Source: Hydrogenovibrio marinus
GTDB taxonomy: Bacteria; Pseudomonadota; Gammaproteobacteria; Thiomicrospirales; Thiomicrospiraceae
Direction of reading: 5' to 3'
Assembly (NCBI RefSeq): GCF_013340845.1
Contig: NZ_AP020335.1
Coordinates: forward strand, 2,232,001 to 2,296,000
Length of the DNA: 64,000 nt
Part shown: in pieces, positions 1-64,000 of the stretch
Position numbering within the stretch: the first letter of the stretch is position 1
Layout: the number at the start of each line of letters is the position of its first letter
Position numbers and translations under genes: made by a program
The notes under the pieces: model-generated
Database searches by the model: none
What the model was told of the DNA's origin: nothing
What the model saw: only the letters and a program-made list of their open reading frames with translations

Positions 1-3000
1 GGGAAACAAGCTGCTGGCATGGAACCAGTGATTGAACAAGTCTTCATCAATGCGCCTACAGATATGTCTGAAGCTGACTTCAACCGTGCACTATTTGTTG
101 CTCGCCGCAAAGCTGAAATGGAGATTGAGTCAAACGATGCCACTTTCTACATTGCATCACTAAACAGCCAGTTGTTATCTTACAAAGGCCTTGTAATGCC
201 TAAAGAGCTGCCTTTGTTTTACTTGGATCTACATGACGAACGCTTTGCCTCCTCTTGTATCTCATACCATCAGCGTTTCTCAACCAATACACTACCGCAG
301 TGGCGCTTGGCTCAACCATTCCGCTTCTTGGCGCACAATGGCGAGTTGAACACGATTCGAGGAAATCGCAACTGGGCATTGGCACGTCAAAGCAAATTTG
401 AAACACCACTAATCCCTGAATTATCACAACTAAAACCTTTAGTGGCGCAATCAGGCTCTGACTCCAACTCTTTGGACAACATGTTGGAAGTTCTAATGAT
501 GGGTGACATGAAAGTCTTCCAGGCGTTGAGATTATTGATTCCACCAGCTTGGCAAAACATGCCGCACATGGATCCTGACCTTAAAGCGTTCTTAGAGTAC
601 AACTCTATGCACATGGAACCTTGGGACGGCCCTGCAGGGATGGTTATCAACACTGGTAAATACGCTATCTGTGGCGTAGACCGTAACGGTCTACGCCCAA
701 CACGTTATGTCATCACCAAAGACAGACATGTTACTTTCGCTTCTGAAATCGGTGTTTATAACTACGCTCCGGAAGATATTGTTGAAAAAGGCCGCTTGAA
801 ACCAGGCCAAATCATTGCCGTTGATTTGGAGTCAGGAACACTTCTTAAACCACAAGACATCGACAATGAATTGAAAGCTGCTAAGCCATACCGTGAATGG
901 ATGGATAAAGGCTATATGCACATTACCGAGAGATTGGACTGCAAAGATCAAACTCGCGACTGGGATGCAGACCAAACAGCAATCTATCAAAAATATTTCC
1001 AAGTATCTTTCGAGGAAAGAGATCAGATTATCCGCGTGCTTGCAGAAGCCGGGCAAGAAGCTACTGGCTCAATGGGTGATGATGCACCGCTACCAGTGTT
1101 CTCGCACAAAGCGCGCTCTGTATTTGACTATTTCCGTCAAATGTTTGCTCAGGTAACAAATCCACCTATCGACCCACTGCGTGAAAGCATTGTTATGTCT
1201 TTGAACACCTGCTTTGGTCGTGAGCTTAACATGTTTGATGAAAGTGCTGATCATGCACGTCGTTTAGAAGTCAAATCACCAATCCTGTCTCCATCCATCA
1301 TGGAACAGTTGATTAACTTCGGTGATAAGGACTATCAGCATAAGGTCATTTCATTACATTATGACAATGAAGCAACATCACTAAAACAGGCTATCCTAGA
1401 TGTTTGTGATGAGGCTGTTAACGCCGTCAAGTCAGGCATTACTCTGCTAGTGCTTTCTGACATGAATCTAGTACAAGGTAAACTGACCATTCCATCAGCG
1501 ATGGCAACTGGTGCAGTTCACCATAGACTGATTAAAGAGGGTCTACGTCCTGAAGCTAACCTAATCATTGAAACGGGTACTGCGAGAGATCCGCATCATT
1601 TTGCAGTGCTATTCGGCTATGGCGCAACCGCGGTTTATCCTTACCTAGCATACGAAAGTATTGCCGACATGGTTCGCACGAAAGAACTTGATAGTAAAGT
1701 AGCAATGAGCGACTACATCAAGAACTATCGCAAAGGGATCAACAAAGGCTTGATGAAAATTCTTTCAAAAATGGGGATTTCTACCATCACGTCGTACCGC
1801 GGATCACAGCTATTTGAAGCCGTTGGTTTAACTCGTGAAATCGTTGATCTATGCTTTACCGGCACACCTTCTCGTATTGAAGGAACAAATTTCGAGCACA
1901 TCGAAGCTGACAACAAACAGTTAGCTTGGGAAGCGTTCAACCCGCGCAAATTCATCCAACCTGGTGGTTTGTTGAAATATGTTCACGGTGGTGAATACCA
2001 TGCTTACAACCCTGACGTTGTAAACTACCTACGTGAAGCCGTACAAAAAGGCACGCAAGCTGATTACGACAAGTTTGCGGAGTTGGTTAACAAGCGTCCA
2101 GCAATGACTGTTCGTGATTTGATTACTTTTAAAGACGACATCAAATCCATCGACTTGTCAGAAGTTGAACCGATTGAATGCATCTTCAAACGTTTCGATT
2201 CAGCTGGTATTTCTTTAGGTGCTCTTTCACCTGAAGCACACGAGGCGCTTGCTATTGCAATGAACCGCCTAGGTGCTCGCTCAAACTCTGGTGAAGGTGC
2301 TGAAGATCCTGCGCGTTACGGCACAGAAAAAGTATCTAAGATTAAACAAATCGCATCGGGTCGTTTTGGCGTAACTGCACACTACCTACGTAATGCGGAA
2401 GTGCTACAGATCAAAGTCGCCCAAGGTGCTAAGCCAGGTGAAGGCGGTCAATTACCAGGTCATAAAGTTGACTCTATGATTGCAAAACTGCGTCATTCGG
2501 TACAGGGTGTTACGCTGATCTCACCGCCGCCTCACCATGACATCTACTCAATTGAAGATTTGGCTCAGCTGATTTTCGACTTGAAGCAGGTTAACCCGAA
2601 CGCTTTGATTTCCGTCAAGCTGGTTGCTGAACCAGGTGTGGGAACCATCGCTGCTGGTGTTGCAAAAGCTTATGCGGACTTGATTACCATCTCAGGCTAC
2701 GACGGTGGAACCGGTGCAAGCCCATTAACCTCTGTTAAGTATGCTGGTAACCCATTTGAAATGGGCCTGGTTGAAGCGCATCAAGTGCTGCGTGCAAATG
2801 ACCTTCGTGGCCAAGTTATCCTACAGGCTGATGGAGGTCTAAAAACAGGTTTAGATGTTGTAAAAGCAGCCATCCTTGGTGCGGAATCTTTCGGTTTCGG
2901 AACAGCTCCAATGATTGCACTGGGTTGTAAATACCTACGTATTTGTCACTTGAACACTTGTGCTGTAGGTGTTGCAACACAAGATGAACGCTTGCGTAAG

Positions 3001-4074
3001 GAGCACTTCATCGGCCTACCTGAAATGGTCATGAACTATTTCACTTTCGTTGCTGAAGAAACACGCCAATGGCTGGCTAAGTTAGGCGTTGCCCGCCTAG
3101 AAGATTTGGTAGGTCGTGTTGATCTATTGAAAGTCATTGATGAACCTTTGACGGCCAAGCAAAAGAATATTGATTTGAGCTCCTTCATCTCTGATGGTGG
3201 TGTTCCTGAAGACAAACCTCAGACGGTTCAGGTCTCAAGAAATAATCCATGGGATGATGGTCATATTGCCGAAGAAATGGTCAGAGCAACCTTGCCTGCA
3301 ATCGAAGGTAAAAATGGTGGTATCTTCAACTTCAAACTTGTTAACACTGGCCGCTCAATCGGTGCCCGTGTTGCAGGTGAGATCGCCGAGCGCTATGGTA
3401 ATGATGGCATGAAGGATTCACCTATCACCCTAAAACTAACAGGAATTGCGGGACAATCATTCGGTGTGTTTAACGTGGATGGCTTGAACCTACACCTTGA
3501 AGGTGATGCTAACGATTACGTCGGTAAAGGTATGGCTGGTGGAGAAATTGTCATCAGACCACCACAAAACTCATCATTCGACCCACATGTCACACCTATT
3601 GTCGGAAACACCTGCCTATATGGTGCGACTGGCGGTAAGCTATTTGCAAACGGTACAGGTGGTGAGCGCTTTGGTGTTCGTAACTCAGGTGCCATTGCTG
3701 TTGTCGAGGGTCTAGGGGATCACGGTTGTGAATACATGACTGGCGGGACAGTGGTTAGCTTGGGCGAAGTTGGCGTTAACTTTGGTGCAGGTATGTCTGG
3801 CGGGATGGCGTTCATCCTAGACACGGACCATACATTGCCTGATCGCTTGAACACGGAAATGGTTGAAGCCATTCGCATTGATACTGAAGCAACTGAAGCT
3901 TACCGTGTTTATTTGAAAGAATTGATTACGGAATATGCAGAAAAAACCGGAAGTGCTTATGCACAGGACGTTTTGGCTAACTTCAGCAAAATGATTCCAA
4001 ACTTCTGGTTGGTTAAATCACGTGCTATCAGCATTGATGACTTATTCACCTTGTTCGTGCAAACCGCTGCGTAA
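1..4074 (+). CDS. gltB: Glutamate synthase [NADPH] large subunit, 5' end outside the window
   Basis: The large subunit takes ammonia from glutamine and adds it to 2-oxoglutarate, giving two glutamates with electrons from GltD. The frame is open from base 1, before the first ATG at 19, so the gene is cut by the window edge. About 1357 codons remain of the usual 1480-1510, and the N-terminal catalytic Cys is missing. The glutaminase-domain sequence [17 protein letters not shown] is present near residue 90. The FMN/synthase domain carries the 3Fe-4S cysteines in [12 protein letters not shown] (about residue 970 counted from base 19). The C-terminal glycine-rich beta-helix is complete (motifs such as [11 protein letters not shown]). 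gltD follows 21 bp downstream, as in most proteobacterial gltBD operons. Identification is very secure. Confidence 0.97.
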
Positions 4075-5508
<1,434 letters not shown>

Positions 5509-5530
5509 TCCATTCATTCTGTTTGCGCAT

Positions 5531-5569
5531 AAAAAAAGCGGTTTCGATTTTATCGACACCGCTTTTTTT
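5531..5569 (+). terminator. Rho-independent terminator after gltD
   Basis: A long stem with arms 5531-5548 and 5552-5569, one mismatch and a three-base loop. It is flanked by seven A's on the left and seven T's on the right, so it can stop transcription from both sides. It sits between gltD (+) and the convergent GGDEF gene (-). Confidence 0.9.
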
Positions 5570-5572
5570 ATA

Positions 5573-5591
5573 CCCCAACCTGGCAGATTTT
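5573..5591 (+). repeat. Dispersed 19-bp repeat, copy 1
   Basis: Exact match to the consensus CCCCAACCTGGCAGATTTT. It begins four bases after the gltD terminator, in the convergent gap between gltD and the GGDEF gene. Confidence 0.9.
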
Positions 5592-5599
5592 TTGATTGG

Positions 5600-6586
5600 C
5601 TACAGTGCCTTGACAGAAAACTGGTTTCTGCCATTGTCTTTGGCAAAATACAGTCCTTGATCTGCCTCCTTAAACAAGCGATGAAACTCGCTATCCGCAG
5701 TGGCTGCGCCTATGGAAACTGTTACGCATTCTGTTGGGCTTAACTTGATTTCTTGCACCCTAGACAAGAGTCTCTCGCAGATAGCACGCAAGTCTGACTC
5801 TTGTACCTCTTCCAAAAACACCAAAAACTCATCGCCGCCCCACCGACCAATCAAATCATTTGGACGTACCACTGATACAATCGCTTTAGCCACCTCTTCT
5901 AGTACTCGATCGCCTTCTACATGCCCTAACTTGTCATTGACGTTCTTGAAGTAATCGATATCCACAATCATCAGCGCTTTACTGCCAATATCATTATCTC
6001 GTGCCCAAGAGTCGATCTTCTCGTCAATAAAGCGGCGATTTAACAGCCCAGTTAAAGAGTCGGTTTCACTTTGTTTCTTTTTCGCTTCCATATTTCTGGT
6101 TAGCTCGGAACTTTGCCTATGAATCAAATATTCATGAATACTCGACAGTAAGATGACTGCCAGCGCAACCGCATAAAACCTATCTGGAATGAAGTAGTGA
6201 ATATAGCCGGAAGTTGCCAAAAACAAAATCAATAGTAAATACAGAACCGATGCCACAAAACCGATAAAGAACCCTGCAACATGGAGTATTGAAATAAAAA
6301 TGGGGATGCTCCACAAATAGGCCGTATTTTGGTGCCCACCATCGATAGATAAATAAACGAGAAACGGCAGGGTTACCAATGTAAACCCAAGCTTTATGCC
6401 AAGAGTGAGACCACGTTTGTCTATGGCATAAATCAGTCCGATCAGAATAAAGAAAAAGACGACTAGAACAACGGCATTAGCATATTTTTGATGAAAAAAT
6501 GAAAGTGCGGCAAAGAAGGTGAGAAAAGACAAGTAAATGGCAAACAGCAGACGGATCCTAAATTCCGTTTTAGCAAACACATTCAT
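5600..6586 (-). CDS. Membrane-bound diguanylate cyclase (GGDEF)
   Basis: 328 residues. About five or six hydrophobic helices fill residues 10-155, followed by a C-terminal GGDEF domain that makes c-di-GMP from two GTP. The active-site GGDEF is intact at 250-254. An inhibitory-site RxxD (RPND, 241-244) stands five residues before it, so the enzyme is probably both active and product-inhibited. The membrane part matches no sensor domain I can name. It starts 4 bp after the stop of the EAL-HDOD gene, so the two form an operon and probably one signalling module. Confidence 0.93.
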   Translation of the reverse strand: MNVFAKTEFRIRLLFAIYLSFLTFFAALSFFHQKYANAVVLVVFFFILIGLIYAIDKRGLTLGIKLGFTLVTLPFLVYLSIDGGHQNTAYLWSIPIFISILHVAGFFIGFVASVLYLLLILFLATSGYIHYFIPDRFYAVALAVILLSSIHEYLIHRQSSELTRNMEAKKKQSETDSLTGLLNRRFIDEKIDSWARDNDIGSKALMIVDIDYFKNVNDKLGHVEGDRVLEEVAKAIVSVVRPNDLIGRWGGDEFLVFLEEVQESDLRAICERLLSRVQEIKLSPTECVTVSIGAATADSEFHRLFKEADQGLYFAKDNGRNQFSVKAL

Positions 6587-6590
6587 CTCG

Positions 6591-7778
6591 CTAGAACCTC
6601 ACTTCATTGACTTCCGACAATGCTTTCATGTAAAGCTTAACGTGATCGGTATTAATACCATGATCACTAGCGGATTCAAACTGTTTAGCAATGGCTAGGA
6701 GTTGTCCATAAGAGTTTTCACCCTTACAAATCCCAAACTTGATCTCTTCATTAATTGGCAACTGCTTTAGAGCATCTTCCATTTCTTGCTGCAAAATAAC
6801 ATCCAACATCGAAAACAAACCTGCCAGATAATAAGAATCTACTGCTCCGTGGCCTTCATGTTGTGCAAGGCTTCGCATAAATACTGCTCGTGTCCTCGCC
6901 AGGTTGAAAACCTCTGGCACAATATCATCCAATATGGACATTGAGACCAGCGTTGCCCAGGATTGAACTCGCTTCAAACCAAACAACATCATCACATCAC
7001 GCAAAGAAGAGAACTCAGGCATACTCAGAGAACGATATTGTTCAGCCATTTTCATCAACTTGTGAGTTAAACCGACATCCCGCTCAACAATTTCTATCAA
7101 TTGATCAATATGCAAATTATCGTCCGAAATTTTTTCCAATAGCAGGATCAGGTTGTGCCGTCCGACATTGAGTTGCTTACCGGAAATCACCTCAGGTTTT
7201 GCAAAAAAATACCCTTGAAAATAGTCGGCACCGGCCTGTTTACAGACTTCGAACATTTCTTTGGTTTCCACCCTTTCGGCGATAATCTTCACATTGGTAA
7301 TTTGTTTTACTTTCGTAAATAGGGCGGGAATATTTTCGGGCTTTACGTACTGAACATCAAACTTGATAATGTCCGCTAATTGTATCAATGGAACCAAACG
7401 TTTCTTGAAAACAAAATCATCCAGTGCAATGATGTAACCTTGCCCTTTTAATACTTTAATTCCTTCAATCACGTCTTCTGTTGGCGGAACATCTTCCAAC
7501 ACTTCAACCACAATATTATCAGGGGAAAAACAGGGCGTTTCTGTACTTAAGAAAAAACTTTCGGGGAAATTGATAAATGCTTGATGCTGACCAACGATAC
7601 TCTCGAGTCCCAACCCCATCATAGAATTATGAATGACGGCAGCCGTAGCTTCTTGGCCTGAGTCAAAAACGGCTTCATTGGGATCGAAACCACCACGGAA
7701 AAGCAACTCATAACCATAAAGCTTGCTTTCTCTATTCATAATCGGCTGACGCCCGATGAAGAATTCGCTATTGGACAT
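6591..7778 (-). CDS. EAL-HDOD signalling protein with degenerate EAL motif
   Basis: 395 residues, of the YuxH/CdgJ type: an N-terminal EAL-like domain (about 5-200) followed by an HDOD domain (about 200-390). The catalytic EAL signature is replaced by ELL (24-26, in YGYELLFRG), as is typical of this subfamily, which usually lacks phosphodiesterase activity and acts through protein contacts. A TTG start five codons upstream (7793) is possible. The ATG at 7778 is preferred because the protein then begins MSNSEFFIGRQPI, right at the conserved domain edge. It is the first gene of a two-gene unit with the diguanylate cyclase. Confidence 0.9.
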   Translation of the reverse strand: MSNSEFFIGRQPIMNRESKLYGYELLFRGGFDPNEAVFDSGQEATAAVIHNSMMGLGLESIVGQHQAFINFPESFFLSTETPCFSPDNIVVEVLEDVPPTEDVIEGIKVLKGQGYIIALDDFVFKKRLVPLIQLADIIKFDVQYVKPENIPALFTKVKQITNVKIIAERVETKEMFEVCKQAGADYFQGYFFAKPEVISGKQLNVGRHNLILLLEKISDDNLHIDQLIEIVERDVGLTHKLMKMAEQYRSLSMPEFSSLRDVMMLFGLKRVQSWATLVSMSILDDIVPEVFNLARTRAVFMRSLAQHEGHGAVDSYYLAGLFSMLDVILQQEMEDALKQLPINEEIKFGICKGENSYGQLLAIAKQFESASDHGINTDHVKLYMKALSEVNEVRF

Positions 7779-7896
7779 ACTCGTATGAAACAAACATTAA
7801 TAATGAAATCATCTTATCACTTCGATAAGTAGTAAGCATTAATTATTATTTTTCAACGATAAAGAACCGTTTTAAATTTAAGAGTGGCGAAAAGGA

Positions 7897-7929
7897 AAAG
7901 TGCGGCTTGCCAAATTGGCAAGCCGCTTT
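7897..7929 (-). terminator. Terminator after the aminotransferase gene
   Basis: A perfect stem with arms 7902-7911 and 7917-7926 around a five-base loop. On the minus strand it is followed by a T-rich stretch (ACTTTTCCTTTT). It ends the aminotransferase transcript, 8 bp after its stop codon. The remaining gap up to 7778 is AT-rich and should hold the promoter of the EAL-HDOD operon, but I see no clear -35/-10 pair. Confidence 0.8.
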
Positions 7930-7934
7930 GATAC

Positions 7935-9050
7935 TTATTTATTCAGTACTTTTTTCAGAGCAGATAAGCAGAATAAAACATTTTCTTCTTTTGCAGAGAA
8001 GCCCATCAAACCAATACGCCAAACTTTCCCCGCAAAATCACCCAGTCCAGCACCAATTTCCAAGTTATAGGTGTTTAGCAGTTCAGAACGCACCGCGGCA
8101 TCATCAACACCTTCAGGAATCCAAACAGAGTTCAATTGCGGCAAACGAATATCTTCATCTACAACAAACCCAATTCCCATTTCTTCCAAGCCGGCTTTAA
8201 GCTTATCGTGCATAGACTTATGCCTAGCCCAAGCATTTTCCAAACCTTCTTCATGCAACATGACCAAAGATTCATGCAAAGCATAAAGCGCGTTGATTGG
8301 CGCAGTGTGGTGATATGCACGTTTAGCGCCTTGCCCCCAATATCCCATGACAAGATTTAGGTCTAAAAACCAACTTTGAACTTTAGTTTTACGGTTACGA
8401 ACCTTGTCCAATGCTTTTTCGCTGAAGCTAACAGGAGACAAGCCTGGCGTACAAGACAAACACTTTTGTGTACCGGAATAAATGGCGTCAATACCCCACT
8501 CGTCAACACGCAACTCCACTCCCCCAAGAGAAGTTACTGCATCAACAATCGTCAAACAATCATGCTTACGTGCGATTTCACATAGCGTTTTTGCATCCGA
8601 ACATGCGCCTGTAGAAGTTTCCGCATGAACAAACGCCAAGATTTTCGCATCTGCATTTGCCGCTAGCGTTTCTTCTACTTTTTCCGGTGAAACTGCCTTA
8701 CCCCAGTCATCATGCACTTCGACGCATACACCACCAGCTCTCTCAACGTTTTCTTTCATACGCATACCGAAAACACCGTTGATACATACCACTACTTTAT
8801 CGCCTGGCTCAACCAAGTTAGCAAAACAGGTTTCCATTCCGGCGGAACCTGGAGCAGACACAGGCATCGTCATAGCATTTTCAGTTTGAAACGCGTGTTT
8901 CAACATCGTTTTAACTTCATCCATCATGCCAACAAACGCTGGATCAAGATGTCCAATAGTTGGCCTTGCCATTGCTGACAAAATACGTGGATGAACATCT
9001 GATGGGCCAGGACCCATCAACGTACGAACAGGGGGATTAAATGACTGCAT
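7935..9050 (-). CDS. Class V aminotransferase, serine/alanine-glyoxylate type
   Basis: 371 residues, a PLP enzyme of the class V family. The N-terminal MGPGPSDVHPRIL and the region around the Schiff-base lysine (K196, in SGTQKCLSC) are typical of serine- or alanine-glyoxylate aminotransferases, which convert glyoxylate to glycine. The divergent neighbour glcDEF makes glyoxylate from glycolate, and that supports this substrate. The amino donor (serine or alanine) cannot be read from the sequence. The start has AGGAA ten bases upstream. Only 64 bp separate it from glcD, so the two promoters overlap or face each other. Confidence 0.88.
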   Translation of the reverse strand: MQSFNPPVRTLMGPGPSDVHPRILSAMARPTIGHLDPAFVGMMDEVKTMLKHAFQTENAMTMPVSAPGSAGMETCFANLVEPGDKVVVCINGVFGMRMKENVERAGGVCVEVHDDWGKAVSPEKVEETLAANADAKILAFVHAETSTGACSDAKTLCEIARKHDCLTIVDAVTSLGGVELRVDEWGIDAIYSGTQKCLSCTPGLSPVSFSEKALDKVRNRKTKVQSWFLDLNLVMGYWGQGAKRAYHHTAPINALYALHESLVMLHEEGLENAWARHKSMHDKLKAGLEEMGIGFVVDEDIRLPQLNSVWIPEGVDDAAVRSELLNTYNLEIGAGLGDFAGKVWRIGLMGFSAKEENVLFCLSALKKVLNK

Positions 9051-9086
9051 AAAAAACAGATTCCTATAAAAAATGTGTTTAAAAAA

Positions 9087-9107
9087 TTGATCTAGGTCAA
9101 TTATAAT
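9087..9107 (+). promoter_or_regulatory. FNR/ANR-like box and TATAAT in the aminotransferase-glcD gap
   Basis: TTGAT-CTAG-GTCAA (9087-9100) differs by one base from the FNR/ANR consensus TTGAT-N4-ATCAA. A perfect TATAAT follows at 9102-9107. If that is the glcD -10 box, transcription would start at about 9113-9114, leaving almost no leader before the ATG at 9115, and the box would overlap the promoter core, which is a repressing position. No convincing -35 is visible. Confidence 0.45.
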
Positions 9108-9114
9108 TGGAACA

Positions 9115-10551
9115 ATGAATGTTGTTCAAGAATTATTACACCGCTTACCACGAGACCAAGTCATCGTTGATGATGAGCAAAAAGCACCGTTTGAATGTGA
9201 TGGTCTATCGGCTTATAGAGAAAAACCGCTAGCTGTCGTTTTACCTGCTGACATTGAGCAAGTAAAGCAAGCTTTAGCTATTTGCAGAAAGCATAACACA
9301 CCTGTTATCACTCGTGGTTCAGGAACAGGACTTTCGGGCGGATCGCTGCCTTTAAAAAATGGCGTAGTATTAGGCTTAACTAAGATGAACCGCATTCTGG
9401 AAATTGACCCTTTAGCCAGAACGGCAGTGGTTGAACCTGGGGTACGGAACATTACCATTTCGCAGGAAGCGGCTCCTCACAACCTGTACTACGCACCAGA
9501 CCCTTCCTCTCAAGTGGCTTGCTCCATCGGCGGGAATGTCGCAGAAAACTCCGGCGGCGTTCACTGCTTGAAATACGGTTTGACCGTACACAATGTACTC
9601 GCCATCAAAATCATCACCATTGATGGCGAAGAACTGGTGCTGGATTATCGTGACGATGGCGTTGATCTTTTAGCACTACTGAATGGCTCCGAAGGATTAC
9701 TAGGCGTCATTGTCGAAATCAAAGTTAAACTGCTCCCTAAACCAGATGCTTCTCAACTCATCATGGCAGCTTTCGAAAAAGTCAGCGACTGTGCCAATGC
9801 TGTCACAAATATTCTAAAGTCGGGCATCATCCCTGCTGGATTGGAAATGATGGACAAATTTTCCATCAAAGCCGCCGAGGCGTTTGCGCATGTAGGGTAC
9901 CCTCTTGAAGCTGCCGCCCTACTATTATGTGAAGTTGATGGCAACCAATATCAAGTTGAAGCTGATACGGAAACTGTATCGAGAGTTTTGAAAGAAAACG
10001 GCGCTTACATGCTAAAACTGTCCCGCAATGATGAAGAACGAATTGCACTATGGCAAGGCCGTAAGAATGCCTTCCCTGCTGTTGGTCGCCTTTCTCCTGA
10101 TTACTACTGTATGGATGGAACTATCCCAAGAAATCAATTGGCCCATGTGCTGGATGAAATCGAAAGAATGTCAAAACATTACGAGTTGAAAGTCGCCAAC
10201 GTTTTCCACGCCGGGGATGGCAATTTGCACCCTTTAATCCTATACGATGCACAAATTCCGGGCGAACTCAAAAAAACAGAATTGTTTGGCGCTGAAATTT
10301 TAAAGCTTTGCATTAATGTCGGCGGAACAATCACTGGTGAACACGGTGTGGGCGTTGAAAAGCTGGACTCCATGTGCCAACAGTTCTCAGCACCTGAAAT
10401 CGAAATCTTCCATAAAATAAAACGTGTTTTTGACCCTGAAAACCTGTTAAACCCTGGTAAAGCAGTACCAACCTTGCATAGGTGCGCAGAACTCGGTCAC
10501 ATGCACGTTCATAACGGCCAACTACCTTTTGCCGACTTGGAGCGTTTCTAA
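9115..10551 (+). CDS. glcD: Glycolate oxidase subunit GlcD (FAD-linked)
   Basis: 478 residues. GlcD is the catalytic flavoprotein of the three-subunit glycolate dehydrogenase, oxidising glycolate to glyoxylate. The FAD-binding PP-loop RGSGTGLSGG is at 67-76. The C-terminal FAD-oxidase domain includes FHAGDGNLHP and GGTITGEHGVG. The only Shine-Dalgarno candidate is a weak GGA four bases before the ATG. Its stop overlaps the glcE start by one base. In an autotroph this would recycle phosphoglycolate formed by RuBisCO oxygenation, but no RuBisCO gene is in the window. Confidence 0.95.
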   Translation: MNVVQELLHRLPRDQVIVDDEQKAPFECDGLSAYREKPLAVVLPADIEQVKQALAICRKHNTPVITRGSGTGLSGGSLPLKNGVVLGLTKMNRILEIDPLARTAVVEPGVRNITISQEAAPHNLYYAPDPSSQVACSIGGNVAENSGGVHCLKYGLTVHNVLAIKIITIDGEELVLDYRDDGVDLLALLNGSEGLLGVIVEIKVKLLPKPDASQLIMAAFEKVSDCANAVTNILKSGIIPAGLEMMDKFSIKAAEAFAHVGYPLEAAALLLCEVDGNQYQVEADTETVSRVLKENGAYMLKLSRNDEERIALWQGRKNAFPAVGRLSPDYYCMDGTIPRNQLAHVLDEIERMSKHYELKVANVFHAGDGNLHPLILYDAQIPGELKKTELFGAEILKLCINVGGTITGEHGVGVEKLDSMCQQFSAPEIEIFHKIKRVFDPENLLNPGKAVPTLHRCAELGHMHVHNGQLPFADLERF

Positions 10552-11504
10552 TGCCATTGACACCTTTCCAAGAACAAATAAAACAGGCTTTGCATGAAAA
10601 ACACCGCTTGCAAATTATAGGCAATCAAAGCAAAGTTGCCTTAAATCATGATCACCAGGCTTTGGATATGAGTGGCTATGCGGGCATTACCAGTTATGAC
10701 CCTGCCGAACTAGTCGTAACGGTAAAAGCGGGAACTAAAATTTCAGACTTGAAACAGGAACTTGCCGAACACAATCAAATGCTGGCTTTTGACACGCCTG
10801 ACTACGGTGACTCCACCATTGGCGGCAATTATGCTTGTGGCTTATCCGGTCCCTCTCAGCCATTTTTCGGTGCTTTGCGAGATTTTGTACTTGGCATTAA
10901 AATGGTCGATGGACAAGGTCAACAACTGACTTTTGGCGGCCAAATGATCAAAAACGTTGCCGGCTATGACGTTGCTCGTCTACTGGTAGGGTCAAAAGGA
11001 CTTTTTGGCCTCGTTACTGAAATCAGTTTAAAAGTCCTTCCATTGATGGAAGAAAAAACCTACTCCATAGAAATGGGTCAAGCCGACGCGATTGTCAAAA
11101 TGAACGAAATGGCAGGCACAGCTCTTCCGATTTCCGGTTGCGCATACTACCAAGGGAAACTTTATTATCGATTGATTGGCGTTCATCCACCTCAGTCAGC
11201 TATGCCGGAAGACAACCATATTTGGCAGAAAATGAACCCTTTTAGACCAGAGATTAGTGGAAAGCAGAAATTATGGCGCGTCAGTACCGACTCCATGCAT
11301 CCACCAATCCACAACACCCTATTAGTCGACCAAATTGGCGCAAGGCGTTGGGTCGTCAGCGAAAACAAGCCAGATGTTTCTCATGTCGATTTGTGGAGCT
11401 TGCAAGAAAAGACAAGACGTCCATCGTTTGACTCACATACAAAAATCACTGACATAAAACGGGGGTTAAAGTCAGTGTTTGATCCTTATGAAATTTTCTA
11501 CTGA
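10551..11504 (+). CDS. glcE: Glycolate oxidase subunit GlcE (FAD-binding)
   Basis: 317 residues, a shortened paralogue of GlcD with one FAD_binding_4 domain. The flavin loop appears as DYGDSTIGGNYACG and the membrane-proximal motif as KNVAGYDVARL. The length fits GlcE (about 310-360). Its ATG overlaps the glcD stop (TAATG) and glcF starts 4 bp later, so the three subunits should be made in equal amounts. The weakly conserved C-terminal half makes residue-level claims unsafe, but context leaves little doubt. Confidence 0.93.
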   Translation: MPLTPFQEQIKQALHEKHRLQIIGNQSKVALNHDHQALDMSGYAGITSYDPAELVVTVKAGTKISDLKQELAEHNQMLAFDTPDYGDSTIGGNYACGLSGPSQPFFGALRDFVLGIKMVDGQGQQLTFGGQMIKNVAGYDVARLLVGSKGLFGLVTEISLKVLPLMEEKTYSIEMGQADAIVKMNEMAGTALPISGCAYYQGKLYYRLIGVHPPQSAMPEDNHIWQKMNPFRPEISGKQKLWRVSTDSMHPPIHNTLLVDQIGARRWVVSENKPDVSHVDLWSLQEKTRRPSFDSHTKITDIKRGLKSVFDPYEIFY

Positions 11505-11508
11505 CTTT

Positions 11509-12696
11509 ATGAAAACAGAACTTGCTAAAGACTTACTTTCCCCTTCAGATACACAAACTGCCGATAAAATTTTAAGGGCATGTGTACACTGTGGCTTCTG
11601 CCTTTCCGCTTGCCCAACTTATGGAATTCTCGGTGATGAACTCGACTCTCCCCGTGGAAGAATCTACCTCATTAAACAAACCTTAGAAGGCAATGCCACT
11701 TCAGAAAACTCACTGAAGCATTTAGATAGATGTCTTACCTGTCGCTCATGCGAGACAACTTGTCCTTCTGGCGTTGAGTACGGACATTTACTTGATATTG
11801 GCCGTAAGGTCATGGAACAACAAAGCCCTCGTGCATGGCATCAGCGAATTGTCCGTTATGCATTGCGCTCTTTACTCACTTCTCCAAAACTGTTCAATTT
11901 TCTGATTGCGCTGACCCCTTGGAATAAACACCATAACGTAAATAAAAAGTTACAGTTGCAGACAGAGTCCCAAAAAGATGTTCTTCACAGTACTAAGAGC
12001 GTGTTATTGATTGCCGGGTGCGTACAACCTACGTTAGCACCTAACATCAACTTGTCTTCCAAGAGCGTGCTTTATAAACTTGGCTATGACGTGATCGAAA
12101 CACCGCAATCTCAATGCTGTGGTGCGATCAACCACCATCTGTCTGGGGAAGATGCCGCACTAGAGCAAATCAAGGAAAACATTGATTCTTGGGCGGCACA
12201 ACTTGACCAAGGTGCCGAGGCCATCATCTCGAATGCCAGTGGTTGTGGCGTGATGATTAAAGATTATGCGCATCTATTAAAAGATGATGAAAACTATGCG
12301 GCAAAAGCCAAACGTATTGTAGAACATACCTGCGATATTTCTGAATTCCTACTCAATCAGGATTTATCCCAGTTTAAAAAGGAGAGCAATCAGAAGATTG
12401 TTTTCCAATCGCCCTGCACTTTGCAACATGGTCAAAAACTGCCAGGTCGGGTAGAAGCACTGTTAACTGATTTAGGATTTACATTGAGTCCAGTGAAGGA
12501 TGCGCACCTTTGCTGCGGCTCTGCAGGAACGTATTCTATCTTTCAGAAAAAATTATCTTATCAACTTAGAGACAACAAGATTCAGTCGCTTTTAAAAGAA
12601 GCTCCCGAAATCATTGTTACCGCAAATATCGGTTGTCTAACACACCTCCAAAAGGGGACTAGCACACCGGTTAAACACTGGATAGAACTTCTTTAA
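11509..12696 (+). CDS. glcF: Glycolate oxidase iron-sulfur subunit GlcF
   Basis: 395 residues from this ATG. Two 4Fe-4S clusters are visible (C25, C28, C31, C35 and C75, C78, C81, C85), followed by two CCG-type cysteine domains (CCGAIN and CCGSAG). It passes electrons from GlcD/GlcE to the quinone pool. Earlier in-frame starts exist at 11479 (TTG) and 11488 (ATG) inside glcE. The ATG at 11509 is preferred because the protein then begins about 25 residues before the first cysteine, as in E. coli GlcF. A small hairpin without a T-run covers the stop codon (12687-12706). Confidence 0.93.
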   Translation: MKTELAKDLLSPSDTQTADKILRACVHCGFCLSACPTYGILGDELDSPRGRIYLIKQTLEGNATSENSLKHLDRCLTCRSCETTCPSGVEYGHLLDIGRKVMEQQSPRAWHQRIVRYALRSLLTSPKLFNFLIALTPWNKHHNVNKKLQLQTESQKDVLHSTKSVLLIAGCVQPTLAPNINLSSKSVLYKLGYDVIETPQSQCCGAINHHLSGEDAALEQIKENIDSWAAQLDQGAEAIISNASGCGVMIKDYAHLLKDDENYAAKAKRIVEHTCDISEFLLNQDLSQFKKESNQKIVFQSPCTLQHGQKLPGRVEALLTDLGFTLSPVKDAHLCCGSAGTYSIFQKKLSYQLRDNKIQSLLKEAPEIIVTANIGCLTHLQKGTSTPVKHWIELL

Positions 12697-12732
12697 AAAA
12701 AGAAGTCTCTTACTACTTTTAGGAAACTGACG

Positions 12733-14418
12733 ATGTCTGATATCGAGATTGCACAACGTGCAAAGATGAAGCCCATTATCGGATTGGCGGCTGAGAAATT
12801 CGGGATTCCAGCAGAGCATTTAGATCCTTATGGGCATTACAAAGCAAAACTCTCATTAGAGTATGTAGACAGCCTTTCGCATCAAGCACAAGAAGGCAAA
12901 CTGGTTTTGGTCACGGCAATTAGCCCAACACCTGCCGGAGAAGGCAAAACAACCACAACTGTCGGCTTGGGCGACGCACTCAATAGAATCGGCAAAAAGA
13001 CGATTATTTGCCTTAGAGAACCGTCTCTTGGACCATGCTTTGGTATGAAAGGCGGTGCAGCAGGCGGTGGTTATTCGCAAGTTGTTCCTATGGAAGATAT
13101 TAACCTGCACTTCACTGGTGACTTCCATGCTATCGCCGTTGCCCACAACCTTTTATCTGCCATGATCGATAACCATATCAATCATGGCAATGCGCTGGAC
13201 ATTGACCCTAGACGCATCAAATGGAAACGCGTGGTGGACATGAATGATCGTGCCCTAAGGGAAATCACGGTTGGTCAGGGCGGCCCCGCTAATGGTTATT
13301 TACGTGAAGACGGTTTTGATATTGTTGTGGCATCTGAAGTCATGGCTATTCTATGCCTTGCAACAAACAGAGCAGACTTAAAGGAACGCCTTGGAAGAAT
13401 CGTTATCGGCTATAAAACAGATAAAGTTACACCCGTTTACGCAAGCGACTTAAAAGCTCACGGTGCAATGGCTGCATTACTAAAAGATGCCATCAAACCG
13501 AATATTGTCCAAACACTGGAAAATAACATTGCGCTGGTTCATGGTGGACCATTCGCCAACATCGCTCATGGCTGCAACTCAGTGACAGCCACAAAGACCG
13601 CATTAAAGCTGGCTGATTACACCATTACAGAAGCTGGCTTCGGTGCTGACTTAGGTGCTGAAAAGTTCTTGAACATCAAGTGCCGTTCAGCCAAACTCGC
13701 ACCCTCTGCTGTCGTATTAGTCGCAACCGTTCGTGCCTTAAAATACCATGGTGGTGTTGACCGAATCCACTTAAACCAGGAAAACCTTGAGGCTGTTGAA
13801 AAAGGCTTTGAAAACCTTGAACGCCACATCACCAATGTGACTAAAAACTACCAACTGCCCTGTGTAGTCTGCATCAATCATTTCACTTACGATACTGATG
13901 CTGAGACCGACATGATCATCGAAAAATGTTCTGACCTCGGTGTTAAGTGTATCGTATCGAAGCACTGGGCTGAAGGTGGTGCAGGCGCTGAAGCATTAGC
14001 AAATGAAGTTGTCAGCATGGTTGAAGGATCAACCATCTCTCCTGACAATCTAAACCTGCTTTATCCTGATAACATGCCTATCTGGAACAAGATTGAAACC
14101 ATTGCAACTAAGCTTTACGGCGCGTCGGAAATTGTTGCCAGTGATAAAGTAAAGGGAGAGATTGCCGAGCTTCAGGAAAAGTATGGTGATCTACCGATTT
14201 GCATGGCAAAAACGCAAATGTCCTTCTCGACCAATCCATCTTTGAAAGGAGCGCCAACAGGGCACAGTGTTGAAATCAGCAGTGTTAAGCTTGAGCATGG
14301 TGCGGGCTTTATTGTCGCTATTGCAGGCAACATGATGACCATGCCGGGGCTACCCAAAACGCCTACTGCAGAAAAAATAGACATTGATGACAATGGCGTC
14401 ATTACAGGTTTGTTCTAG
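12733..14418 (+). CDS. fhs: Formate-tetrahydrofolate ligase
   Basis: 561 residues, the family's normal length. It makes 10-formyl-THF from formate, THF and ATP. The P-loop [11 protein letters not shown] lies at 66-76. Other conserved blocks include [19 protein letters not shown] and the C-terminal LPKTPTA. It starts 36 bp after glcF with an AGGA ribosome site, so it is probably read with glcDEF. The location suggests a link between glycolate-derived glycine and serine and the one-carbon pool, which is inference from context. Confidence 0.96.
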
Positions 14419-14430
14419 TCAAAAAAGCTG

Positions 14431-14460
14431 ACAGCCATAGGTTTCTATGGCTGTTCTTTT
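14431..14460. terminator. Shared bidirectional terminator between fhs and ccoS
   Basis: A perfect 10-bp stem (arms 14431-14440 and 14445-14454) with a four-base loop. It has AAAAAAG on the left and TTCTTTTT on the right, so it can serve both convergent transcripts. Its right arm contains the stop codon and last codons of ccoS. Confidence 0.88.
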
Positions 14461-14669
14461 TCCTTATTTTCAGGACTGCTTTGCTGCTCTCGAGCTGCTT
14501 CTTTAGTGTCTCGAACTTCATCTTCTTCATATTCATCATCAAGAAAAATACTATTCGCAGCACCATCCAAATCATCCAATTGACCGGATTTTGCCATCAA
14601 GATAAACACGACAACAGAAATAAAGCCGGCAATCAACATCATGGGGATTAAGCCAAAAATAACATCCAC
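14445..14669 (-). CDS. ccoS: cbb3-type oxidase assembly protein CcoS
   Basis: 74 residues: one membrane helix (about 5-27), the family signature GQLDDLDGAA just after it, and a charged acidic tail. CcoS is needed to insert cofactors into CcoN. The start is GTG at 14669, with AGGAG nine bases upstream inside the end of ccoI. It follows ccoI by 12 bp, the standard ccoIS order. The tail is longer and more acidic than in many homologues. Confidence 0.9.
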   Translation of the reverse strand: MDVIFGLIPMMLIAGFISVVVFILMAKSGQLDDLDGAANSIFLDDEYEEDEVRDTKEAAREQQSSPENKEKEQP

Positions 14670-14681
14670 TGCAACACTCTC

Positions 14682-17174
14682 CTACTGATGTATTTTTTGG
14701 CGACGTTTGGCAATTGCACGCTTACTAAAGAAAGTTCTAATTCGGGCGGCATTACCAACAACAATCAAGCTACTTAACGGCATTGTTACTGCTGCAATCA
14801 ATGGAGTTAAAGTCGCTGCCATCGCCAGTGGAACCAAAGTAATATTGTAAATGATACTACTGGCAATATTCTGTTTAATCGTTCTAAGCGTTCTGGCAGA
14901 CAACTCAACAGCCGTGTCAATCGACAACAATTCATTGTTAAGCAATACAATGTCAGCACTGTCCATTGAAATATCTGTTCCAGAACCTAGCGCAAAACCA
15001 ACATCCGATCGAACCAGTGCTGGTGCATCATTGATACCATCACCCACCATTGCTACGCGAACACCAGTGGCTTGGATTTGCTTGATTTTTTCATGCTTAT
15101 CCTTTGGCAGTACTTCCGCAATAACTTCCATGCCGCCAAGCTTTTCAGCAACCGTTCGAGCAACAGCTTCTCTGTCACCACTAAGCAAGGTAACAGCTTT
15201 ACCTTTTGCTTTTAGACGATTGATTAGCTCAAGCGCATCTGAGCGCAGTTCATCTTCCAAGAACAAAATGCCGATAATTTCTTTATCCCTTGAAACCCAA
15301 ACCGATGTTTGCCCTTTCTCAGCACGTTCATCCTGTAAAGCAATAAATTTCTCAGGCAATGCCATGCCATAATCTTGTAGCCAAGCTGCCGTTCCCATCA
15401 GATAGTGCTTACCATGGTAGCGGGCTTCAACCCCTCTACCAGGATGTGCCTGGAAGAATTCTACATCCATATTCTGATGTGTCAGCTCAGGATACATCTC
15501 TTCAAGACTTAAACATACAGCCTTAGCCAAACTGTGCTCAGAATGGTATTCAACACGGAAAATGTCTTTTAGCGTTTCTGCTTGATCTCCAACGCCTTCA
15601 ACAAAATGACTATCGACTAAACGCATCTGCCCTTTGGTCAAAGTACCTGTTTTATCAAAAACAAAATGCTCAACATCATTCAAAGTTTCAAGCAACGCAC
15701 CGTTTTTAATCAAAATACCGTGGTTTGCGGACACGCCCGACGCCACGGCTGTTGCCATAGGTGTCGCTAGCCCGAATGCACAAGGGCAAGTAATAATTAA
15801 TACTGAAGTCGCTGCAATCATCGCCGTCTGAATATCAGCCTTCACAATCCAGTAAACAAAACTCATAGTTGCCAAGGTAATAATGACCGTAACAAACCAT
15901 GGCATGATGCGCTCCGCAGTACATTGAATACTAGCCTTCGCACCTTGAGCTTCTTCAACAAGCTCAACAATTTTTCCTAACATAGTTTCATGCATCACCG
16001 CATCAACTTCGATGGTTAAAGAGCCATCTATGTTATTGGTACCCGCCGAAACTTTTGAGCCTTCTTTTTTCAGCACTTCTGTTGATTCACCACTTAACAT
16101 AGCCTCATCAACATTTCCCGTACCGGAAACGACCGTTCCATCAACAGGAATCTGATCACCTGGCTTAACGATTACTAAATCTTTCTTACGCAACCTTGAG
16201 ACTGAAACCACTTCAAAGCCATCTTCGGTCTTCAGGCGTGCTACCTTTGGCTGCAATTCAACCAGCCTTCTGGTCGCATCGACTGCTTTGTTCTTGGATA
16301 TGGCTTCTATATACCGCCCTATCAACAACAGGAAGATAAAGTCGACCATGGTATCGAAATACACTTCACCCGGATGGTTTGAATCCACTGTTACCCAAAA
16401 TGAATACAGATAGGTGGTAATTACCCCTAAGGAAATAGAAACATCCATCCCTACACTTCTGGATTTAATGGATGTCATTGCACCTTGAAAAAAAGGTTTT
16501 GCGGAATAGAGAATAACTGCTGTCGCAATAACGAACTCTATCCAGTGGAAATAACTCCTGAATTCACTTTCAGTATCGGCGCCAGAATAAAGTGCGACGG
16601 AAAACCACATGACATTCATCATGGCAAATCCGGCGAAGCCTAGGCGGAATAGTAAGTCTCTATTGGCTTTTCGGAAGGCTTTTTGACTTGCTGATGGATC
16701 ATAAGGGGTCGCATCATAACCAATCTTATTAAGCTTTTTTATGATTTCGGAGAGTTTGATGCGGTCGTTATCCCAACGCACTTTGATTTGTTTGTTGGTG
16801 AAATTAACTTTTGCTAGCAGTACCCCATCAATTTTCGCGAGTGTATGCTCTATCAGCCAAATACATGCCGCACAGTGAATGGCTTCTGAAATAAGAGTAA
16901 TTTCTCTTTTAGAAGAAAGTTCCGACACATACTGAGCTTGAACTTCATCGTAGTCAAAGAACGATGCATCTTTGCTTGGCGGTGGTGGTGGTGACAATAG
17001 GTCACCTTCTATCGTACGTTTGTAAAAGCTCTCCATTCCAGCTTCATAGATTGCATCACAAACACCTGCGCAGCCATGACAACAAAAAGATCGCTCTACA
17101 TCCTTAATAGGTTGTAATACAAGCTCTCCTTTTTCAATTTGCTGGCCGCAGTGAAAACAAGACCCGATAGACAC
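14682..17174 (-). CDS. ccoI: Copper-transporting P-type ATPase for cbb3 assembly (CcoI/FixI)
   Basis: 830 residues. A Cys-rich N-terminus (C6, C9, C31, C32, C35) precedes an HMA domain with CAAC at 101-104. The transmembrane metal site CPC is at 463-465, the phosphorylation motif DKTGT at 507-511, and the hinge GDGIND later. It exports Cu(I) to supply the CuB site of the oxidase. A proline run (about 61-66) links the Cys-rich part to the HMA domain. The start is GTG with AAGG seven bases upstream, directly after the ccoH stop. The family includes CopA-type pumps, but the N-terminal Cys-rich domain and gene order point to CcoI. Confidence 0.95.
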   Translation of the reverse strand: MSIGSCFHCGQQIEKGELVLQPIKDVERSFCCHGCAGVCDAIYEAGMESFYKRTIEGDLLSPPPPPSKDASFFDYDEVQAQYVSELSSKREITLISEAIHCAACIWLIEHTLAKIDGVLLAKVNFTNKQIKVRWDNDRIKLSEIIKKLNKIGYDATPYDPSASQKAFRKANRDLLFRLGFAGFAMMNVMWFSVALYSGADTESEFRSYFHWIEFVIATAVILYSAKPFFQGAMTSIKSRSVGMDVSISLGVITTYLYSFWVTVDSNHPGEVYFDTMVDFIFLLLIGRYIEAISKNKAVDATRRLVELQPKVARLKTEDGFEVVSVSRLRKKDLVIVKPGDQIPVDGTVVSGTGNVDEAMLSGESTEVLKKEGSKVSAGTNNIDGSLTIEVDAVMHETMLGKIVELVEEAQGAKASIQCTAERIMPWFVTVIITLATMSFVYWIVKADIQTAMIAATSVLIITCPCAFGLATPMATAVASGVSANHGILIKNGALLETLNDVEHFVFDKTGTLTKGQMRLVDSHFVEGVGDQAETLKDIFRVEYHSEHSLAKAVCLSLEEMYPELTHQNMDVEFFQAHPGRGVEARYHGKHYLMGTAAWLQDYGMALPEKFIALQDERAEKGQTSVWVSRDKEIIGILFLEDELRSDALELINRLKAKGKAVTLLSGDREAVARTVAEKLGGMEVIAEVLPKDKHEKIKQIQATGVRVAMVGDGINDAPALVRSDVGFALGSGTDISMDSADIVLLNNELLSIDTAVELSARTLRTIKQNIASSIIYNITLVPLAMAATLTPLIAAVTMPLSSLIVVGNAARIRTFFSKRAIAKRRQKIHQ

Positions 17175-17717
17175 TTATTGACCTTTATCCTGAACCATAA
17201 CAGAACGGCCAAGGTTGAAAACATCTTTCCCTTTCGTCACTTCCATTACAAAATCATATTTACCTTTAAGTGGTAAATTGATCGTTCCCTGATAAACGCC
17301 CGTTTTGCTTGAGTGCTCCAGCTTAAGCTGACCATCATAATTCTTATCAGAGGGGCGGTAGTAGTAAAGAATGGCGGTATCAACATCCATTGCCTTTCCG
17401 GATTTGTCATGCACGGTAACGACAATTTGTTGGCTCTTACCTTGCGTCAAAATAGGAATGCTAATATCCATATCCCATCCGAGAGCTTCCATCTTCTTTC
17501 TTCTGGCAATGATTTGCCCCATATCCTGACCCTTTTCATAATAATCTGAAATTGTCAGTCCAGGGAAAGTCACAATTGCCATACTTACCATGAAGAAATT
17601 CACGGAAACAACAATTACCAAGATAACAAACCAGCCAACTACAAAAGGATTTTTCCAAGCAACGCTCCAATCCTTTTGCTTACCGTCTTTTGAAAGTGCT
17701 TGTTTTGATTCAGCCAA
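17175..17717 (-). CDS. ccoH: cbb3 assembly protein CcoH (FixH family)
   Basis: 180 residues from a TTG start: one membrane helix (about 25-48) and a periplasmic beta-rich domain ending in the FixH-like [11 protein letters not shown] region. CcoH binds the maturing oxidase. The frame is open further upstream to 17819, but that stretch contains a terminator hairpin (17730-17759). The TTG at 17717 has a strong GAGGGG six bases upstream and gives the normal FixH length, so I take it as the start. It abuts ccoI with no gap. Confidence 0.85.
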
Positions 17718-17729
17718 AAGTTTTCCCCT

Positions 17730-17759
17730 CAAAATAAAAAGCCCTAGAATTCTAGGGCT
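17730..17759 (-). terminator. Intrinsic terminator between ccoG and ccoH
   Basis: A perfect 20-base palindrome at 17740-17759 (arms AGCCCTAGAA and TTCTAGGGCT) is followed on the minus strand by TTTTATTTT. It lies 60 bp after the ccoG stop and just upstream of the ccoH ribosome site. Some read-through or a separate promoter is therefore needed for ccoHIS. Confidence 0.8.
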
Positions 17760-17819
17760 ATCATTATATAGTATTGTTTCTTTTTTATAATCGATTAGTC
17801 TGACAAAAGTCTTGAACAA

Positions 17820-19292
17820 CTAGCGTAGTTTTGGACCAATGAACATACTGTCGTAGTCGGCTTTAATTGCCGGCTTATCCATATCCTGAACATGGATCTC
17901 AATTGGTGTATTGACTTCCTTCAAATCTTTGGTAGGAATTCTCACCAAAATCTCTGCTGTCCCAACCTCACCAGGAATAACACGCAACTCTTTATCCACG
18001 ATATACATTAATGACGCAGGACCTGTAACCGTAATTTTCGCGTTTAAAGGCTTGTCCGTTTTATTAACGACTTTTGCATAGTATTTATTCTGGATCGTAC
18101 CATCACTCATTTGAACAAAAAGCGGCGCACGTTCGTGGAGAACTTTCATGTCAATTGGAGACATTGTTAACAGCCCCCAAATCAGCATAGCCGCTGCAAA
18201 AGTCATGATACCTGTATAAACAATAACTCGTGGTCGTTTAAACAACGGTACAAAAGGTTTGCCTGCGAACTCCGCTAAGGATGCGTATCGAATCAACCCT
18301 ACAGGCTTCTTGATTTTCTCCATAACAGAATCACAAGCATCAATACACAAGCCACAGGTAATACAACCAAATTGCTGCCCCTTACGAATATCAACACCCG
18401 TAGGGCAAACCGCAACACAAAGGTTACAATCAATACAATCACCTAATAGTGGCGCTTCCTCACCAGGCTTCGCACGTTTCATTCTTCCACGAGGTTCACC
18501 GCGATCAACGTCATAGGTTGGCACAACTGTTTCTGTATCAATCATTGCACCTTGGATACGAGCGTATGGACAAAAGCCGATACAAACCTGCTCTCGCAAA
18601 AAACCCGCGAAAAATACCGTCGCAGCGCCCAATCCTAAAATAATCGAGGTTTCTGTAAACGTCCACTCAAACTTGAACAAGCGATACCAAAGATCAAATG
18701 CCGGATCAAAATAGGCAACAAAAGAAAAGCCCGTCAAAAAGCCTATCGCGGTCCAAGCTACCCACTTAGGAAACTTTGTTTTGATTTTCTTAAAACTAAC
18801 TGACTCATTGTCTAGTGCGATTCGTTTGTTAGGTTGCCCTTCAAACTTTTCCTCTATCCAAGTAAAGGCATCTGTCCAAACCGTATGAAAACATGCATAA
18901 CCACACCATAGTCTGCCGGCGACTGCGGTGGTTGCAGCTAGCAACAATGCAAAGAACAATAAAATCATTGCCAGCATCCAAATATCTTGTGGCAAGATTG
19001 TGATCCAAAAAATATGGAACTGCCGACCGGCCAAATCAAACAATATTGCTTGATTGCCATCCCAACGTAAATACGGTGACAAAAAGAAAATGGACCATAG
19101 CGCCATAACTACCCATTTTACATTGCGAAACTTACCCGAAATCCTTTTTGCATGAACTGTCCCTTCTGTATGAACAGTCAGCAACTCAACGCCAATATTC
19201 TGGAGATTCTTGTTGGACGTATCCATTTCGTCAAGCAATGATGCCATATGGTTTGAGTCGTGTGACTTCACTTCTTTTTGTACATCTGACAT
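17820..19292 (-). CDS. ccoG: cbb3 accessory ferredoxin-like protein CcoG (FixG)
   Basis: 490 residues. Several membrane helices fill about 60-235. Two 4Fe-4S cysteine sets follow (C286, C289, C292, C296 and C310, C313, C316, C320), then a helix near 355-370 and a C-terminal immunoglobulin-like domain. The N-terminal helices also contain the CGYACFHTVW motif. CcoG is a membrane iron-sulfur protein reported to reduce Cu(II) for cbb3 assembly. The start has TAGGA seven bases upstream. The upstream leader contains a long hairpin (19324-19374). Confidence 0.95.
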   Translation of the reverse strand: MSDVQKEVKSHDSNHMASLLDEMDTSNKNLQNIGVELLTVHTEGTVHAKRISGKFRNVKWVVMALWSIFFLSPYLRWDGNQAILFDLAGRQFHIFWITILPQDIWMLAMILLFFALLLAATTAVAGRLWCGYACFHTVWTDAFTWIEEKFEGQPNKRIALDNESVSFKKIKTKFPKWVAWTAIGFLTGFSFVAYFDPAFDLWYRLFKFEWTFTETSIILGLGAATVFFAGFLREQVCIGFCPYARIQGAMIDTETVVPTYDVDRGEPRGRMKRAKPGEEAPLLGDCIDCNLCVAVCPTGVDIRKGQQFGCITCGLCIDACDSVMEKIKKPVGLIRYASLAEFAGKPFVPLFKRPRVIVYTGIMTFAAAMLIWGLLTMSPIDMKVLHERAPLFVQMSDGTIQNKYYAKVVNKTDKPLNAKITVTGPASLMYIVDKELRVIPGEVGTAEILVRIPTKDLKEVNTPIEIHVQDMDKPAIKADYDSMFIGPKLR

Positions 19293-19309
19293 TACTTATT
19301 CCTAGTAAG

Positions 19310-19374
19310 TTAAAAAACAAAAAAATTGTATAAGAAACCGTGCTTATTTTCTAAGCAATGTTTTTTATACAATT
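19310..19374 (-). terminator. Long hairpin with T-run in front of ccoG
   Basis: Arms 19324-19346 and 19352-19374 pair over 20 of 23 positions around a five-base loop. On the minus strand the stem is followed by a T-rich run (TTTTTGTTTTTT). It stands between the small-gene terminator (19391-19414) and the ccoG ribosome site, so it could be a second terminator or an attenuator in the ccoG leader. Confidence 0.6.
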
Positions 19375-19390
19375 AAATAAATGAATATAA

Positions 19391-19414
19391 AAAAGGCCTA
19401 CAAATGTAGGCCTT
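19391..19414 (-). terminator. Terminator after the 48-codon gene
   Basis: A perfect 10-bp stem (19393-19402 and 19405-19414) with a short loop, followed on the minus strand by TTTT and an AT-rich stretch. It begins 6 bp after the stop of the small gene at 19420. Confidence 0.85.
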
Positions 19415-19419
19415 AAAAA

Positions 19420-19566
19420 TTAATTGCTGGAAGAGTCATCTTCGTTTTTTTCGAGTCCTTCAATTCCTCTTGTCGCTTTCCATGCAAAAGCCACTAAAGA
19501 AACGATCGTTGCAACTACTGCTGCAATTGAGACCCATAGAACCATATCGCTATTTAAGTCATTCAT
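19420..19566 (-). CDS. 48-residue single-helix membrane protein in the cbb3 cluster
   Basis: I do not recognise this protein. It has a short polar N-terminus, one hydrophobic helix (about 8-29, in MVLWVSIAAVVATIVSLVAF), a basic stop-transfer patch (WKATR) and an acidic, serine-rich C-terminus. GGAGG stands six bases before the ATG, an excellent ribosome site, which argues that it is translated. It lies between ccoP and ccoG with a terminator on each side. It is not CcoQ, which is present at 20561-20743. A small accessory subunit of the oxidase, comparable to the CcoM helix of Pseudomonas stutzeri, is a reasonable guess but unproven. Confidence 0.75.
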   Translation of the reverse strand: MNDLNSDMVLWVSIAAVVATIVSLVAFAWKATRGIEGLEKNEDDSSSN

Positions 19567-19578
19567 ACCCAACCTCCA

Positions 19579-19592
19579 TTGATTTAGATCAA
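19579..19592 (-). promoter_or_regulatory. Perfect FNR/ANR box in front of the 48-codon gene
   Basis: TTGAT-TTAG-ATCAA matches the FNR/ANR consensus exactly. It ends 12 bp from the ATG at 19566 and directly borders the Shine-Dalgarno sequence. That is too close to activate a promoter for this gene at the usual -41.5 spacing. It could repress, or activate a start site inside the gene that reads toward ccoG. Confidence 0.55.
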
Positions 19593-19605
19593 TTTTCTTT
19601 ACATA

Positions 19606-19633
19606 AAAAAAAGGAGAACCTAAGTTCTCCTTT
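19606..19633 (-). terminator. Terminator after ccoP
   Basis: A 10-bp stem (19610-19619 and 19624-19633) with a four-base loop, followed by a run of T on the minus strand. It lies 4 bp after the ccoP stop and so closes the ccoNOQP transcript. Confidence 0.88.
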
Positions 19634-19637
19634 AATT

Positions 19638-20537
19638 CTATTGTCCACCACCTAAAGAGTAAACATAAACCGCTAAGCGTTTAATATTAACCTCTGGGTT
19701 CGGCAATCTTTCTTTAAATGCCGGCATAACCGCATTTCTTGTGTGAGGAATCAACTCACCATTTTTCTTAACATTCACACCATATTTAATGGTTCTGATG
19801 ATGTCATCTTTGTCACCAGCAAAACGCCAGATATGATCCGTTAGGTTTGCTGCACCAGCAGGAGCCAATGGCTTACCAGCAGGTCCGTGACATGCAAAAC
19901 ACATACCTTTAGTATAAACAGCCTTACCAGCAGCTACACTTGGATCATTTCCTTTACCATTAGATAAAGCAATTACATAATCAGCAACATGGTTGATATC
20001 TTCATCAGTCAAGTTACCCATCATGCCTTTAGCTGGCATGTTACCAATACGACCATTAGTAATAGTCGCTTGGATTTGAGCTGGCTTACCACCCCACAAC
20101 CAATCATCATCAGCTAGAACAGGGAAATCAGGGTTACCTTGTCCACCTGCACCATGACACGCTGCGCAGTAATCACCAAATAACATTTTTGATGTTTTAA
20201 CCGCATAGGTTGTCAAATCCTTGTCTTTTAGGATTTGATCAACTGATAGTGCCGCCAATTTTTCTTCTTGATCAGCAAACTTTTTCTTACGCCAGTCCTT
20301 CAAGACTTTATAGTCTTCGTGGTACTCACCAACCTGAGTCCAACCCGCTAAACCTTTAGTATGCGAGTTTTCCAACGGAATAGTTGGGTAGTAAAGCGCA
20401 TAAAAGATGATCATAACAAAACCAGCATAGAAGGAAAGCATCCACCAAAGAGGAGGCGGATTATCCAATTCGCGGAGATCCTCATCCCAAATATGCCCAG
20501 TATTTCCTTCGTCTGGCCATGGATTATGATGTGCCAT
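19638..20537 (-). CDS. ccoP: cbb3 oxidase dihaem subunit CcoP
   Basis: 299 residues. One membrane helix (about 30-50) follows the N-terminal PPPLWW motif. Two periplasmic cytochrome c domains follow, with haem sites CAACH (124-128) and CFACH (213-217). It relays electrons from soluble cytochromes toward CcoO and CcoN. GAGGAG stands eight bases before the ATG. It follows ccoQ by 23 bp. Confidence 0.96.
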   Translation of the reverse strand: MAHHNPWPDEGNTGHIWDEDLRELDNPPPLWWMLSFYAGFVMIIFYALYYPTIPLENSHTKGLAGWTQVGEYHEDYKVLKDWRKKKFADQEEKLAALSVDQILKDKDLTTYAVKTSKMLFGDYCAACHGAGGQGNPDFPVLADDDWLWGGKPAQIQATITNGRIGNMPAKGMMGNLTDEDINHVADYVIALSNGKGNDPSVAAGKAVYTKGMCFACHGPAGKPLAPAGAANLTDHIWRFAGDKDDIIRTIKYGVNVKKNGELIPHTRNAVMPAFKERLPNPEVNIKRLAVYVYSLGGGQ

Positions 20538-20560
20538 AATTTATTCTCCTCAGAATAATT

Positions 20561-20743
20561 TTAATCTTCGTCTAGAATTTTGTATTTTTCTTGCTCAAGC
20601 TCTTTTCTTTTACTTGGGCGAAGGGTACGCGCAAAAGTAATCAGCATACCGAAAAACACAACAACCGTAATCGTTAATCCAACCCAGTCTGAGGTCGTCA
20701 TCGAACCCCAGTCTGTGCTGAAATATGCCGAGATATTACTCAC
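20561..20743 (-). CDS. ccoQ: cbb3 oxidase small subunit CcoQ
   Basis: 60 residues with one membrane helix (about 20-42) and a basic then acidic C-terminus ([13 protein letters not shown]). This is the CcoQ/FixQ pattern: a small subunit that stabilises the complex. It overlaps the end of ccoO by 8 bp and precedes ccoP, the classic ccoNOQP order. Confidence 0.9.
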
Positions 20744-21563
20744 GGTAAGATTTACTATCGTCTAGTTTAACCATCGTACCTAACACTTGCAGATACGCTA
20801 CCAAAGCATCCATTTCTGTATAACCTTGAACTGCTTTATCAGCGTTTGCGATTTCTGCATCGGTATAAGGTACACCCAACTCACGCATGACTTTCAAACG
20901 CTCTTTCATGTCACGTTTGGTGCCGAAGAAGCTTTTTGAAATTGGGTTTTCAGCTAACCATGGATAAGCCGGCATAACTGATTCCGGAACCATATCCTGT
21001 GGACGCATCAAATGCATTACGTGCCATTCGTCAGAATACTTACCACCAACACGAGCCAAATCAGGACCAGTACGCTTTGAGCCCCATTGCATTGGGTGGT
21101 CGTAAATTGATTCTGTTGCTAGCGAGAAGTGACCATAACGCTCACGTTCATCACGGAAAGGACGAATCATCTGGGAGTGACAAATATAGCAACCTTCACG
21201 CAAATAAATATCGCGACCAGCAAGCTCTAGTGGAGTATATGGACGAACACCATCGCCTGGTTTCCAATCACCAATTACCCATTTCCCATTCTTATCTTGC
21301 TTATACAAAACCTTATCCGAAACTAACTTACCGTCAGTATTCACAGTAAAGGTTCTGTGCCATACAAGCTCAGGGAACTTTTTGTTTTCCAGGTTTCCAT
21401 ATTTATCTGTTTGTTCAGTGTAATCAACAGCACTTTTTAGATAGAACAATGGAACAATTTCTACGATACCCGCGATGGATACCATGAAAGCAGTTGCCAA
21501 AAACAACCCGAAAATATTTCGTTCTAGGCGTTCTTGCAAATTTCTTGGTTTACTATCTGACAT
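20736..21563 (-). CDS. ccoO: cbb3 oxidase monohaem subunit CcoO, with insertion
   Basis: 275 residues: one N-terminal helix (about 17-42), then a periplasmic cytochrome c domain with haem site CYICH (125-129) and the conserved QMIRPFRDE and [12 protein letters not shown]. CcoO is usually 200-250 residues. The extra length is a lysine- and tryptophan-containing stretch at about 50-105, between the helix (VPLFYLK) and the [13 protein letters not shown] block, where most relatives have only about 15 residues. GAGGAG stands nine bases before the ATG. Confidence 0.95.
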
Positions 21564-21633
21564 GAGTCTATGCTCCTCAACTCATAATTTATCTAACTTG
21601 CGAGAGACCTTATAGCTCCCGCAAACCTCAGCA

Positions 21634-23064
21634 TTAAGCTTGGGCAGCAACTGGCGTTGACTGTCTTGCTTCAGCAGTTCTAATTGTCATTACGATATTG
21701 AACAACATAACAACCGCTCCAGAGAAGAACAAGAAACCACCTACTGTACGCATAACATAATATGGATGCATAGCAGCTACAGACTCAGCAAAAGTATATG
21801 CCAACGTACCGTATTCATCATACGCACGCCACATCAAACCTTGCATAATCCCTGATACCCACATTGCAACGATATAGAACACAGTTCCGATAGTCGCCAA
21901 CCAGAAATGGAAGTTAATCAACTTCATTGAGTACATTTCAGTTTTCCATAGCTTCATAACCATATGATAAATCGCACCGATAGAAACCATCGCAACCCAA
22001 CCTAACGCACCAGAGTGTACGTGACCAATAGTCCAGTCAGTGTAGTGAGATAATGCGTTTACCGTTTTTGAAGCCATAACAGGCCCTTCAAACGTTGACA
22101 TTGCGTAAAACGCCAATGAGATGATCAAGAAGCGCAAAATATAGTCAGTACGCAATCTGTCCCAAGCACCTGAAAGCGTCAACATACCGTTCAAAGCACC
22201 ACCCCATGAAGGAATAATCATCGCTAGAGAGATTACCGCACCCAAAGAACCTGTCCAGTCTGGAAGTGCTGTATATTGCAAATGGTGAGCACCCAACCAA
22301 ACATAACCGAACATCAATGCCCAGAAATGGATAACTGACAGACGATATGAATAGATAGGACGTTGTGCTTGCTTAGGTACAAAATAGTACATGATTGCAA
22401 GGAAACCAGCAGTTAGGAAGAAACCTACCGCGTTATGTCCCCACCACCATTGAATCATTGCATCTTGAACACCAGAGAACAAAGAATATGAGCGGAACAA
22501 AGAAACAGGAATCGCCAAACCATTTACGACATACAAGTAAGTGATCGCGATCATCATTCCAAGGAAGAACCAGTTGGATACATAAACGTTCGGATGCGTT
22601 TCTTTATTTCTCGAAGCGATCGTCATCACGAAGTTCAAAGTATAAAGTGTCCACACAAGAGCAATTGCGATAGCCAAAGGCCACTCTTGTTCATGGTACT
22701 CTTTACCTGTAGTCATACCCAAAGAGATTGTAACAACTACTGCCAACAAACCAACAGTGAACAAAAGTGCTGTTACCCAAGCCAGACCATTGCTCCATAG
22801 CCTAATACCGTTTGTACGCTGTACGGTATAGAAAGCAGTCGCCATCAACGTCATACCACCAAACGCAAAAATAACTGTATTGGTGTGCATTACGCGCAAT
22901 CTAGCAAACGTAATCTCAGGAATATCAAAGTTTAAAACCGGCCAGGCAAGTTCTGCAGCAGCGTAAGTACCAAACATAGTACCGACAACTAAAAACACAA
23001 CTGCGCCAACCGTTAGGTACTTAACCACACCATTGTCATATTGTGGCTTTGCGATAGTATCCAT
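21634..23064 (-). CDS. ccoN: cbb3 oxidase catalytic subunit CcoN
   Basis: 476 residues, normal for CcoN, with about 12 membrane helices. It reduces oxygen to water at the haem b3-CuB centre. Visible ligand regions are WGHNAVGFF and GAHHLQYT (CuB histidines) and GHVHSGALGW (haems). An ATG at 23088 would add eight residues. The ATG at 23064 is preferred because GGGGG lies nine bases upstream and the product then begins MDTIAKPQY. It heads ccoNOQP. No other terminal oxidase is in the window. Confidence 0.95.
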   Translation of the reverse strand: MDTIAKPQYDNGVVKYLTVGAVVFLVVGTMFGTYAAAELAWPVLNFDIPEITFARLRVMHTNTVIFAFGGMTLMATAFYTVQRTNGIRLWSNGLAWVTALLFTVGLLAVVVTISLGMTTGKEYHEQEWPLAIAIALVWTLYTLNFVMTIASRNKETHPNVYVSNWFFLGMMIAITYLYVVNGLAIPVSLFRSYSLFSGVQDAMIQWWWGHNAVGFFLTAGFLAIMYYFVPKQAQRPIYSYRLSVIHFWALMFGYVWLGAHHLQYTALPDWTGSLGAVISLAMIIPSWGGALNGMLTLSGAWDRLRTDYILRFLIISLAFYAMSTFEGPVMASKTVNALSHYTDWTIGHVHSGALGWVAMVSIGAIYHMVMKLWKTEMYSMKLINFHFWLATIGTVFYIVAMWVSGIMQGLMWRAYDEYGTLAYTFAESVAAMHPYYVMRTVGGFLFFSGAVVMLFNIVMTIRTAEARQSTPVAAQA

Positions 23065-23192
23065 TAGCTGGATCCCCCTTTTAGTCAAAATTAATTCAAC
23101 CCCAAATCAAAAATGAAATTGGTTATTGAAGTCCCTCAGGCGGCATTATAAACATTAATCAAAAATCTGCTTGTGCCAAAGCAGACAAAAAA

Positions 23193-23206
23193 TTAATATA
23201 AATCAA
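23193..23206 (-). promoter_or_regulatory. Candidate FNR/ANR box upstream of ccoN
   Basis: TTAAT-ATAA-ATCAA differs by one base from TTGAT-N4-ATCAA. If it acts from -41.5, transcription would start near 23158, about 94 bp before the ccoN ATG. A 7-bp hairpin with a T-run on the minus strand (23161-23185) lies just downstream and may instead be an attenuator. Regulation of cbb3 operons by FNR-type proteins is well known, but here it is only a candidate. Confidence 0.35.
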
Positions 23207-23443
23207 GAAAAAGCACTGAAGCCTCAACACTTTATTCATTTTTCATGAAGCTTTCACATTCATTAACGCGGCAATTATCTCAAAGAACCCCCATAATTTC
23301 AGCCTTAATAAGACAAATTTTTTTTATACCACATATTAGAGTTTCTTAATTCTTTTCGTAATTGAGCAATCCCAGCTACCAGAGAGTTTCAGAGGCTCAG
23401 CGCCACAATTCATTCAAACTCAGCAACTTTTTTTGAAAACCAC

Positions 23444-23449
23444 TATAAT
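23444..23449 (+). promoter_or_regulatory. Putative -10 box of the his operon
   Basis: A perfect TATAAT 32 bp before the hisB ATG, followed by an AGGA ribosome site. No good -35 hexamer is present at 16-18 bp, so an activator may be needed or the match may be fortuitous. Confidence 0.4.
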
Positions 23450-23481
23450 ATTCGCAACTTGATTACCCAGGACTTTTACAC

Positions 23482-24069
23482 ATGCGACATGCATTCATCG
23501 AAAGAGCTACGCTTGAGACACAAATAAAGGTTTCTATCGACTTAGATGGCACAGGAAAGGCTAGCCTGGACACAGGCGTTCCTTTTTTCGAGCACATGTT
23601 GGATCAAATTGCCCGCCACGGACTGGTTGACCTAGATATCAAAGCGAATGGTGACACTCACATTGATGACCACCACACAGTTGAAGATATTGGCATCACG
23701 CTTGGCATGGCACTAAAAGAAGCCGTTGGCGACAAAAAAGGCATTCAACGTTATGGGCACGCTTATGTACCATTGGATGAAGCGCTGTCCAGAGTGGTTA
23801 TCGACCTATCAGGAAGGCCTGGACTGGTTTTCAATGCGGACTTCACAAAAGGCGCTATTGGAAGCTTCGATACAGAATTGGTATATGAATTCTTCCAAGG
23901 ATTTGTTAATCACGCCCAAGTAACGCTGCACATTGACTGCTTAAGAGGTCACAACGCTCACCATCAAGCTGAAACAATTTTCAAAGCTTTTGGTCGCGCA
24001 CTGAGAATGGCGCTTGCCAATGATGAGCGCATGGCTGGCGTTCTGCCATCCACAAAAGGTGCCCTTTAA
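23482..24069 (+). CDS. hisB: Imidazoleglycerol-phosphate dehydratase
   Basis: 195 residues, the monofunctional HisB without the phosphatase domain found in enteric bacteria. It carries out the sixth step of histidine synthesis. The metal-binding motif DDHHTVED and its repeat GHNAHHQAE are both present. The gene ends in TAATG, overlapping hisH by one base. It is the first gene of a tight hisBHAFE operon. Confidence 0.96.
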
Positions 24070-24701
24070 TGACAAAGCATGTCGTTGTCGTTGATTACGG
24101 AATGGGAAATCTACGCTCGGTTGCTAAAGCTGCCGAGCACATGGCAAATGATCAAACAAAGATCGTCATATCAAGTCACCCTGAGGACATAGACTCTGCG
24201 GACGCCATCATCTTCCCGGGACAAGGTGCGGCAAAGGCTTGCATGCAGGCTCTGAATGAAACCGGCATGATTCACAGCCTGCAAAAAGCCGCGAATGAGA
24301 AACCTTTTCTCGGCATTTGCATGGGGCTTCAAGTTTTAATGACACACAGCCAAGAAAACAACGGTATTGACTGCTTGAATATTTTAAAAGGTGACGTCGT
24401 TCAATTCGACCTAACAGCATACCCGGAACTTAAAATGCCACACATGGGCTGGAACCAAATCCACCAAACTCAAGAACACCCGCTTTGGCACAACATTCCA
24501 CAAGACAGCCGCTTTTACTTTGTACACAGCTACTATGTCATGCCGGAAGCGCCAGAGATCATTGCTGGTGAAACCACTCACGGCACCAAGTTTACGTCAG
24601 CCATTGCCAAAGACAACTTATTCGCGATTCAAGCACACCCAGAAAAGAGCGCCGAATCTGGCCTACAGCTCTTCAAAAACTTCTTGAATTGGCAACCTTA
24701 A
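24069..24701 (+). CDS. hisH: Imidazole glycerol phosphate synthase, glutaminase subunit HisH
   Basis: 210 residues, a class I glutamine amidotransferase. The nucleophile is C84 in GICMGLQVL, and the His-Glu pair sits in QAHPEKS near the C-terminus. It supplies ammonia to HisF. Its start overlaps the hisB stop by one base. Confidence 0.96.
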   Translation: MTKHVVVVDYGMGNLRSVAKAAEHMANDQTKIVISSHPEDIDSADAIIFPGQGAAKACMQALNETGMIHSLQKAANEKPFLGICMGLQVLMTHSQENNGIDCLNILKGDVVQFDLTAYPELKMPHMGWNQIHQTQEHPLWHNIPQDSRFYFVHSYYVMPEAPEIIAGETTHGTKFTSAIAKDNLFAIQAHPEKSAESGLQLFKNFLNWQP

Positions 24702-24733
24702 AATTAACAAACTAAAGATTTAACGTACTGAAT

Positions 24734-25477
24734 ATGCTACTAATTCCTGCTATTGATTTAAAAGACGGCCAATGCGTCAGACTACGCCAAGGCATTATGG
24801 AAGATGCAACCGTATTTTCCGGAGACATCGTTGCCATGGCACAACGTTGGATTGATGAAGGTGCTCGACGCCTACACATGGTGGACTTGAACGGCGCCTT
24901 TGAAGGCAAACCCGTTAATGGTGACGCGGTCTACCAAGTTAGAGAACATTTCCCTGAATTGCCAATCCAAATTGGCGGCGGTATCCGCGATTTACAAACG
25001 ATCGAAGCCTACTTAAACGCTGGGGTCAGTTATTGCATCATTGGCACTAAAGCCGTCCACAACCCTGAATTTGTCGCCGAAGCCTGCAAAGCGTTTCCTG
25101 GTCACATCATGGTTGGACTTGACGCCAAAGACGGAATGGTCGCCATCAACGGTTGGGCAGAAGTTACTGATCACCATGTCGCAACACTGGGCAAACAATT
25201 TGAAAACGATGGAGTAGATGCCATTATCTATACCGATATTGGCAGAGACGGCATGATGCAAGGCGTCAACATTGAGGCAACACAACAGTTAGCCCAGGCA
25301 TTGAACATTCCGATTATCGCTTCCGGCGGCATCACTAACCTGGACGACATCAAAGCGCTTGCAACCATTGAAAGTGATGGTGTCATTGGCGCCATTACCG
25401 GGCGAGCCATCTACGAAGGGACTCTAAACTTCAAAGAAGGCCAAACTCTTTCTGACCAGTTGTCTGTGTCACATTAA
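24734..25477 (+). CDS. hisA: ProFAR isomerase HisA
   Basis: 247 residues, a TIM barrel with the two catalytic aspartates in PAIDLKDG (D8) and TDIGRDGM, and the phosphate loops GGGIRD and ASGGITN. It is the fourth enzyme of histidine synthesis. It follows hisH by 32 bp and hisF by 10 bp on the other side. Confidence 0.96.
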
Positions 25478-25487
25478 AGGGCAAACC

Positions 25488-26261
25488 ATGAGCTTAGCGA
25501 AACGTATCATCCCTTGCTTAGATGTCGACAACGGACGCGTCGTCAAAGGCGTCCAGTTTGTCGACATCCGCGATGCTGGCAACCCTGTTGAAATCGCCAA
25601 GCGTTACGACGAACAAGGTGCCGATGAAATCACTTTCCTCGACATTACAGCTACCGCAGATGACCGTGCAACGATGGTTCATGTTGTCGAAGAAGTCGCT
25701 AGTCAAGTATTTATTCCACTAACGGTTGGTGGCGGTATTCGTACGGTTGAAGATATCCGCCGCATGCTAAACGCCGGTGCGGATAAAGTTGCTATCAACT
25801 CAGCAGCGATATTCAACCCTGCTTTTGTTCAAGAAGCCAGCGACACTTTTGGGTCTCAATGTATTGTTGTCGCTATTGATGCTAAAAAAGTCAGCTTAGC
25901 CGGCGATCCTGACAAGTGGGAAATCTTCACCCACGGTGGGCGCCGAGAAACCGGCATTGACGCTATTGAATGGGCGAAAAAAATGGAAGCACTCGGTGCG
26001 GGCGAACTGCTGGTTACCAGCATGGATAGAGACGGTACAAAAATTGGATTTGACCTAGAATTGACGCGCAACATTGCAGACTCGGTCAACATCCCTGTCA
26101 TCGCATCTGGCGGTGTCGGTGAACTGAAACACCTAACCGAAGGCGTTGTCTCCGGCCACGCTGAAGCCGTATTGGCCGCCAGCATTTTTCATTTTGGTCA
26201 ACACACCGTGCAAGAAGCCAAACAAGCCATGCAAAAAGCAGGTATTGAGGTACGACTATGA
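25488..26261 (+). CDS. hisF: Imidazole glycerol phosphate synthase, cyclase subunit HisF
   Basis: 257 residues, a TIM barrel paralogue of HisA. Catalytic aspartates lie in [13 protein letters not shown] and SMDRDGTK. It closes the imidazole ring using ammonia from HisH. It overlaps hisE by 4 bp (ATGA). Confidence 0.97.
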
Positions 26262-26587
26262 GTGAACTTCTGCGACAACTCGATGAAGTGCTAGAAAACA
26301 GAAAACAGGAATCTGCTGAGGATTCTTACGTCGCCAGCCTGTACCATAAAGGCCTCGACAAAATCCTTAAAAAAATCGGTGAAGAAGCAACCGAAACGGT
26401 AATGGCAGCAAAAGACTGCGACAATGCCTCCGACAAGTCACACCTTGTTTATGAGGTGACCGATCTTTGGTTCCACACCTTGGTTTTACTTCACCAACAG
26501 GGCTTGACCAGCCAAGACATCCTTCAAGAACTTGAACGGCGTTTTGGACTTTCAGGCCATGTTGAAAAAGCCAATCGTAGCGAATAG
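26258..26587 (+). CDS. hisE: Phosphoribosyl-ATP pyrophosphatase
   Basis: 109 residues. An all-helical MazG-like fold with the conserved [15 protein letters not shown] metal-binding helix. It hydrolyses PR-ATP to PR-AMP. In many proteobacteria the cyclohydrolase HisI is fused or adjacent; here HisE stands alone and hisI is not in the window. It is the last his gene, 4-bp overlapped with hisF. Confidence 0.95.
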
Positions 26588-26668
26588 AATTTAACCCCTT
26601 TCTTTGTTTACGGCATCAAAAGTGCCTACTAGAAAACAAAGTAATATGACTCTCACAAGGAAAGCATC

Positions 26669-26989
26669 ATGACTCTTGAAAAAAGTATTTTTAGCAAAAT
26701 CATTGATCGTGAGTTGCCTGCTGATATTATTTACGAAGACGAAAAATGTATCGTCATCCGTGACATCAACCCAAAAGCGCGCATCCACCTTCTTATTATT
26801 CCAAAAAAGCAAATCGCCACACTCTTTGACCTTTCACCAGAAGACAAAGATTTGATGGGACACATGATGCTGCTTTTGCCACAACTGGCTGAATCTCAAG
26901 GACTTGATGGTTTTCAAACACGAATCCATACCGGAGAAAGTGGCGGACAGGAAGTATTCCACATCCATATCCACTTATTAGGAAAATAA
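26669..26989 (+). CDS. HIT-family nucleotide hydrolase (HinT-like), short C-terminus
   Basis: 106 residues. The histidine triad is visible at the very end, in FHIHIHLLGK. The N-terminal half has the expected CIVIRDINPKA and LIIPKK. HinT-type enzymes hydrolyse AMP-lysine and other purine phosphoramidates. The family usually continues about eight or more residues past the triad (GGR...); this protein stops right after it. AAGGAAAG precedes the ATG. HIT genes are often found between his and tat genes in proteobacteria. Confidence 0.9.
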   Translation: MTLEKSIFSKIIDRELPADIIYEDEKCIVIRDINPKARIHLLIIPKKQIATLFDLSPEDKDLMGHMMLLLPQLAESQGLDGFQTRIHTGESGGQEVFHIHIHLLGK

Positions 26990-27151
26990 ATATAGGCATT
27001 AAATGCTTTAAACAAGTCATAAACTTTTTTTAACGAAAAACGCCTATTTCAAAGCGAGTTTTTTGTACGTTAAGTTGTTGACTCTGTTAATATTGGCAAT
27101 CAATTTTTTGAACCCCTATTTGTAAATGCGTTCAATGACTGGAGAAATAGA

Positions 27152-27397
27152 ATGGGCATTAGTATTTGGCAATTATTAATTATCTTAGCAATCGTTTTGG
27201 TTTTATTCGGAGCTAAGCGTCTTCGCAACGTAGGAACAGACCTAGGTAATGCAATCAAAGGCTTCAAAAACGCCGTTAAAGAAGAAGAAGAAAACAAAGA
27301 CGCTACAGCAACTACCGAGCAAAAGCTTGAGAAGAAAGAAGGCGAAAACGTCTTTGACGTAAAGGCTGAAGAGAAAAAAGAAAAGCCTGACGCTTAA
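27152..27397 (+). CDS. tatA: Twin-arginine translocase protein TatA
   Basis: 81 residues. One N-terminal helix (about 3-20), an amphipathic helix with [14 protein letters not shown], and an acidic/lysine-rich tail. TatA forms the channel for folded proteins. GGAG stands seven bases before the ATG. First gene of tatABC. The 162-bp gap from the HIT gene holds its promoter, but I cannot fix the boxes. Confidence 0.94.
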
Positions 27398-27437
27398 TCT
27401 TTAAGCTCTCAATCTTTTTTAATATTTCGCATTTCCT

Positions 27438-27923
27438 ATGTTTGATATTGGCTTTACCGAAATCCTAATTGTTCTCGTGGTGGCGCTTATTGTCATCGGG
27501 CCTGAACGCATGCCTGAAGTTGCCCGAAAAATTGGGCAATTTATCGGTAAAACCAAACACTTCATCAATAGCGTCAAAGAAAATAGCGAAATCAGTTCCG
27601 CCGTGCGTGAGCTTCATGATTCCATCAACTTGGAAGAAGAGAAGAAAACCGTTGAATCTGTTTCAGATACCCTAAAAGACGACTTCTCCCAACTTCAACA
27701 AGACTGGGAAATTGATGAAATCTCCCGTCCGACTTTTGGTGGTTCAGAGCCTGTAACATCTACCGACACACAGTTCAGTAAAGCGCCGCAACAACCTGTT
27801 TTACCAAGTTCGGAACAAGACAAAAAGCCAGCAAAGCCGACTGAAGCTCCAAGCGAAGAAAAAGCAGTCAAAGTTGACACGCCACCTGAAAAAGAACCCG
27901 CTCCACAACAAGAGAAAGCTTAG
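27438..27923 (+). CDS. tatB: Twin-arginine translocase protein TatB
   Basis: 161 residues. The N-terminal helix begins MFDIGFTEILIV, with the diagnostic GPERMPEVARKIG after it. An amphipathic helix and a long proline/lysine/glutamate tail follow. TatB with TatC forms the signal-peptide receptor. It has no clear ribosome site. tatC follows 3 bp later. Confidence 0.94.
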   Translation: MFDIGFTEILIVLVVALIVIGPERMPEVARKIGQFIGKTKHFINSVKENSEISSAVRELHDSINLEEEKKTVESVSDTLKDDFSQLQQDWEIDEISRPTFGGSEPVTSTDTQFSKAPQQPVLPSSEQDKKPAKPTEAPSEEKAVKVDTPPEKEPAPQQEKA

Positions 27924-27926
27924 TCC

Positions 27927-29024
27927 ATGAGTTCATCTGCCCTACCGCCTCATGATCAGGAAATGACACTCGTTCAACATCTGCTTGAACTGAGAAACTC
28001 AATGACTAAGGGTATTCTTGCCATTCTGGTAGCTTTCTTGGCGCTATTTCCTTTTGCAAATGAACTTTATACTTACATTTCCGAACCGCTGACACGCTTT
28101 TTGCCTGCCGGCACAAGCATGATTGCAACAGGTGTTGCATCCCCTTTCTTAACGCCTTTTAAGTTGAGTTTGGTCTTGGGCGTATACGTTGCGATGCCGG
28201 TTCTTCTCTATCAGGCTTGGCGCTTCATTGCTCCTGCTTTGTATTCGCATGAAAAACAACTGGTCGCTCCAATCCTGTTTTTCAGCTCGTTCCTGTTTTA
28301 TGCAGGTGGCGCCTTTGCTTTCTATGTAGTATTCCCTTTGGTATTCGGTTTCTTATCGACCACTGCACCGCATGGCGTTACCATTGCGACTGATATCTCG
28401 CTCTACCTCGACTTCGTTATCAAAATGTTCTTTGCCTTTGGCGTAGCATTTGAAGTACCGGTGGTCGTTGTCATCCTGATTTTGACAGGCATGGTTTCTG
28501 CCGAGAAATTAACCCACGCGCGCCCTTACATCATTGTGGCAGCCTTCATTATCGGTATGCTGTTAACCCCACCGGATGTGGTTTCTCAAACCATGCTGGC
28601 GGTTCCGATGTGGCTACTTTATGAAACGGGCGTGATCGTCGGTGCTTATGTCAAAAAACGACGAGACAAAGCCAAAGACCTGCGTGAAGCCAAAGAGGCG
28701 AAATCCGAAACTGGAGAGAAACAAACTTCAGGTGAAGCGAAAACTTCAGCGACAACTGCTTCTGCCGCGGCTGCTTCGACCTTCACACCAAATCCTGTAC
28801 CGGATGATATTGAATTTGACGACCGCTATGCAGATCAAATCGATTCATTAGAAGAGGATGAGGATTGGGATAATGCCTTTGATGAAATCGATGCAGAATT
28901 CCAAGCGCTTGAAGAAGACTACAAAAAACGTCAAAATGACGAGTCACCTCAAAATAGCGACGGTCAGGATGAACCTCAAAACGAAGCGAAAGATGACGCT
29001 TCAGAAGAGAAGCCTAAATCTTAA
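27927..29024 (+). CDS. tatC: Twin-arginine translocase protein TatC with acidic C-terminal extension
   Basis: 365 residues. The first about 248 make a normal TatC with six helices (MTLVQHLLELRNS start, conserved FEVPVV and LLTPPDVVSQ). The remaining about 117 residues are a cytoplasmic tail: first lysine-rich, then alanine/serine-rich, then strongly acidic with low complexity. Most TatC proteins end near residue 250, so this extension is unusual. The reading frame is intact and there is no sign of frameshift. Confidence 0.95.
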   Translation: MSSSALPPHDQEMTLVQHLLELRNSMTKGILAILVAFLALFPFANELYTYISEPLTRFLPAGTSMIATGVASPFLTPFKLSLVLGVYVAMPVLLYQAWRFIAPALYSHEKQLVAPILFFSSFLFYAGGAFAFYVVFPLVFGFLSTTAPHGVTIATDISLYLDFVIKMFFAFGVAFEVPVVVVILILTGMVSAEKLTHARPYIIVAAFIIGMLLTPPDVVSQTMLAVPMWLLYETGVIVGAYVKKRRDKAKDLREAKEAKSETGEKQTSGEAKTSATTASAAAASTFTPNPVPDDIEFDDRYADQIDSLEEDEDWDNAFDEIDAEFQALEEDYKKRQNDESPQNSDGQDEPQNEAKDDASEEKPKS

Positions 29025-29055
29025 AGAATATGTCTCCCATCAGTTGAGAGCACAA

Positions 29056-30861
29056 ATGATGGCGCGTGGCAGTTTGCCGCACGCCATAAAACACTTATTC
29101 ACTTGCTTCGCACTCCTTACATCCATTTTTGCCCAGCCATCTCAAGCCAGCGAACTCTCAAGCCACTTAAATAGCAACCAACTTTATAACAATCCATCAC
29201 CTTACCTCGCAATGCATGCGTCCGATCCTGTTCACTGGCAGACTTGGCAAGCGAGCATTCTTCAACAAGCGCAAAAATCGAACAAAATCATCATGATTTC
29301 CAGCGGTTACTTTTCTTGTCATTGGTGTCATGTCATGCAGCGCGAAAACTACCGGAATCCGCAAGTCGCCACTTATCTCAATCAACATTTTATCTCTGTC
29401 AAAATTGACCGGGAACTTATGCCCGACCTTGACCGTTATCTGATTGAATTTGCCCACAAAGCCTCAGGGCATGCCGGCTGGCCTGAACATGTTTTTCTCA
29501 CGCCACAAGGCTATCCTTTCTTTGCGCTAACTTACCAGCCGCACCAGCAATTCATTAACACCCTTAAACGCATACAGACGCTTTGGCAGACTGATCCAAC
29601 CAAAATTATCAGTGCCGCAAAGCAAGCGATTGCCGATGACGCTCATGCCACCGATGCTAAACAAATCTCATGGCAGCAATTCAAACAGAACTTTTTTCTC
29701 ACGCTAAGTAATCAGGAAGATGTGCTGGGCGGCGGTTTGAAGACTGAAAACAAATTCCCAAAAGCACCATTGCTGTTATCGCTACTGAATGACTCGAACT
29801 TACCGGAAGAACAACAAGATTGGTTGGAACTGACCCTGACGCAAATGCAGCAGCAACAACTTCAAGACCACATTAACGGTGGATTCTTTCGTTACACGAT
29901 TGACCCAGAGTGGCAAACGCCACATTTTGAAAAAATGCTCTACACTCAGGCTTTATTAGCCAAAGCCTATTTCATTGCCGCAAAGCGCTTTGAACGAAAA
30001 GACTTTTTGCAAACAGCAAAAGCCACCCTTGCCTATGCGGAAAAGCATCTTTACAACCCGAAAACACAACTTTTTCTCAGCAGTGAATCGGCAATAGACC
30101 GCCAAGGCATTGAAGGCGGAGACTATCTTTGGACACAAACCGCATTACAAAAAGCACTCAATCCAACACAATACCAACAGGTCGTTAAAGACTGGCAACT
30201 CAACCAACCAGCGCCCTTTACAATAAAAAATGGCACGCCAGGCTGGCTGCCAAAACCAACCCATCAAAACTGGCAAGCGATTCAAGCCAAACTGATGCGT
30301 CCGATTAACAACATCCCGACAGACAGCAAAAATATTTTAGGCTGGAATGGACTCATGCTGTCTGCCTATGCCGAGGCAGTAGAAACTACACCCAACAACC
30401 AGGATTATCATCAGCAAGCTAGCCAACTTGCCAAGCGTTTGATGGACGCCTTCAATCAAAACGCCGGGCAAAAAATCAGTACACCGCGCGCTTATTCAAA
30501 AGACAATCAGCCCATGGGAACAGCAACGATTCAAGATTATGCATTTGTCTTTCAAGGGTTAAGAGACTGGCAAAATGCTACCCATAACAGCACCATTACA
30601 AACACACTTCAAAAACTTTCAAAGCAAGCTAACACCCGTTTTTTCACCGCAAAAGGTTGGCTTTATACCTCAGCACCACTCCTTCCGGGGCAAGTTGGTG
30701 ACTGGGCGATTCCTGATGGTGCACTCCCCAGTCCAACGGCAATATTCGACTGCACCCAACCTGGCAGATTTTCTCAACTAGGTTCACAAGCCACTTCACA
30801 ACTCAGCACTTCACCGCTAGACTATGCGTCTTATTTAACTTGTCGAAACAACACTGACTGA
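29056..30861 (+). CDS. Secreted DUF255 thioredoxin-like protein (YyaL/SSP411 type)
   Basis: 601 residues from this ATG. An N-terminal signal peptide is visible (hydrophobic LFTCFALLTSIFA, AxA-type site after residue 31). A DUF255 thioredoxin-fold domain follows with CHWC at 88-91, then an alpha/alpha toroid-like region. The function of the family is not established. The frame is open back into tatC (28858), but that part is out-of-frame overlap. The ATG at 29056, with GAGAG upstream, gives a proper export signal. Near its 3' end it carries a copy of the 19-bp repeat, read as TQPGRFS. The YugP-like protease gene follows 4 bp later. Confidence 0.85.
   Translation: MMARGSLPHAIKHLFTCFALLTSIFAQPSQASELSSHLNSNQLYNNPSPYLAMHASDPVHWQTWQASILQQAQKSNKIIMISSGYFSCHWCHVMQRENYRNPQVATYLNQHFISVKIDRELMPDLDRYLIEFAHKASGHAGWPEHVFLTPQGYPFFALTYQPHQQFINTLKRIQTLWQTDPTKIISAAKQAIADDAHATDAKQISWQQFKQNFFLTLSNQEDVLGGGLKTENKFPKAPLLLSLLNDSNLPEEQQDWLELTLTQMQQQQLQDHINGGFFRYTIDPEWQTPHFEKMLYTQALLAKAYFIAAKRFERKDFLQTAKATLAYAEKHLYNPKTQLFLSSESAIDRQGIEGGDYLWTQTALQKALNPTQYQQVVKDWQLNQPAPFTIKNGTPGWLPKPTHQNWQAIQAKLMRPINNIPTDSKNILGWNGLMLSAYAEAVETTPNNQDYHQQASQLAKRLMDAFNQNAGQKISTPRAYSKDNQPMGTATIQDYAFVFQGLRDWQNATHNSTITNTLQKLSKQANTRFFTAKGWLYTSAPLLPGQVGDWAIPDGALPSPTAIFDCTQPGRFSQLGSQATSQLSTSPLDYASYLTCRNNTD
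30755..30772 (+). repeat. Dispersed 19-bp repeat, copy 2 (18 of 19)
   Basis: CCCAACCTGGCAGATTTT with A instead of the first C (30754). It lies inside the DUF255 gene, about 90 bp before its stop. Confidence 0.85.
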
Positions 30862-30865
30862 TTCC

Positions 30866-31552
30866 ATGGCATTCCTGATTATTGCGTTTGTTCTTTTGTT
30901 TATCATCACCAGCGTACCGAGCTTGTGGACTAAACACATCCTCAATAAATACAGCAAACCGCATCCTGACATTCCGGGCAGCGGCCATCAGTTCGCCGAA
31001 CACCTCATCAACAAATACCAACTCAACATTCGAGTGGAAGAAACCCAGGAAGGTGATCATTACGACCCTATCAACAAAGTCGTCAGACTATCGCCGGAGA
31101 ATTATCACGCCAACTCACTGACCGCCATCACCACCGTTGCCCATGAAATCGGCCATGCCTTGCAAGACCAAGCGAATTACGAACCGCTAAAGCAGCGTAC
31201 CGTGTTAATCGAGCGTGCGAGATGGATGCAGCAAATGAGTGGTATCGCTTTAATGGCGACTCCGATCTTGATTCCGTTGATGCATACGCCAATGATTGGT
31301 TTGGTGACATTTGCCGCAGGCTTTATCGGTATGGGTGTGCCGGTTATCATTCACCTCAGCACCTTGCCGGTAGAGTTTGATGCCAGCTATAACCGAGCCC
31401 TGCCTTTATTGAAAGAAGGCGGTTATCTGAGTAATAAAGACTTAAAAACCAGTAAGAGAATCCTTACTGCTTGTGCCATGACTTATGTTTCCGCATCCCT
31501 GTCCAGTCTGTTCAATTTATGGAAATGGCTGCGCGCGCTAAAACGTCACTAA
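30866..31552 (+). CDS. Neutral zinc metallopeptidase, YugP type
   Basis: 228 residues. An N-terminal helix, then the zinc motif HEIGH (93-97), then two or more hydrophobic stretches (about 115-150). This matches the YugP family of membrane-anchored zinc proteases. Substrates are unknown. It starts 4 bp after the DUF255 gene, so the two are probably co-expressed. It converges on comF. Confidence 0.88.
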   Translation: MAFLIIAFVLLFIITSVPSLWTKHILNKYSKPHPDIPGSGHQFAEHLINKYQLNIRVEETQEGDHYDPINKVVRLSPENYHANSLTAITTVAHEIGHALQDQANYEPLKQRTVLIERARWMQQMSGIALMATPILIPLMHTPMIGLVTFAAGFIGMGVPVIIHLSTLPVEFDASYNRALPLLKEGGYLSNKDLKTSKRILTACAMTYVSASLSSLFNLWKWLRALKRH

Positions 31553-31557
31553 AAAGT

Positions 31558-31576
31558 AAAATCTACCAGGTTGGGT
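31558..31576 (-). repeat. Dispersed 19-bp repeat, copy 3a, inverted
   Basis: On the minus strand this reads ACCCAACCTGGTAGATTTT, two mismatches to consensus. It faces copy 3b at 31590-31608, and together they form a hairpin between the convergent protease and comF genes. Confidence 0.85.
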
Positions 31577-31589
31577 TCAACAGACATCC

Positions 31590-31608
31590 CCCCAACCTGG
31601 CAGATTTT
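31590..31608 (+). repeat. Dispersed 19-bp repeat, copy 3b
   Basis: Exact consensus match on the plus strand, 13 bp after the inverted copy 3a. Confidence 0.9.
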
Positions 31609-31622
31609 AATCCTGAAAACGC

Positions 31623-32333
31623 CTAAACCGCTTTTGCCAAAACCCAAGCTTCAACTTGTAGCTGAGGGTAGGCCTGCTTTAAAGTCTTTGCCAGTTGTTC
31701 AAGCGTGGCACCTGTTGTCATGACATCATCAATCAACACCACTTTTTGCATGGAAGACAAAGCCGCGTTATCCACTAAAAATGCTGCTTTCAAGTTGCGT
31801 TGCCTTTGTTGTTTATCCAATAACGTTTGATGAGGCGTATCGATCTGCCGGATGACTCCGGCATCAATCAAAGGCACGCCATAATGTTTCGACAAACGTT
31901 TGGCGACTTCATACGCCTGATTAAACCCTCTCTCTACCAATCGGTTCGGATGCAAGGGAACGGCTATCAGCGCGTCGACTTTCTCAGCGGTGATTCTCTG
32001 CGCCATCAACTCGGCAAACACTCGAACCCAAAACAATTCTCCCTGATACTTCAGTCCATGAATCATTTGCTTGGCGGCGTCATTGAACACCAGCAAGGCT
32101 TGGGTACTGTCGACAAAATGAGGATGTGCTAAACAATCCCCGCAAACATGATGACTTGTCCCCGGCATGGCGCAACGCGGACAGCCTTGCTGCCAGAAGT
32201 CCAGCTCAGCCAACAAGACATCATCCAAATCCGCTGGTATTGTCGATAGCAGCGCATGTCTTCCCTTACCGACAGGTGGCAACACCCAGTTTTCAAGTCG
32301 CTGAATCCACGAATGATTTTTATTACTTTGCAT
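31623..32333 (-). CDS. comF: ComF-family phosphoribosyltransferase-like protein
   Basis: 236 residues. An N-terminal zinc-finger-like CPRC...CGDC pair is followed by a type I PRTase domain with the PRPP loop VVLIDDVMTTGATL. ComF proteins are needed for DNA uptake in competent bacteria, although they also occur in species with no known competence. The frame extends 49 codons upstream. The ATG at 32333, with AGGGG five bases before it, fits the family start. It is divergent from bioB. A com gene here is of interest given the uptake-sequence-like repeat beside it. Confidence 0.88.
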   Translation of the reverse strand: MQSNKNHSWIQRLENWVLPPVGKGRHALLSTIPADLDDVLLAELDFWQQGCPRCAMPGTSHHVCGDCLAHPHFVDSTQALLVFNDAAKQMIHGLKYQGELFWVRVFAELMAQRITAEKVDALIAVPLHPNRLVERGFNQAYEVAKRLSKHYGVPLIDAGVIRQIDTPHQTLLDKQQRQRNLKAAFLVDNAALSSMQKVVLIDDVMTTGATLEQLAKTLKQAYPQLQVEAWVLAKAV

Positions 32334-32381
32334 CATTGCCCCTAACCACCAAAACTGAATCAGTCTAGCCTTCGTTTCCGT

Positions 32382-32387
32382 TATAAT
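32382..32387 (+). promoter_or_regulatory. Putative -10 box of the bio operon
   Basis: A perfect TATAAT in the comF-bioB gap, 91 bp before the bioB ATG. No convincing -35. I looked for a BirA-type inverted operator around it and found none. Confidence 0.4.
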
Positions 32388-32478
32388 AGATAGAATATCA
32401 CGAAATAAACCTATCAAATCAATGGCGAAGCACAATGAATGCTGCTCTCCGTTGAGACTAAATGCGAAGGAAAAACCC

Positions 32479-33504
32479 ATGAGTCCTCAAGACATCGGTG
32501 CTATCCGTAACGATTGGACACTCGAAGAAATTCGAGACATTATGAACCAGCCTTTTAATGACCTGATTTTCCAGGCTCAAAGCGTTCATCGTATGCACTT
32601 TGACCCCAATGAAATTCAGACCAGCACATTGATCAACATCAAATCTGGTGGCTGCGCGGAAGACTGTGCTTACTGTCCACAAAGCGCACACCATGGAACG
32701 GATGTTGAAAAAGAGCGCATGATGGAAGTTCAGGAAGTCATCGAACAAGCGCTTGCTGCCAAAGAATGTGGCGCAACGCGTCTATGCATGGGGGCCGCTT
32801 GGCGTAACCCGAGCAAACAGGATTTCCCTCGCGTATTGGAAATGGTTCGTGTGGTCAAGGCACTTGGACTGGAAACCTGTGTCACATTGGGGATGCTGAG
32901 CGATGACCAAGTACAACAATTGAAAGATGCCGGTTTGGACTACTACAACCACAACCTGGATACTTCTGAAGCCTTCTATCCAAAAATCATCACCACCCGT
33001 AACTACCAAGACCGTTTGAACACCATTGATAAGGTGCAAAAGGCCGGCATCAATGTCTGCTCCGGCGGCATTATCGGTATGGGTGAAGAGCATAAAGATC
33101 GTGCAGAGTTATTGCGCACTTTCGCAACCATGGAACATCACCCGGATTCCGTTCCAATCAACTTATTGGTCGCGGTTGAAGGCACGCCTTTGGCACACAT
33201 GAAAGACCAAACGGATTCTTTCGAGTTCATCCGTGTTATCGCAACGGCACGTATCGTGATGCCAAAAACCTATGTCCGCCTATCCGCGGGTCGTATGTCG
33301 ATGACAGATGAAGCACAATCACTCTGCTTCTTAGCCGGTGCTAACTCCATTTTCTACGGTGACAAACTGCTCACGACAGAAAACCCGGAAGCCAATCACG
33401 ATATGCAGCTGTTCGCTAAGTTGGGCATCCACATGCAGCAGAACGCGAAAGCTGAGATGACCGCAAAGAAAATGGCAGAACAAATCACTGAGCTGACTGC
33501 TTAA
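32479..33504 (+). CDS. bioB: Biotin synthase
   Basis: 341 residues, a radical SAM enzyme that inserts sulfur into dethiobiotin. The CxxxCxxC cluster is at C59, C63 and C66 ([11 protein letters not shown]). The later motifs YNHNLDTS and RLSAGR are present. An upstream ATG at 32422 exists; the ATG at 32479 is preferred because AAGGA stands eight bases before it and the start matches the family. First gene of bioBFHC. Confidence 0.96.
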
Positions 33505-33521
33505 TCGCTCTCTGGAACTTT

Positions 33522-33543
33522 CCTTCTCGGTAAGCCGAGAAGG
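33522..33543 (+). terminator. Hairpin between bioB and bioF covering the bioF ribosome site
   Basis: A perfect 9-bp stem (33522-33530 and 33535-33543) with a four-base loop. Its right arm ends in the AAGG that serves as the bioF Shine-Dalgarno. The T-run is short (TGTTTT), so it may be an attenuator or translational control element rather than a terminator. Confidence 0.5.
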
Positions 33544-33552
33544 TGTTTTGCC

Positions 33553-34728
33553 ATGTCGATAAAGTCCCGCTTCCAACCTCTCCTTGAGCAACGTGCGAAA
33601 GAGCATCTTTACCGCCGCCGTCCCTTGGCGACCACCGCTCAAGATACCGCCATGCAAATCAATGGCGTCCAGACCATCAATTTCTCGTCAAACGACTACC
33701 TTGGGCTTGCCAACCATCCTGCCTTGAAAAACGTGCTACAGGAAACTGGAGACTTAAGCGTTGGCTCGGGTGCAGCACATTTGGTAACCGGCCATCATCT
33801 CGAACACCATTTACTGGAAGATGAACTGGCGGATTGGCTAGGTTTTGACCGCGCACTGTTGTTTTCCACTGGCTATATGGCCAACCTTGCGGTACAGCCT
33901 GCTCTGATGCAAAAAGGTGACTGGATTGTTTCCGACAAGCTGAATCATGCCTCTTTATTGGACGGTGCACAGCTCTCTTCGGCAGAACTCAAGCGCTATG
34001 CCCACAACGATATGGACGCATTGGAAAAACGCTTGAAGCAAGCACACAAAGACAATATCCAATGCCTAGTTGTGACCGACGGTGTCTTCAGCATGGATGG
34101 AGATCTGGCAAACCTGCCCGCCATACAAAAACTTGCCCAGAAATATGATGCCTGGCTACTCGTAGACGATGCCCACGGTATAGGCGTGATGGGATCACAA
34201 GGCAAAGGTTGCTTTGAATATTTCGGACTACAAGCGGATGAAAACACCATTTTAATGGGTACACTTGGTAAGGCTTTCGGTACCTCTGGCGCATTTGTCG
34301 CCGGTAGTGAAGTGGCGATTGAAGCGCTTATCCAATTCGCCCGTCCTTACATTTACACCACCGCCATGTCGCCAGTGAATGCCAAGGTCACCCGTGCTGC
34401 CTTAAAATTGGTGAAAGATGCCGATGTTCGTCGCCAGCAGCTCATGGACAATATCGCCTTTTTCCGCAAAGGCGCAGAAGCCATTGGCTTGAACCTCATG
34501 CCGTCGGAAAGTGCCATTCAGCCAATATTGCTCGGTGATAGCGAAGTTGCCATTGCATGGTCTGATGCACTCAAACAGTCGGGTTGCTGGGTATCCGCCA
34601 TTCGTCCACCAACTGTTCCAAAGGACACCGCTCGTCTGCGCATCACACTATCCGCTTCACATACGCATGCACAGATTCAACAATTGCTTGAGGCCCTTGC
34701 CGCAATTCAAGCAAAATCTTCCACATAG
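33553..34728 (+). CDS. bioF: 8-amino-7-oxononanoate synthase
   Basis: 391 residues, PLP enzyme of the alpha-oxoamine synthase family that condenses pimeloyl-ACP with alanine. The Schiff-base lysine is K240 in GTLGKAFG; DDAHGIG (206-212) and the N-terminal FSSNDYLGLA are typical. 48 bp after bioB; see the hairpin at its ribosome site. bioH follows after 109 bp. Confidence 0.96.
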   Translation: MSIKSRFQPLLEQRAKEHLYRRRPLATTAQDTAMQINGVQTINFSSNDYLGLANHPALKNVLQETGDLSVGSGAAHLVTGHHLEHHLLEDELADWLGFDRALLFSTGYMANLAVQPALMQKGDWIVSDKLNHASLLDGAQLSSAELKRYAHNDMDALEKRLKQAHKDNIQCLVVTDGVFSMDGDLANLPAIQKLAQKYDAWLLVDDAHGIGVMGSQGKGCFEYFGLQADENTILMGTLGKAFGTSGAFVAGSEVAIEALIQFARPYIYTTAMSPVNAKVTRAALKLVKDADVRRQQLMDNIAFFRKGAEAIGLNLMPSESAIQPILLGDSEVAIAWSDALKQSGCWVSAIRPPTVPKDTARLRITLSASHTHAQIQQLLEALAAIQAKSST

Positions 34729-34837
34729 CGGATTTACTAGCGAGACCACCATCCCGCAAGGCACAAGCAATCCTGCGCTAAAAAAGGTAAAATGACGCTC
34801 TTGTTTAAATCCATCGAATCTTGATAAGACACCGTTC

Positions 34838-35662
34838 ATGAAACTGACGCTCAACCGAACATTCATTCCTCACCAGCCTACAAATGGTCATGAAGAACAC
34901 TCTGCGCCGAACCTGACACTGATTCATGGTTGGGCAGCGGAAAATGCCGTTTGGGAAGACTGGGCAGCGGAAATGCTCGCACCACACTTCAACCTTTACC
35001 TGATTGAATTACCCGGTTTTGGATTAAGCCCGGTACTTCCTGACCTGAAAGATGAGGAAATCAATACCGTTTGGCTGGAAGCTTTGGCGGAGCAATTGCC
35101 CGAAAAAGGCCATCTACTGGGTTGGTCACTTGGTGGACTGCTTGCCCAGCAACTGGCACTGACTCACCCCGACAAAATCGAGTCTTTGATTTGCATGGCA
35201 AGTACGCCAAGATTTACGCAGAATGACAATTGGAAGTGGGCCGTCAGCCCTTCTCTGATGGGAGATTTCATCAAAGCCATGAGCCTTGAAGCGGCTGGCG
35301 TGCTGAAACAATTCTGGAACCTACAGCTCCAGGGCTCCGATAATGCGCGTGACTTGATGAAACGCCTTAAGCATCAAATGCAAGGACGCACGCAGCCAAA
35401 ATTTCAAGGTCTTCTGCAAGGTCTCACCCTACTGAAAAACATAGATAACCGCGGGCGACTGGTCGAGTTACAACAACCGACACTTTGGCTGCTCGGTGAA
35501 CGCGACCCACTGATTCCAAAAGACTTGATTGAAGATTTAAGCCACCTGCAAAGGGAAGGACAAATTGAAATCATAGCAGGCGCAAGCCACATGCCGTTTT
35601 TCTCACATCCGAAAGAAACTGCGCAGGCCATCATCGCCTTTATCAAACAACATACAAGCTAA
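34838..35662 (+). CDS. bioH: Pimeloyl-ACP methyl ester carboxylesterase
   Basis: 274 residues, an alpha/beta hydrolase. The nucleophile is S97 in GWSLGG; Asp is in GERDPLI and His in GASHMPF. BioH frees pimeloyl-ACP from its methyl ester after chain extension. Many hydrolases look alike, but the place between bioF and bioC makes BioH very likely. Confidence 0.92.
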   Translation: MKLTLNRTFIPHQPTNGHEEHSAPNLTLIHGWAAENAVWEDWAAEMLAPHFNLYLIELPGFGLSPVLPDLKDEEINTVWLEALAEQLPEKGHLLGWSLGGLLAQQLALTHPDKIESLICMASTPRFTQNDNWKWAVSPSLMGDFIKAMSLEAAGVLKQFWNLQLQGSDNARDLMKRLKHQMQGRTQPKFQGLLQGLTLLKNIDNRGRLVELQQPTLWLLGERDPLIPKDLIEDLSHLQREGQIEIIAGASHMPFFSHPKETAQAIIAFIKQHTS

Positions 35663-35666
35663 TATA

Positions 35667-36617
35667 ATGCACGCTATGCAACATTTCAGCCGAGAACACA
35701 TTCAACATCACTTCGACCATGCCGCCGCGACCTATGACGACGCCGCCATTTTGCAAAAGCAAGTTGCAGCACATTTGGATGAACGACTTGAACTGGTGCA
35801 GATTCAGCCAAAAACCATTTTGGATGTTGGCGCTGGCACAGGCATTCTGACCGCCAAAATGCGCCAACGTTATCCGGATAGCAGACTGATCGCCGTTGAT
35901 CTATCTACGCATATGCTGGCAAAAGCGCAGCTGAATTTGACGCAGCAATGCCCGCCTTCCTTCTGGCAAAAAACCAAGAAAACACTTGGCATTAAGGCCA
36001 ATGCGATTGAGTTCATCCATGCCGATGCTAACAACATTCCTTTGGACGATGGCTGTGCCGATATGATTGTCACCAACCTCATGTTGCAATGGTGTGATGA
36101 TCTGGACACGGTCTTTAAGGAATTTCGCCGCCTGCTGAAGCCGGAAGGGTTATTGATGATGACAACTTTTGGGCCTGATACCTTGAAAGAGTTGCGCCAA
36201 GCCTGGGCACAAGTGGACGAACAACAACACATCAACACTTTCATTGACATGCACGATATTGGTGATGCGCTGATTCGTAATGGCTTCGGCCAACCCGTCA
36301 TGGATATTGAGCACTTCACATTGACCTATGACAAACCCATTGGCGTGTTGAAAGACTTAAAAGCTATTGGCGCCACCAGCGCACATAAAAACCGCCAGGT
36401 TGGGTTAATGGGTAAACAGCACTTCACCCGTATGCTGGAAGCCTATGAAGCGTTTAGAGCAGATGAAAAAATTCCAGCCACTTACGAAGTGGTACATGGA
36501 CATGCTTGGGCGGCACAAGAAGTTTTCAAGGGACCCGATAGAGACCGAAGCGGTCTGGTGGAAGTGAGTTTGGAAAGTTTCAAAGCCCAAGCTTTCAAGT
36601 CTAAAAACAACCTTTAA
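35667..36617 (+). CDS. bioC: Malonyl-ACP O-methyltransferase
   Basis: 316 residues, a class I SAM methyltransferase with the SAM loop DVGAGTG at 53-59. The N-terminal FSREHIQHHFDHAAATYD is the BioC signature. It primes pimeloyl synthesis by methylating malonyl-ACP. The start could be M1 or M4 (35676). 4 bp after bioH. A degenerate copy of the 19-bp repeat lies inside (36387-36405). The operon lacks bioA and bioD in this window. Confidence 0.93.
   Translation: MHAMQHFSREHIQHHFDHAAATYDDAAILQKQVAAHLDERLELVQIQPKTILDVGAGTGILTAKMRQRYPDSRLIAVDLSTHMLAKAQLNLTQQCPPSFWQKTKKTLGIKANAIEFIHADANNIPLDDGCADMIVTNLMLQWCDDLDTVFKEFRRLLKPEGLLMMTTFGPDTLKELRQAWAQVDEQQHINTFIDMHDIGDALIRNGFGQPVMDIEHFTLTYDKPIGVLKDLKAIGATSAHKNRQVGLMGKQHFTRMLEAYEAFRADEKIPATYEVVHGHAWAAQEVFKGPDRDRSGLVEVSLESFKAQAFKSKNNL
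36387..36405 (-). repeat. Degenerate copy of the 19-bp repeat in bioC
   Basis: On the minus strand 16 of 19 bases match the consensus, with the core CCCAACCTGGC intact. Could be a decayed copy or chance. Confidence 0.4.
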
Positions 36618-36637
36618 GCTTGTAAACTTGGGCTTTG
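36581..36637 (+). terminator. Inverted repeat over the end of bioC
   Basis: Arms CAAAGCCCAAG (36581-36591) and CTTGGGCTTTG (36627-36637) pair perfectly, with further partial pairing inside. It covers the bioC stop in the convergent gap with the chemoreceptor gene. No T-run follows on either strand, so a terminator role is uncertain. Confidence 0.35.
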
Positions 36638-36644
36638 TATCCTA

Positions 36645-39600
36645 TTAATCACTTTCGTGTTCGGCTTGTTCGAGCGCCTTGAGTAGATCCAAAACACTCG
36701 TCGACATTTCTTTAACAATAATGAAATGCACATGCGCTTCCGCAGTCTCACCACTATTCTGCATATCAAAGGTCTTAGCCACTTCACTTCTCAACGTCGG
36801 ATAAAGCTGTTCAAGTAAACGGAACTCAGATTGATGACCAAATGTTTCCCTACCTTGATTTTGAAGCCAGTCTGCCAGCATTTTGTTTTCTTGCAGGTCG
36901 TCCCGACTCACATCACCCAATCCGTTGATATAAGCTTGCAGTTTGTTCACCCAAGTTCTTAAGGATCTTTCAGCTAACGCCAAATCCCATACATTGGCAG
37001 TCGACTTCGGTTCTTCGATATGGAAGCTGTCCATAACCGCTAATGAACGCGTCATCCCCGTACCCAACTCTGACGACTTAGTATCAAAGAAGCCAACTTG
37101 GTTTTTCATTTCATCCGCTTCGGCATTCAGCATGTTCGCCGCTTCAGCAGTTTCTTGTACCAAAGCTGCGTTCTGCTGCGTTACCGAGTCCATCCCCTCC
37201 ATCGCAGAGTTGATTTTTTCAACGCCACGCGTTTGCTCTCTGTTCGCTTGAGCAATTTGGCCGATGAACTCGTGCATTTGCATCAAAACATTAACGATTG
37301 AAATGAATTCCTGATTGGACTGTTCTACTAGCTGGGCGCTATCTGAGACTTGACCTGCCGTTCTTTCAATCAAGGCACGGATTTCTTTGGCTGCGTCCGC
37401 TGACTTACCAGCCAAGCTACGCACCTCACCGGCAACCACTGCAAAGCCGCGACCATGCTCACCTGCTCTCGCCGCCTCTACCGCAGCATTCAACGCCAAT
37501 AAGTTTGTTTGGAAAGCAATCGAGTCAATCAAACCAATGATTTCCGAAATTTTCTGACTGGAGGCTGACACATCTGACATCGCTTGTTTAGTACGGTTCA
37601 TAACTTCAGAACCATTGTCCGCCTGCTCCTTGGCAGAATTTGCCAAAGCTGCGGCTTCATTCGCGTTTTGCGCGTTCTGACGAACCATTTCGGTAATCAT
37701 CTCCATCGAATTCACCGTTTCCTGCAATGTATTCGCCTGATTTTGGATTCGACCTGAAAGGTCAGCAGACCCTTTTGCAATTTGACTGGAAGCATTATTG
37801 ACCGTATCAGATGCCGATTTCAACTCAGAAATCGCGCTGGAAATGTTATCCAAAGACGTATTCACCGCCTCCGCCATTACGCCCAGTTTACCGGTGTAGT
37901 TGCCCTGTACACGATGCGTCAAGTTCCCTTCGGATTGTGCGACCAACACCTCTACTGTTTCAGAAATACCTGACTCCAACTGATCAAGTGACGAGTTGAT
38001 GTTTTCTTTTAAGCTTGCTAACTCGCCAACCAGTTCAACGTTCAAGCGTTGCGAGAAATTCCCTTCCGAGATAGCTTTCATCGTCGCATTGATACCGGTG
38101 ATCGCTTTCAAGGTGTCGTCCATCGCCAACTTCAATTCACCCACCATCACACCAAATTCGCCCTCAAACTGGTGTACTGTCTCAAAGTGATATTGCGCAT
38201 CTTTGATAGAGTGAATGGCACGTTTCAATTCTTGGATAACCGTCTGAATATTATCCGCAGAAGCGTTCACATTGTTCTTGAGGATATTCAAATCCCCAGT
38301 AACATCCGTATCAATACGTGTGCTCAACTCACCTTTAGAAAGCTTATCAATCATATCGGACACACTCATCATCAAGTGTTGAATCTCCGAAACATACAGG
38401 TTGAAGCTTTCGCCCATGCGACCAATTTCATCTGAAGAGTAAACATCCGCACGAACCGAAAGCGAGCCATCTTCCGAAGCGATTTTGAGTTTTTCTGTCA
38501 GACTCTTCATCGGTTTTAGGATAAAGCTTCTCATTCGCCAGAACACTTGAATCAGCAACAGAATAAATCCGCCCGTCATCGCTGCTTGAGCAACATAAAT
38601 CATGAAGTAACTGTCATGCAGAACTTTGTTCAGCACCCCAGTGGATTCGGAAACCACCTGCATGGCGACCAGCTTGCCGTTTTCTTTCAAAGGATCAACC
38701 ACCAACAAACGGTTACCGGTAACCACATGCCCTTCTTTTTCTAAAGTTGAGAGATCGGCATTTGCAATCTGTTGATTCACTGGCGAATCTTCAAATCCTT
38801 TTGTTGGCGACCATTGATTGCCGACCGACTGATAAACCGCATATTGATGATCTCGATTTTGTTCCAATCTCAGCATCTGCGTCAGTGGCAAATTAAACAC
38901 AACTAGACCAATTTTCTTCTCACCAAACAAAACCGGCACCTGTGCTTGAATAAATGCGCCTTCAGGTTGCGAAACGATTTTGGTGTTTAAATGATCCGGC
39001 ATCGTCTTAACGGAAATATTCACCCCGCTATTCGATACTTTTTTCATGTCGGCATCAAACACTGCCAGACCGATATGATCCATGCCCGAACGTTTGACAT
39101 ATTGCTGATAGTTAACTTCCAGGATTTGCCAGATAACCGTCGACTGCTTGTCATGCAGACCGTAAATCAACGCCGAGTTCCCTGCCAATCCCACGGCATT
39201 GGTTTCAGCAATTTGCGACTGACTTTGAATTTTCGCATTGAGATTATCTACCAACAAAGACTGACGCTCATGCACACTGCTGCTGTACATATCATCCGCC
39301 ACTTTTTGTAGATAAATCTGCAGCACAAAACTCCACAAAAGAGCCATGATGACCAATGGCACCATGGTTTTTCCAAGAATACTCTTCTTAGGTAGTGGAC
39401 TCCAGCGACCGAGCTTTTCTGAAAAACTGGTCATCACCGCACCTTTATGAATCACCAGCTTTCCTTCAGCCAATTGTCGATAGGCCGCTTCGATTTGTGG
39501 CACCATCTCGCGTTTGATTGGGTTGCGAATAGATTTGTAACCGGTAATTTCACCATTTTTCACAATCGGTGCGATATTGGCTTCTACCCAGTAATAATCA

Positions 39601-39869
39601 CCATTTTTACAACGGTTCTTAACATACTGATGCCAGGATTTCCCCTGTTTCAGCGTCTCCCACAAATCTTTGAATACAACCGCCGGAACGTCAGGATGAC
39701 GAATCATATTGTGCGGTTGGCCCTTCAGCTCAGCCCATGAATAACCACTGATTTCTACAAAATGCTCATTTGCATAAGTCATGTTCCCCACCAAATCCGT
39801 TTCCGATACCAGAATATAGTCTTCTGGAATCAAATGTTCATTTTGGGTTACTGGAGAATTATTACGCAT
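36645..39869 (-). CDS. Chemoreceptor (MCP) with N-terminal PAS, periplasmic sensor and CZB-like tail
   Basis: 1074 residues, long for an MCP. Order: Aer-type PAS (about 15-115), membrane helix (168-188), periplasmic sensor region (190-420), helix (421-444), HAMP plus a long stretch of HAMP-like repeats, then the MCP signalling domain with the conserved tip [17 protein letters not shown]. The last about 130 residues resemble a CZB zinc-binding domain ([13 protein letters not shown]...), but the His/Cys ligand positions are not conserved. The ATG at 39869 starts right before the PAS domain; an earlier in-frame start at 39911 is less likely. The stimulus is unknown; Aer-type PAS domains often sense redox state through FAD. 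Confidence 0.92.
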
Positions 39870-39977
39870 AAAGACACCGTCCTTTGTCCACATCAAGAAG
39901 AGTGAATGCATCCGCCATATCTCGATGCACTTTCACCCCCCAAATATCATCACTTACTGCAAATCTAATCGCATGCC

Positions 39978-41930
39978 TTAAAACTTAAACTGTTTTAAAA
40001 GCTGGTTTTGCAGCTTATCTTGCTCTTTTTTAATCGCGTCTTGCGCTTTTTTCTGAGCTTCTTCTTTCACTTGTTTTTCGTATTTCGCTTTTTGTTGCTC
40101 TACAAATTTTTCCGGCGTGGTCGACAAAATATCATCCACTCCTTTCGCATTGCTGTTCAATTTCACCTGATCGCCTAATAGAGCCGACAACTTTTGATTG
40201 ACAGGGCCAAGCTGATTCGCCATTTGCTGGTCAAACTGTTTTCTTAACTGCGCCTTGGCGTCTGCAATTTGTTTGTTCAACACCTTGTTCAACGAGCTAG
40301 ATACCTTACGATCTAAATCCGAACGAGCCCCAATGCTTGGTGATAGCAATTCACCACTCACATCAGACGTAACGGTAAACTGGTGAATATCTTCAAACAC
40401 CGGCGCCAGATATTGTTTTACCTCTTTCGATTTGGTTGCACCCATATCGAAATCGACTTTCTGGTAATCCAAATCCACCACACCATCGACTTTCTGAGAC
40501 TGAGTAATTTTGATCTTACCGTTCACAGCCACTTGCGAGGATTTCATGCTCAAAGGCAAATTATCGTCTTTCAACATTGCCCAGTTTTTCAACTCATAAT
40601 TCGGCCAACTGATTTTCGCTTCGGTGAAGCCTTTGCCAGCCTGAATCCAGTTGCTTTGTCCCTTAATCGACAACGCCGTTTTTTGCGCTATCGGCTGAAC
40701 AGTCACACTGAACAAAGTCGGCATTCTGCTTCGAGGTTGATCAAAGTTGATGTTGTTCGCCGTTGCTGCCACTTTCCCCCAATCCAAATCGGAAGATAGC
40801 TTGAAACGTTTGATAATGAAATCCGGTTCAGGATCATGTTCTACGAAAGCAATATCCTTCCCAAGTTGACGCTTGTGTTTTTCTTCCGCTTGCTGCTTTT
40901 TCGCCGCTGCGCGCTCGGCAGCAAACTTCTCGATGAAAGGTTTTACCTTCTCGTAAATCGCCAAGCCCTGATCGGTGTACTCACGCACTTTCGCGCCGTA
41001 AACCAAGTAGGTAAAATTCTTCAAACCGTTTTGATCCAAACTGTAAGTCGACTGCAAATTGGCAAAATCCTGTGCTGGCATTTTCTTCAACGCCTTCACT
41101 TGGTTTTGCAGTTGCGGCAAATCCTTATCAAACATCGTCTGCGCTTGTTTGATGGCATCTGTTTTTTGCGACACTTCTTTTTGTAGCTTTTCAAACTCAG
41201 CCTGCTTCGCCTGAAGGTCTTTCAAATTCTTGATTGAACCCTTCGTCAATGCTTCGAAGCGTTTTTGATAATCGGCAATCACTTTACTGTCAGGAATTTG
41301 TTTTTGCAGAGACGTCCACTTATCGTTGAGCTGATTCAACTGCGAATTGATTTTCTCTGCCTGTGCAGTCGTTTTAAATGATTGACGCCCAAGAATATCC
41401 TGAGGGTTCGGTACCAACATACTTGGCACTTCAAAGCCGCTTGAGGCTTTGCTGTCTTCTTTTTTCGCTACCGGTTTTTCAGTCTTACTTGCTTTTTGCT
41501 TCAACGCACCCGAGGTCATTCTAGGTTGGTTAAATGCCAAACGTTGCAGACTCATTTCCTCAATCACCGTGCGTCCAACCACCAATTGATACACGTTCAG
41601 GCTCGCACCCAAGTGTCCAATCGTCACCAGATTTTGCATCGGTTTTTTCGGGTCTGTAACGTCGATTCCATTCAAACTCACGCCCAAAGGCAAAAAGCTG
41701 AAATCCAAACGGTCGACACTGATTTGCGCACCCCAAGCCTGCGAAGCATACTTCTCAAGCTGAGACTTTAGTACCATCGTCAACGCCAGATAGGTCATGG
41801 CAAACACAACCCCCACCAACACAAGGAAAGTCGCCAGACCTGACCAGCGAATCCACCCTTTTGGCTTATCCTGTTTTGGCATGTTTGATTCTGCGGTGTT
41901 TTCCACTGTATTCGTAGCTTGCTGTGTCAT
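39978..41930 (-). CDS. TIGR03545-family protein
   Basis: 650 residues. One N-terminal membrane helix (about 30-52), an AsmA-like segment (LDFSFLPLGVSLNGIDVTDP), a lysine/glutamine-rich coiled coil (about 190-290), a beta-rich middle and a second coiled coil at the C-terminus. It fits the uncharacterised TIGR03545 family, which occurs in outer-membrane bacteria and is usually paired with TIGR03546. The partner is the gene upstream, overlapping by 4 bp. A role in lipid or envelope transport is possible by analogy with AsmA proteins but is not shown. Confidence 0.82.
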   Translation of the reverse strand: MTQQATNTVENTAESNMPKQDKPKGWIRWSGLATFLVLVGVVFAMTYLALTMVLKSQLEKYASQAWGAQISVDRLDFSFLPLGVSLNGIDVTDPKKPMQNLVTIGHLGASLNVYQLVVGRTVIEEMSLQRLAFNQPRMTSGALKQKASKTEKPVAKKEDSKASSGFEVPSMLVPNPQDILGRQSFKTTAQAEKINSQLNQLNDKWTSLQKQIPDSKVIADYQKRFEALTKGSIKNLKDLQAKQAEFEKLQKEVSQKTDAIKQAQTMFDKDLPQLQNQVKALKKMPAQDFANLQSTYSLDQNGLKNFTYLVYGAKVREYTDQGLAIYEKVKPFIEKFAAERAAAKKQQAEEKHKRQLGKDIAFVEHDPEPDFIIKRFKLSSDLDWGKVAATANNINFDQPRSRMPTLFSVTVQPIAQKTALSIKGQSNWIQAGKGFTEAKISWPNYELKNWAMLKDDNLPLSMKSSQVAVNGKIKITQSQKVDGVVDLDYQKVDFDMGATKSKEVKQYLAPVFEDIHQFTVTSDVSGELLSPSIGARSDLDRKVSSSLNKVLNKQIADAKAQLRKQFDQQMANQLGPVNQKLSALLGDQVKLNSNAKGVDDILSTTPEKFVEQQKAKYEKQVKEEAQKKAQDAIKKEQDKLQNQLLKQFKF

Positions 41931-42430
41931 TCCATCAACCCCACAACTGTCTTCACTTTTTCGCTGCCTTTCAGCATTTGAACGATTTTAAATTTCGACA
42001 CCCATTTCAGGAATTTATGGCGGTAGGTTCTGATAAGTACCAAGAAAATGACAAACGCTGGGATCGCCAATACATAACTCACCAACACACTACCCAAGAT
42101 CACCGTATTGTTGAAATGCATGAAACGCCAGAACGCATTGTTATACATTTCGGTAAATAAAGGTTCGAGTGATGAAGACTGTAAAACGGCTAAGCCGACT
42201 TGGTTGAAAACCGGATCGAGAAGATAGGCCAAACCTGAGAAAAAAGCTAAGGAAACCAACAGCGCGGAAACATTGATTCTTAAAAAGAACACCAACGCCA
42301 AGGTCAGTAAATTATGAGGGAAAAACAAGGGGGTTAACCCCATGATCATGCCAAGAACAAACGACAATGCAATCTGCCCTGGATACTGATTTGCATTCAA
42401 CGCTTTAAAGAGCTTTGCCAGTAGTGCCAT
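41927..42430 (-). CDS. TIGR03546-family membrane protein
   Basis: 167 residues with about four membrane helices and a basic C-terminus. The N-terminal LFKALNANQYPGQIALSF and PLFFPHNL fit the TIGR03546 family, the standard partner of TIGR03545. The two genes overlap by 4 bp (ATGA). Function unknown. The 139-bp gap upstream to priA is AT-rich and probably holds the promoter. Confidence 0.82.
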   Translation of the reverse strand: MALLAKLFKALNANQYPGQIALSFVLGMIMGLTPLFFPHNLLTLALVFFLRINVSALLVSLAFFSGLAYLLDPVFNQVGLAVLQSSSLEPLFTEMYNNAFWRFMHFNNTVILGSVLVSYVLAIPAFVIFLVLIRTYRHKFLKWVSKFKIVQMLKGSEKVKTVVGLME

Positions 42431-42569
42431 TTAAAATTTCCTATTAATTTACCAACCGCGACAGCTGAATAATTCGGTCTTTTTTATAATTTCATCATAA
42501 ATCTTTTTCGTACTGACACCAAGCCTTTTGACAGTGTTTTTAGACAATTTTCCGTATGCCAAAATCGAC

Positions 42570-44816
42570 TCAGCTCATCTCTTGCGGATCGACATCTATC
42601 GACCAACGCACCTTGTTCACCAGCGGGTGCGCGTAGATATTCGACTCCAGACTACCCAACCAATGATGTAGCAATCCCCGGTGCGAACTTTGCAGCAACA
42701 ACTGATAACGAAATCGTCCTTGTCGTCGTAACATCGGTGCGGAAACCGGGCCAAACGCCTCCAAAGGCGCTGACCCCAACCTGGCAGATTTTGTCTGGTC
42801 GACCGCTTTCAATTGCAATGCTGATTCTATGTCCAAAAGAAACTGCCAAGCGGAATGCGGGTCAATAGATTCCGCACGCAATAGAATCTGATAACTAAAC
42901 GGCGGTAGCTCTCCCGCTTTACGTTCGTCCAATGCCTCTTTGGCAAAGGCATCATAACCATGCTCGACCAAAGTTTTCAGTAACGGATGGTCGGGGTGAT
43001 GCGTCTGAATCACCACCTCGCCTTCTCTTTCCGCACGCCCTGCACGCCCGGCAACCTGTACCACCAATTGCGCCATGCGTTCCGCCGCACGGAAGTCACA
43101 ACTGAACAAGCCTTGGTCGATATCCAACAACGCCACCAATGTCACTTTAGGAAAGTGATGCCCCTTCGCCAGCATTTGCGTGCCAATGAGAATATCCGCC
43201 TTACCTTCACGGGCAAGCTGCGTGGCTTCCGCCATCTGACCTTTGTTTCGGGTGGTGTCACGGTCGATACGCAAAGTCTTATAGTTTGGGAACCAACTCT
43301 GAATAATGGTTTCCAGTTTTTCCGTGCCCTGACCGACATTCACAAACTCTTGCTCGCCACAACTCGGGCAAGCTTGTGGAGCCTTTTGTTGATAACCACA
43401 ATGGTGGCAACGCAACTCACGGAATTGATGATGGTAAGTCATATTCGCATCGCAACTCGGGCATGCCGCCTGCCAGCCACAGCTATGACACATCAGCACC
43501 GGTGCGAATCCTCGGCGATTCAAGAACAATAACACCTGCCCTTGTTGCTCAAGATGATTTGTAATCATCTCTCGTAAGGCTGAAGAAACCCCTTCATGTT
43601 GCTGCACTGATTTATCACCACGCACATCCAGCAACCTCATTTCAGGCATGGATGCACCACCGGCGCGTTGCGTCAGTTTCAGATAGCCATATCGTCCCGA
43701 CATGGCATTGTGCAAGGTTTCCAAAGACGGCGTCGCTGACCCCAACACCACTGGCACTTTTTCCAACTGCGCACGACGAACCAAGGCATCTCGTGCCGAG
43801 TAACGGAAGTTGTCCTGTTGTTTGAAAGACAGGTCATGTTCTTCATCGAGAATGCACAACCCCAAATTGGCAAAGGGTGTGAATAATGCCGAACGCGTCC
43901 CCAACAAAACTTTCACTTGATTTGACTGCACCATATACCAAGCGCAGTGGCGTTCTCTGTCGGTCAAATCCGAATGCATCACCGCCACAGGTTGATTCAA
44001 AAACCGTTCGAATCGCTCTACGGTTTGCGGCGTTAGCCCAATTTCCGGCACCAACACCAATACCTGTTTGCCTTGTGCAATCGTACTTTCGATCATGCCA
44101 AGGTAGGTTTCCGTTTTACCGCTGCCGGTCACCCCTTCCAACAAAAAGGCATGAAAATCTTCTGTCTGCAACGCTTTATCTAATACCGCATCCACTGCTG
44201 CCTGTTGTTCTTCATTCAATGAGTGATTCGGGTCTTCCGCTTGCTGCCACGCATGCAGGCAATTCTTCTCGGTTTTGTCCACCCAACCCATTTCATGGAA
44301 ACGTTTCATCGGTGTGCGCCAGCCACTCAAACAAGCGGTTAAAGTCGATTCCGTTACTGGATAAGGATGAGATTTGAGGAATTCCAGCACATTCAATTGC
44401 TGGATGGCATTTGAACGGATTTTATCTGCCGCTTCGGCACGACCCGTGTCATTCAACTGCCATGCCGTGACACCTTCCAACGCAACCGCCTCGCCTTCTT
44501 TCAAGCGTTTAGGCAATGCTGTCTGCATCACATTGCCGATAGGTTCGTGATAATAGTGCGCCGCCCATTGCAAGAACTGCAAATCGCGCTCGGAAAAAAT
44601 CGGTGCGGCATCCACCACTTCGGAAATCAGACGAATCTTTTTCACATCGAGATCCGTCGTCTCCTTTATCGACATGACAACGCCGATTAGTTTTCGATTA
44701 CGAAACGGCACCCAGACACGTCCGCCAACCACAGGCAGAATCTGTTTTTCATCATAGACATATTGATAATCCAAGGGCGTCAAAAACGGCCCTGGCACGG
44801 CGACCTGAATAAACAT
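42570..44816 (-). CDS. priA: Primosomal replication protein N' (PriA helicase)
   Basis: 748 residues. An N-terminal DNA-binding domain, Walker A GVTGSGKTETY (228-238), DEEH (324-327), and the zinc-binding block with CHSC, CPSC, CHHC and CPSC pairs. It restarts stalled replication forks. A copy of the 19-bp repeat lies near the 3' end and is read as KSARLGS, in a variable linker just before the conserved FGPVSAP. Divergent from pxpA, 48 bp apart. Confidence 0.96.
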   Translation of the reverse strand: MFIQVAVPGPFLTPLDYQYVYDEKQILPVVGGRVWVPFRNRKLIGVVMSIKETTDLDVKKIRLISEVVDAAPIFSERDLQFLQWAAHYYHEPIGNVMQTALPKRLKEGEAVALEGVTAWQLNDTGRAEAADKIRSNAIQQLNVLEFLKSHPYPVTESTLTACLSGWRTPMKRFHEMGWVDKTEKNCLHAWQQAEDPNHSLNEEQQAAVDAVLDKALQTEDFHAFLLEGVTGSGKTETYLGMIESTIAQGKQVLVLVPEIGLTPQTVERFERFLNQPVAVMHSDLTDRERHCAWYMVQSNQVKVLLGTRSALFTPFANLGLCILDEEHDLSFKQQDNFRYSARDALVRRAQLEKVPVVLGSATPSLETLHNAMSGRYGYLKLTQRAGGASMPEMRLLDVRGDKSVQQHEGVSSALREMITNHLEQQGQVLLFLNRRGFAPVLMCHSCGWQAACPSCDANMTYHHQFRELRCHHCGYQQKAPQACPSCGEQEFVNVGQGTEKLETIIQSWFPNYKTLRIDRDTTRNKGQMAEATQLAREGKADILIGTQMLAKGHHFPKVTLVALLDIDQGLFSCDFRAAERMAQLVVQVAGRAGRAEREGEVVIQTHHPDHPLLKTLVEHGYDAFAKEALDERKAGELPPFSYQILLRAESIDPHSAWQFLLDIESALQLKAVDQTKSARLGSAPLEAFGPVSAPMLRRQGRFRYQLLLQSSHRGLLHHWLGSLESNIYAHPLVNKVRWSIDVDPQEMS
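42774..42792 (+). repeat. Dispersed 19-bp repeat, copy 4, inside priA
   Basis: Exact consensus on the plus strand, antisense to priA, about 200 bp before the priA stop. Confidence 0.9.
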
Positions 44817-44864
44817 AAAGACTAATTTGGTTTAGAATGGAGTTTATTTTACGCCAAGTTTCCT

Positions 44865-45593
44865 ATGCAAAACATGATTCTCATTAATTGCGACATGGGG
44901 GAAAATCTCACCCCCACCCCGGATGCCTCTGTCATGCCGCACATCCATCTTGCGAATATCGCCTGTGGCGGTCATGCAGGAGATATTGCCAGCATGATGG
45001 AAACACTCGCCCTCGCAAAACAGCACGGCGTAAAAGTCGGCGCCCATCCAAGCTATCCAGATCAAGCTAACTTCGGACGTCAATCCATCAACCTATCCGC
45101 AGCCGAACTGCACGAAACTCTAGCCAACCAAGTTTCGCTGCTTGATAAACTTGCGGGTGAATTGGATTTAACGCTTCACCACATCAAACCTCACGGAGCG
45201 CTCTATTTGGACATGATGCGTTCGGATGACCTCTTCAAGCAAGTCCTGTCTTTTTGCCAAGACTTCAATCAAGGTAAAAACGCACCCTTAAAACTGATGA
45301 TACAAGGCGGCATTAAAGATGCCGACTACCAAGCACTTGCAGATGCTTTCGGTGTGGAACTGTTGTTTGAAGCCTTTGCCGACCGAGCCTATTTGGACAG
45401 CGGGCAACTTGCACCTCGTAGCCAGCCGAATAGTTTATATCAACAGGCAGAAGATATCGTCCAACAAAGTTGGATGTTTCACGAGGAACATCAACAACAT
45501 ACTTTACCCAATACCTTATGTTTCCACTCGGACAATCCTGCATCAGTGGCAGCACTGATTGCCTTTGCCAACCAGCTTAAGGCTGCCGTATGA
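44865..45593 (+). CDS. pxpA: 5-oxoprolinase subunit A (LamB/YcsF family)
   Basis: 242 residues. Conserved blocks INCDMGE, NIACGGHAGD and GAHPSYPD mark the family, with KPHGALY in the middle. With PxpB and PxpC it hydrolyses 5-oxoproline to glutamate using ATP. Alternative start at 44874 (MILINCDMGE), which matches most homologues. Overlaps pxpB by 4 bp. Confidence 0.94.
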   Translation: MQNMILINCDMGENLTPTPDASVMPHIHLANIACGGHAGDIASMMETLALAKQHGVKVGAHPSYPDQANFGRQSINLSAAELHETLANQVSLLDKLAGELDLTLHHIKPHGALYLDMMRSDDLFKQVLSFCQDFNQGKNAPLKLMIQGGIKDADYQALADAFGVELLFEAFADRAYLDSGQLAPRSQPNSLYQQAEDIVQQSWMFHEEHQQHTLPNTLCFHSDNPASVAALIAFANQLKAAV

Positions 45594-46324
45594 CGTTTCA
45601 GTATCAAATCCAACCCGCTTCCGAAAACGCTTTGTTGCTGACTTTTAACACCGGCACGGAAAAAACCGCCGGGCTAATGGATTTTTTGCCATTACTGCAA
45701 CAACTCATTCCCCAAATTGAAACCGTTTTTGCTCAAAGTTTACGAGAGCTGGTACCTTCCTATCACAGCCTGTTATTGGTATTCGATTTACAGCAGTTGA
45801 GCTATGCAACGGCAAAACAACAGCTTCAAAACTTGGTCGAACAACTACAACAAGACACCCCCAACCTGGTAGATTTTTATCAAGATTCTGCTGGAAAAAC
45901 ACATGTTATTCCGGTGTGTTATGACTTGCAATTCGGGTTAGATTTAGCCGAACTTGCCCAACAAAAAGCACTCTCCACTGAAGACATCATCCGCATCCAC
46001 AGTGAGCGAACTTATCAGGTGTGCGCCATCGGTTTTGCGCCCGCCTTCGCGTATTTGGGAGAAGTGGATAAACGCATCGCCTCACCGCGCCATGCCTCAC
46101 CACGCTTGAGCATACCCGCAGGCAGTGTCGGTATTGCCGACCGACAAACCGCCATCTACCCCAAAGCCTCTCCCGCCGGTTGGCAAATACTCGGGCAAAC
46201 GCCTTGGGATTTATCGCTCAACAATCCAGACAATCTCATGCGCTTTCGTGTGGGCGACCAAGTGAAGTTTGAACCCATTGGATATAACGAATTCCTCGCA
46301 ATCAAAAACGGAGACGCCTCATGA
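45590..46324 (+). CDS. pxpB: 5-oxoprolinase subunit B (KipI family)
   Basis: 244 residues. The conserved C-terminal half has IGFAPAFAYLGEVD, PRLSIPAGSVGIAD and SPAGWQILG. It overlaps pxpA and pxpC by 4 bp each. The 19-bp repeat (45859-45877) is read as PNLVDF in the variable linker before HVIPVCYD, where homologues differ in sequence, which suggests it was added or is tolerated there. Confidence 0.94.
   Translation: MTFQYQIQPASENALLLTFNTGTEKTAGLMDFLPLLQQLIPQIETVFAQSLRELVPSYHSLLLVFDLQQLSYATAKQQLQNLVEQLQQDTPNLVDFYQDSAGKTHVIPVCYDLQFGLDLAELAQQKALSTEDIIRIHSERTYQVCAIGFAPAFAYLGEVDKRIASPRHASPRLSIPAGSVGIADRQTAIYPKASPAGWQILGQTPWDLSLNNPDNLMRFRVGDQVKFEPIGYNEFLAIKNGDAS
45859..45877 (+). repeat. Dispersed 19-bp repeat, copy 5, inside pxpB
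   Basis: 18 of 19 match (T for C at position 12). It lies in the sense direction of pxpB, in a different reading frame from the copy in the DUF255 gene. Confidence 0.85.
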
Positions 46325-47217
46325 ACGAACAGGCGTGCTTCAAAGTTTTAAAGGCAGGGTTCCAAGCCAGCATTCAAGATGCAGGGCGCTTCGGCTATCA
46401 GCAATTCGGCTTAGCCACTTCTGGCGCACTGGATAGCGTAAGTTATGACTGGGCGAATAAACTGCTCGGCAATCCTGAAAATGCCGCGGTGTTGGAAATA
46501 CCCTACGGGCATGTCAGTTTGGAGGTGAATGCTCCGACGCGCATTGTCATTACCGGCGCCAATCTCGGTGCCACCTGCAATGGCGAACCGATTCTGCGTT
46601 ACCAACCACTACAAATACATGAGGGCGATAAAATCGACTTTCATCAAGCGCAAACTTTAGATGGTGTGCGGACTTATTTGGCAGTGGATGGCGGTTTTCA
46701 AACCGAAGCATTTTGGGGCAGTCGTTCGGTAAATTTCCGTGAAGGTATCGGGCGAGCAATCGAGATTGGCGACTGCCTACCCTTCACTCCCTCAACACAA
46801 GAAAAAGACACGCCCTATTTTCCACAATCCGAGTTGATGGAATATTTGGAGTTCGGTGATGTAGTAACCTTGAGATTGCTACCCGCACACCAGCTTTACG
46901 AGTTTGACGAAACGCAACGCCAAGCATTTTTCAAACAAACCTTTGAAGCCTCGAATGAATTCGACCGCACCGCTTGCCGTTTGATTGCCGAACAAGAAAT
47001 TAAACCGCCCTACACCCAAATGGTGTCGCAAGGTATGACACCCGGCACCGTGCAAATCCCGCCATCAGGCCATCCCATTATTATGCTCAAAGAGCACCCA
47101 ACGATTGGCGGTTACCCAAAAATTGGTACGATTATTTCAAAGGATTTGGCTAAACTGGCACAGAGTCAGCCAAGACAAAGAATTCAGTTTAAGTTAGTAT
47201 TAGGATTAATAACATAA
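46321..47217 (+). CDS. pxpC: 5-oxoprolinase subunit C (KipA family)
   Basis: 298 residues. Typical blocks: ASIQDAGRFGYQQFGLATSGALD, TYLAVDGGF and GHPIIMLKEHPTIGGYPKIG. It completes the pxpABC complex; 4-bp overlap with pxpB. Earlier annotations call this family allophanate hydrolase subunit 2 or biotin-dependent carboxylase, but the three-gene set is diagnostic for 5-oxoprolinase. Confidence 0.94.
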   Translation: MNEQACFKVLKAGFQASIQDAGRFGYQQFGLATSGALDSVSYDWANKLLGNPENAAVLEIPYGHVSLEVNAPTRIVITGANLGATCNGEPILRYQPLQIHEGDKIDFHQAQTLDGVRTYLAVDGGFQTEAFWGSRSVNFREGIGRAIEIGDCLPFTPSTQEKDTPYFPQSELMEYLEFGDVVTLRLLPAHQLYEFDETQRQAFFKQTFEASNEFDRTACRLIAEQEIKPPYTQMVSQGMTPGTVQIPPSGHPIIMLKEHPTIGGYPKIGTIISKDLAKLAQSQPRQRIQFKLVLGLIT

Positions 47218-47244
47218 TCCTAAAGTTGTTTAAATTGAATCTAT

Positions 47245-47475
47245 ATGACTTATGAAGAGTACATCAAATACTTATCAAGGTTCTTCATGAATCGATATGG
47301 TGAAGCATGGTTTCAGGAGCTTTATAGGCTACTGCCAACACTTCCCGACATGACTACATTTGTAAAATCATCTGAAGATTTTCAAGATTTCATGCTTACT
47401 GAAGGATTGAAAGGCAAACTGGAACAGATGCGTCATATAAATAGTGATTTTGACTTTATTGCTCCATTTGAATAA
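47245..47475 (+). CDS. Hypothetical protein, 76 residues
   Basis: I do not recognise it. It is rich in aromatic and acidic residues (MTYEEYIKYLSRFF, EAWFQELYRLL), mostly helical in appearance, with no membrane helix or signal peptide. No Shine-Dalgarno is visible upstream. It lies 27 bp after pxpC and 29 bp before a nuclease-like gene. The local sequence looks more AT-rich than pxpABC, which may mean recent acquisition. Confidence 0.6.
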   Translation: MTYEEYIKYLSRFFMNRYGEAWFQELYRLLPTLPDMTTFVKSSEDFQDFMLTEGLKGKLEQMRHINSDFDFIAPFE

Positions 47476-47504
47476 ATAAAAACTTTTTTAACCCTTAATT
47501 CTTA

Positions 47505-47975
47505 GTGAATGATATGACTGATGAGACAAACAGCTTCCAACGTATAGGCTCTGAATCAAACTCCAAAGTTGGGAAAAACTTTGAACTTAATGCTCAAAAA
47601 TTTTTCAAATCTATTGGCATTCACTTAGCTCTAAATTTAAAAGTCCCCGTTGGGGTTACTTCAGAAAAGAAAGACCATGCTTTTGATTTAGGCAATGAAC
47701 AGGAAAAAATTATTGTTGAATGTAAATCACATAAGTGGACAACAGGAGGAAATGTCCCAAGTGCAAAGCTGACCGTTTGGAATGAGGCCATGTACTATTT
47801 TTTAGTTGCTCCTGATAATTTCAGAAAAATCATGTTTGTATTAAAAGACACCAACGAAAAAACAACAGAAACACTCGCTGAATATTATTTCAGACGCTAC
47901 TCTCATCTTATCCCTAGTAATGTAGAGTTTTGGGAATATAACGAATCACTTGATTACGCTCAGCGCATTCGATAA
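47505..47975 (+). CDS. Unrecognised protein with PD-(D/E)XK nuclease-like motif
   Basis: 156 residues. The pattern E27...D61...E72-C-K74 (FDLG followed by IIVECKS) resembles the catalytic core of restriction-endonuclease-like enzymes, and the preceding GKNFELNAQKFFK helix fits the first acidic residue. The family is not one I can name. The start is GTG 47505 or ATG 47514; neither has a clear ribosome site. A variant of the 19-bp repeat follows 14 bp after the stop. With the 76-residue gene it may form a small two-gene unit. Confidence 0.6.
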   Translation: MNDMTDETNSFQRIGSESNSKVGKNFELNAQKFFKSIGIHLALNLKVPVGVTSEKKDHAFDLGNEQEKIIVECKSHKWTTGGNVPSAKLTVWNEAMYYFLVAPDNFRKIMFVLKDTNEKTTETLAEYYFRRYSHLIPSNVEFWEYNESLDYAQRIR

Positions 47976-47989
47976 CCAATCTAGAGGCG

Positions 47990-48008
47990 CCCCAACCTGA
48001 CAGATTTT
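47990..48008 (+). repeat. Dispersed 19-bp repeat, copy 6
   Basis: 18 of 19 match (A for G at position 11). It lies just after the nuclease-like gene, at the left of a 224-bp gap that also contains small inverted repeats at 48135-48152 and 48159-48185. Confidence 0.85.
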
Positions 48009-48199
48009 GACTAAACTTTGGAACAACAGAGGTCAGAGCAAAATTATTCAAACCCCAATTCAACATTCTCTTGATTGGAAATTCCATTTACTCCTGAGTT
48101 TCAACAAGTTATAGTAGATACCTTCCCACGTAGCGACCTAGTCGACTGAGTCTTTCTTGTTGCGTTTTTATTCACATATCGCAACTGTAAAGGCTTTAT

Positions 48200-48856
48200 A
48201 TGTCCGGCTTCCGTATCCGTTATCAAACTATCGAATTTGATGTATTCGATATTCATATCCGCAGTCTGAAAGACAACCAACAGTTTTATGACCCGTTTGG
48301 TGAAGCCGAAGGCATGGGTATTTCTTCTGCACAGTGGCCAATATTCGGCGTGCTTTGGCCTTCTAGCATCGTGCTGGCAAATGAGATGGAGCATTTCGAT
48401 ATTAAAGGAAAGCGGATTTTAGAGGTCGGTTGTGGGTTGGGGCTTTCTAGCCTATTGCTAAATGCGCGTCATGCGGATATTACAGCGACGGACATTCACC
48501 CGCAGGCAGGCAAGTTTCTGGTGGAAAATGCTCGGCTCAATCAAGAAAAGGAGATTCCTTTTTTAACAACAAATTGGAACGACGAGCATTCAGGTTTAGG
48601 ATATTTTGACCTGATAATCGGCTCAGATTTACTCTATGAAACGAACCATATCGAGCTTTTGTCGCAGTTTATCGACCGCCACGCCAATCCGACAGCCGAA
48701 GTGATTTTGGTAGACCCCGGCCGCGGCAATCATGCCAAATTCAGCAAGGAAATGGTGGCTAAGGGTTTCAGCCATAGCCAACAAAAGCTGGACGAACAGC
48801 AGCAAGCAAGCCTAGACACAGAATTCAAAGGCGTTATCCTAAATTATCAACGATAG
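48200..48856 (+). CDS. Class I SAM methyltransferase, lysine-methyltransferase-like
   Basis: 218 residues. The SAM loop EVGCGLG lies at 75-81, with ATDIHP after the second strand and the post-motif DLIIGSDLLYE. WPIFGVLWPSSIVLA before the SAM loop is typical of the METTL-like protein lysine methyltransferase family. The target is unknown. AAAGG stands six bases before the ATG. Repeat copies lie in the gaps on both sides. Confidence 0.8.
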   Translation: MSGFRIRYQTIEFDVFDIHIRSLKDNQQFYDPFGEAEGMGISSAQWPIFGVLWPSSIVLANEMEHFDIKGKRILEVGCGLGLSSLLLNARHADITATDIHPQAGKFLVENARLNQEKEIPFLTTNWNDEHSGLGYFDLIIGSDLLYETNHIELLSQFIDRHANPTAEVILVDPGRGNHAKFSKEMVAKGFSHSQQKLDEQQQASLDTEFKGVILNYQR

Positions 48857-48884
48857 CGGTCATGCCTCAAAAAACCTCGTTATG

Positions 48885-48903
48885 CCCCAACCTGGCAGAT
48901 TTT
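48885..48903 (+). repeat. Dispersed 19-bp repeat, copy 7
   Basis: Exact consensus match, 28 bp after the methyltransferase stop. Confidence 0.9.
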
Positions 48904-48993
48904 CATAGCCAAATTTCACATGTCGTTTTTCTTCAATAAATCCATTGAACAAGTGCCTAACATAAATTCTGTGTAACAACAGGAGGCACAACA

Positions 48994-49461
48994 ATGACGA
49001 CACGCATCAACTACGCAGCCATTTCGCCGAAAGCAATTGAAATTCTTCATCAACAAGAGGGGTACCTTCGCCAACAGTTCAAACAAAGCGAGACGGTTCC
49101 CGTCATCACTTGGGAGCTGGTCAAGCTAAGAGTCTCGCAAATAAACCAATGTGCTTTTTGCATTGATATGCACAGCAAAGATACCTTGCTGCTAGGTGAA
49201 ACCGCAGAGCGCATTTATGGCTTGAGCGCATGGCGAGATATGCCGCTCTACTCTGATCGTGAAAAAGCAGCCTTGGACTGGGCAGAATTAGTGACATCCG
49301 GTCAACCAATTTCCGACGAGCGTTACCAACAAGCGTTGGATAGCTTTGGCGAACAAAGTCTGGTAGATTTAACTATCGCCATTAATGCGATCAATAGTTG
49401 GAATCGCATTGTGAAAGTGTTTAAACCGGAGGTTGGACGCTATCAGCCCAGCAAAAAATAA
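48994..49461 (+). CDS. Carboxymuconolactone decarboxylase/AhpD-like protein
   Basis: 155 residues. The redox-active motif CAFC-x3-H is at C53, C56 and H60 (CAFCIDMHSKD), as in AhpD-type alkylhydroperoxidases of the CMD family. AGGAGG stands seven bases before the ATG, so it should be well translated. It overlaps the start of the AraC regulator gene, which probably controls it. The physiological substrate is unknown. Confidence 0.87.
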   Translation: MTTRINYAAISPKAIEILHQQEGYLRQQFKQSETVPVITWELVKLRVSQINQCAFCIDMHSKDTLLLGETAERIYGLSAWRDMPLYSDREKAALDWAELVTSGQPISDERYQQALDSFGEQSLVDLTIAINAINSWNRIVKVFKPEVGRYQPSKK

Positions 49462-50203
49462 CCTTTCATCAAACAGAAACTTTTCTTTGAGGTTGTTTCA
49501 GCCTCAAGGAAAACTATCGCCTTATGTGCAGGGCATCTGGTCTTTTTCCGTGCCCACCGAAAATACATCTCCGCAAACGCAATGGCTACCGGCAGACGCC
49601 TGTAGCAGTATTCTTTTCAATCTGACTGAAAACATCATTATGGATGACTCACTATTTACGGAAAAAGTGATTCTGTCGCCGGTTGAAACCCGATCACACT
49701 CCAAGACTTGGCAACCCGGTACTCAGTTGGCAGGCGTGAGATTTTATCCCGGCGTGGGGTTTGGTATTTTTGGCGAGCTATACGACCAGCCGCTTGGCTT
49801 GCCGGAAAGTGACTTGAACGCTGAACTCAAAACCCTGCATCATGCTCTGGCGAAAAGTCCTAATCACTTTTCTCGTATTATTCGACTCTACCGTTGGTTG
49901 GAAAGTTTGGATTTAACACAAACTGCGAGACTATCGGAAGAAGCTCAATCTCAAATGACCATCAGTCAACGCCAGCAGGAAAGACGCTTTCGCAAACTGC
50001 TCGGCATCACCCCAAAACATTACCAACGTATTGCTCGTATCCGCCGGGTACAAACCAATCTGAAACATCAACCGAATGTTGAGCTATCCGAAATGGCTTT
50101 GGAACATGGGTTTTCCGATCAAGCACACATGACGCGTGAGTTTAAACAGATAGTGCGCATCACTCCAAACCAGTATCGCAAGTTAATATCACGCAATCCA
50201 TAA
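49433..50203 (+). CDS. AraC-family transcriptional regulator
   Basis: About 256 residues if it starts at the TTG at 49433. The C-terminal two-helix-turn-helix domain is clear (ELSEMALEHGFSDQAHMTREF, about 215-237). The N-terminal part resembles DUF6597-type sensor domains of AraC regulators (PYVQGIWSF, AGVRFYPG). The start is uncertain: a GGAGG stands directly at the TTG, and another TTG lies at 49487. It overlaps the AhpD-like gene by up to 29 bp, suggesting coupled expression. Confidence 0.85.
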   Translation: MDAISPAKNNLSSNRNFSLRLFQPQGKLSPYVQGIWSFSVPTENTSPQTQWLPADACSSILFNLTENIIMDDSLFTEKVILSPVETRSHSKTWQPGTQLAGVRFYPGVGFGIFGELYDQPLGLPESDLNAELKTLHHALAKSPNHFSRIIRLYRWLESLDLTQTARLSEEAQSQMTISQRQQERRFRKLLGITPKHYQRIARIRRVQTNLKHQPNVELSEMALEHGFSDQAHMTREFKQIVRITPNQYRKLISRNP

Positions 50204-50232
50204 ACCCAGAAAGCTGTCTTCCCAATTAGGCC

Positions 50233-51345
50233 TCAAAGCGCATTTCGTTTATAGACCTGCGGCATATTCCCTTTACTCATCACCACCTGCCAAAGATGGA
50301 TATCTCTCGCATTGAACGCACCTGCGCAGGACAGTAAATAGAATTTCCAAAGTCGATAAAACTCTTCGCTGTATTTGTCTTTAAGGCTATCCCAGGCACG
50401 ATTGAAGTTATCGAACCAAGCCATCAAAGTGGTTTCGTAATAAACCCCGAAGTTTTCAACATCTTCTACATACATGCCGGTTTTATCTACGGCATGGGTA
50501 ATCTGTTCCAGTGAAGGGAGTTCGCCATTAGGAAAAATATATTTTGCCGTCCAAGGATTAACGCCGGGATTGCAGTCGTTTTTACCGATGGTATGCAATA
50601 AAAAAAGACCCCCGTCTTTCAAACAACGCTCGGCCACTTCAAAGTATTTTGCATAGTTTTTATGACCGACATGCTCGAACATACCGATGGAAACAATCGC
50701 ATCAAATTCGCCCGTTAAATCTCGGTAATCCATCAATTGAATTTCGACCGGCAATCCAGCACAGTTTTCTTGAGCCAGTTTCATTTGCTCTTTGGAGACT
50801 GTCACGCCAATCACTTCCACCTGATATTTTTCGGCGGCATATTTAGCGAAACTTCCCCAACCACAGCCGATCTCCAGAATGCGCATACCGGGTTTGAGAT
50901 GCACTTTTCGACAAACCAACTCCAGCTTATTTTCCTGCGCTTGATCAAGGTCATCGGTATCCTGCCAATAACCACAGCTATAGACCATTCTCTTATCTAA
51001 CATCTTAAGATATAGATCATTTCCAATATCATAATGATGTTCACCCACCTGAAAGGCGCGAGATTTTTTTTGTAGATTGCGATATTTTGCATTGACCTTG
51101 GAAAAGAAATCACCCAGCAGAGTGGCATTTTCATGCAAAGAGGCGGATAGGATTTTGGATATGCTTTTCTCAAGCTGCTCAACATCCCACCAGCCTTTGA
51201 CATAGCTTTCGCCGAACCCCAAAGACCCTCTCAGCACGACTTCACTGTAAAATTTTGGGTTGTACACCTGAATGTCCCAAGGGTTACTTCCATTAATGGC
51301 GACACCGGCTTTATCAAGCAATTTTGTGACGATATTTGAATACAT
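50233..51345 (-). CDS. cfa: Cyclopropane-fatty-acyl-phospholipid synthase
   Basis: 370 residues. The SAM site ILEIGCGWGSFAKYA and the downstream GVTVSKEQ match Cfa, as does MFEHVGHKNY. It adds a methylene bridge to unsaturated membrane lipids. GGAG stands about seven bases before the ATG. It converges on the AraC gene with a 29-bp gap that has no terminator I can see. Confidence 0.93.
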   Translation of the reverse strand: MYSNIVTKLLDKAGVAINGSNPWDIQVYNPKFYSEVVLRGSLGFGESYVKGWWDVEQLEKSISKILSASLHENATLLGDFFSKVNAKYRNLQKKSRAFQVGEHHYDIGNDLYLKMLDKRMVYSCGYWQDTDDLDQAQENKLELVCRKVHLKPGMRILEIGCGWGSFAKYAAEKYQVEVIGVTVSKEQMKLAQENCAGLPVEIQLMDYRDLTGEFDAIVSIGMFEHVGHKNYAKYFEVAERCLKDGGLFLLHTIGKNDCNPGVNPWTAKYIFPNGELPSLEQITHAVDKTGMYVEDVENFGVYYETTLMAWFDNFNRAWDSLKDKYSEEFYRLWKFYLLSCAGAFNARDIHLWQVVMSKGNMPQVYKRNAL

Positions 51346-51644
51346 GGACTGACTCCTTTTCTATCAAGCCCGTGGGCAGTGAAAACCTTGGATTCAAGTA
51401 CGTTAGAGAATGTAATTTATCAAACAGCGGCTATATGTCTTTTGAAGTATCAAGCATAGATATTGCCTAATACACTGATAATATTACATTTATTTTTTAA
51501 ACAAACAATAGGTAATATTCCTAAAACTGCGATTACCGTTTTGATTTTTTATTCAATAATCTTGAAGGATCTGCCACAAATTACCCCCCTCCACCCTAAT
51601 TTAACTTTTATAATTGTGACTTCAAAAATACACGGAACAACTCC
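51346..51644. other. Divergent gap between cfa and the EamA gene
   Basis: 299 bp, very AT-rich, no credible gene. It contains an inverted repeat AATATTAC (51480-51487) and GTAATATT (51512-51519) that could be a regulator site. Promoters for both genes must be here, but I cannot place them. Confidence 0.5.
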
Positions 51645-52565
51645 ATGCAAAATCACAGACTCGCCTATCTTTTATTGGTACTGACAACCTTGTTTTGGGC
51701 AGGAAATTTTGTATTGGCGCGTGCCGTGCATGCGCATGTGCCGCCAATCGGTTTGGCATTTTGGCGTTGGGCAGCGGTGGCGATTTTTATCATACCTTGG
51801 GCGTGGAAAGACCTGAAACAGCAATGGCCGTTGATGCGTCAGCATCCGGGGCTAATGATTGTTTACGGCGTGTTCAGTGTCGGCGCGTTCAACACATTGG
51901 TGTACCTTGGCTTGCAAACCACAACAGCGGTCAACGCATTGTTGCTGTTATCGGCGGGCCCTGTTTTCATCATGTTATTGTCGGCAATCTTGCTTGGGCA
52001 CGGCCTTAAGCTCTTGCAGGTGCTGGGCTTAATTGTTTCCGCTGCGGGGGTGCTATTGGTGCTTACCCATGGAGACATTGCCAACCTTTCTGGGCTGGAG
52101 AACGACCCTGGTGTGCTTTGGGTGCTGGGCGGTGTTATCAGCTGGGCGCTCTATTCGGTGTTACTCCACAAAAAGCCAGCGGGCATTGGTGGTAGTGGCT
52201 TTTTTGCAATGACCGTTATTGTCGGTGTGGTCGGACTGTTGCCTTTCTATCTGATGGAAACCTTTATCCAAAACCGCCCGGTGCATATTGATACTAGCTT
52301 GGCGCTCACCGTTGCTTATGTTGCGGTTTTCGCGTCTATCCTCGCATATTTGTTTTGGAATAAGGCAGTGGAATTAATCGGCGCCAATCGTTCCAGCCCG
52401 TTTATTCATTTGATTCCGGCATTCGGTTTGGTATTGTCGGTCATTTTCCTTGGCGAGCAGATCACCGCTTCAGACTTTTTGGGGCTGGCGTTGATCTTTA
52501 TCGGCTTGGTGATTGCGGCGGGCAAATTGCGCTTACGTAAACAGAATCAAAATAACCAGAGCTAG
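51645..52565 (+). CDS. EamA/DMT-family transporter
   Basis: 306 residues with about ten membrane helices in two EamA repeats (start LTTLFWAGNFVLARA; second half ALTVAYVAVFASILAYLFWNKAVELIG). Drug/metabolite transporters of this kind export amino acids or other small molecules; the substrate cannot be deduced. arfB follows 2 bp after its stop. Confidence 0.9.
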   Translation: MQNHRLAYLLLVLTTLFWAGNFVLARAVHAHVPPIGLAFWRWAAVAIFIIPWAWKDLKQQWPLMRQHPGLMIVYGVFSVGAFNTLVYLGLQTTTAVNALLLLSAGPVFIMLLSAILLGHGLKLLQVLGLIVSAAGVLLVLTHGDIANLSGLENDPGVLWVLGGVISWALYSVLLHKKPAGIGGSGFFAMTVIVGVVGLLPFYLMETFIQNRPVHIDTSLALTVAYVAVFASILAYLFWNKAVELIGANRSSPFIHLIPAFGLVLSVIFLGEQITASDFLGLALIFIGLVIAAGKLRLRKQNQNNQS

Positions 52566-52567
52566 CG

Positions 52568-52987
52568 ATGCTGAGACTTTCCACCGGACAAATCATTCCA
52601 GAATCCGAAATCACATGGCATGCCATGCGAGCACAGGGTGCTGGTGGGCAAAATGTCAATAAAGTGGAAACCGCCATTCATCTGCGCTTTGACATCAAGG
52701 CTTCATCTCTGCCTGAAGACTTTAAACAGCGTTTGTTGAGAAAATCCGATCACCGCATTACCAAAGATGGTGTGATTATCATCAAAGCGCAGTCTTACCG
52801 TACGCAAGCCGCCAACAAAGAAGATGCCTTGGAAAGATTGCGAGCGATTTTAGAAGAGTCCGCCGTGCGACCCAAAGCACGCATTGCCACTCGTCCAAGC
52901 AAAAGCGCACGCCTCAAACGGGTGGACGAGAAAAAACAGCGCAGTCAGATTAAAAATCTCCGGCAACGAGTGCGCCATGACGATTAA
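52568..52987 (+). CDS. arfB: Alternative ribosome-rescue factor ArfB
   Basis: 139 residues. The catalytic GGQ (26-28, in RAQGAGGQNVNKVETA) hydrolyses peptidyl-tRNA on stalled ribosomes. The basic C-terminal tail (RPSKSARLKRVDEKKQR) that enters the empty mRNA channel distinguishes it from full-length release factors. Adjacent to the EamA gene (2 bp) and murI (32 bp). Confidence 0.93.
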   Translation: MLRLSTGQIIPESEITWHAMRAQGAGGQNVNKVETAIHLRFDIKASSLPEDFKQRLLRKSDHRITKDGVIIIKAQSYRTQAANKEDALERLRAILEESAVRPKARIATRPSKSARLKRVDEKKQRSQIKNLRQRVRHDD

Positions 52988-53019
52988 AATAAACACATTC
53001 GATACTAACAAATAAAAAT

Positions 53020-53808
53020 ATGACTGATTCCAGACCTATTGGTGTATTTGATTCCGGTATTGGCGGCTTGCCGATTGCCCAAAAAATCCGAGAATTGCTC
53101 CCGAACGAAAAACTTATTTATGTCGCGGACACCTTTTACGCCCCCTATGGTGAAAAATCCGAGGACACCATTTTGCAACGCTCTTTGGCGGTAGTGGATT
53201 TTCTGATGTCCCAAGATGTCAAAGCCATCGTCGTCGCCTGCAATACCGCGACCATGGTCAGCATCAAAACCCTCAGGGAACGATATGATTTACCCTTTAT
53301 TGGCGTGGAACCGGGCGTCAAACCCGCTGCCATCCACACTAAAACAGGCGTGATTGGCGTACTGGCAACCGAAAAAACCCTCACCAGCCATGCTTTTGAT
53401 GCACTGGCAAAGCGCGTGGCGGGCAATGCTCATATGGAAATACAACCCTCTCCCAAGCTAGTACGCTTGGTGGAAGCCTTGAAATTGGAAAGCGAAGAAG
53501 CCGTGAAAGCCGTAGAAGAATATGTGCACCCGTTGATCGACAAAGGTGCCGACACCATTATCCTTGGTTGCACACACTTTGCCCACCTATCCCCCATCAT
53601 TGAAAAGGTTGCAGGAGAGAAGGTGTCCGTCATTAGCACGGAATTGGCCGTTGCCAAAGAAACCGTTAGACGCCTGAAAACTGAACATCTTCTCAGTGAT
53701 AGTTCTCAAACGGGCACCACCGAGTTTTTTAGCAACGGTGATTTCAATCTTTTTCAAGAACAAATCCAGAAACTTTGGTCAACAGGCGCGCAATTACTCT
53801 CGTTTTGA
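53020..53808 (+). CDS. murI: Glutamate racemase
   Basis: 262 residues. It makes D-glutamate for peptidoglycan. The two catalytic cysteines are C74 (ACNTAT) and C184 (GCTHFAHL), and the N-terminal GVFDSGIGGL is typical. No clear terminator follows; the 173-bp gap to the next gene contains a TATACT that may be a -10 box. Confidence 0.95.
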   Translation: MTDSRPIGVFDSGIGGLPIAQKIRELLPNEKLIYVADTFYAPYGEKSEDTILQRSLAVVDFLMSQDVKAIVVACNTATMVSIKTLRERYDLPFIGVEPGVKPAAIHTKTGVIGVLATEKTLTSHAFDALAKRVAGNAHMEIQPSPKLVRLVEALKLESEEAVKAVEEYVHPLIDKGADTIILGCTHFAHLSPIIEKVAGEKVSVISTELAVAKETVRRLKTEHLLSDSSQTGTTEFFSNGDFNLFQEQIQKLWSTGAQLLSF

Positions 53809-53981
53809 GCCAACCTCTAACCCCATAGAGTTTCCCGAAGTGGTTTTTATGTCTATTGATCAAATTCTTTTATGTCACATCGAAAAACTTTAACGTTATA
53901 CTAACTCCAACTGAGTAAGAATACCTAAAAAACTTTACTTGTTTGAATTCATCCACATAACTTCTGAGAGGCTCTAATGAA

Positions 53982-56168
53982 ATGAGTACAGGAAAAGAAT
54001 ATATTCTGCCTAATGACTTAGTTATTTTATCTACGTCAGACATGTTCGGAAATATCATCGACTATAATGAAGGATTTCGCGAAGCTTCTGGGTATGATGA
54101 CAAAGAACTCGTAGGTAAACCTCACAACATCCTGCGCCACCCTGATATGCCCAAAGAAGCGTTTAAAGATTTCTGGGAAACAATTAAAGCTGGTCATCCT
54201 TGGCAAGGCGTAGTGAAAAATAAATGCAAAAATGGTGATTACTATTGGGTAATGGCCAATGCCACTCCTATTATAGAAAATGGTAAAATCACAGGTTATT
54301 TATCCGTTCGATATCCTGCTACTGAGCAACAAAAACAGTCTGCTTCCAAACTCTATGCAGATATTAAAGCAGGAAAGGCCAGTTTTCCGTGGACGAAACA
54401 AGACTCTAAACTCAAGCAGCTTTTACTACCGAGCATCAGTGTCCTAGTAACTTTCTTGACCATTATTGCTTTAGGCTTTAATTCTGAGCTTACGACTCTA
54501 TCCGCAAGCTTAATTGCTTTAAGTTTGATCTCCATTAGCAGCGCAGCATGGTTTACTTTAAAATCTTTAGGTATCTCTTCCAAATTAAAAACTGGAATCG
54601 AAAACCTTGCCAACGGCAATTTTCAACAAGCCATAGACGATAAAACCGAACTTGGCTTTCTGCTAAATATGTTGCGTACACGCGTTGCCGAATCAGAAGC
54701 AAAAAACTACGATGCCGCAAAGAACTCTGCCATTTTAACCACTGCGATGAATAGCGCCAGCACCAACCTGATGGTCGCAGATGCAGATTTTAATATCAAA
54801 AGCATTAACCTATCTCTTGTAGAGATGTTTAAACACAACGAAGCTGCTTTGCAAAAAGCACTGCCTAACTTCAAGGCTGATAAAGTCGTCAATTCCAATA
54901 TGGATATATTCCATAAAAATCCTGCGCACCAGAGACAAATGCTCAGCACGCTTATGAAGCCTTGGATTGGTGATTTACATGTTTCAGATTTAATTCTGCA
55001 ACTGACAGTAGTACCTATTATTCGCAACGAGCAAAAAGTGGGTTATGTTGTTGAGTGGATAGATAAAACCGATGAAATGAAAAATATCGATGATATTATC
55101 CGCGTACTTGAGCGCATTGAAGAAGGGGATTTCAATTACCGAATTGAAGTCCTACCTGGTGATTTGGAAGAACTCGGAAACACCATCAACAGAACCATGA
55201 ACGTTTTAGGTGGCGTCATGAGTGCGATAGGAGATGTCATGTCCGCTCAAGCACAAGGCGACTTAACCAAAGAACTACCTCCAGGCATTTTCAAAGGACA
55301 AATTCACGATCTAAAAAATGCTATCAATTTTTCCACACAAAAAATCAAAGAAGTCGTCGGAATGACGATAGAGGTCTCTGATGCGGTTAATCATGCTGCG
55401 CAAGAAGTTTCACAAGGTTCATTAGATCTTAGTAGTCGCGTTCAAGATCAGGCTGCCGCACTGGAACAAACCTCTGCAACGATGGAACAAATGAATTCAC
55501 AAGTGCAAAGTAGTAGTAACAATGCACAAGAAGCCAGCCAAGTTTCGGTAGACGTTCAGAAAAAAGTGGTTCAAGGTGTTAGTACGATGGAACAAACCAT
55601 CCATGCGATGAATGCCATTGAAGAGTCCAGCCACAAGATTGCAGACATAGTCACGCTTATCGACAGCATTGCCTTCCAAACAAATCTACTCGCGCTCAAC
55701 GCTGCAGTAGAAGCCGCTCGCGCAGGTGAGCATGGTCGTGGTTTTGCGGTCGTAGCTTCAGAAGTCCGCAGTCTTGCCCAAAAATCGGCCGATGCGGCGA
55801 AAGACATCAAAAAACTTATTGAAGAAACGGTCGATCGAGTCAATCAAGGATCTACACTGGCTTCAGAGTCCGGTGAAATGCTCCACGAAATTAATGACTC
55901 CATTGATACGGTTACAAAAATGGTTTCAGGAATCGCTCAAGCCTCTAAAGAACAAGCCGATGGCGTTGAACAAGTCCACAAAGCTATTAGCCAGATAGAC
56001 AGCCTAACGCAACAAAATGCGGCTCTCGTTGAAGAAACAAGCGCTGCAGCCGAGCACTTGAAAGAGCAGGCGGAAAGCTTACAAACCGAAATGGCGTTTT
56101 TCACTTTAGGTGACGCTGAGGTGTTGGATCATAATAAATACGCTTTAACAAAGAAAAAAGACGCCTAG
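53982..56168 (+). CDS. Chemoreceptor (MCP) with two PAS domains
   Basis: 728 residues. Order: Aer-type PAS (about 5-115), two close membrane helices (about 146-190), a second PAS-like domain (about 245-370), HAMP (about 380-435), then the MCP signalling domain (about 450-700) with [17 protein letters not shown] at its tip. Almost nothing is exposed to the periplasm, so it probably senses an internal signal such as redox state. The first PAS is closely similar to that of the MCP at 36645-39869 (both have CKNGDYYW). A response regulator follows after 20 bp. Confidence 0.93.
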
Positions 56169-56188
56169 AGTAAATCAATGGAGTACAA

Positions 56189-56551
56189 GTGCACTCACTA
56201 AAACTATTGCTGGTTGAAGATGCAGTAGTACTGCAAAAACTTCAGTCAGCCATGTTTCAGAAATTTGGCCATCATCCCGTCGTTGCCGCTTCGGGTGAAC
56301 AGGCCTTAGAAATACTAAAAAAAGAATCCTTTGACGTCATTATGATGGACTTGGTCATGCCGGGTATGGATGGCTTTGAATGCACTCGAAACATTAGACA
56401 ATCCGGTATTAACACGCCAATCGTCGCTTTAAGTGGAAACGATGATGAGGAAACACTTGAGATATGCTATGAAGTTGGCATAGACGGTTTTCTAAAAAAG
56501 CCGACCAATAAAGCTGCATTTGATGCCATGATGCATCATATATTTGAGTAA
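56189..56551 (+). CDS. Single-domain response regulator (CheY-like)
   Basis: 120 residues, one receiver domain. Acidic pocket E10/D11, phosphorylation site D54 (MMDLVMPGMDG), S82 and K104 are all present. The start is GTG with GGAG five bases upstream. It stands 20 bp after the PAS chemoreceptor and is likely co-transcribed. No output domain, so it may act by protein contact; its kinase is not in the window. Confidence 0.92.
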   Translation: MHSLKLLLVEDAVVLQKLQSAMFQKFGHHPVVAASGEQALEILKKESFDVIMMDLVMPGMDGFECTRNIRQSGINTPIVALSGNDDEETLEICYEVGIDGFLKKPTNKAAFDAMMHHIFE

Positions 56552-56953
56552 CCGCGCTATAAAAACCCTGCGATGCGAATCGCAACTGACACACTGACAG
56601 TGCCGAACAACTGCCACTCTTACACAAGTTGCCCTCTTGGTAGAGGTCAATCAATCGAATGGCGGCACCCACTTTTCAATCATCGCACTCAAAACCTTTG
56701 AGGCAATATGTTTAAGGTCAGCCCTTTCGCCAACATCTTCACCGCCATCTTCGTCGCCACTTTCCCCCCCAACCTGGCAGATTTTGTGGGTGAGAATAGA
56801 GTTACGTCTACCTCAAAAAGGTATTCTTGCTGATTCAACAACAATGAATTCTCTAAACACTAACAAAAATGCAAAAATGTCTTGCTAAAATCCTAACGAC
56901 CAACGCGCGAAAACACGTGCGTTCAGCCCTGTTTCAATCCTAAGGAGTCAAAC
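56552..56953. other. Gap between the response regulator and cytochrome b561
   Basis: 402 bp without a credible gene. Short open frames exist but lack ribosome sites and family-like sequence. It holds repeat copy 8 and, near 56910-56931, a small imperfect inverted repeat just before the cytochrome gene, which may be part of its promoter region. Confidence 0.5.
56767..56785 (+). repeat. Dispersed 19-bp repeat, copy 8
   Basis: Exact consensus match, preceded by three more C's. Confidence 0.9.
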
Positions 56954-57517
56954 GTGGATACCTATAGCAAGCTCAGTAAACAAACTATTTTTCTTCACTG
57001 GGTGGTCGCCACCTTTATGATTGGCCTCTTGGCGGTCGGTGTCTATATGCACGAGACCAAGAGCTTCTTTTTATACTCCTGGCACAAATCTTTTGGTGTG
57101 CTGATTGTGGTATTTGTTCTTTGGCGCCTCTACAACCGTATGAAAAGCGGCTGGTTGGAGCCTGTCAGACAGTACAAGCCGGTTGAAATCAGCCTATCGA
57201 AAATCGTTCACTGGTTGTTGATTATCGGAACTATCCTGATGCCTATTTCCGGGATGATGATGTCTGGCCTAGGCGGCTATGGTATTCCGTTCTTCGGTTT
57301 AGAGTTGGTGGCACCAAACCCGAACCCTGACGATCCGACAAAAATGATTCCGTTGAATGCGCCTTTGGCTCAAGCGGGTAAAGTGGTTCACAGTTTAGTG
57401 GGTGATATTTTGATCGGTGCGATTGCACTACATATTGCCGGTGCGTTGAAACATCACTTCATCGATAAGGACAACACCCTTAATCGTATGAAAGGAATGG
57501 ATATTTCCTCAAAATAA
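56954..57517 (+). CDS. Cytochrome b561
   Basis: 187 residues with four membrane helices and the haem-binding histidines expected for bacterial b561 (LHWVVATF, SWHKSFG, VHWLLI, ALHIAGALKHH). It transfers electrons between quinol and a periplasmic partner, often against superoxide. The start is GTG at 56954, with AAGGAG six bases upstream. A terminator follows. Confidence 0.91.
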   Translation: MDTYSKLSKQTIFLHWVVATFMIGLLAVGVYMHETKSFFLYSWHKSFGVLIVVFVLWRLYNRMKSGWLEPVRQYKPVEISLSKIVHWLLIIGTILMPISGMMMSGLGGYGIPFFGLELVAPNPNPDDPTKMIPLNAPLAQAGKVVHSLVGDILIGAIALHIAGALKHHFIDKDNTLNRMKGMDISSK

Positions 57518-57546
57518 TAAATAAGCTCTCCTAGCTTAGAATTTAT

Positions 57547-57579
57547 GCGCTTCAATTGACCTCGTTGAAGCGCTCTTTT
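57547..57579 (+). terminator. Terminator after cytochrome b561
   Basis: A perfect 9-bp stem (57547-57555 and 57565-57573) with a nine-base loop, followed by TCTTTTT. It lies 29 bp after the stop. Confidence 0.85.
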
Positions 57580-57601
57580 TCTCACTGCCAATACGATCCA
57601 T

Positions 57602-57620
57602 ACCCAACCTAGCAGATTTT
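57602..57620 (+). repeat. Dispersed 19-bp repeat, copy 9 (17 of 19)
   Basis: ACCCAACCTAGCAGATTTT, in the convergent gap between cytochrome b561 and the GGDEF-EAL gene. Confidence 0.8.
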
Positions 57621-57636
57621 AAGAACGTAAATCTTC

Positions 57637-59703
57637 TCAAATAAATTGCGCAGGTCGCCCAAGCAGATAGCCTTGGAACAAATCCACTTCTTTGTTCTCC
57701 AGCCAACGTTTTTGCGCTTCGGTCTCGACACCTTCAATCAACACTTTCAGGTTCATGGCTTTCGACATGCCTATCATGGCTTTTACCATCTCTTGTGTTT
57801 CGCTTGAGGTTTCTATGTCGTTCACAAAAGCGCGGTCAATTTTCACAATATCCACCGGTAGGCTTTTCAGAATTGCCAACGAGGCATAGCCCGTTCCGAA
57901 ATCATCCAACAAAATATGACAACCCTTTTTCCTTAACTGCTCCAAAACGGCAATGGTGGAACTCAAGTTGTGCATGATAGCGGTTTCCGTCACTTCAAAA
58001 TTGAAGCGGGAAATGGGTACTGATTTTTGATGCGCAATCGCAGAGAGTTTCTCGACCAGTTTGGGGTTGTCCAACTGCACAGGAGACAGGTTGATGGCGA
58101 CCTTGATATTGTTATCCAACTTCTTTGCAACAAGATCGTCGCACACCTTTTCAAACAAAGCGAAGCCCAGCTGAGAAATCAAACCATTCTGCTCGGAATA
58201 CTCAATAAAGTGTTGCGGGTAAACCAACTCGCCTTCTTCATTTTTGAGGCGAATCAAGGCTTCATATTCCACTGGCGAATCAAAACTGTCCTTGTGAAAT
58301 ATTGGCTGATAATGCATTTCGATATGGTTTTTCGGCATCTCTATCGCCTGCCAGATCAAATGCGCTACCTTGTTCATTTCAATCAGTTCTTGCTCATCTC
58401 TTTCTTCAAAAAACTGATAGCTGTTTCGTCCTTGAGTTTTAGCTCTGCACATGGCAGAGTCCGCTCGTCGTAGCAACTCCTCTACACTGCCACCATGCTC
58501 CGGATAAAAGGCAATGCCGATGGATGCTGTCAATCGGTGGATGTGCTTACCACGGACGTAAGGTTTAGACAGTCTGCGAATGAGGTTCTCCGCCGCTTCT
58601 ACAACACTCCTGTCGCGAGTGATTTTCGTCATCACCATCACGAACTCATCTCCGCCGAATCGGCAGGCCAAATCTGATGTCTTCGTGTAAAAGGAAATTC
58701 TTTTGGAAACTTCTCCGAGAATCCAATCCCCTTCGCTGTGCCCGAAGTGATCATTAACCGTTTTGAATTTATCCAAATCGATGAATAGAAGAGCGATTTT
58801 TCCAGACGCATTTTTCTGCGTTTCCAGAATACTGTTTTCGACAAAGCTGTCGAGTAGCATTCGGTTTGCCAACCCCGTCAGAGAATCATAGTAAGCCAGT
58901 CTATCCAGCCGCTTTTCATCCGCTTTGCGTTCACTCATGTCGGCTAAAACGCAAACATAAAAGGGTTTGCCGGAAAGCTTGTCCACAACTTTTGAGGCTT
59001 GTAGCCAGCCGGGATAAATGGTTCCGTCTTTTCGTCGGTTCCAGATCTCTCCTCTCCAGCTTCCACAATCATCCAGACTTTTCCACATGTTTAGGTAAAA
59101 GTCTTCATCATGTACGCCGGAACGGAATAGGGCGGGCCGTTGATTGAGCACTTCCCTTTGCTCATAGCCCGTTGTTTCAGTAAATGCTTTATTCGATTTG
59201 ATGATTCTGCCTTGTGCATCCATCACCAAAATGCCATCAGCAACTTGGTCGATTAAAGCATTTGCAAGATATAAAGAATGAATCGTCGTAGGTTCTTCAG
59301 GAATCCGGTTCAAGTACACCAGACAGTAGGGGTCGCCTGAAGATTCCGGCTTCAATAATTGACTATTGAGCGTAAAAAAACCACCACCTTGAAGCTCGAA
59401 AACATGGTTTTGGTACACCACTTGATCAACAATAGAAGCTTCCACGGTATTTAAGAAATTGGTAAAGGTTTCCATACTATCGGCCGATAGTAATTCATGG
59501 AAATAAAGATCGATAGCACTTTCCGCCAAGCTTAAAAACTCATAAGCCGGCGTATTGATACAAATGATCTTTCCGTTTGGACTTAGAAGCACAACCGGGG
59601 TTTGACAAGATTCAAACAAAACGTGATAGAACCTTAGACCCTTGAACGACTTCTTTGCCAAAAAATCACATGCAATTAGACTTTCGCTCTCTGTTTGAGC
59701 CAT
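57637..59703 (-). CDS. PAS-PAS-GGDEF-EAL protein
   Basis: 688 residues with no membrane helix. Two PAS domains (about 25-135 and 145-265), GGDEF (active site 350-354) and EAL (481-483, with DDFGTGY at 600-606 and K621). Both catalytic motifs are intact, so it may make or break down c-di-GMP. The inhibitory-site position reads KTSD (341-344) instead of RxxD, so product inhibition is probably lost. GAGGAT stands eight bases before the ATG. Confidence 0.93.
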   Translation of the reverse strand: MAQTESESLIACDFLAKKSFKGLRFYHVLFESCQTPVVLLSPNGKIICINTPAYEFLSLAESAIDLYFHELLSADSMETFTNFLNTVEASIVDQVVYQNHVFELQGGGFFTLNSQLLKPESSGDPYCLVYLNRIPEEPTTIHSLYLANALIDQVADGILVMDAQGRIIKSNKAFTETTGYEQREVLNQRPALFRSGVHDEDFYLNMWKSLDDCGSWRGEIWNRRKDGTIYPGWLQASKVVDKLSGKPFYVCVLADMSERKADEKRLDRLAYYDSLTGLANRMLLDSFVENSILETQKNASGKIALLFIDLDKFKTVNDHFGHSEGDWILGEVSKRISFYTKTSDLACRFGGDEFVMVMTKITRDRSVVEAAENLIRRLSKPYVRGKHIHRLTASIGIAFYPEHGGSVEELLRRADSAMCRAKTQGRNSYQFFEERDEQELIEMNKVAHLIWQAIEMPKNHIEMHYQPIFHKDSFDSPVEYEALIRLKNEEGELVYPQHFIEYSEQNGLISQLGFALFEKVCDDLVAKKLDNNIKVAINLSPVQLDNPKLVEKLSAIAHQKSVPISRFNFEVTETAIMHNLSSTIAVLEQLRKKGCHILLDDFGTGYASLAILKSLPVDIVKIDRAFVNDIETSSETQEMVKAMIGMSKAMNLKVLIEGVETEAQKRWLENKEVDLFQGYLLGRPAQFI

Positions 59704-59922
59704 TTCTGTTAATCCTCATCATGAGTATTTTTCAGGTTTTAGTCTTGCAATCAAACATACTTAATTGAACCGCCTAAATAAGGTTCAAAACATTCGATCA
59801 GGTAACTTTCTAAATGTTTTACACAACGCTTTCTTCAGTATTCCTTTACTTCCGAAAAACACCTTATCCACTTATAGAAAAAATAAATTACACCGCATTA
59901 ACTGCGTTTATTTTCTCCAAAA

Positions 59923-59936
59923 CTACCTATAGGTAG
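59923..59936 (+). promoter_or_regulatory. Operator-like palindrome 1 upstream of the XRE gene
   Basis: CTACCTATAGGTAG is a perfect 14-bp palindrome. Its half-site TACCTA/TAGGTA recurs in palindrome 2. The centres are 43 bp apart, about four helical turns. Probably bound by the XRE regulator itself. Confidence 0.65.
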
Positions 59937-59964
59937 GCGAAGAAAATTCATTCTAGCATAAACA

Positions 59965-59980
59965 TACCTAGCAATAGGTA
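59965..59980 (+). promoter_or_regulatory. Operator-like palindrome 2 upstream of the XRE gene
   Basis: TACCTA-GCAA-TAGGTA has the same half-sites as palindrome 1, but with a four-base spacer. It ends 19 bp before the ATG at 60000. Confidence 0.65.
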
Positions 59981-59999
59981 GTTTTGTTGTGAGCACTCT

Positions 60000-60299
60000 A
60001 TGAACAAAAAAAACAATGATGAAAAGAAGGAATGGATTCGCAATGTTCACCTAAGAATTGGACAAAACGTCAAAAGACACAGACAAGAAAAAGGATTTTC
60101 TCAAGTTGCACTTGCCCATGAACTTGGGCATGACTCTGTCGGCATCGTTTCAACCGCTGAAATCGGTTTGAACAACAAACACTTCAATATTGAGCATTTA
60201 ACCAAAATCGCAGGCGTTTTGGAGATCGACATTTGCTGTCTATTTGAAGGCGTAAGCGACATTTACAGCAGACACCGAACGCTTTTAAGCGATCTGTGA
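60000..60299 (+). CDS. XRE-family DNA-binding protein
   Basis: 99 residues. A lysine-rich N-terminus and one helix-turn-helix of the Cro/CI type (about 20-80; RIGQNVKRHRQEKGFSQVALAHEL). No second domain. The two palindromes in front of it suggest autoregulation. A hairpin at 60317-60347 follows. Its target could include the GH17-GT2 gene 276 bp downstream, but no TACCTA site is seen there. Confidence 0.87.
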   Translation: MNKKNNDEKKEWIRNVHLRIGQNVKRHRQEKGFSQVALAHELGHDSVGIVSTAEIGLNNKHFNIEHLTKIAGVLEIDICCLFEGVSDIYSRHRTLLSDL

Positions 60300-60316
60300 T
60301 TTTCCAACCAAAAAAG

Positions 60317-60347
60317 TCACCTTAATTAAGCTTTGTTTAAGGTGACA
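60317..60347. terminator. Hairpin after the XRE gene
   Basis: A 10-bp stem (60317-60326 and 60338-60347) with an 11-base loop. AAAAAA stands on the left, so the T-run is only on the minus strand; on the plus strand, after the XRE gene, there is none. It may be a weak terminator or act on RNA from the other side. Confidence 0.45.
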
Positions 60348-60575
60348 CCCTCATAATTCCACAAAGACCGAATTAACATTACATTTGTTTAATGTATCCG
60401 TCTAAAATAAAACTGCTTTTCAAATATATAAAACTGAGATGGCGCAACGAGCGGGGTGAACATTAATTCTCCAGGTTTGGTATTTCCTCTCAAAACTGAT
60501 GCATTTTAACGACTGATTGTTTTCATTTTGAAATCTGCCCGGATTCCATAACATTTTTGCCATCCTGAGAGAAAT

Positions 60576-63188
60576 ATGAGCGAAAAGAAAAACTTAAAAA
60601 ATGACCTCGTGTACAACCTGCTGATAGTCCTGTCGTTCACGCTGTTCACTTTTGGTTCATACGCCTATCTCAATAAGCCGCTTGAAGAGCCTTCATGGCC
60701 TGCCACCATACCCGGGTTTGCCTTCTCGCCTTTTCATGATGACCAAAGTCCTTTTTCAGACACCTATCCCGACCAAAAGTCGATTGATGCTGACCTGTCA
60801 TTGCTCTCTGGACGTGTGCATGCCATTAGAACCTATTCCGTCGATGGCGTCTTAGGTGACATTACCGCACTGGCAGCAAAACATAACATCAATATTACCT
60901 TGGGAGCTTGGCTCGGAGCAGACTTGGATGCCAATGAGCGCGAACTGACCCGACTGAAAAACATCGTGCAACGCCCCCCTTACAATGTGGTTCGCGTGAT
61001 TGCCGGTAACGAAGCCATACTCAGACAAGATCTAACCGTTGATCAGATGATTTCCTATCTGGACCAATTACGAAAAGACATCCAAGTCCCTGTCAGTACC
61101 GCTGAGCCATGGCATGTCTGGCTCAAACACCCTGAGCTGGCACAACACGTCGACTTCCTCGCGGTACACATGCTGCCTTATTGGGAAGGCATTTCCGTCA
61201 ATAAGGCGGTGGGCTACATCGTCAACAAGATGAATTTATTGAAACAAGCCTTTCCCAACAAACCGATTGTCATCGCCGAAGTGGGCTGGCCGAGTAACGG
61301 TCGCAGCATCGGCAGAGCGCATGCTTCCAAAGAAAATGAGGCAATCTTTTTACGCCGCTTCATCAGCAAAGCCCGTGAAGAAGGCTATGTCTACTATGTT
61401 ATGGAAGCCTTCGACCAACCTTGGAAAGCAAAGCTGGAAGGCGCTGCTGGATCCTATTGGGGTGTCTATGACGTTTCACGTAAACCCAAGTTTGAATTCT
61501 ACCGTCCGATTATTCCCATCAAACAGTGGCGTATTCTGGCGATCTCCTCCATCCTCCTCGCCGTGTTTTTGGTGATTTTCTTACTCATGGACAGCAGCAG
61601 CCTCAAGAAGCGTGGACGTACCTTTTTGGTTGGCGTGGCGTTCATGGCATCGTCAGTCATCATCTGGGTGCTGTACCAACATTCATTGCTCTATCAGGAC
61701 TGGATAAGTCGGACCGTCGGGCTGATGCTGATGTTAGGCATCATGGGCGTTTGGTTGGTGATTCTGGTCGAAGCGCATGAATGGGCGGAAGCCTTATGGT
61801 TGCAAAAACGACGCCACCTGAATTTAGCATCCCCAACTCCGGTAGAACACCACAAGTTGCCGTTCGTTTCCATCCATATTCCTGCTTATAACGAGCCGCC
61901 AGATATGATGATCGACACGCTCAACGCCCTATCAAAGCTGGACTACCCGCATTTTGAAGTACTGGTAATCGACAACAACACCGTCGATGAAGCCGTATGG
62001 CAACCCGTACAAAACCATTGTGAAACACTGGGGGAGCGCTTCCGTTTCTTCCATGTCTCGCCGCTTGCGGGCTATAAAGCCGGCGCGCTGAATTTCGCCC
62101 TCAGACACACTCATGCGGACGCACAAGCCATTGCCGTTATCGACAGTGACTATAAGGTCAAACCCGGCTGGCTCAAGCAGATGGCCGTGCATTTCGACGA
62201 CCCGGAAATCGCCATCGTCCAATCTCCTCAAGACTATCGTGACTTTGACCAAAACGCCTTCAAAGCGATGTGCTACGCGGAATACAAAGGCTTTTTCCAT
62301 ATCGGCATGATTACGCGAAACGAGCGCAATGCCATCATCCAACACGGCACCATGACCATTGTGCGCCGCAGTGTGTTGGAAGAAGTCGGTGGCTGGGGTG
62401 AAAGCACCATCACCGAAGATGCCGAACTCGGCTTGAAGATATTTGAGCACGGCTACCAAGCCGCTTATGAACCTACCAGCTATGGACAAGGCTTGATGCC
62501 CGACACCTTTGTCGACTACAAAAAGCAGCGCTATCGCTGGGCGTATGGTGCCATGCAAATCCTACGGGAACATGCTGGGGCGCTCTTCCTCAACAAAACA
62601 CATTTGAATCTGGGACAGCGCTATCACTTTATTGCCGGATGGCTGCCTTGGATTGCTGACGGTTTTAATTTCGTATTCACCCTGCTCGCCATTGCCTGGT
62701 CGATATTGATGATTAGCGACCCTGTGCGCTTCAACGCCCCCAGCATGCTCGTTTCTGCGGTGCCGATTCTGTTTTTCATCTTCAAGCTGTCGAAAATGCT
62801 GATTCTCTACCGAACGCGCATGCATGCCGGATTCAGCACTGCCGTGGCGGCTGCTATCGCCGGATTGTCACTCTCCCACACCATTGCAAAAGCGGTACTC
62901 TATGGTCTGTTTGTAGGGCGACAAATGCCTTTTTTGCGCACGCCAAAGCAAGCCAACGTTGCCCCTATCGCTCAGGCTTTGCGAAATGTTGCACAAGAAG
63001 CAATACTCTTCACATTCCTCGCTCTTCTGCTTATCGGCATTAGCTGGCATGTTGGTTTCCGCTCAGTGGAAACCTTGGTCTGGTGTATTGTGCTGGTGGT
63101 GCAGATGGTGCCCTATGTGTCTGCGGTGATTTTTTCGACTATCAGTGTTCTTCCGAACTCTTCGGCGAAGTGGTTGCAGTTCAAGTGA
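60576..63188 (+). CDS. GH17-GT2 glucan synthase, NdvB-like
   Basis: 870 residues. After an N-terminal helix (about 12-30) comes a GH17-like domain (about 45-315) with both expected glutamates, E145 (AGNEA) and E235 (IAEVGWPS). Then helices (320-400), a GT2 domain (about 430-660) with DSD (523-525), TED (613-615) and QRYRW (651-655), and a C-terminal membrane bundle. This layout matches NdvB-type enzymes that make cyclic or linear beta-1,3-glucans. The product here is inferred. GAGAG stands four bases before the ATG. It converges on gpmA. Confidence 0.88.
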   Translation: MSEKKNLKNDLVYNLLIVLSFTLFTFGSYAYLNKPLEEPSWPATIPGFAFSPFHDDQSPFSDTYPDQKSIDADLSLLSGRVHAIRTYSVDGVLGDITALAAKHNINITLGAWLGADLDANERELTRLKNIVQRPPYNVVRVIAGNEAILRQDLTVDQMISYLDQLRKDIQVPVSTAEPWHVWLKHPELAQHVDFLAVHMLPYWEGISVNKAVGYIVNKMNLLKQAFPNKPIVIAEVGWPSNGRSIGRAHASKENEAIFLRRFISKAREEGYVYYVMEAFDQPWKAKLEGAAGSYWGVYDVSRKPKFEFYRPIIPIKQWRILAISSILLAVFLVIFLLMDSSSLKKRGRTFLVGVAFMASSVIIWVLYQHSLLYQDWISRTVGLMLMLGIMGVWLVILVEAHEWAEALWLQKRRHLNLASPTPVEHHKLPFVSIHIPAYNEPPDMMIDTLNALSKLDYPHFEVLVIDNNTVDEAVWQPVQNHCETLGERFRFFHVSPLAGYKAGALNFALRHTHADAQAIAVIDSDYKVKPGWLKQMAVHFDDPEIAIVQSPQDYRDFDQNAFKAMCYAEYKGFFHIGMITRNERNAIIQHGTMTIVRRSVLEEVGGWGESTITEDAELGLKIFEHGYQAAYEPTSYGQGLMPDTFVDYKKQRYRWAYGAMQILREHAGALFLNKTHLNLGQRYHFIAGWLPWIADGFNFVFTLLAIAWSILMISDPVRFNAPSMLVSAVPILFFIFKLSKMLILYRTRMHAGFSTAVAAAIAGLSLSHTIAKAVLYGLFVGRQMPFLRTPKQANVAPIAQALRNVAQEAILFTFLALLLIGISWHVGFRSVETLVWCIVLVVQMVPYVSAVIFSTISVLPNSSAKWLQFK

Positions 63189-63211
63189 TGTCTATCACGC
63201 TTATAGACTTA

Positions 63212-63230
63212 CCCCAACCTGGTAGATTTT
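63212..63230 (+). repeat. Dispersed 19-bp repeat, copy 10
   Basis: 18 of 19 match (T for C at position 12), in the 61-bp convergent gap between the glucan synthase and gpmA. No hairpin terminator is visible beside it. Confidence 0.85.
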
Positions 63231-63249
63231 AGCGATTATTCTGGCAGTT

Positions 63250-63930
63250 TTAAGCCAATGCTCTTTTGTGTAATTTGTTATCCGCCCACTCATACAACAA
63301 TGGCGTGCCGGTAGGAATCTCCAACTCAAGCACCTGATCTTTCGACAGGTTTTCAATCAACATCACGATTGAGCGTAAACTATTGCCATGCGCCGACACC
63401 AACACGTTTTTGCCCTCCGTCAGCAAAGGCATCACGCTCTCCACAAAAAAAGGAATGGTGCGTTCCGACGTGTCCTTTAAACTCTCGCCATTCGGTGGCG
63501 GCACATCATAACTTCTGCGCCAGATATGCACCTGCTCATCACCAAACTCTTCCATCACTTGCGCTTTATTGCGTCCTTGCAACTCACCGTAGTAGCGCTC
63601 GTTCAAATGCCAGTTGTGATAAATCGGCAAGATATTCGCCAGCGTTTCCTCGCTGTAAATGCCGGTTTTGTCTTTCATTTCCGAGTCGTCATGCAACACC
63701 ACCGGCGTTTTCTGGCTATGGGATTGCACAAGAGCAATCATCGCCGTTTCCATCGCGCGAATCTGCATGGAACTGAACACCACATCAAACGCAATATCCG
63801 CGATTTGTTTCCCGGCGGCTTCCGCCTCCTTAATGCCGTTTTGCGACAAAGGCACATCCACCCAACCGGTAAAGATATTCTTCAAATTCCACACAGATTC
63901 CCCATGTCGCAATAAAACCAGCTTTGACAT
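63250..63930 (-). CDS. gpmA: 2,3-bisphosphoglycerate-dependent phosphoglycerate mutase
   Basis: 226 residues. The catalytic RHGESVWN motif is near the N-terminus, with NERYYGELQGRNK and SAHGNSLR later, as in dPGM. It interconverts 2- and 3-phosphoglycerate. The ATG at 63930 is chosen over GTG at 63933 because AGAGG stands six bases upstream. The last 70 bp of the window are its promoter region; no other gene is seen there. Confidence 0.95.
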   Translation of the reverse strand: MSKLVLLRHGESVWNLKNIFTGWVDVPLSQNGIKEAEAAGKQIADIAFDVVFSSMQIRAMETAMIALVQSHSQKTPVVLHDDSEMKDKTGIYSEETLANILPIYHNWHLNERYYGELQGRNKAQVMEEFGDEQVHIWRRSYDVPPPNGESLKDTSERTIPFFVESVMPLLTEGKNVLVSAHGNSLRSIVMLIENLSKDQVLELEIPTGTPLLYEWADNKLHKRALA

Positions 63931-64000
63931 CACGCACCTCTAACAAAGGAAGATAAAGTTTTATCATAATGATTTTGATGCGCTTTTTGTATGAAGTAAA

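Follow-up and report, generated by a model that had tools for sequence, protein, structure and literature searches.

A 19-bp sequence that recurs along the window, the whole 64-kb stretch of DNA analysed here, is probably the local dialect of a putative DNA-uptake signal of Hydrogenovibrio and its family relatives. Found across the genome and strongly conserved, this recognition word changes its spelling coordinately from species to species, the 19-mer being one of the dialects in which the signal occurs across the family. We found 13 sites with at most three mismatches to the 19-mer in the window, compared to 0.02 expected from shuffles, which rules out chance recurrence, as the sequence-only reading that first reported the repeat had held. 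Every copy that it reported, eleven good ones and one degenerate, is present, with one start corrected from 30755 to 30754:

5573..5591, + strand: exact 19-mer, between convergent ORFs 4096-5508 (+) and 5600-6586 (-)
12434..12452, - strand: degenerate 19-mer with 3 mismatches, absent from the earlier list, within ORF 11479-12696 (+; Fe-S / cysteine-rich domain protein)
30754..30772, + strand: 19-mer with 1 mismatch, close to the 3' end of ORF 28858-30861 (+; DUF255 protein)
31558..31576, - strand: 19-mer, left half of an inverted pair arranged head to head, flanked by the convergent ORFs 30866-31552 (+) and 31623-32480 (-)
31590..31608, + strand: exact 19-mer, right half of the inverted pair, forming with the left half a strong terminator-like hairpin ending in T/A runs
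36387..36405, - strand: degenerate 19-mer with 3 mismatches, within ORF 35667-36617 (+)
42774..42792, + strand: exact 19-mer, within ORF 42570-44816 (-; PriA helicase domains)
45859..45877, + strand: 19-mer with 1 mismatch, within ORF 45590-46324 (+; carboxyltransferase subdomain C/D)
47990..48008, + strand: 19-mer with 1 mismatch, 14 bases past the end of ORF 47505-47975 (+), ahead of ORF 48200 (+)
48885..48903, + strand: exact 19-mer, 28 bases past the end of ORF 48200-48856 (+)
56767..56785, + strand: exact 19-mer, between ORFs 56189-56551 (+) and 56954-57517 (+)
57602..57620, + strand: 19-mer with 2 mismatches, between convergent ORFs 56954-57517 (+) and 57637-59703 (-)
63212..63230, + strand: 19-mer with 1 mismatch, between convergent ORFs 60576-63188 (+) and 63250-63933 (-)

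The same reading had proposed a genome-wide count and named few copies elsewhere as an outcome against it. Copies number in the hundreds, with 357 sites at no more than one mismatch to MCCCAACCTRRYAGWTTTT in the 2.49-Mb genome and none for the reversed-pattern control, at a density of ~1 per 7 kb. This genome falls in the same genus as that of Hydrogenovibrio sp. JE_KL2. Strands were balanced genome-wide (193 forward, 164 reverse; p = 0.14), such that the prevalence of the + strand in the window (9 of 13 sites) is a local excess, and strand-polarised motifs of the KOPS or Chi kind are ruled out. In 464 kb, perfect copies outnumbered singly mismatched ones (50 versus 17), with seven sites carrying two mismatches and two carrying three (n = 76). 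Conservation ended at the edges of the 19-mer, and flanking positions held at most about 0.3 bit, in agreement with the earlier observation that the copies lack flanking similarity. Confinement to 19 bp also rules out that the 19-mer is the conserved part of a longer degenerate mobile element, the other outcome named against the reading.

Sites were concentrated at gene ends. Counting sites with up to three mismatches against ORFs from a simple longest-ORF script, which makes the counts approximate, 44 of the 76 sites in the 464 kb lay outside ORFs, which make up all but 10% of the sequence, and 32 inside; 27 of 42 typed intergenic sites were between convergent genes. Among the matches listed for 0-1.447 Mb, close pairs were inverted in 31 of 31 cases and showed several fixed spacings, while gaps below 1 kb between sites were fewer than expected (4 versus 16), indicating mutual avoidance; taken over all gaps, spacing was only slightly more regular than random (CV 0.89, p = 0.08). 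These matches formed 157 clusters, most of them single sites and 31 of them adjacent pairs. A second repeat lies within some of the tail-to-tail pairs. Contrary to the earlier description of the copies as isolated, 31558 (-) and 31590 (+) form an inverted pair between convergent genes, with folding energies of -25.4 kcal/mol on one strand and -31.9 kcal/mol on the other. The two single copies folded did no better than shuffles. The strong folding of the head-to-head pair and the position of so many intergenic sites between convergent genes would suit a transcription terminator or other RNA element, but as a general function this is rejected and very improbable as an account of the word, since it conflicts with the 32 sites inside ORFs, the predominance of single-site clusters among the matches listed and the lack of folding in the single copies tested.

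Comparison of orthologous loci, restricted to sites at least 300 bp from a stretch end, showed that the word is retained while its surroundings diverge. Between G000 and G004, 29 of 34 alignable sites persisted despite flanks that were 73% identical, and 28 of the 29 carried the same A-to-G change, which a terminator would leave unexplained; the other positions of persisting sites were 92.7% identical. All 56 sites persisted in G001, a value biased upward because the stretches were fetched for holding exact sites (111 G001 stretches were chosen in this way; at least 120 stretches matched, nine of them from other organisms with one site each). Across the boundary to genomes with the palindromic form described below, most alignable sites had no counterpart, and in two loci the palindrome was found at the aligned place. 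Alignment gaps were more frequent at coding sites (9 of 25) than in controls (7%), so that some of these sites may have originated by insertion. Given the many near-identical copies, the raised gap rate and the second repeat within some pairs, a small mobile repeat of the REP or MITE type could be proposed, with the word as its remnant or its target. We regard this as the least probable of the explanations, however, because a longer unit with conserved flanks or terminal structure was not found beyond the 19 bp, sites are kept where flanks have diverged, the gaps at coding sites vary in size, and the palindrome occupies the aligned place in two loci.

Relatives carry the word in other spellings. 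In G004, of the same genus, it reads CCCAGCCTGGYAGATTTT, and ten sampled relatives have a palindrome built from two of the same half-sites, CCTGGTNRWTTTT, such that these relatives present two CCTGG/T-tail half-sites head to head. The palindrome core, ACCAGGCCTGGT, is abundant in 27 of 62 family genomes, with 84-718 copies each; 365 other genomes of the class have no more than five. After predicting that G008, a genus member with neither the 19-mer nor the palindrome, should have a form of its own, we found a fourth, CCCACCCCTGGCGATTTT. The word is no palindrome in G000, G001, G004 and G008 and is one in other relatives; the four dialects have CCTGG and a T-rich tail in common. De novo word counts recovered no comparable word in G012, G037 and G043 (83, 40 and 40 kb, respectively).

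Two-fold symmetry in most relatives, conservation above the flanks and the occurrence of sites in all 14 100-kb bins of 0-1.4 Mb (7 to 17 clusters in each, among the matches listed) would also fit a site bound by an architectural or segregation protein inside the cell, read as the palindrome by a dimer and as the asymmetric forms by a changed dimer. MatS- and Noc-type domain-marking sites number in the tens and are gathered in one chromosome region, a pattern not seen here, where every bin of 0-1.4 Mb was occupied. For architectural or segregation proteins, a strict 19-bp consensus at hundreds of sites with genome-wide respelling is unusual. This point, also made in the cited part of PMC1626085, is joined by the lack of strand bias and, among the matches listed for 0-1.447 Mb, of regional bias, by the three genomes in whose sampled sequence the word was absent, and by the inverted pairs of several fixed spacings, for which such a protein has no need; we therefore consider this explanation unlikely, though the least so among the alternatives to an uptake signal.

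The kernel CCTGG, which we take to be a Dcm-type site, raises the further alternative of an iterated palindrome that a methyltransferase, together with mismatch repair, would create and maintain. We know of no methyltransferase target that is not far shorter than 18-19 bp. As described in the cited sections on cyanobacterial HIP1, that element is likewise a frequent palindrome replaced by another palindrome in some lineages, but it is 8 bp long and methyltransferase-associated (PMC4390886), whereas three of the four dialects here are asymmetric, longer and carry a T-tail over 18-19 bp, which makes a HIP1-like origin improbable.

Gene-end placement, inverted pairing, mutual avoidance and strand balance together are, by analogy, the signature of DNA-uptake sequences, here in another lineage. 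With strong consensus, conservation above flanks and dialects also present, most of the testable sequence-level traits of uptake sequences are found, which supports the resemblance that the sequence-only reading had drawn, and the inference from it, for a function that is putative. As far as the cited sections describe them, the DUS of Neisseriaceae come in dialects across the family that all contain one short kernel, form inverted pairs associated with terminators, and are missing from some relatives, as we found here; DUS are also retained in permissive core-genome spots and absent from recently acquired genes (PMC3630211, PMC2397512). They differ from the Hydrogenovibrio word in sequence, in length (10-12 bp, compared to 18-19 bp or, in the palindromic form, a core plus extended flanks) and in number (thousands versus hundreds of copies), and their dialects are read by ComP (PMC3630211, PMC2397512), of which no homologue was identified here. 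Pasteurellaceae USS of the Hin and Apl types share with our word a core followed by a 3' AT-rich segment that starts with A and ends in T, perfect copies that outnumber singly mismatched ones, many sites in ORFs and two or more dialects, according to the parts of the sources cited (PMC1626085, PMC1939737, PMC12616744). In the same sections, the 9-bp USS core occurs about once per kb and is not palindromic, in contrast to once per ~7 kb and to the palindromic relatives here; the density printed for DUS/USS, roughly 1 per kb (PMC1626085), is likewise far higher. PMC1939737 stresses that DUES are not palindromes, and the sections of the DUS/USS literature covered here offered no precedent for a palindromic uptake word.

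Under the uptake reading, a sequence-specific surface DNA receptor, probably one of the minor pilins of a type IV pilus, would bind fragments with the word, the bound DNA would enter via ComEC, and recombination would then replace homologous alleles. Fragments with the preferred word would enter more often, so that the word would accumulate and be kept, and a shift in receptor preference would let biased uptake rewrite orthologous sites one by one into a new dialect. PpdA is the proposed USS receptor in the cited sections (PMC1626085, PMC1939737, PMC12616744). Genes for ComEC and for retraction/extension-type ATPases are present, although ComEC is weak evidence because control genomes, E. coli among them, are matched as well. 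The pilin genes detected in G000 were those of an MSHA-like cluster, located at L266 7652-11234, with none of the PilA type; a degenerate DNA pattern modelled on the starts of pilins matched 10 places in G000 compared to 7 for the reversed pattern, and only two of the 10 were pilins, both within that cluster. Pilins of the cluster diverge faster than most neighbouring genes, a behaviour that is usual for surface proteins and names no receptor, and none of the pilins found and compared was singled out as receptor of the word. PF05567 (PilY1) had no match in 11 genus genomes or in 14 control genomes, so that the blank says nothing. PF12019 (GspH) matched 3 of 62 family genomes, all palindrome-poor (G012, 0 copies; G018, 2; G082, 2), a pattern too small to build on.

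We know of long genome-wide uptake words only in Neisseriaceae and Pasteurellaceae. It is an even call whether Hydrogenovibrio-related sulfur-oxidising Gammaproteobacteria are a third independent lineage that marks its own DNA for uptake. In that case the widespread and probably ancestral form would be a palindrome with two-fold symmetry, composed of CCTGGTNRWTTTT half-sites, and some branches of Hydrogenovibrio would have broken the symmetry by retaining one half-site and respelling the opposite arm (CCCAA, CCCAG, CCCACC); an MSHA-type pilus may carry the receptor. If so, four dialects within one genus, symmetric as well as asymmetric forms, and same-family relatives seemingly without the word would allow tests of whether uptake words spread by molecular drive or persist by favouring exchange with kin, and of how hundreds of genomic sites can change in step with a receptor. 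An uptake word could then be long, sparse and palindromic, and surveys geared to 9-12-mers with a density of one per kb may therefore miss others.

IMG/VR scans recovered stretches with the word, none similar by blastn to loci L001-L307 of this analysis; three held the asymmetric word and five the palindrome, with one site each. Among the matches listed for 0-1.447 Mb, three gaps are longer than 47 kb, and two of them were inspected in part: one, a site-free 50-kb gap, contains low-GC polysaccharide genes, and the other ends in hydrogenase genes.

In the window, the dispersed 19-mer described in the sequence-only reading was recovered at 13 sites when as many as 3 mismatches were allowed, against an expectation of 0.02. 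Its recurrence extended to the whole Hydrogenovibrio marinus genome (G000; a single contig of 2,491,293 bases), where MCCCAACCTRRYAGWTTTT occurred at 357 sites with ≤1 mismatch compared to 0 for a reversed-pattern control, and to relatives, with matches in 6 of 74 genomes (G000 and 73 relatives): G000, G001 (389), G004 (280), and a single site each in G002, G010 and G029. Information content across 76 sites was ~32 bits in total, somewhat inflated because these sites were chosen at ≤3 mismatches, and none lay outside the 19 positions, which argues against the 19-mer being only part of a longer degenerate mobile element, the refuting case named in the sequence-only reading.

The word is spelled differently among relatives. 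In G004, of the same genus, CCCAG replaces the CCCAA of G000 in all but one site among the matches listed. De novo counts of over-represented 10-mers ranked forms of a palindrome, CCAGGCCTGG, at the top in G009, G005, G006, G002, G007, G010, G013, G041, G040 and G015. With its flanks, the palindrome extends towards AAAAWYNACCAGGCCTGGTNRWTTTT, two CCTGGTNRWTTTT half-sites head to head, with a T-tail of varying strength (weak in G015); the 19-mer retains the right half-site, joined to a different left arm. Across 62 family genomes, exact ACCAGGCCTGGT numbered 84–718 in 27, 16–38 in 4 and 0–6 in 31, with 0 copies in each of G000, G001, G004 and G008, and at most 5 per genome outside the family (365 genomes of the class). 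Under a dialect system, G008, a member of the genus with neither 19-mer nor palindrome, was expected to carry its own word, and this prediction held: its top repeated 12-mers (up to 7 vs. 0.01 expected, 63 kb) assemble into CCCACCCCTGGCGATTTT, found at 12 sites with ≤4 mismatches (4 exact) in those 63 kb, again with CCTGG and a T-tail and once more with a different left arm. De novo counts returned no comparable word in G012 (83 kb), G037 (40 kb) or G043 (40 kb), relatives from which the word is apparently absent, or possibly present at lower density.

We assessed persistence at orthologous sites using the 34 of 108 G000 query sites with a spanning alignment in sampled G004 stretches. Sites were present in 29 of the 34, and position 6 had changed from A to G in 28 of these 29 (unchanged in 1), while the remaining 18 positions were identical in 484/522 comparisons and flanks had a median identity of 73%; in the reverse comparison, 27/30 were present. 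The other 5 of the 34 were out of place, 2 of them with a G004 site elsewhere in the same intergenic region. Between G000 and G001, which share a dialect, 56/56 and 57/57 sites were present with position 6 constant, in a biased sample. Palindromes, scored as identical aligned 10-mers, persisted in 8/9 (G005 to G006) and 9/10 (reverse) cases at ~75% flank identity, 13/17 (G002 to G010) and 14/17 (reverse) at 94%, only 5/11 (G002 to G009) and 5/6 (reverse) at ~72%, and 1/2 from G007 to G002. From G000 to palindromic species, 10 of 105 sites could be aligned: L227:3429 (stretch:position) aligns with ACCCAGGCCTGG in G002, G009 and G010, L222:18487 with CCAGGCCTGGTTGTTTT in G005, one lies beside a G005 palindrome, one at an asymmetric-looking G002 copy, and 6 have no counterpart. 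We infer a path in which ACCCAGGCCTGG minus one G gave the G004 arm, and a G to A change the G000 arm.

Across 464 kb of G000, 44/76 sites lay outside ORFs, in 10% of the sequence (p = 2e-24), and 32/76 within them. Among typed intergenic sites, 27/42 fell in convergent gaps, which make up 17% of intergenic bases, and 5/42 in divergent ones (25%). G004 had the same pattern (33/51 outside ORFs, 20/33 convergent), while ten palindromic samples ranged from 0/15 (G015) to 10/17 (G040) outside ORFs and convergent placement was not general among them. For 25/74 coding interior sites, an alignment was obtained with ORFs from species that carry a different word or lack one; mean identity was 25% at the site vs. 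59% overall and a gap fell at the site in 9/25 vs. 7% of control windows, indicating that sites occupy poorly conserved protein segments and that some sites may have originated by insertion.

Among 188 sites in 0–1.447 Mb of G000, neighbours no more than 200 bp apart formed 31 pairs, every one of them inverted (16 tail-to-tail, 15 head-to-head). Once nearby sites had been merged, gaps of <1 kb numbered 4 vs. 16 expected, but the overall gap CV (0.89) was only weakly below random (p = 0.08). Three site-free gaps exceeded 47 kb; the 612–662 kb gap had polysaccharide genes at both places annotated, a TnsE-like domain and GC of 33–41% within 16 kb, and at the end of the 861–912 kb gap NiFe-hydrogenase and HypF genes adjoin a lysyl-type tRNA synthetase. 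Two direct-orientation pairs were seen in G001 (L137 2728, 199 bp; L165 7125, 155 bp), so direct pairs are possible in relatives. Several tail-to-tail pairs flank a second repeat, approximately CTCGCCGCCCGAAGGGGTAAGGCGAG, hairpin-capable as judged by eye (L012, L018, L024 and L026 of G000, L045 of G004, L148 of G001), which occurs three times in tandem in L026.

ComEC is present in G000 (gene at G000:C1:1094366-1096987), and comEC carried at least one local word, symmetric or not, in 7/7 species compared.

Sites of the local word in comEC
G000: 1
G004: 1
G009: 1
G002: 3
G005: 2
G010: 2
G006: 2

Four G000 genes belong to the T2SSE ATPase family. Two adjacent ones are taken for PilT and PilU by size and adjacency, and a third is CpaF-like. 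A 564-aa member lies between TPR-like and GspF-like proteins (neighbours read by eye), an order that is presumably that of mshN-mshE-mshG; an MSHA-like pilin cluster lies at 2036–2039 kb, and no PilA-type pilin was detected in G000. N_methyl pilin matches numbered 2–3 in G000, G001, G004 and G008 vs. 7–10 in seven other genus members. A ~490–509-aa T2SSE ATPase adjoining a five-pilin, type II secretion-like cluster occurs in six other genus members and is missing from these four, but its link to dialect is imperfect because G005, which also lacks it, keeps the palindrome.

Neisseriaceae DNA uptake sequences (DUS) form dialects with a common kernel, are missing from some relatives and occur as inverted pairs linked to terminators (PMC3630211); they are conserved, sit in permissive core-genome spots and are missing from recently acquired genes (PMC2397512). 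For Pasteurellaceae uptake signal sequences (USS), the accounts describe a core followed on its 3′ side by an AT segment, perfect copies outnumbering singly mismatched ones, a density of ~1 per kb (PMC1626085), many copies in ORFs, ~10% as inverted repeats, even spacing (PMC1939737), and PpdA as predicted receptor (PMC12616744). As far as these accounts go, the 19-mer family shares the sequence traits named for DUS and USS, in line with the resemblance first noticed from the sequence, but differs in length, density, sequence and palindromic form. The words probably work on the same principle and form a putative uptake-sequence-like system. Among the papers listed from a literature collection covering no bioRxiv preprints and only a minority of subscription journals, none reported the 19-mer, including those on Hydrogenovibrio natural transformation, on the Thiomicrospira crunogena genome and competence, and on uptake sequences with palindromes. 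Judged by title, none of those listed for CCAGGCCTGG concerned bacteria of the H. marinus family, and the collection yielded no paper on type IV pili in Hydrogenovibrio and Thiomicrorhabdus genomes.

Other repeats were also seen. In G005 (L056-L062), there are ~18 copies of a repeat around TTTTCTAAGCCGCCTGC, which we take to resemble a type I-F CRISPR repeat, and in G040 (L090-L093) the over-represented TGTTTCACGT/TTTCACGTGAAA presumably resemble parS sites. Strongly over-represented in the G000 window and L031-L040 were the word ACCACAGCGG (34 counts) and a repeat rich in GC, present in 18 copies around TAGCCGGCTCCGACCTGGCCGCGGA.
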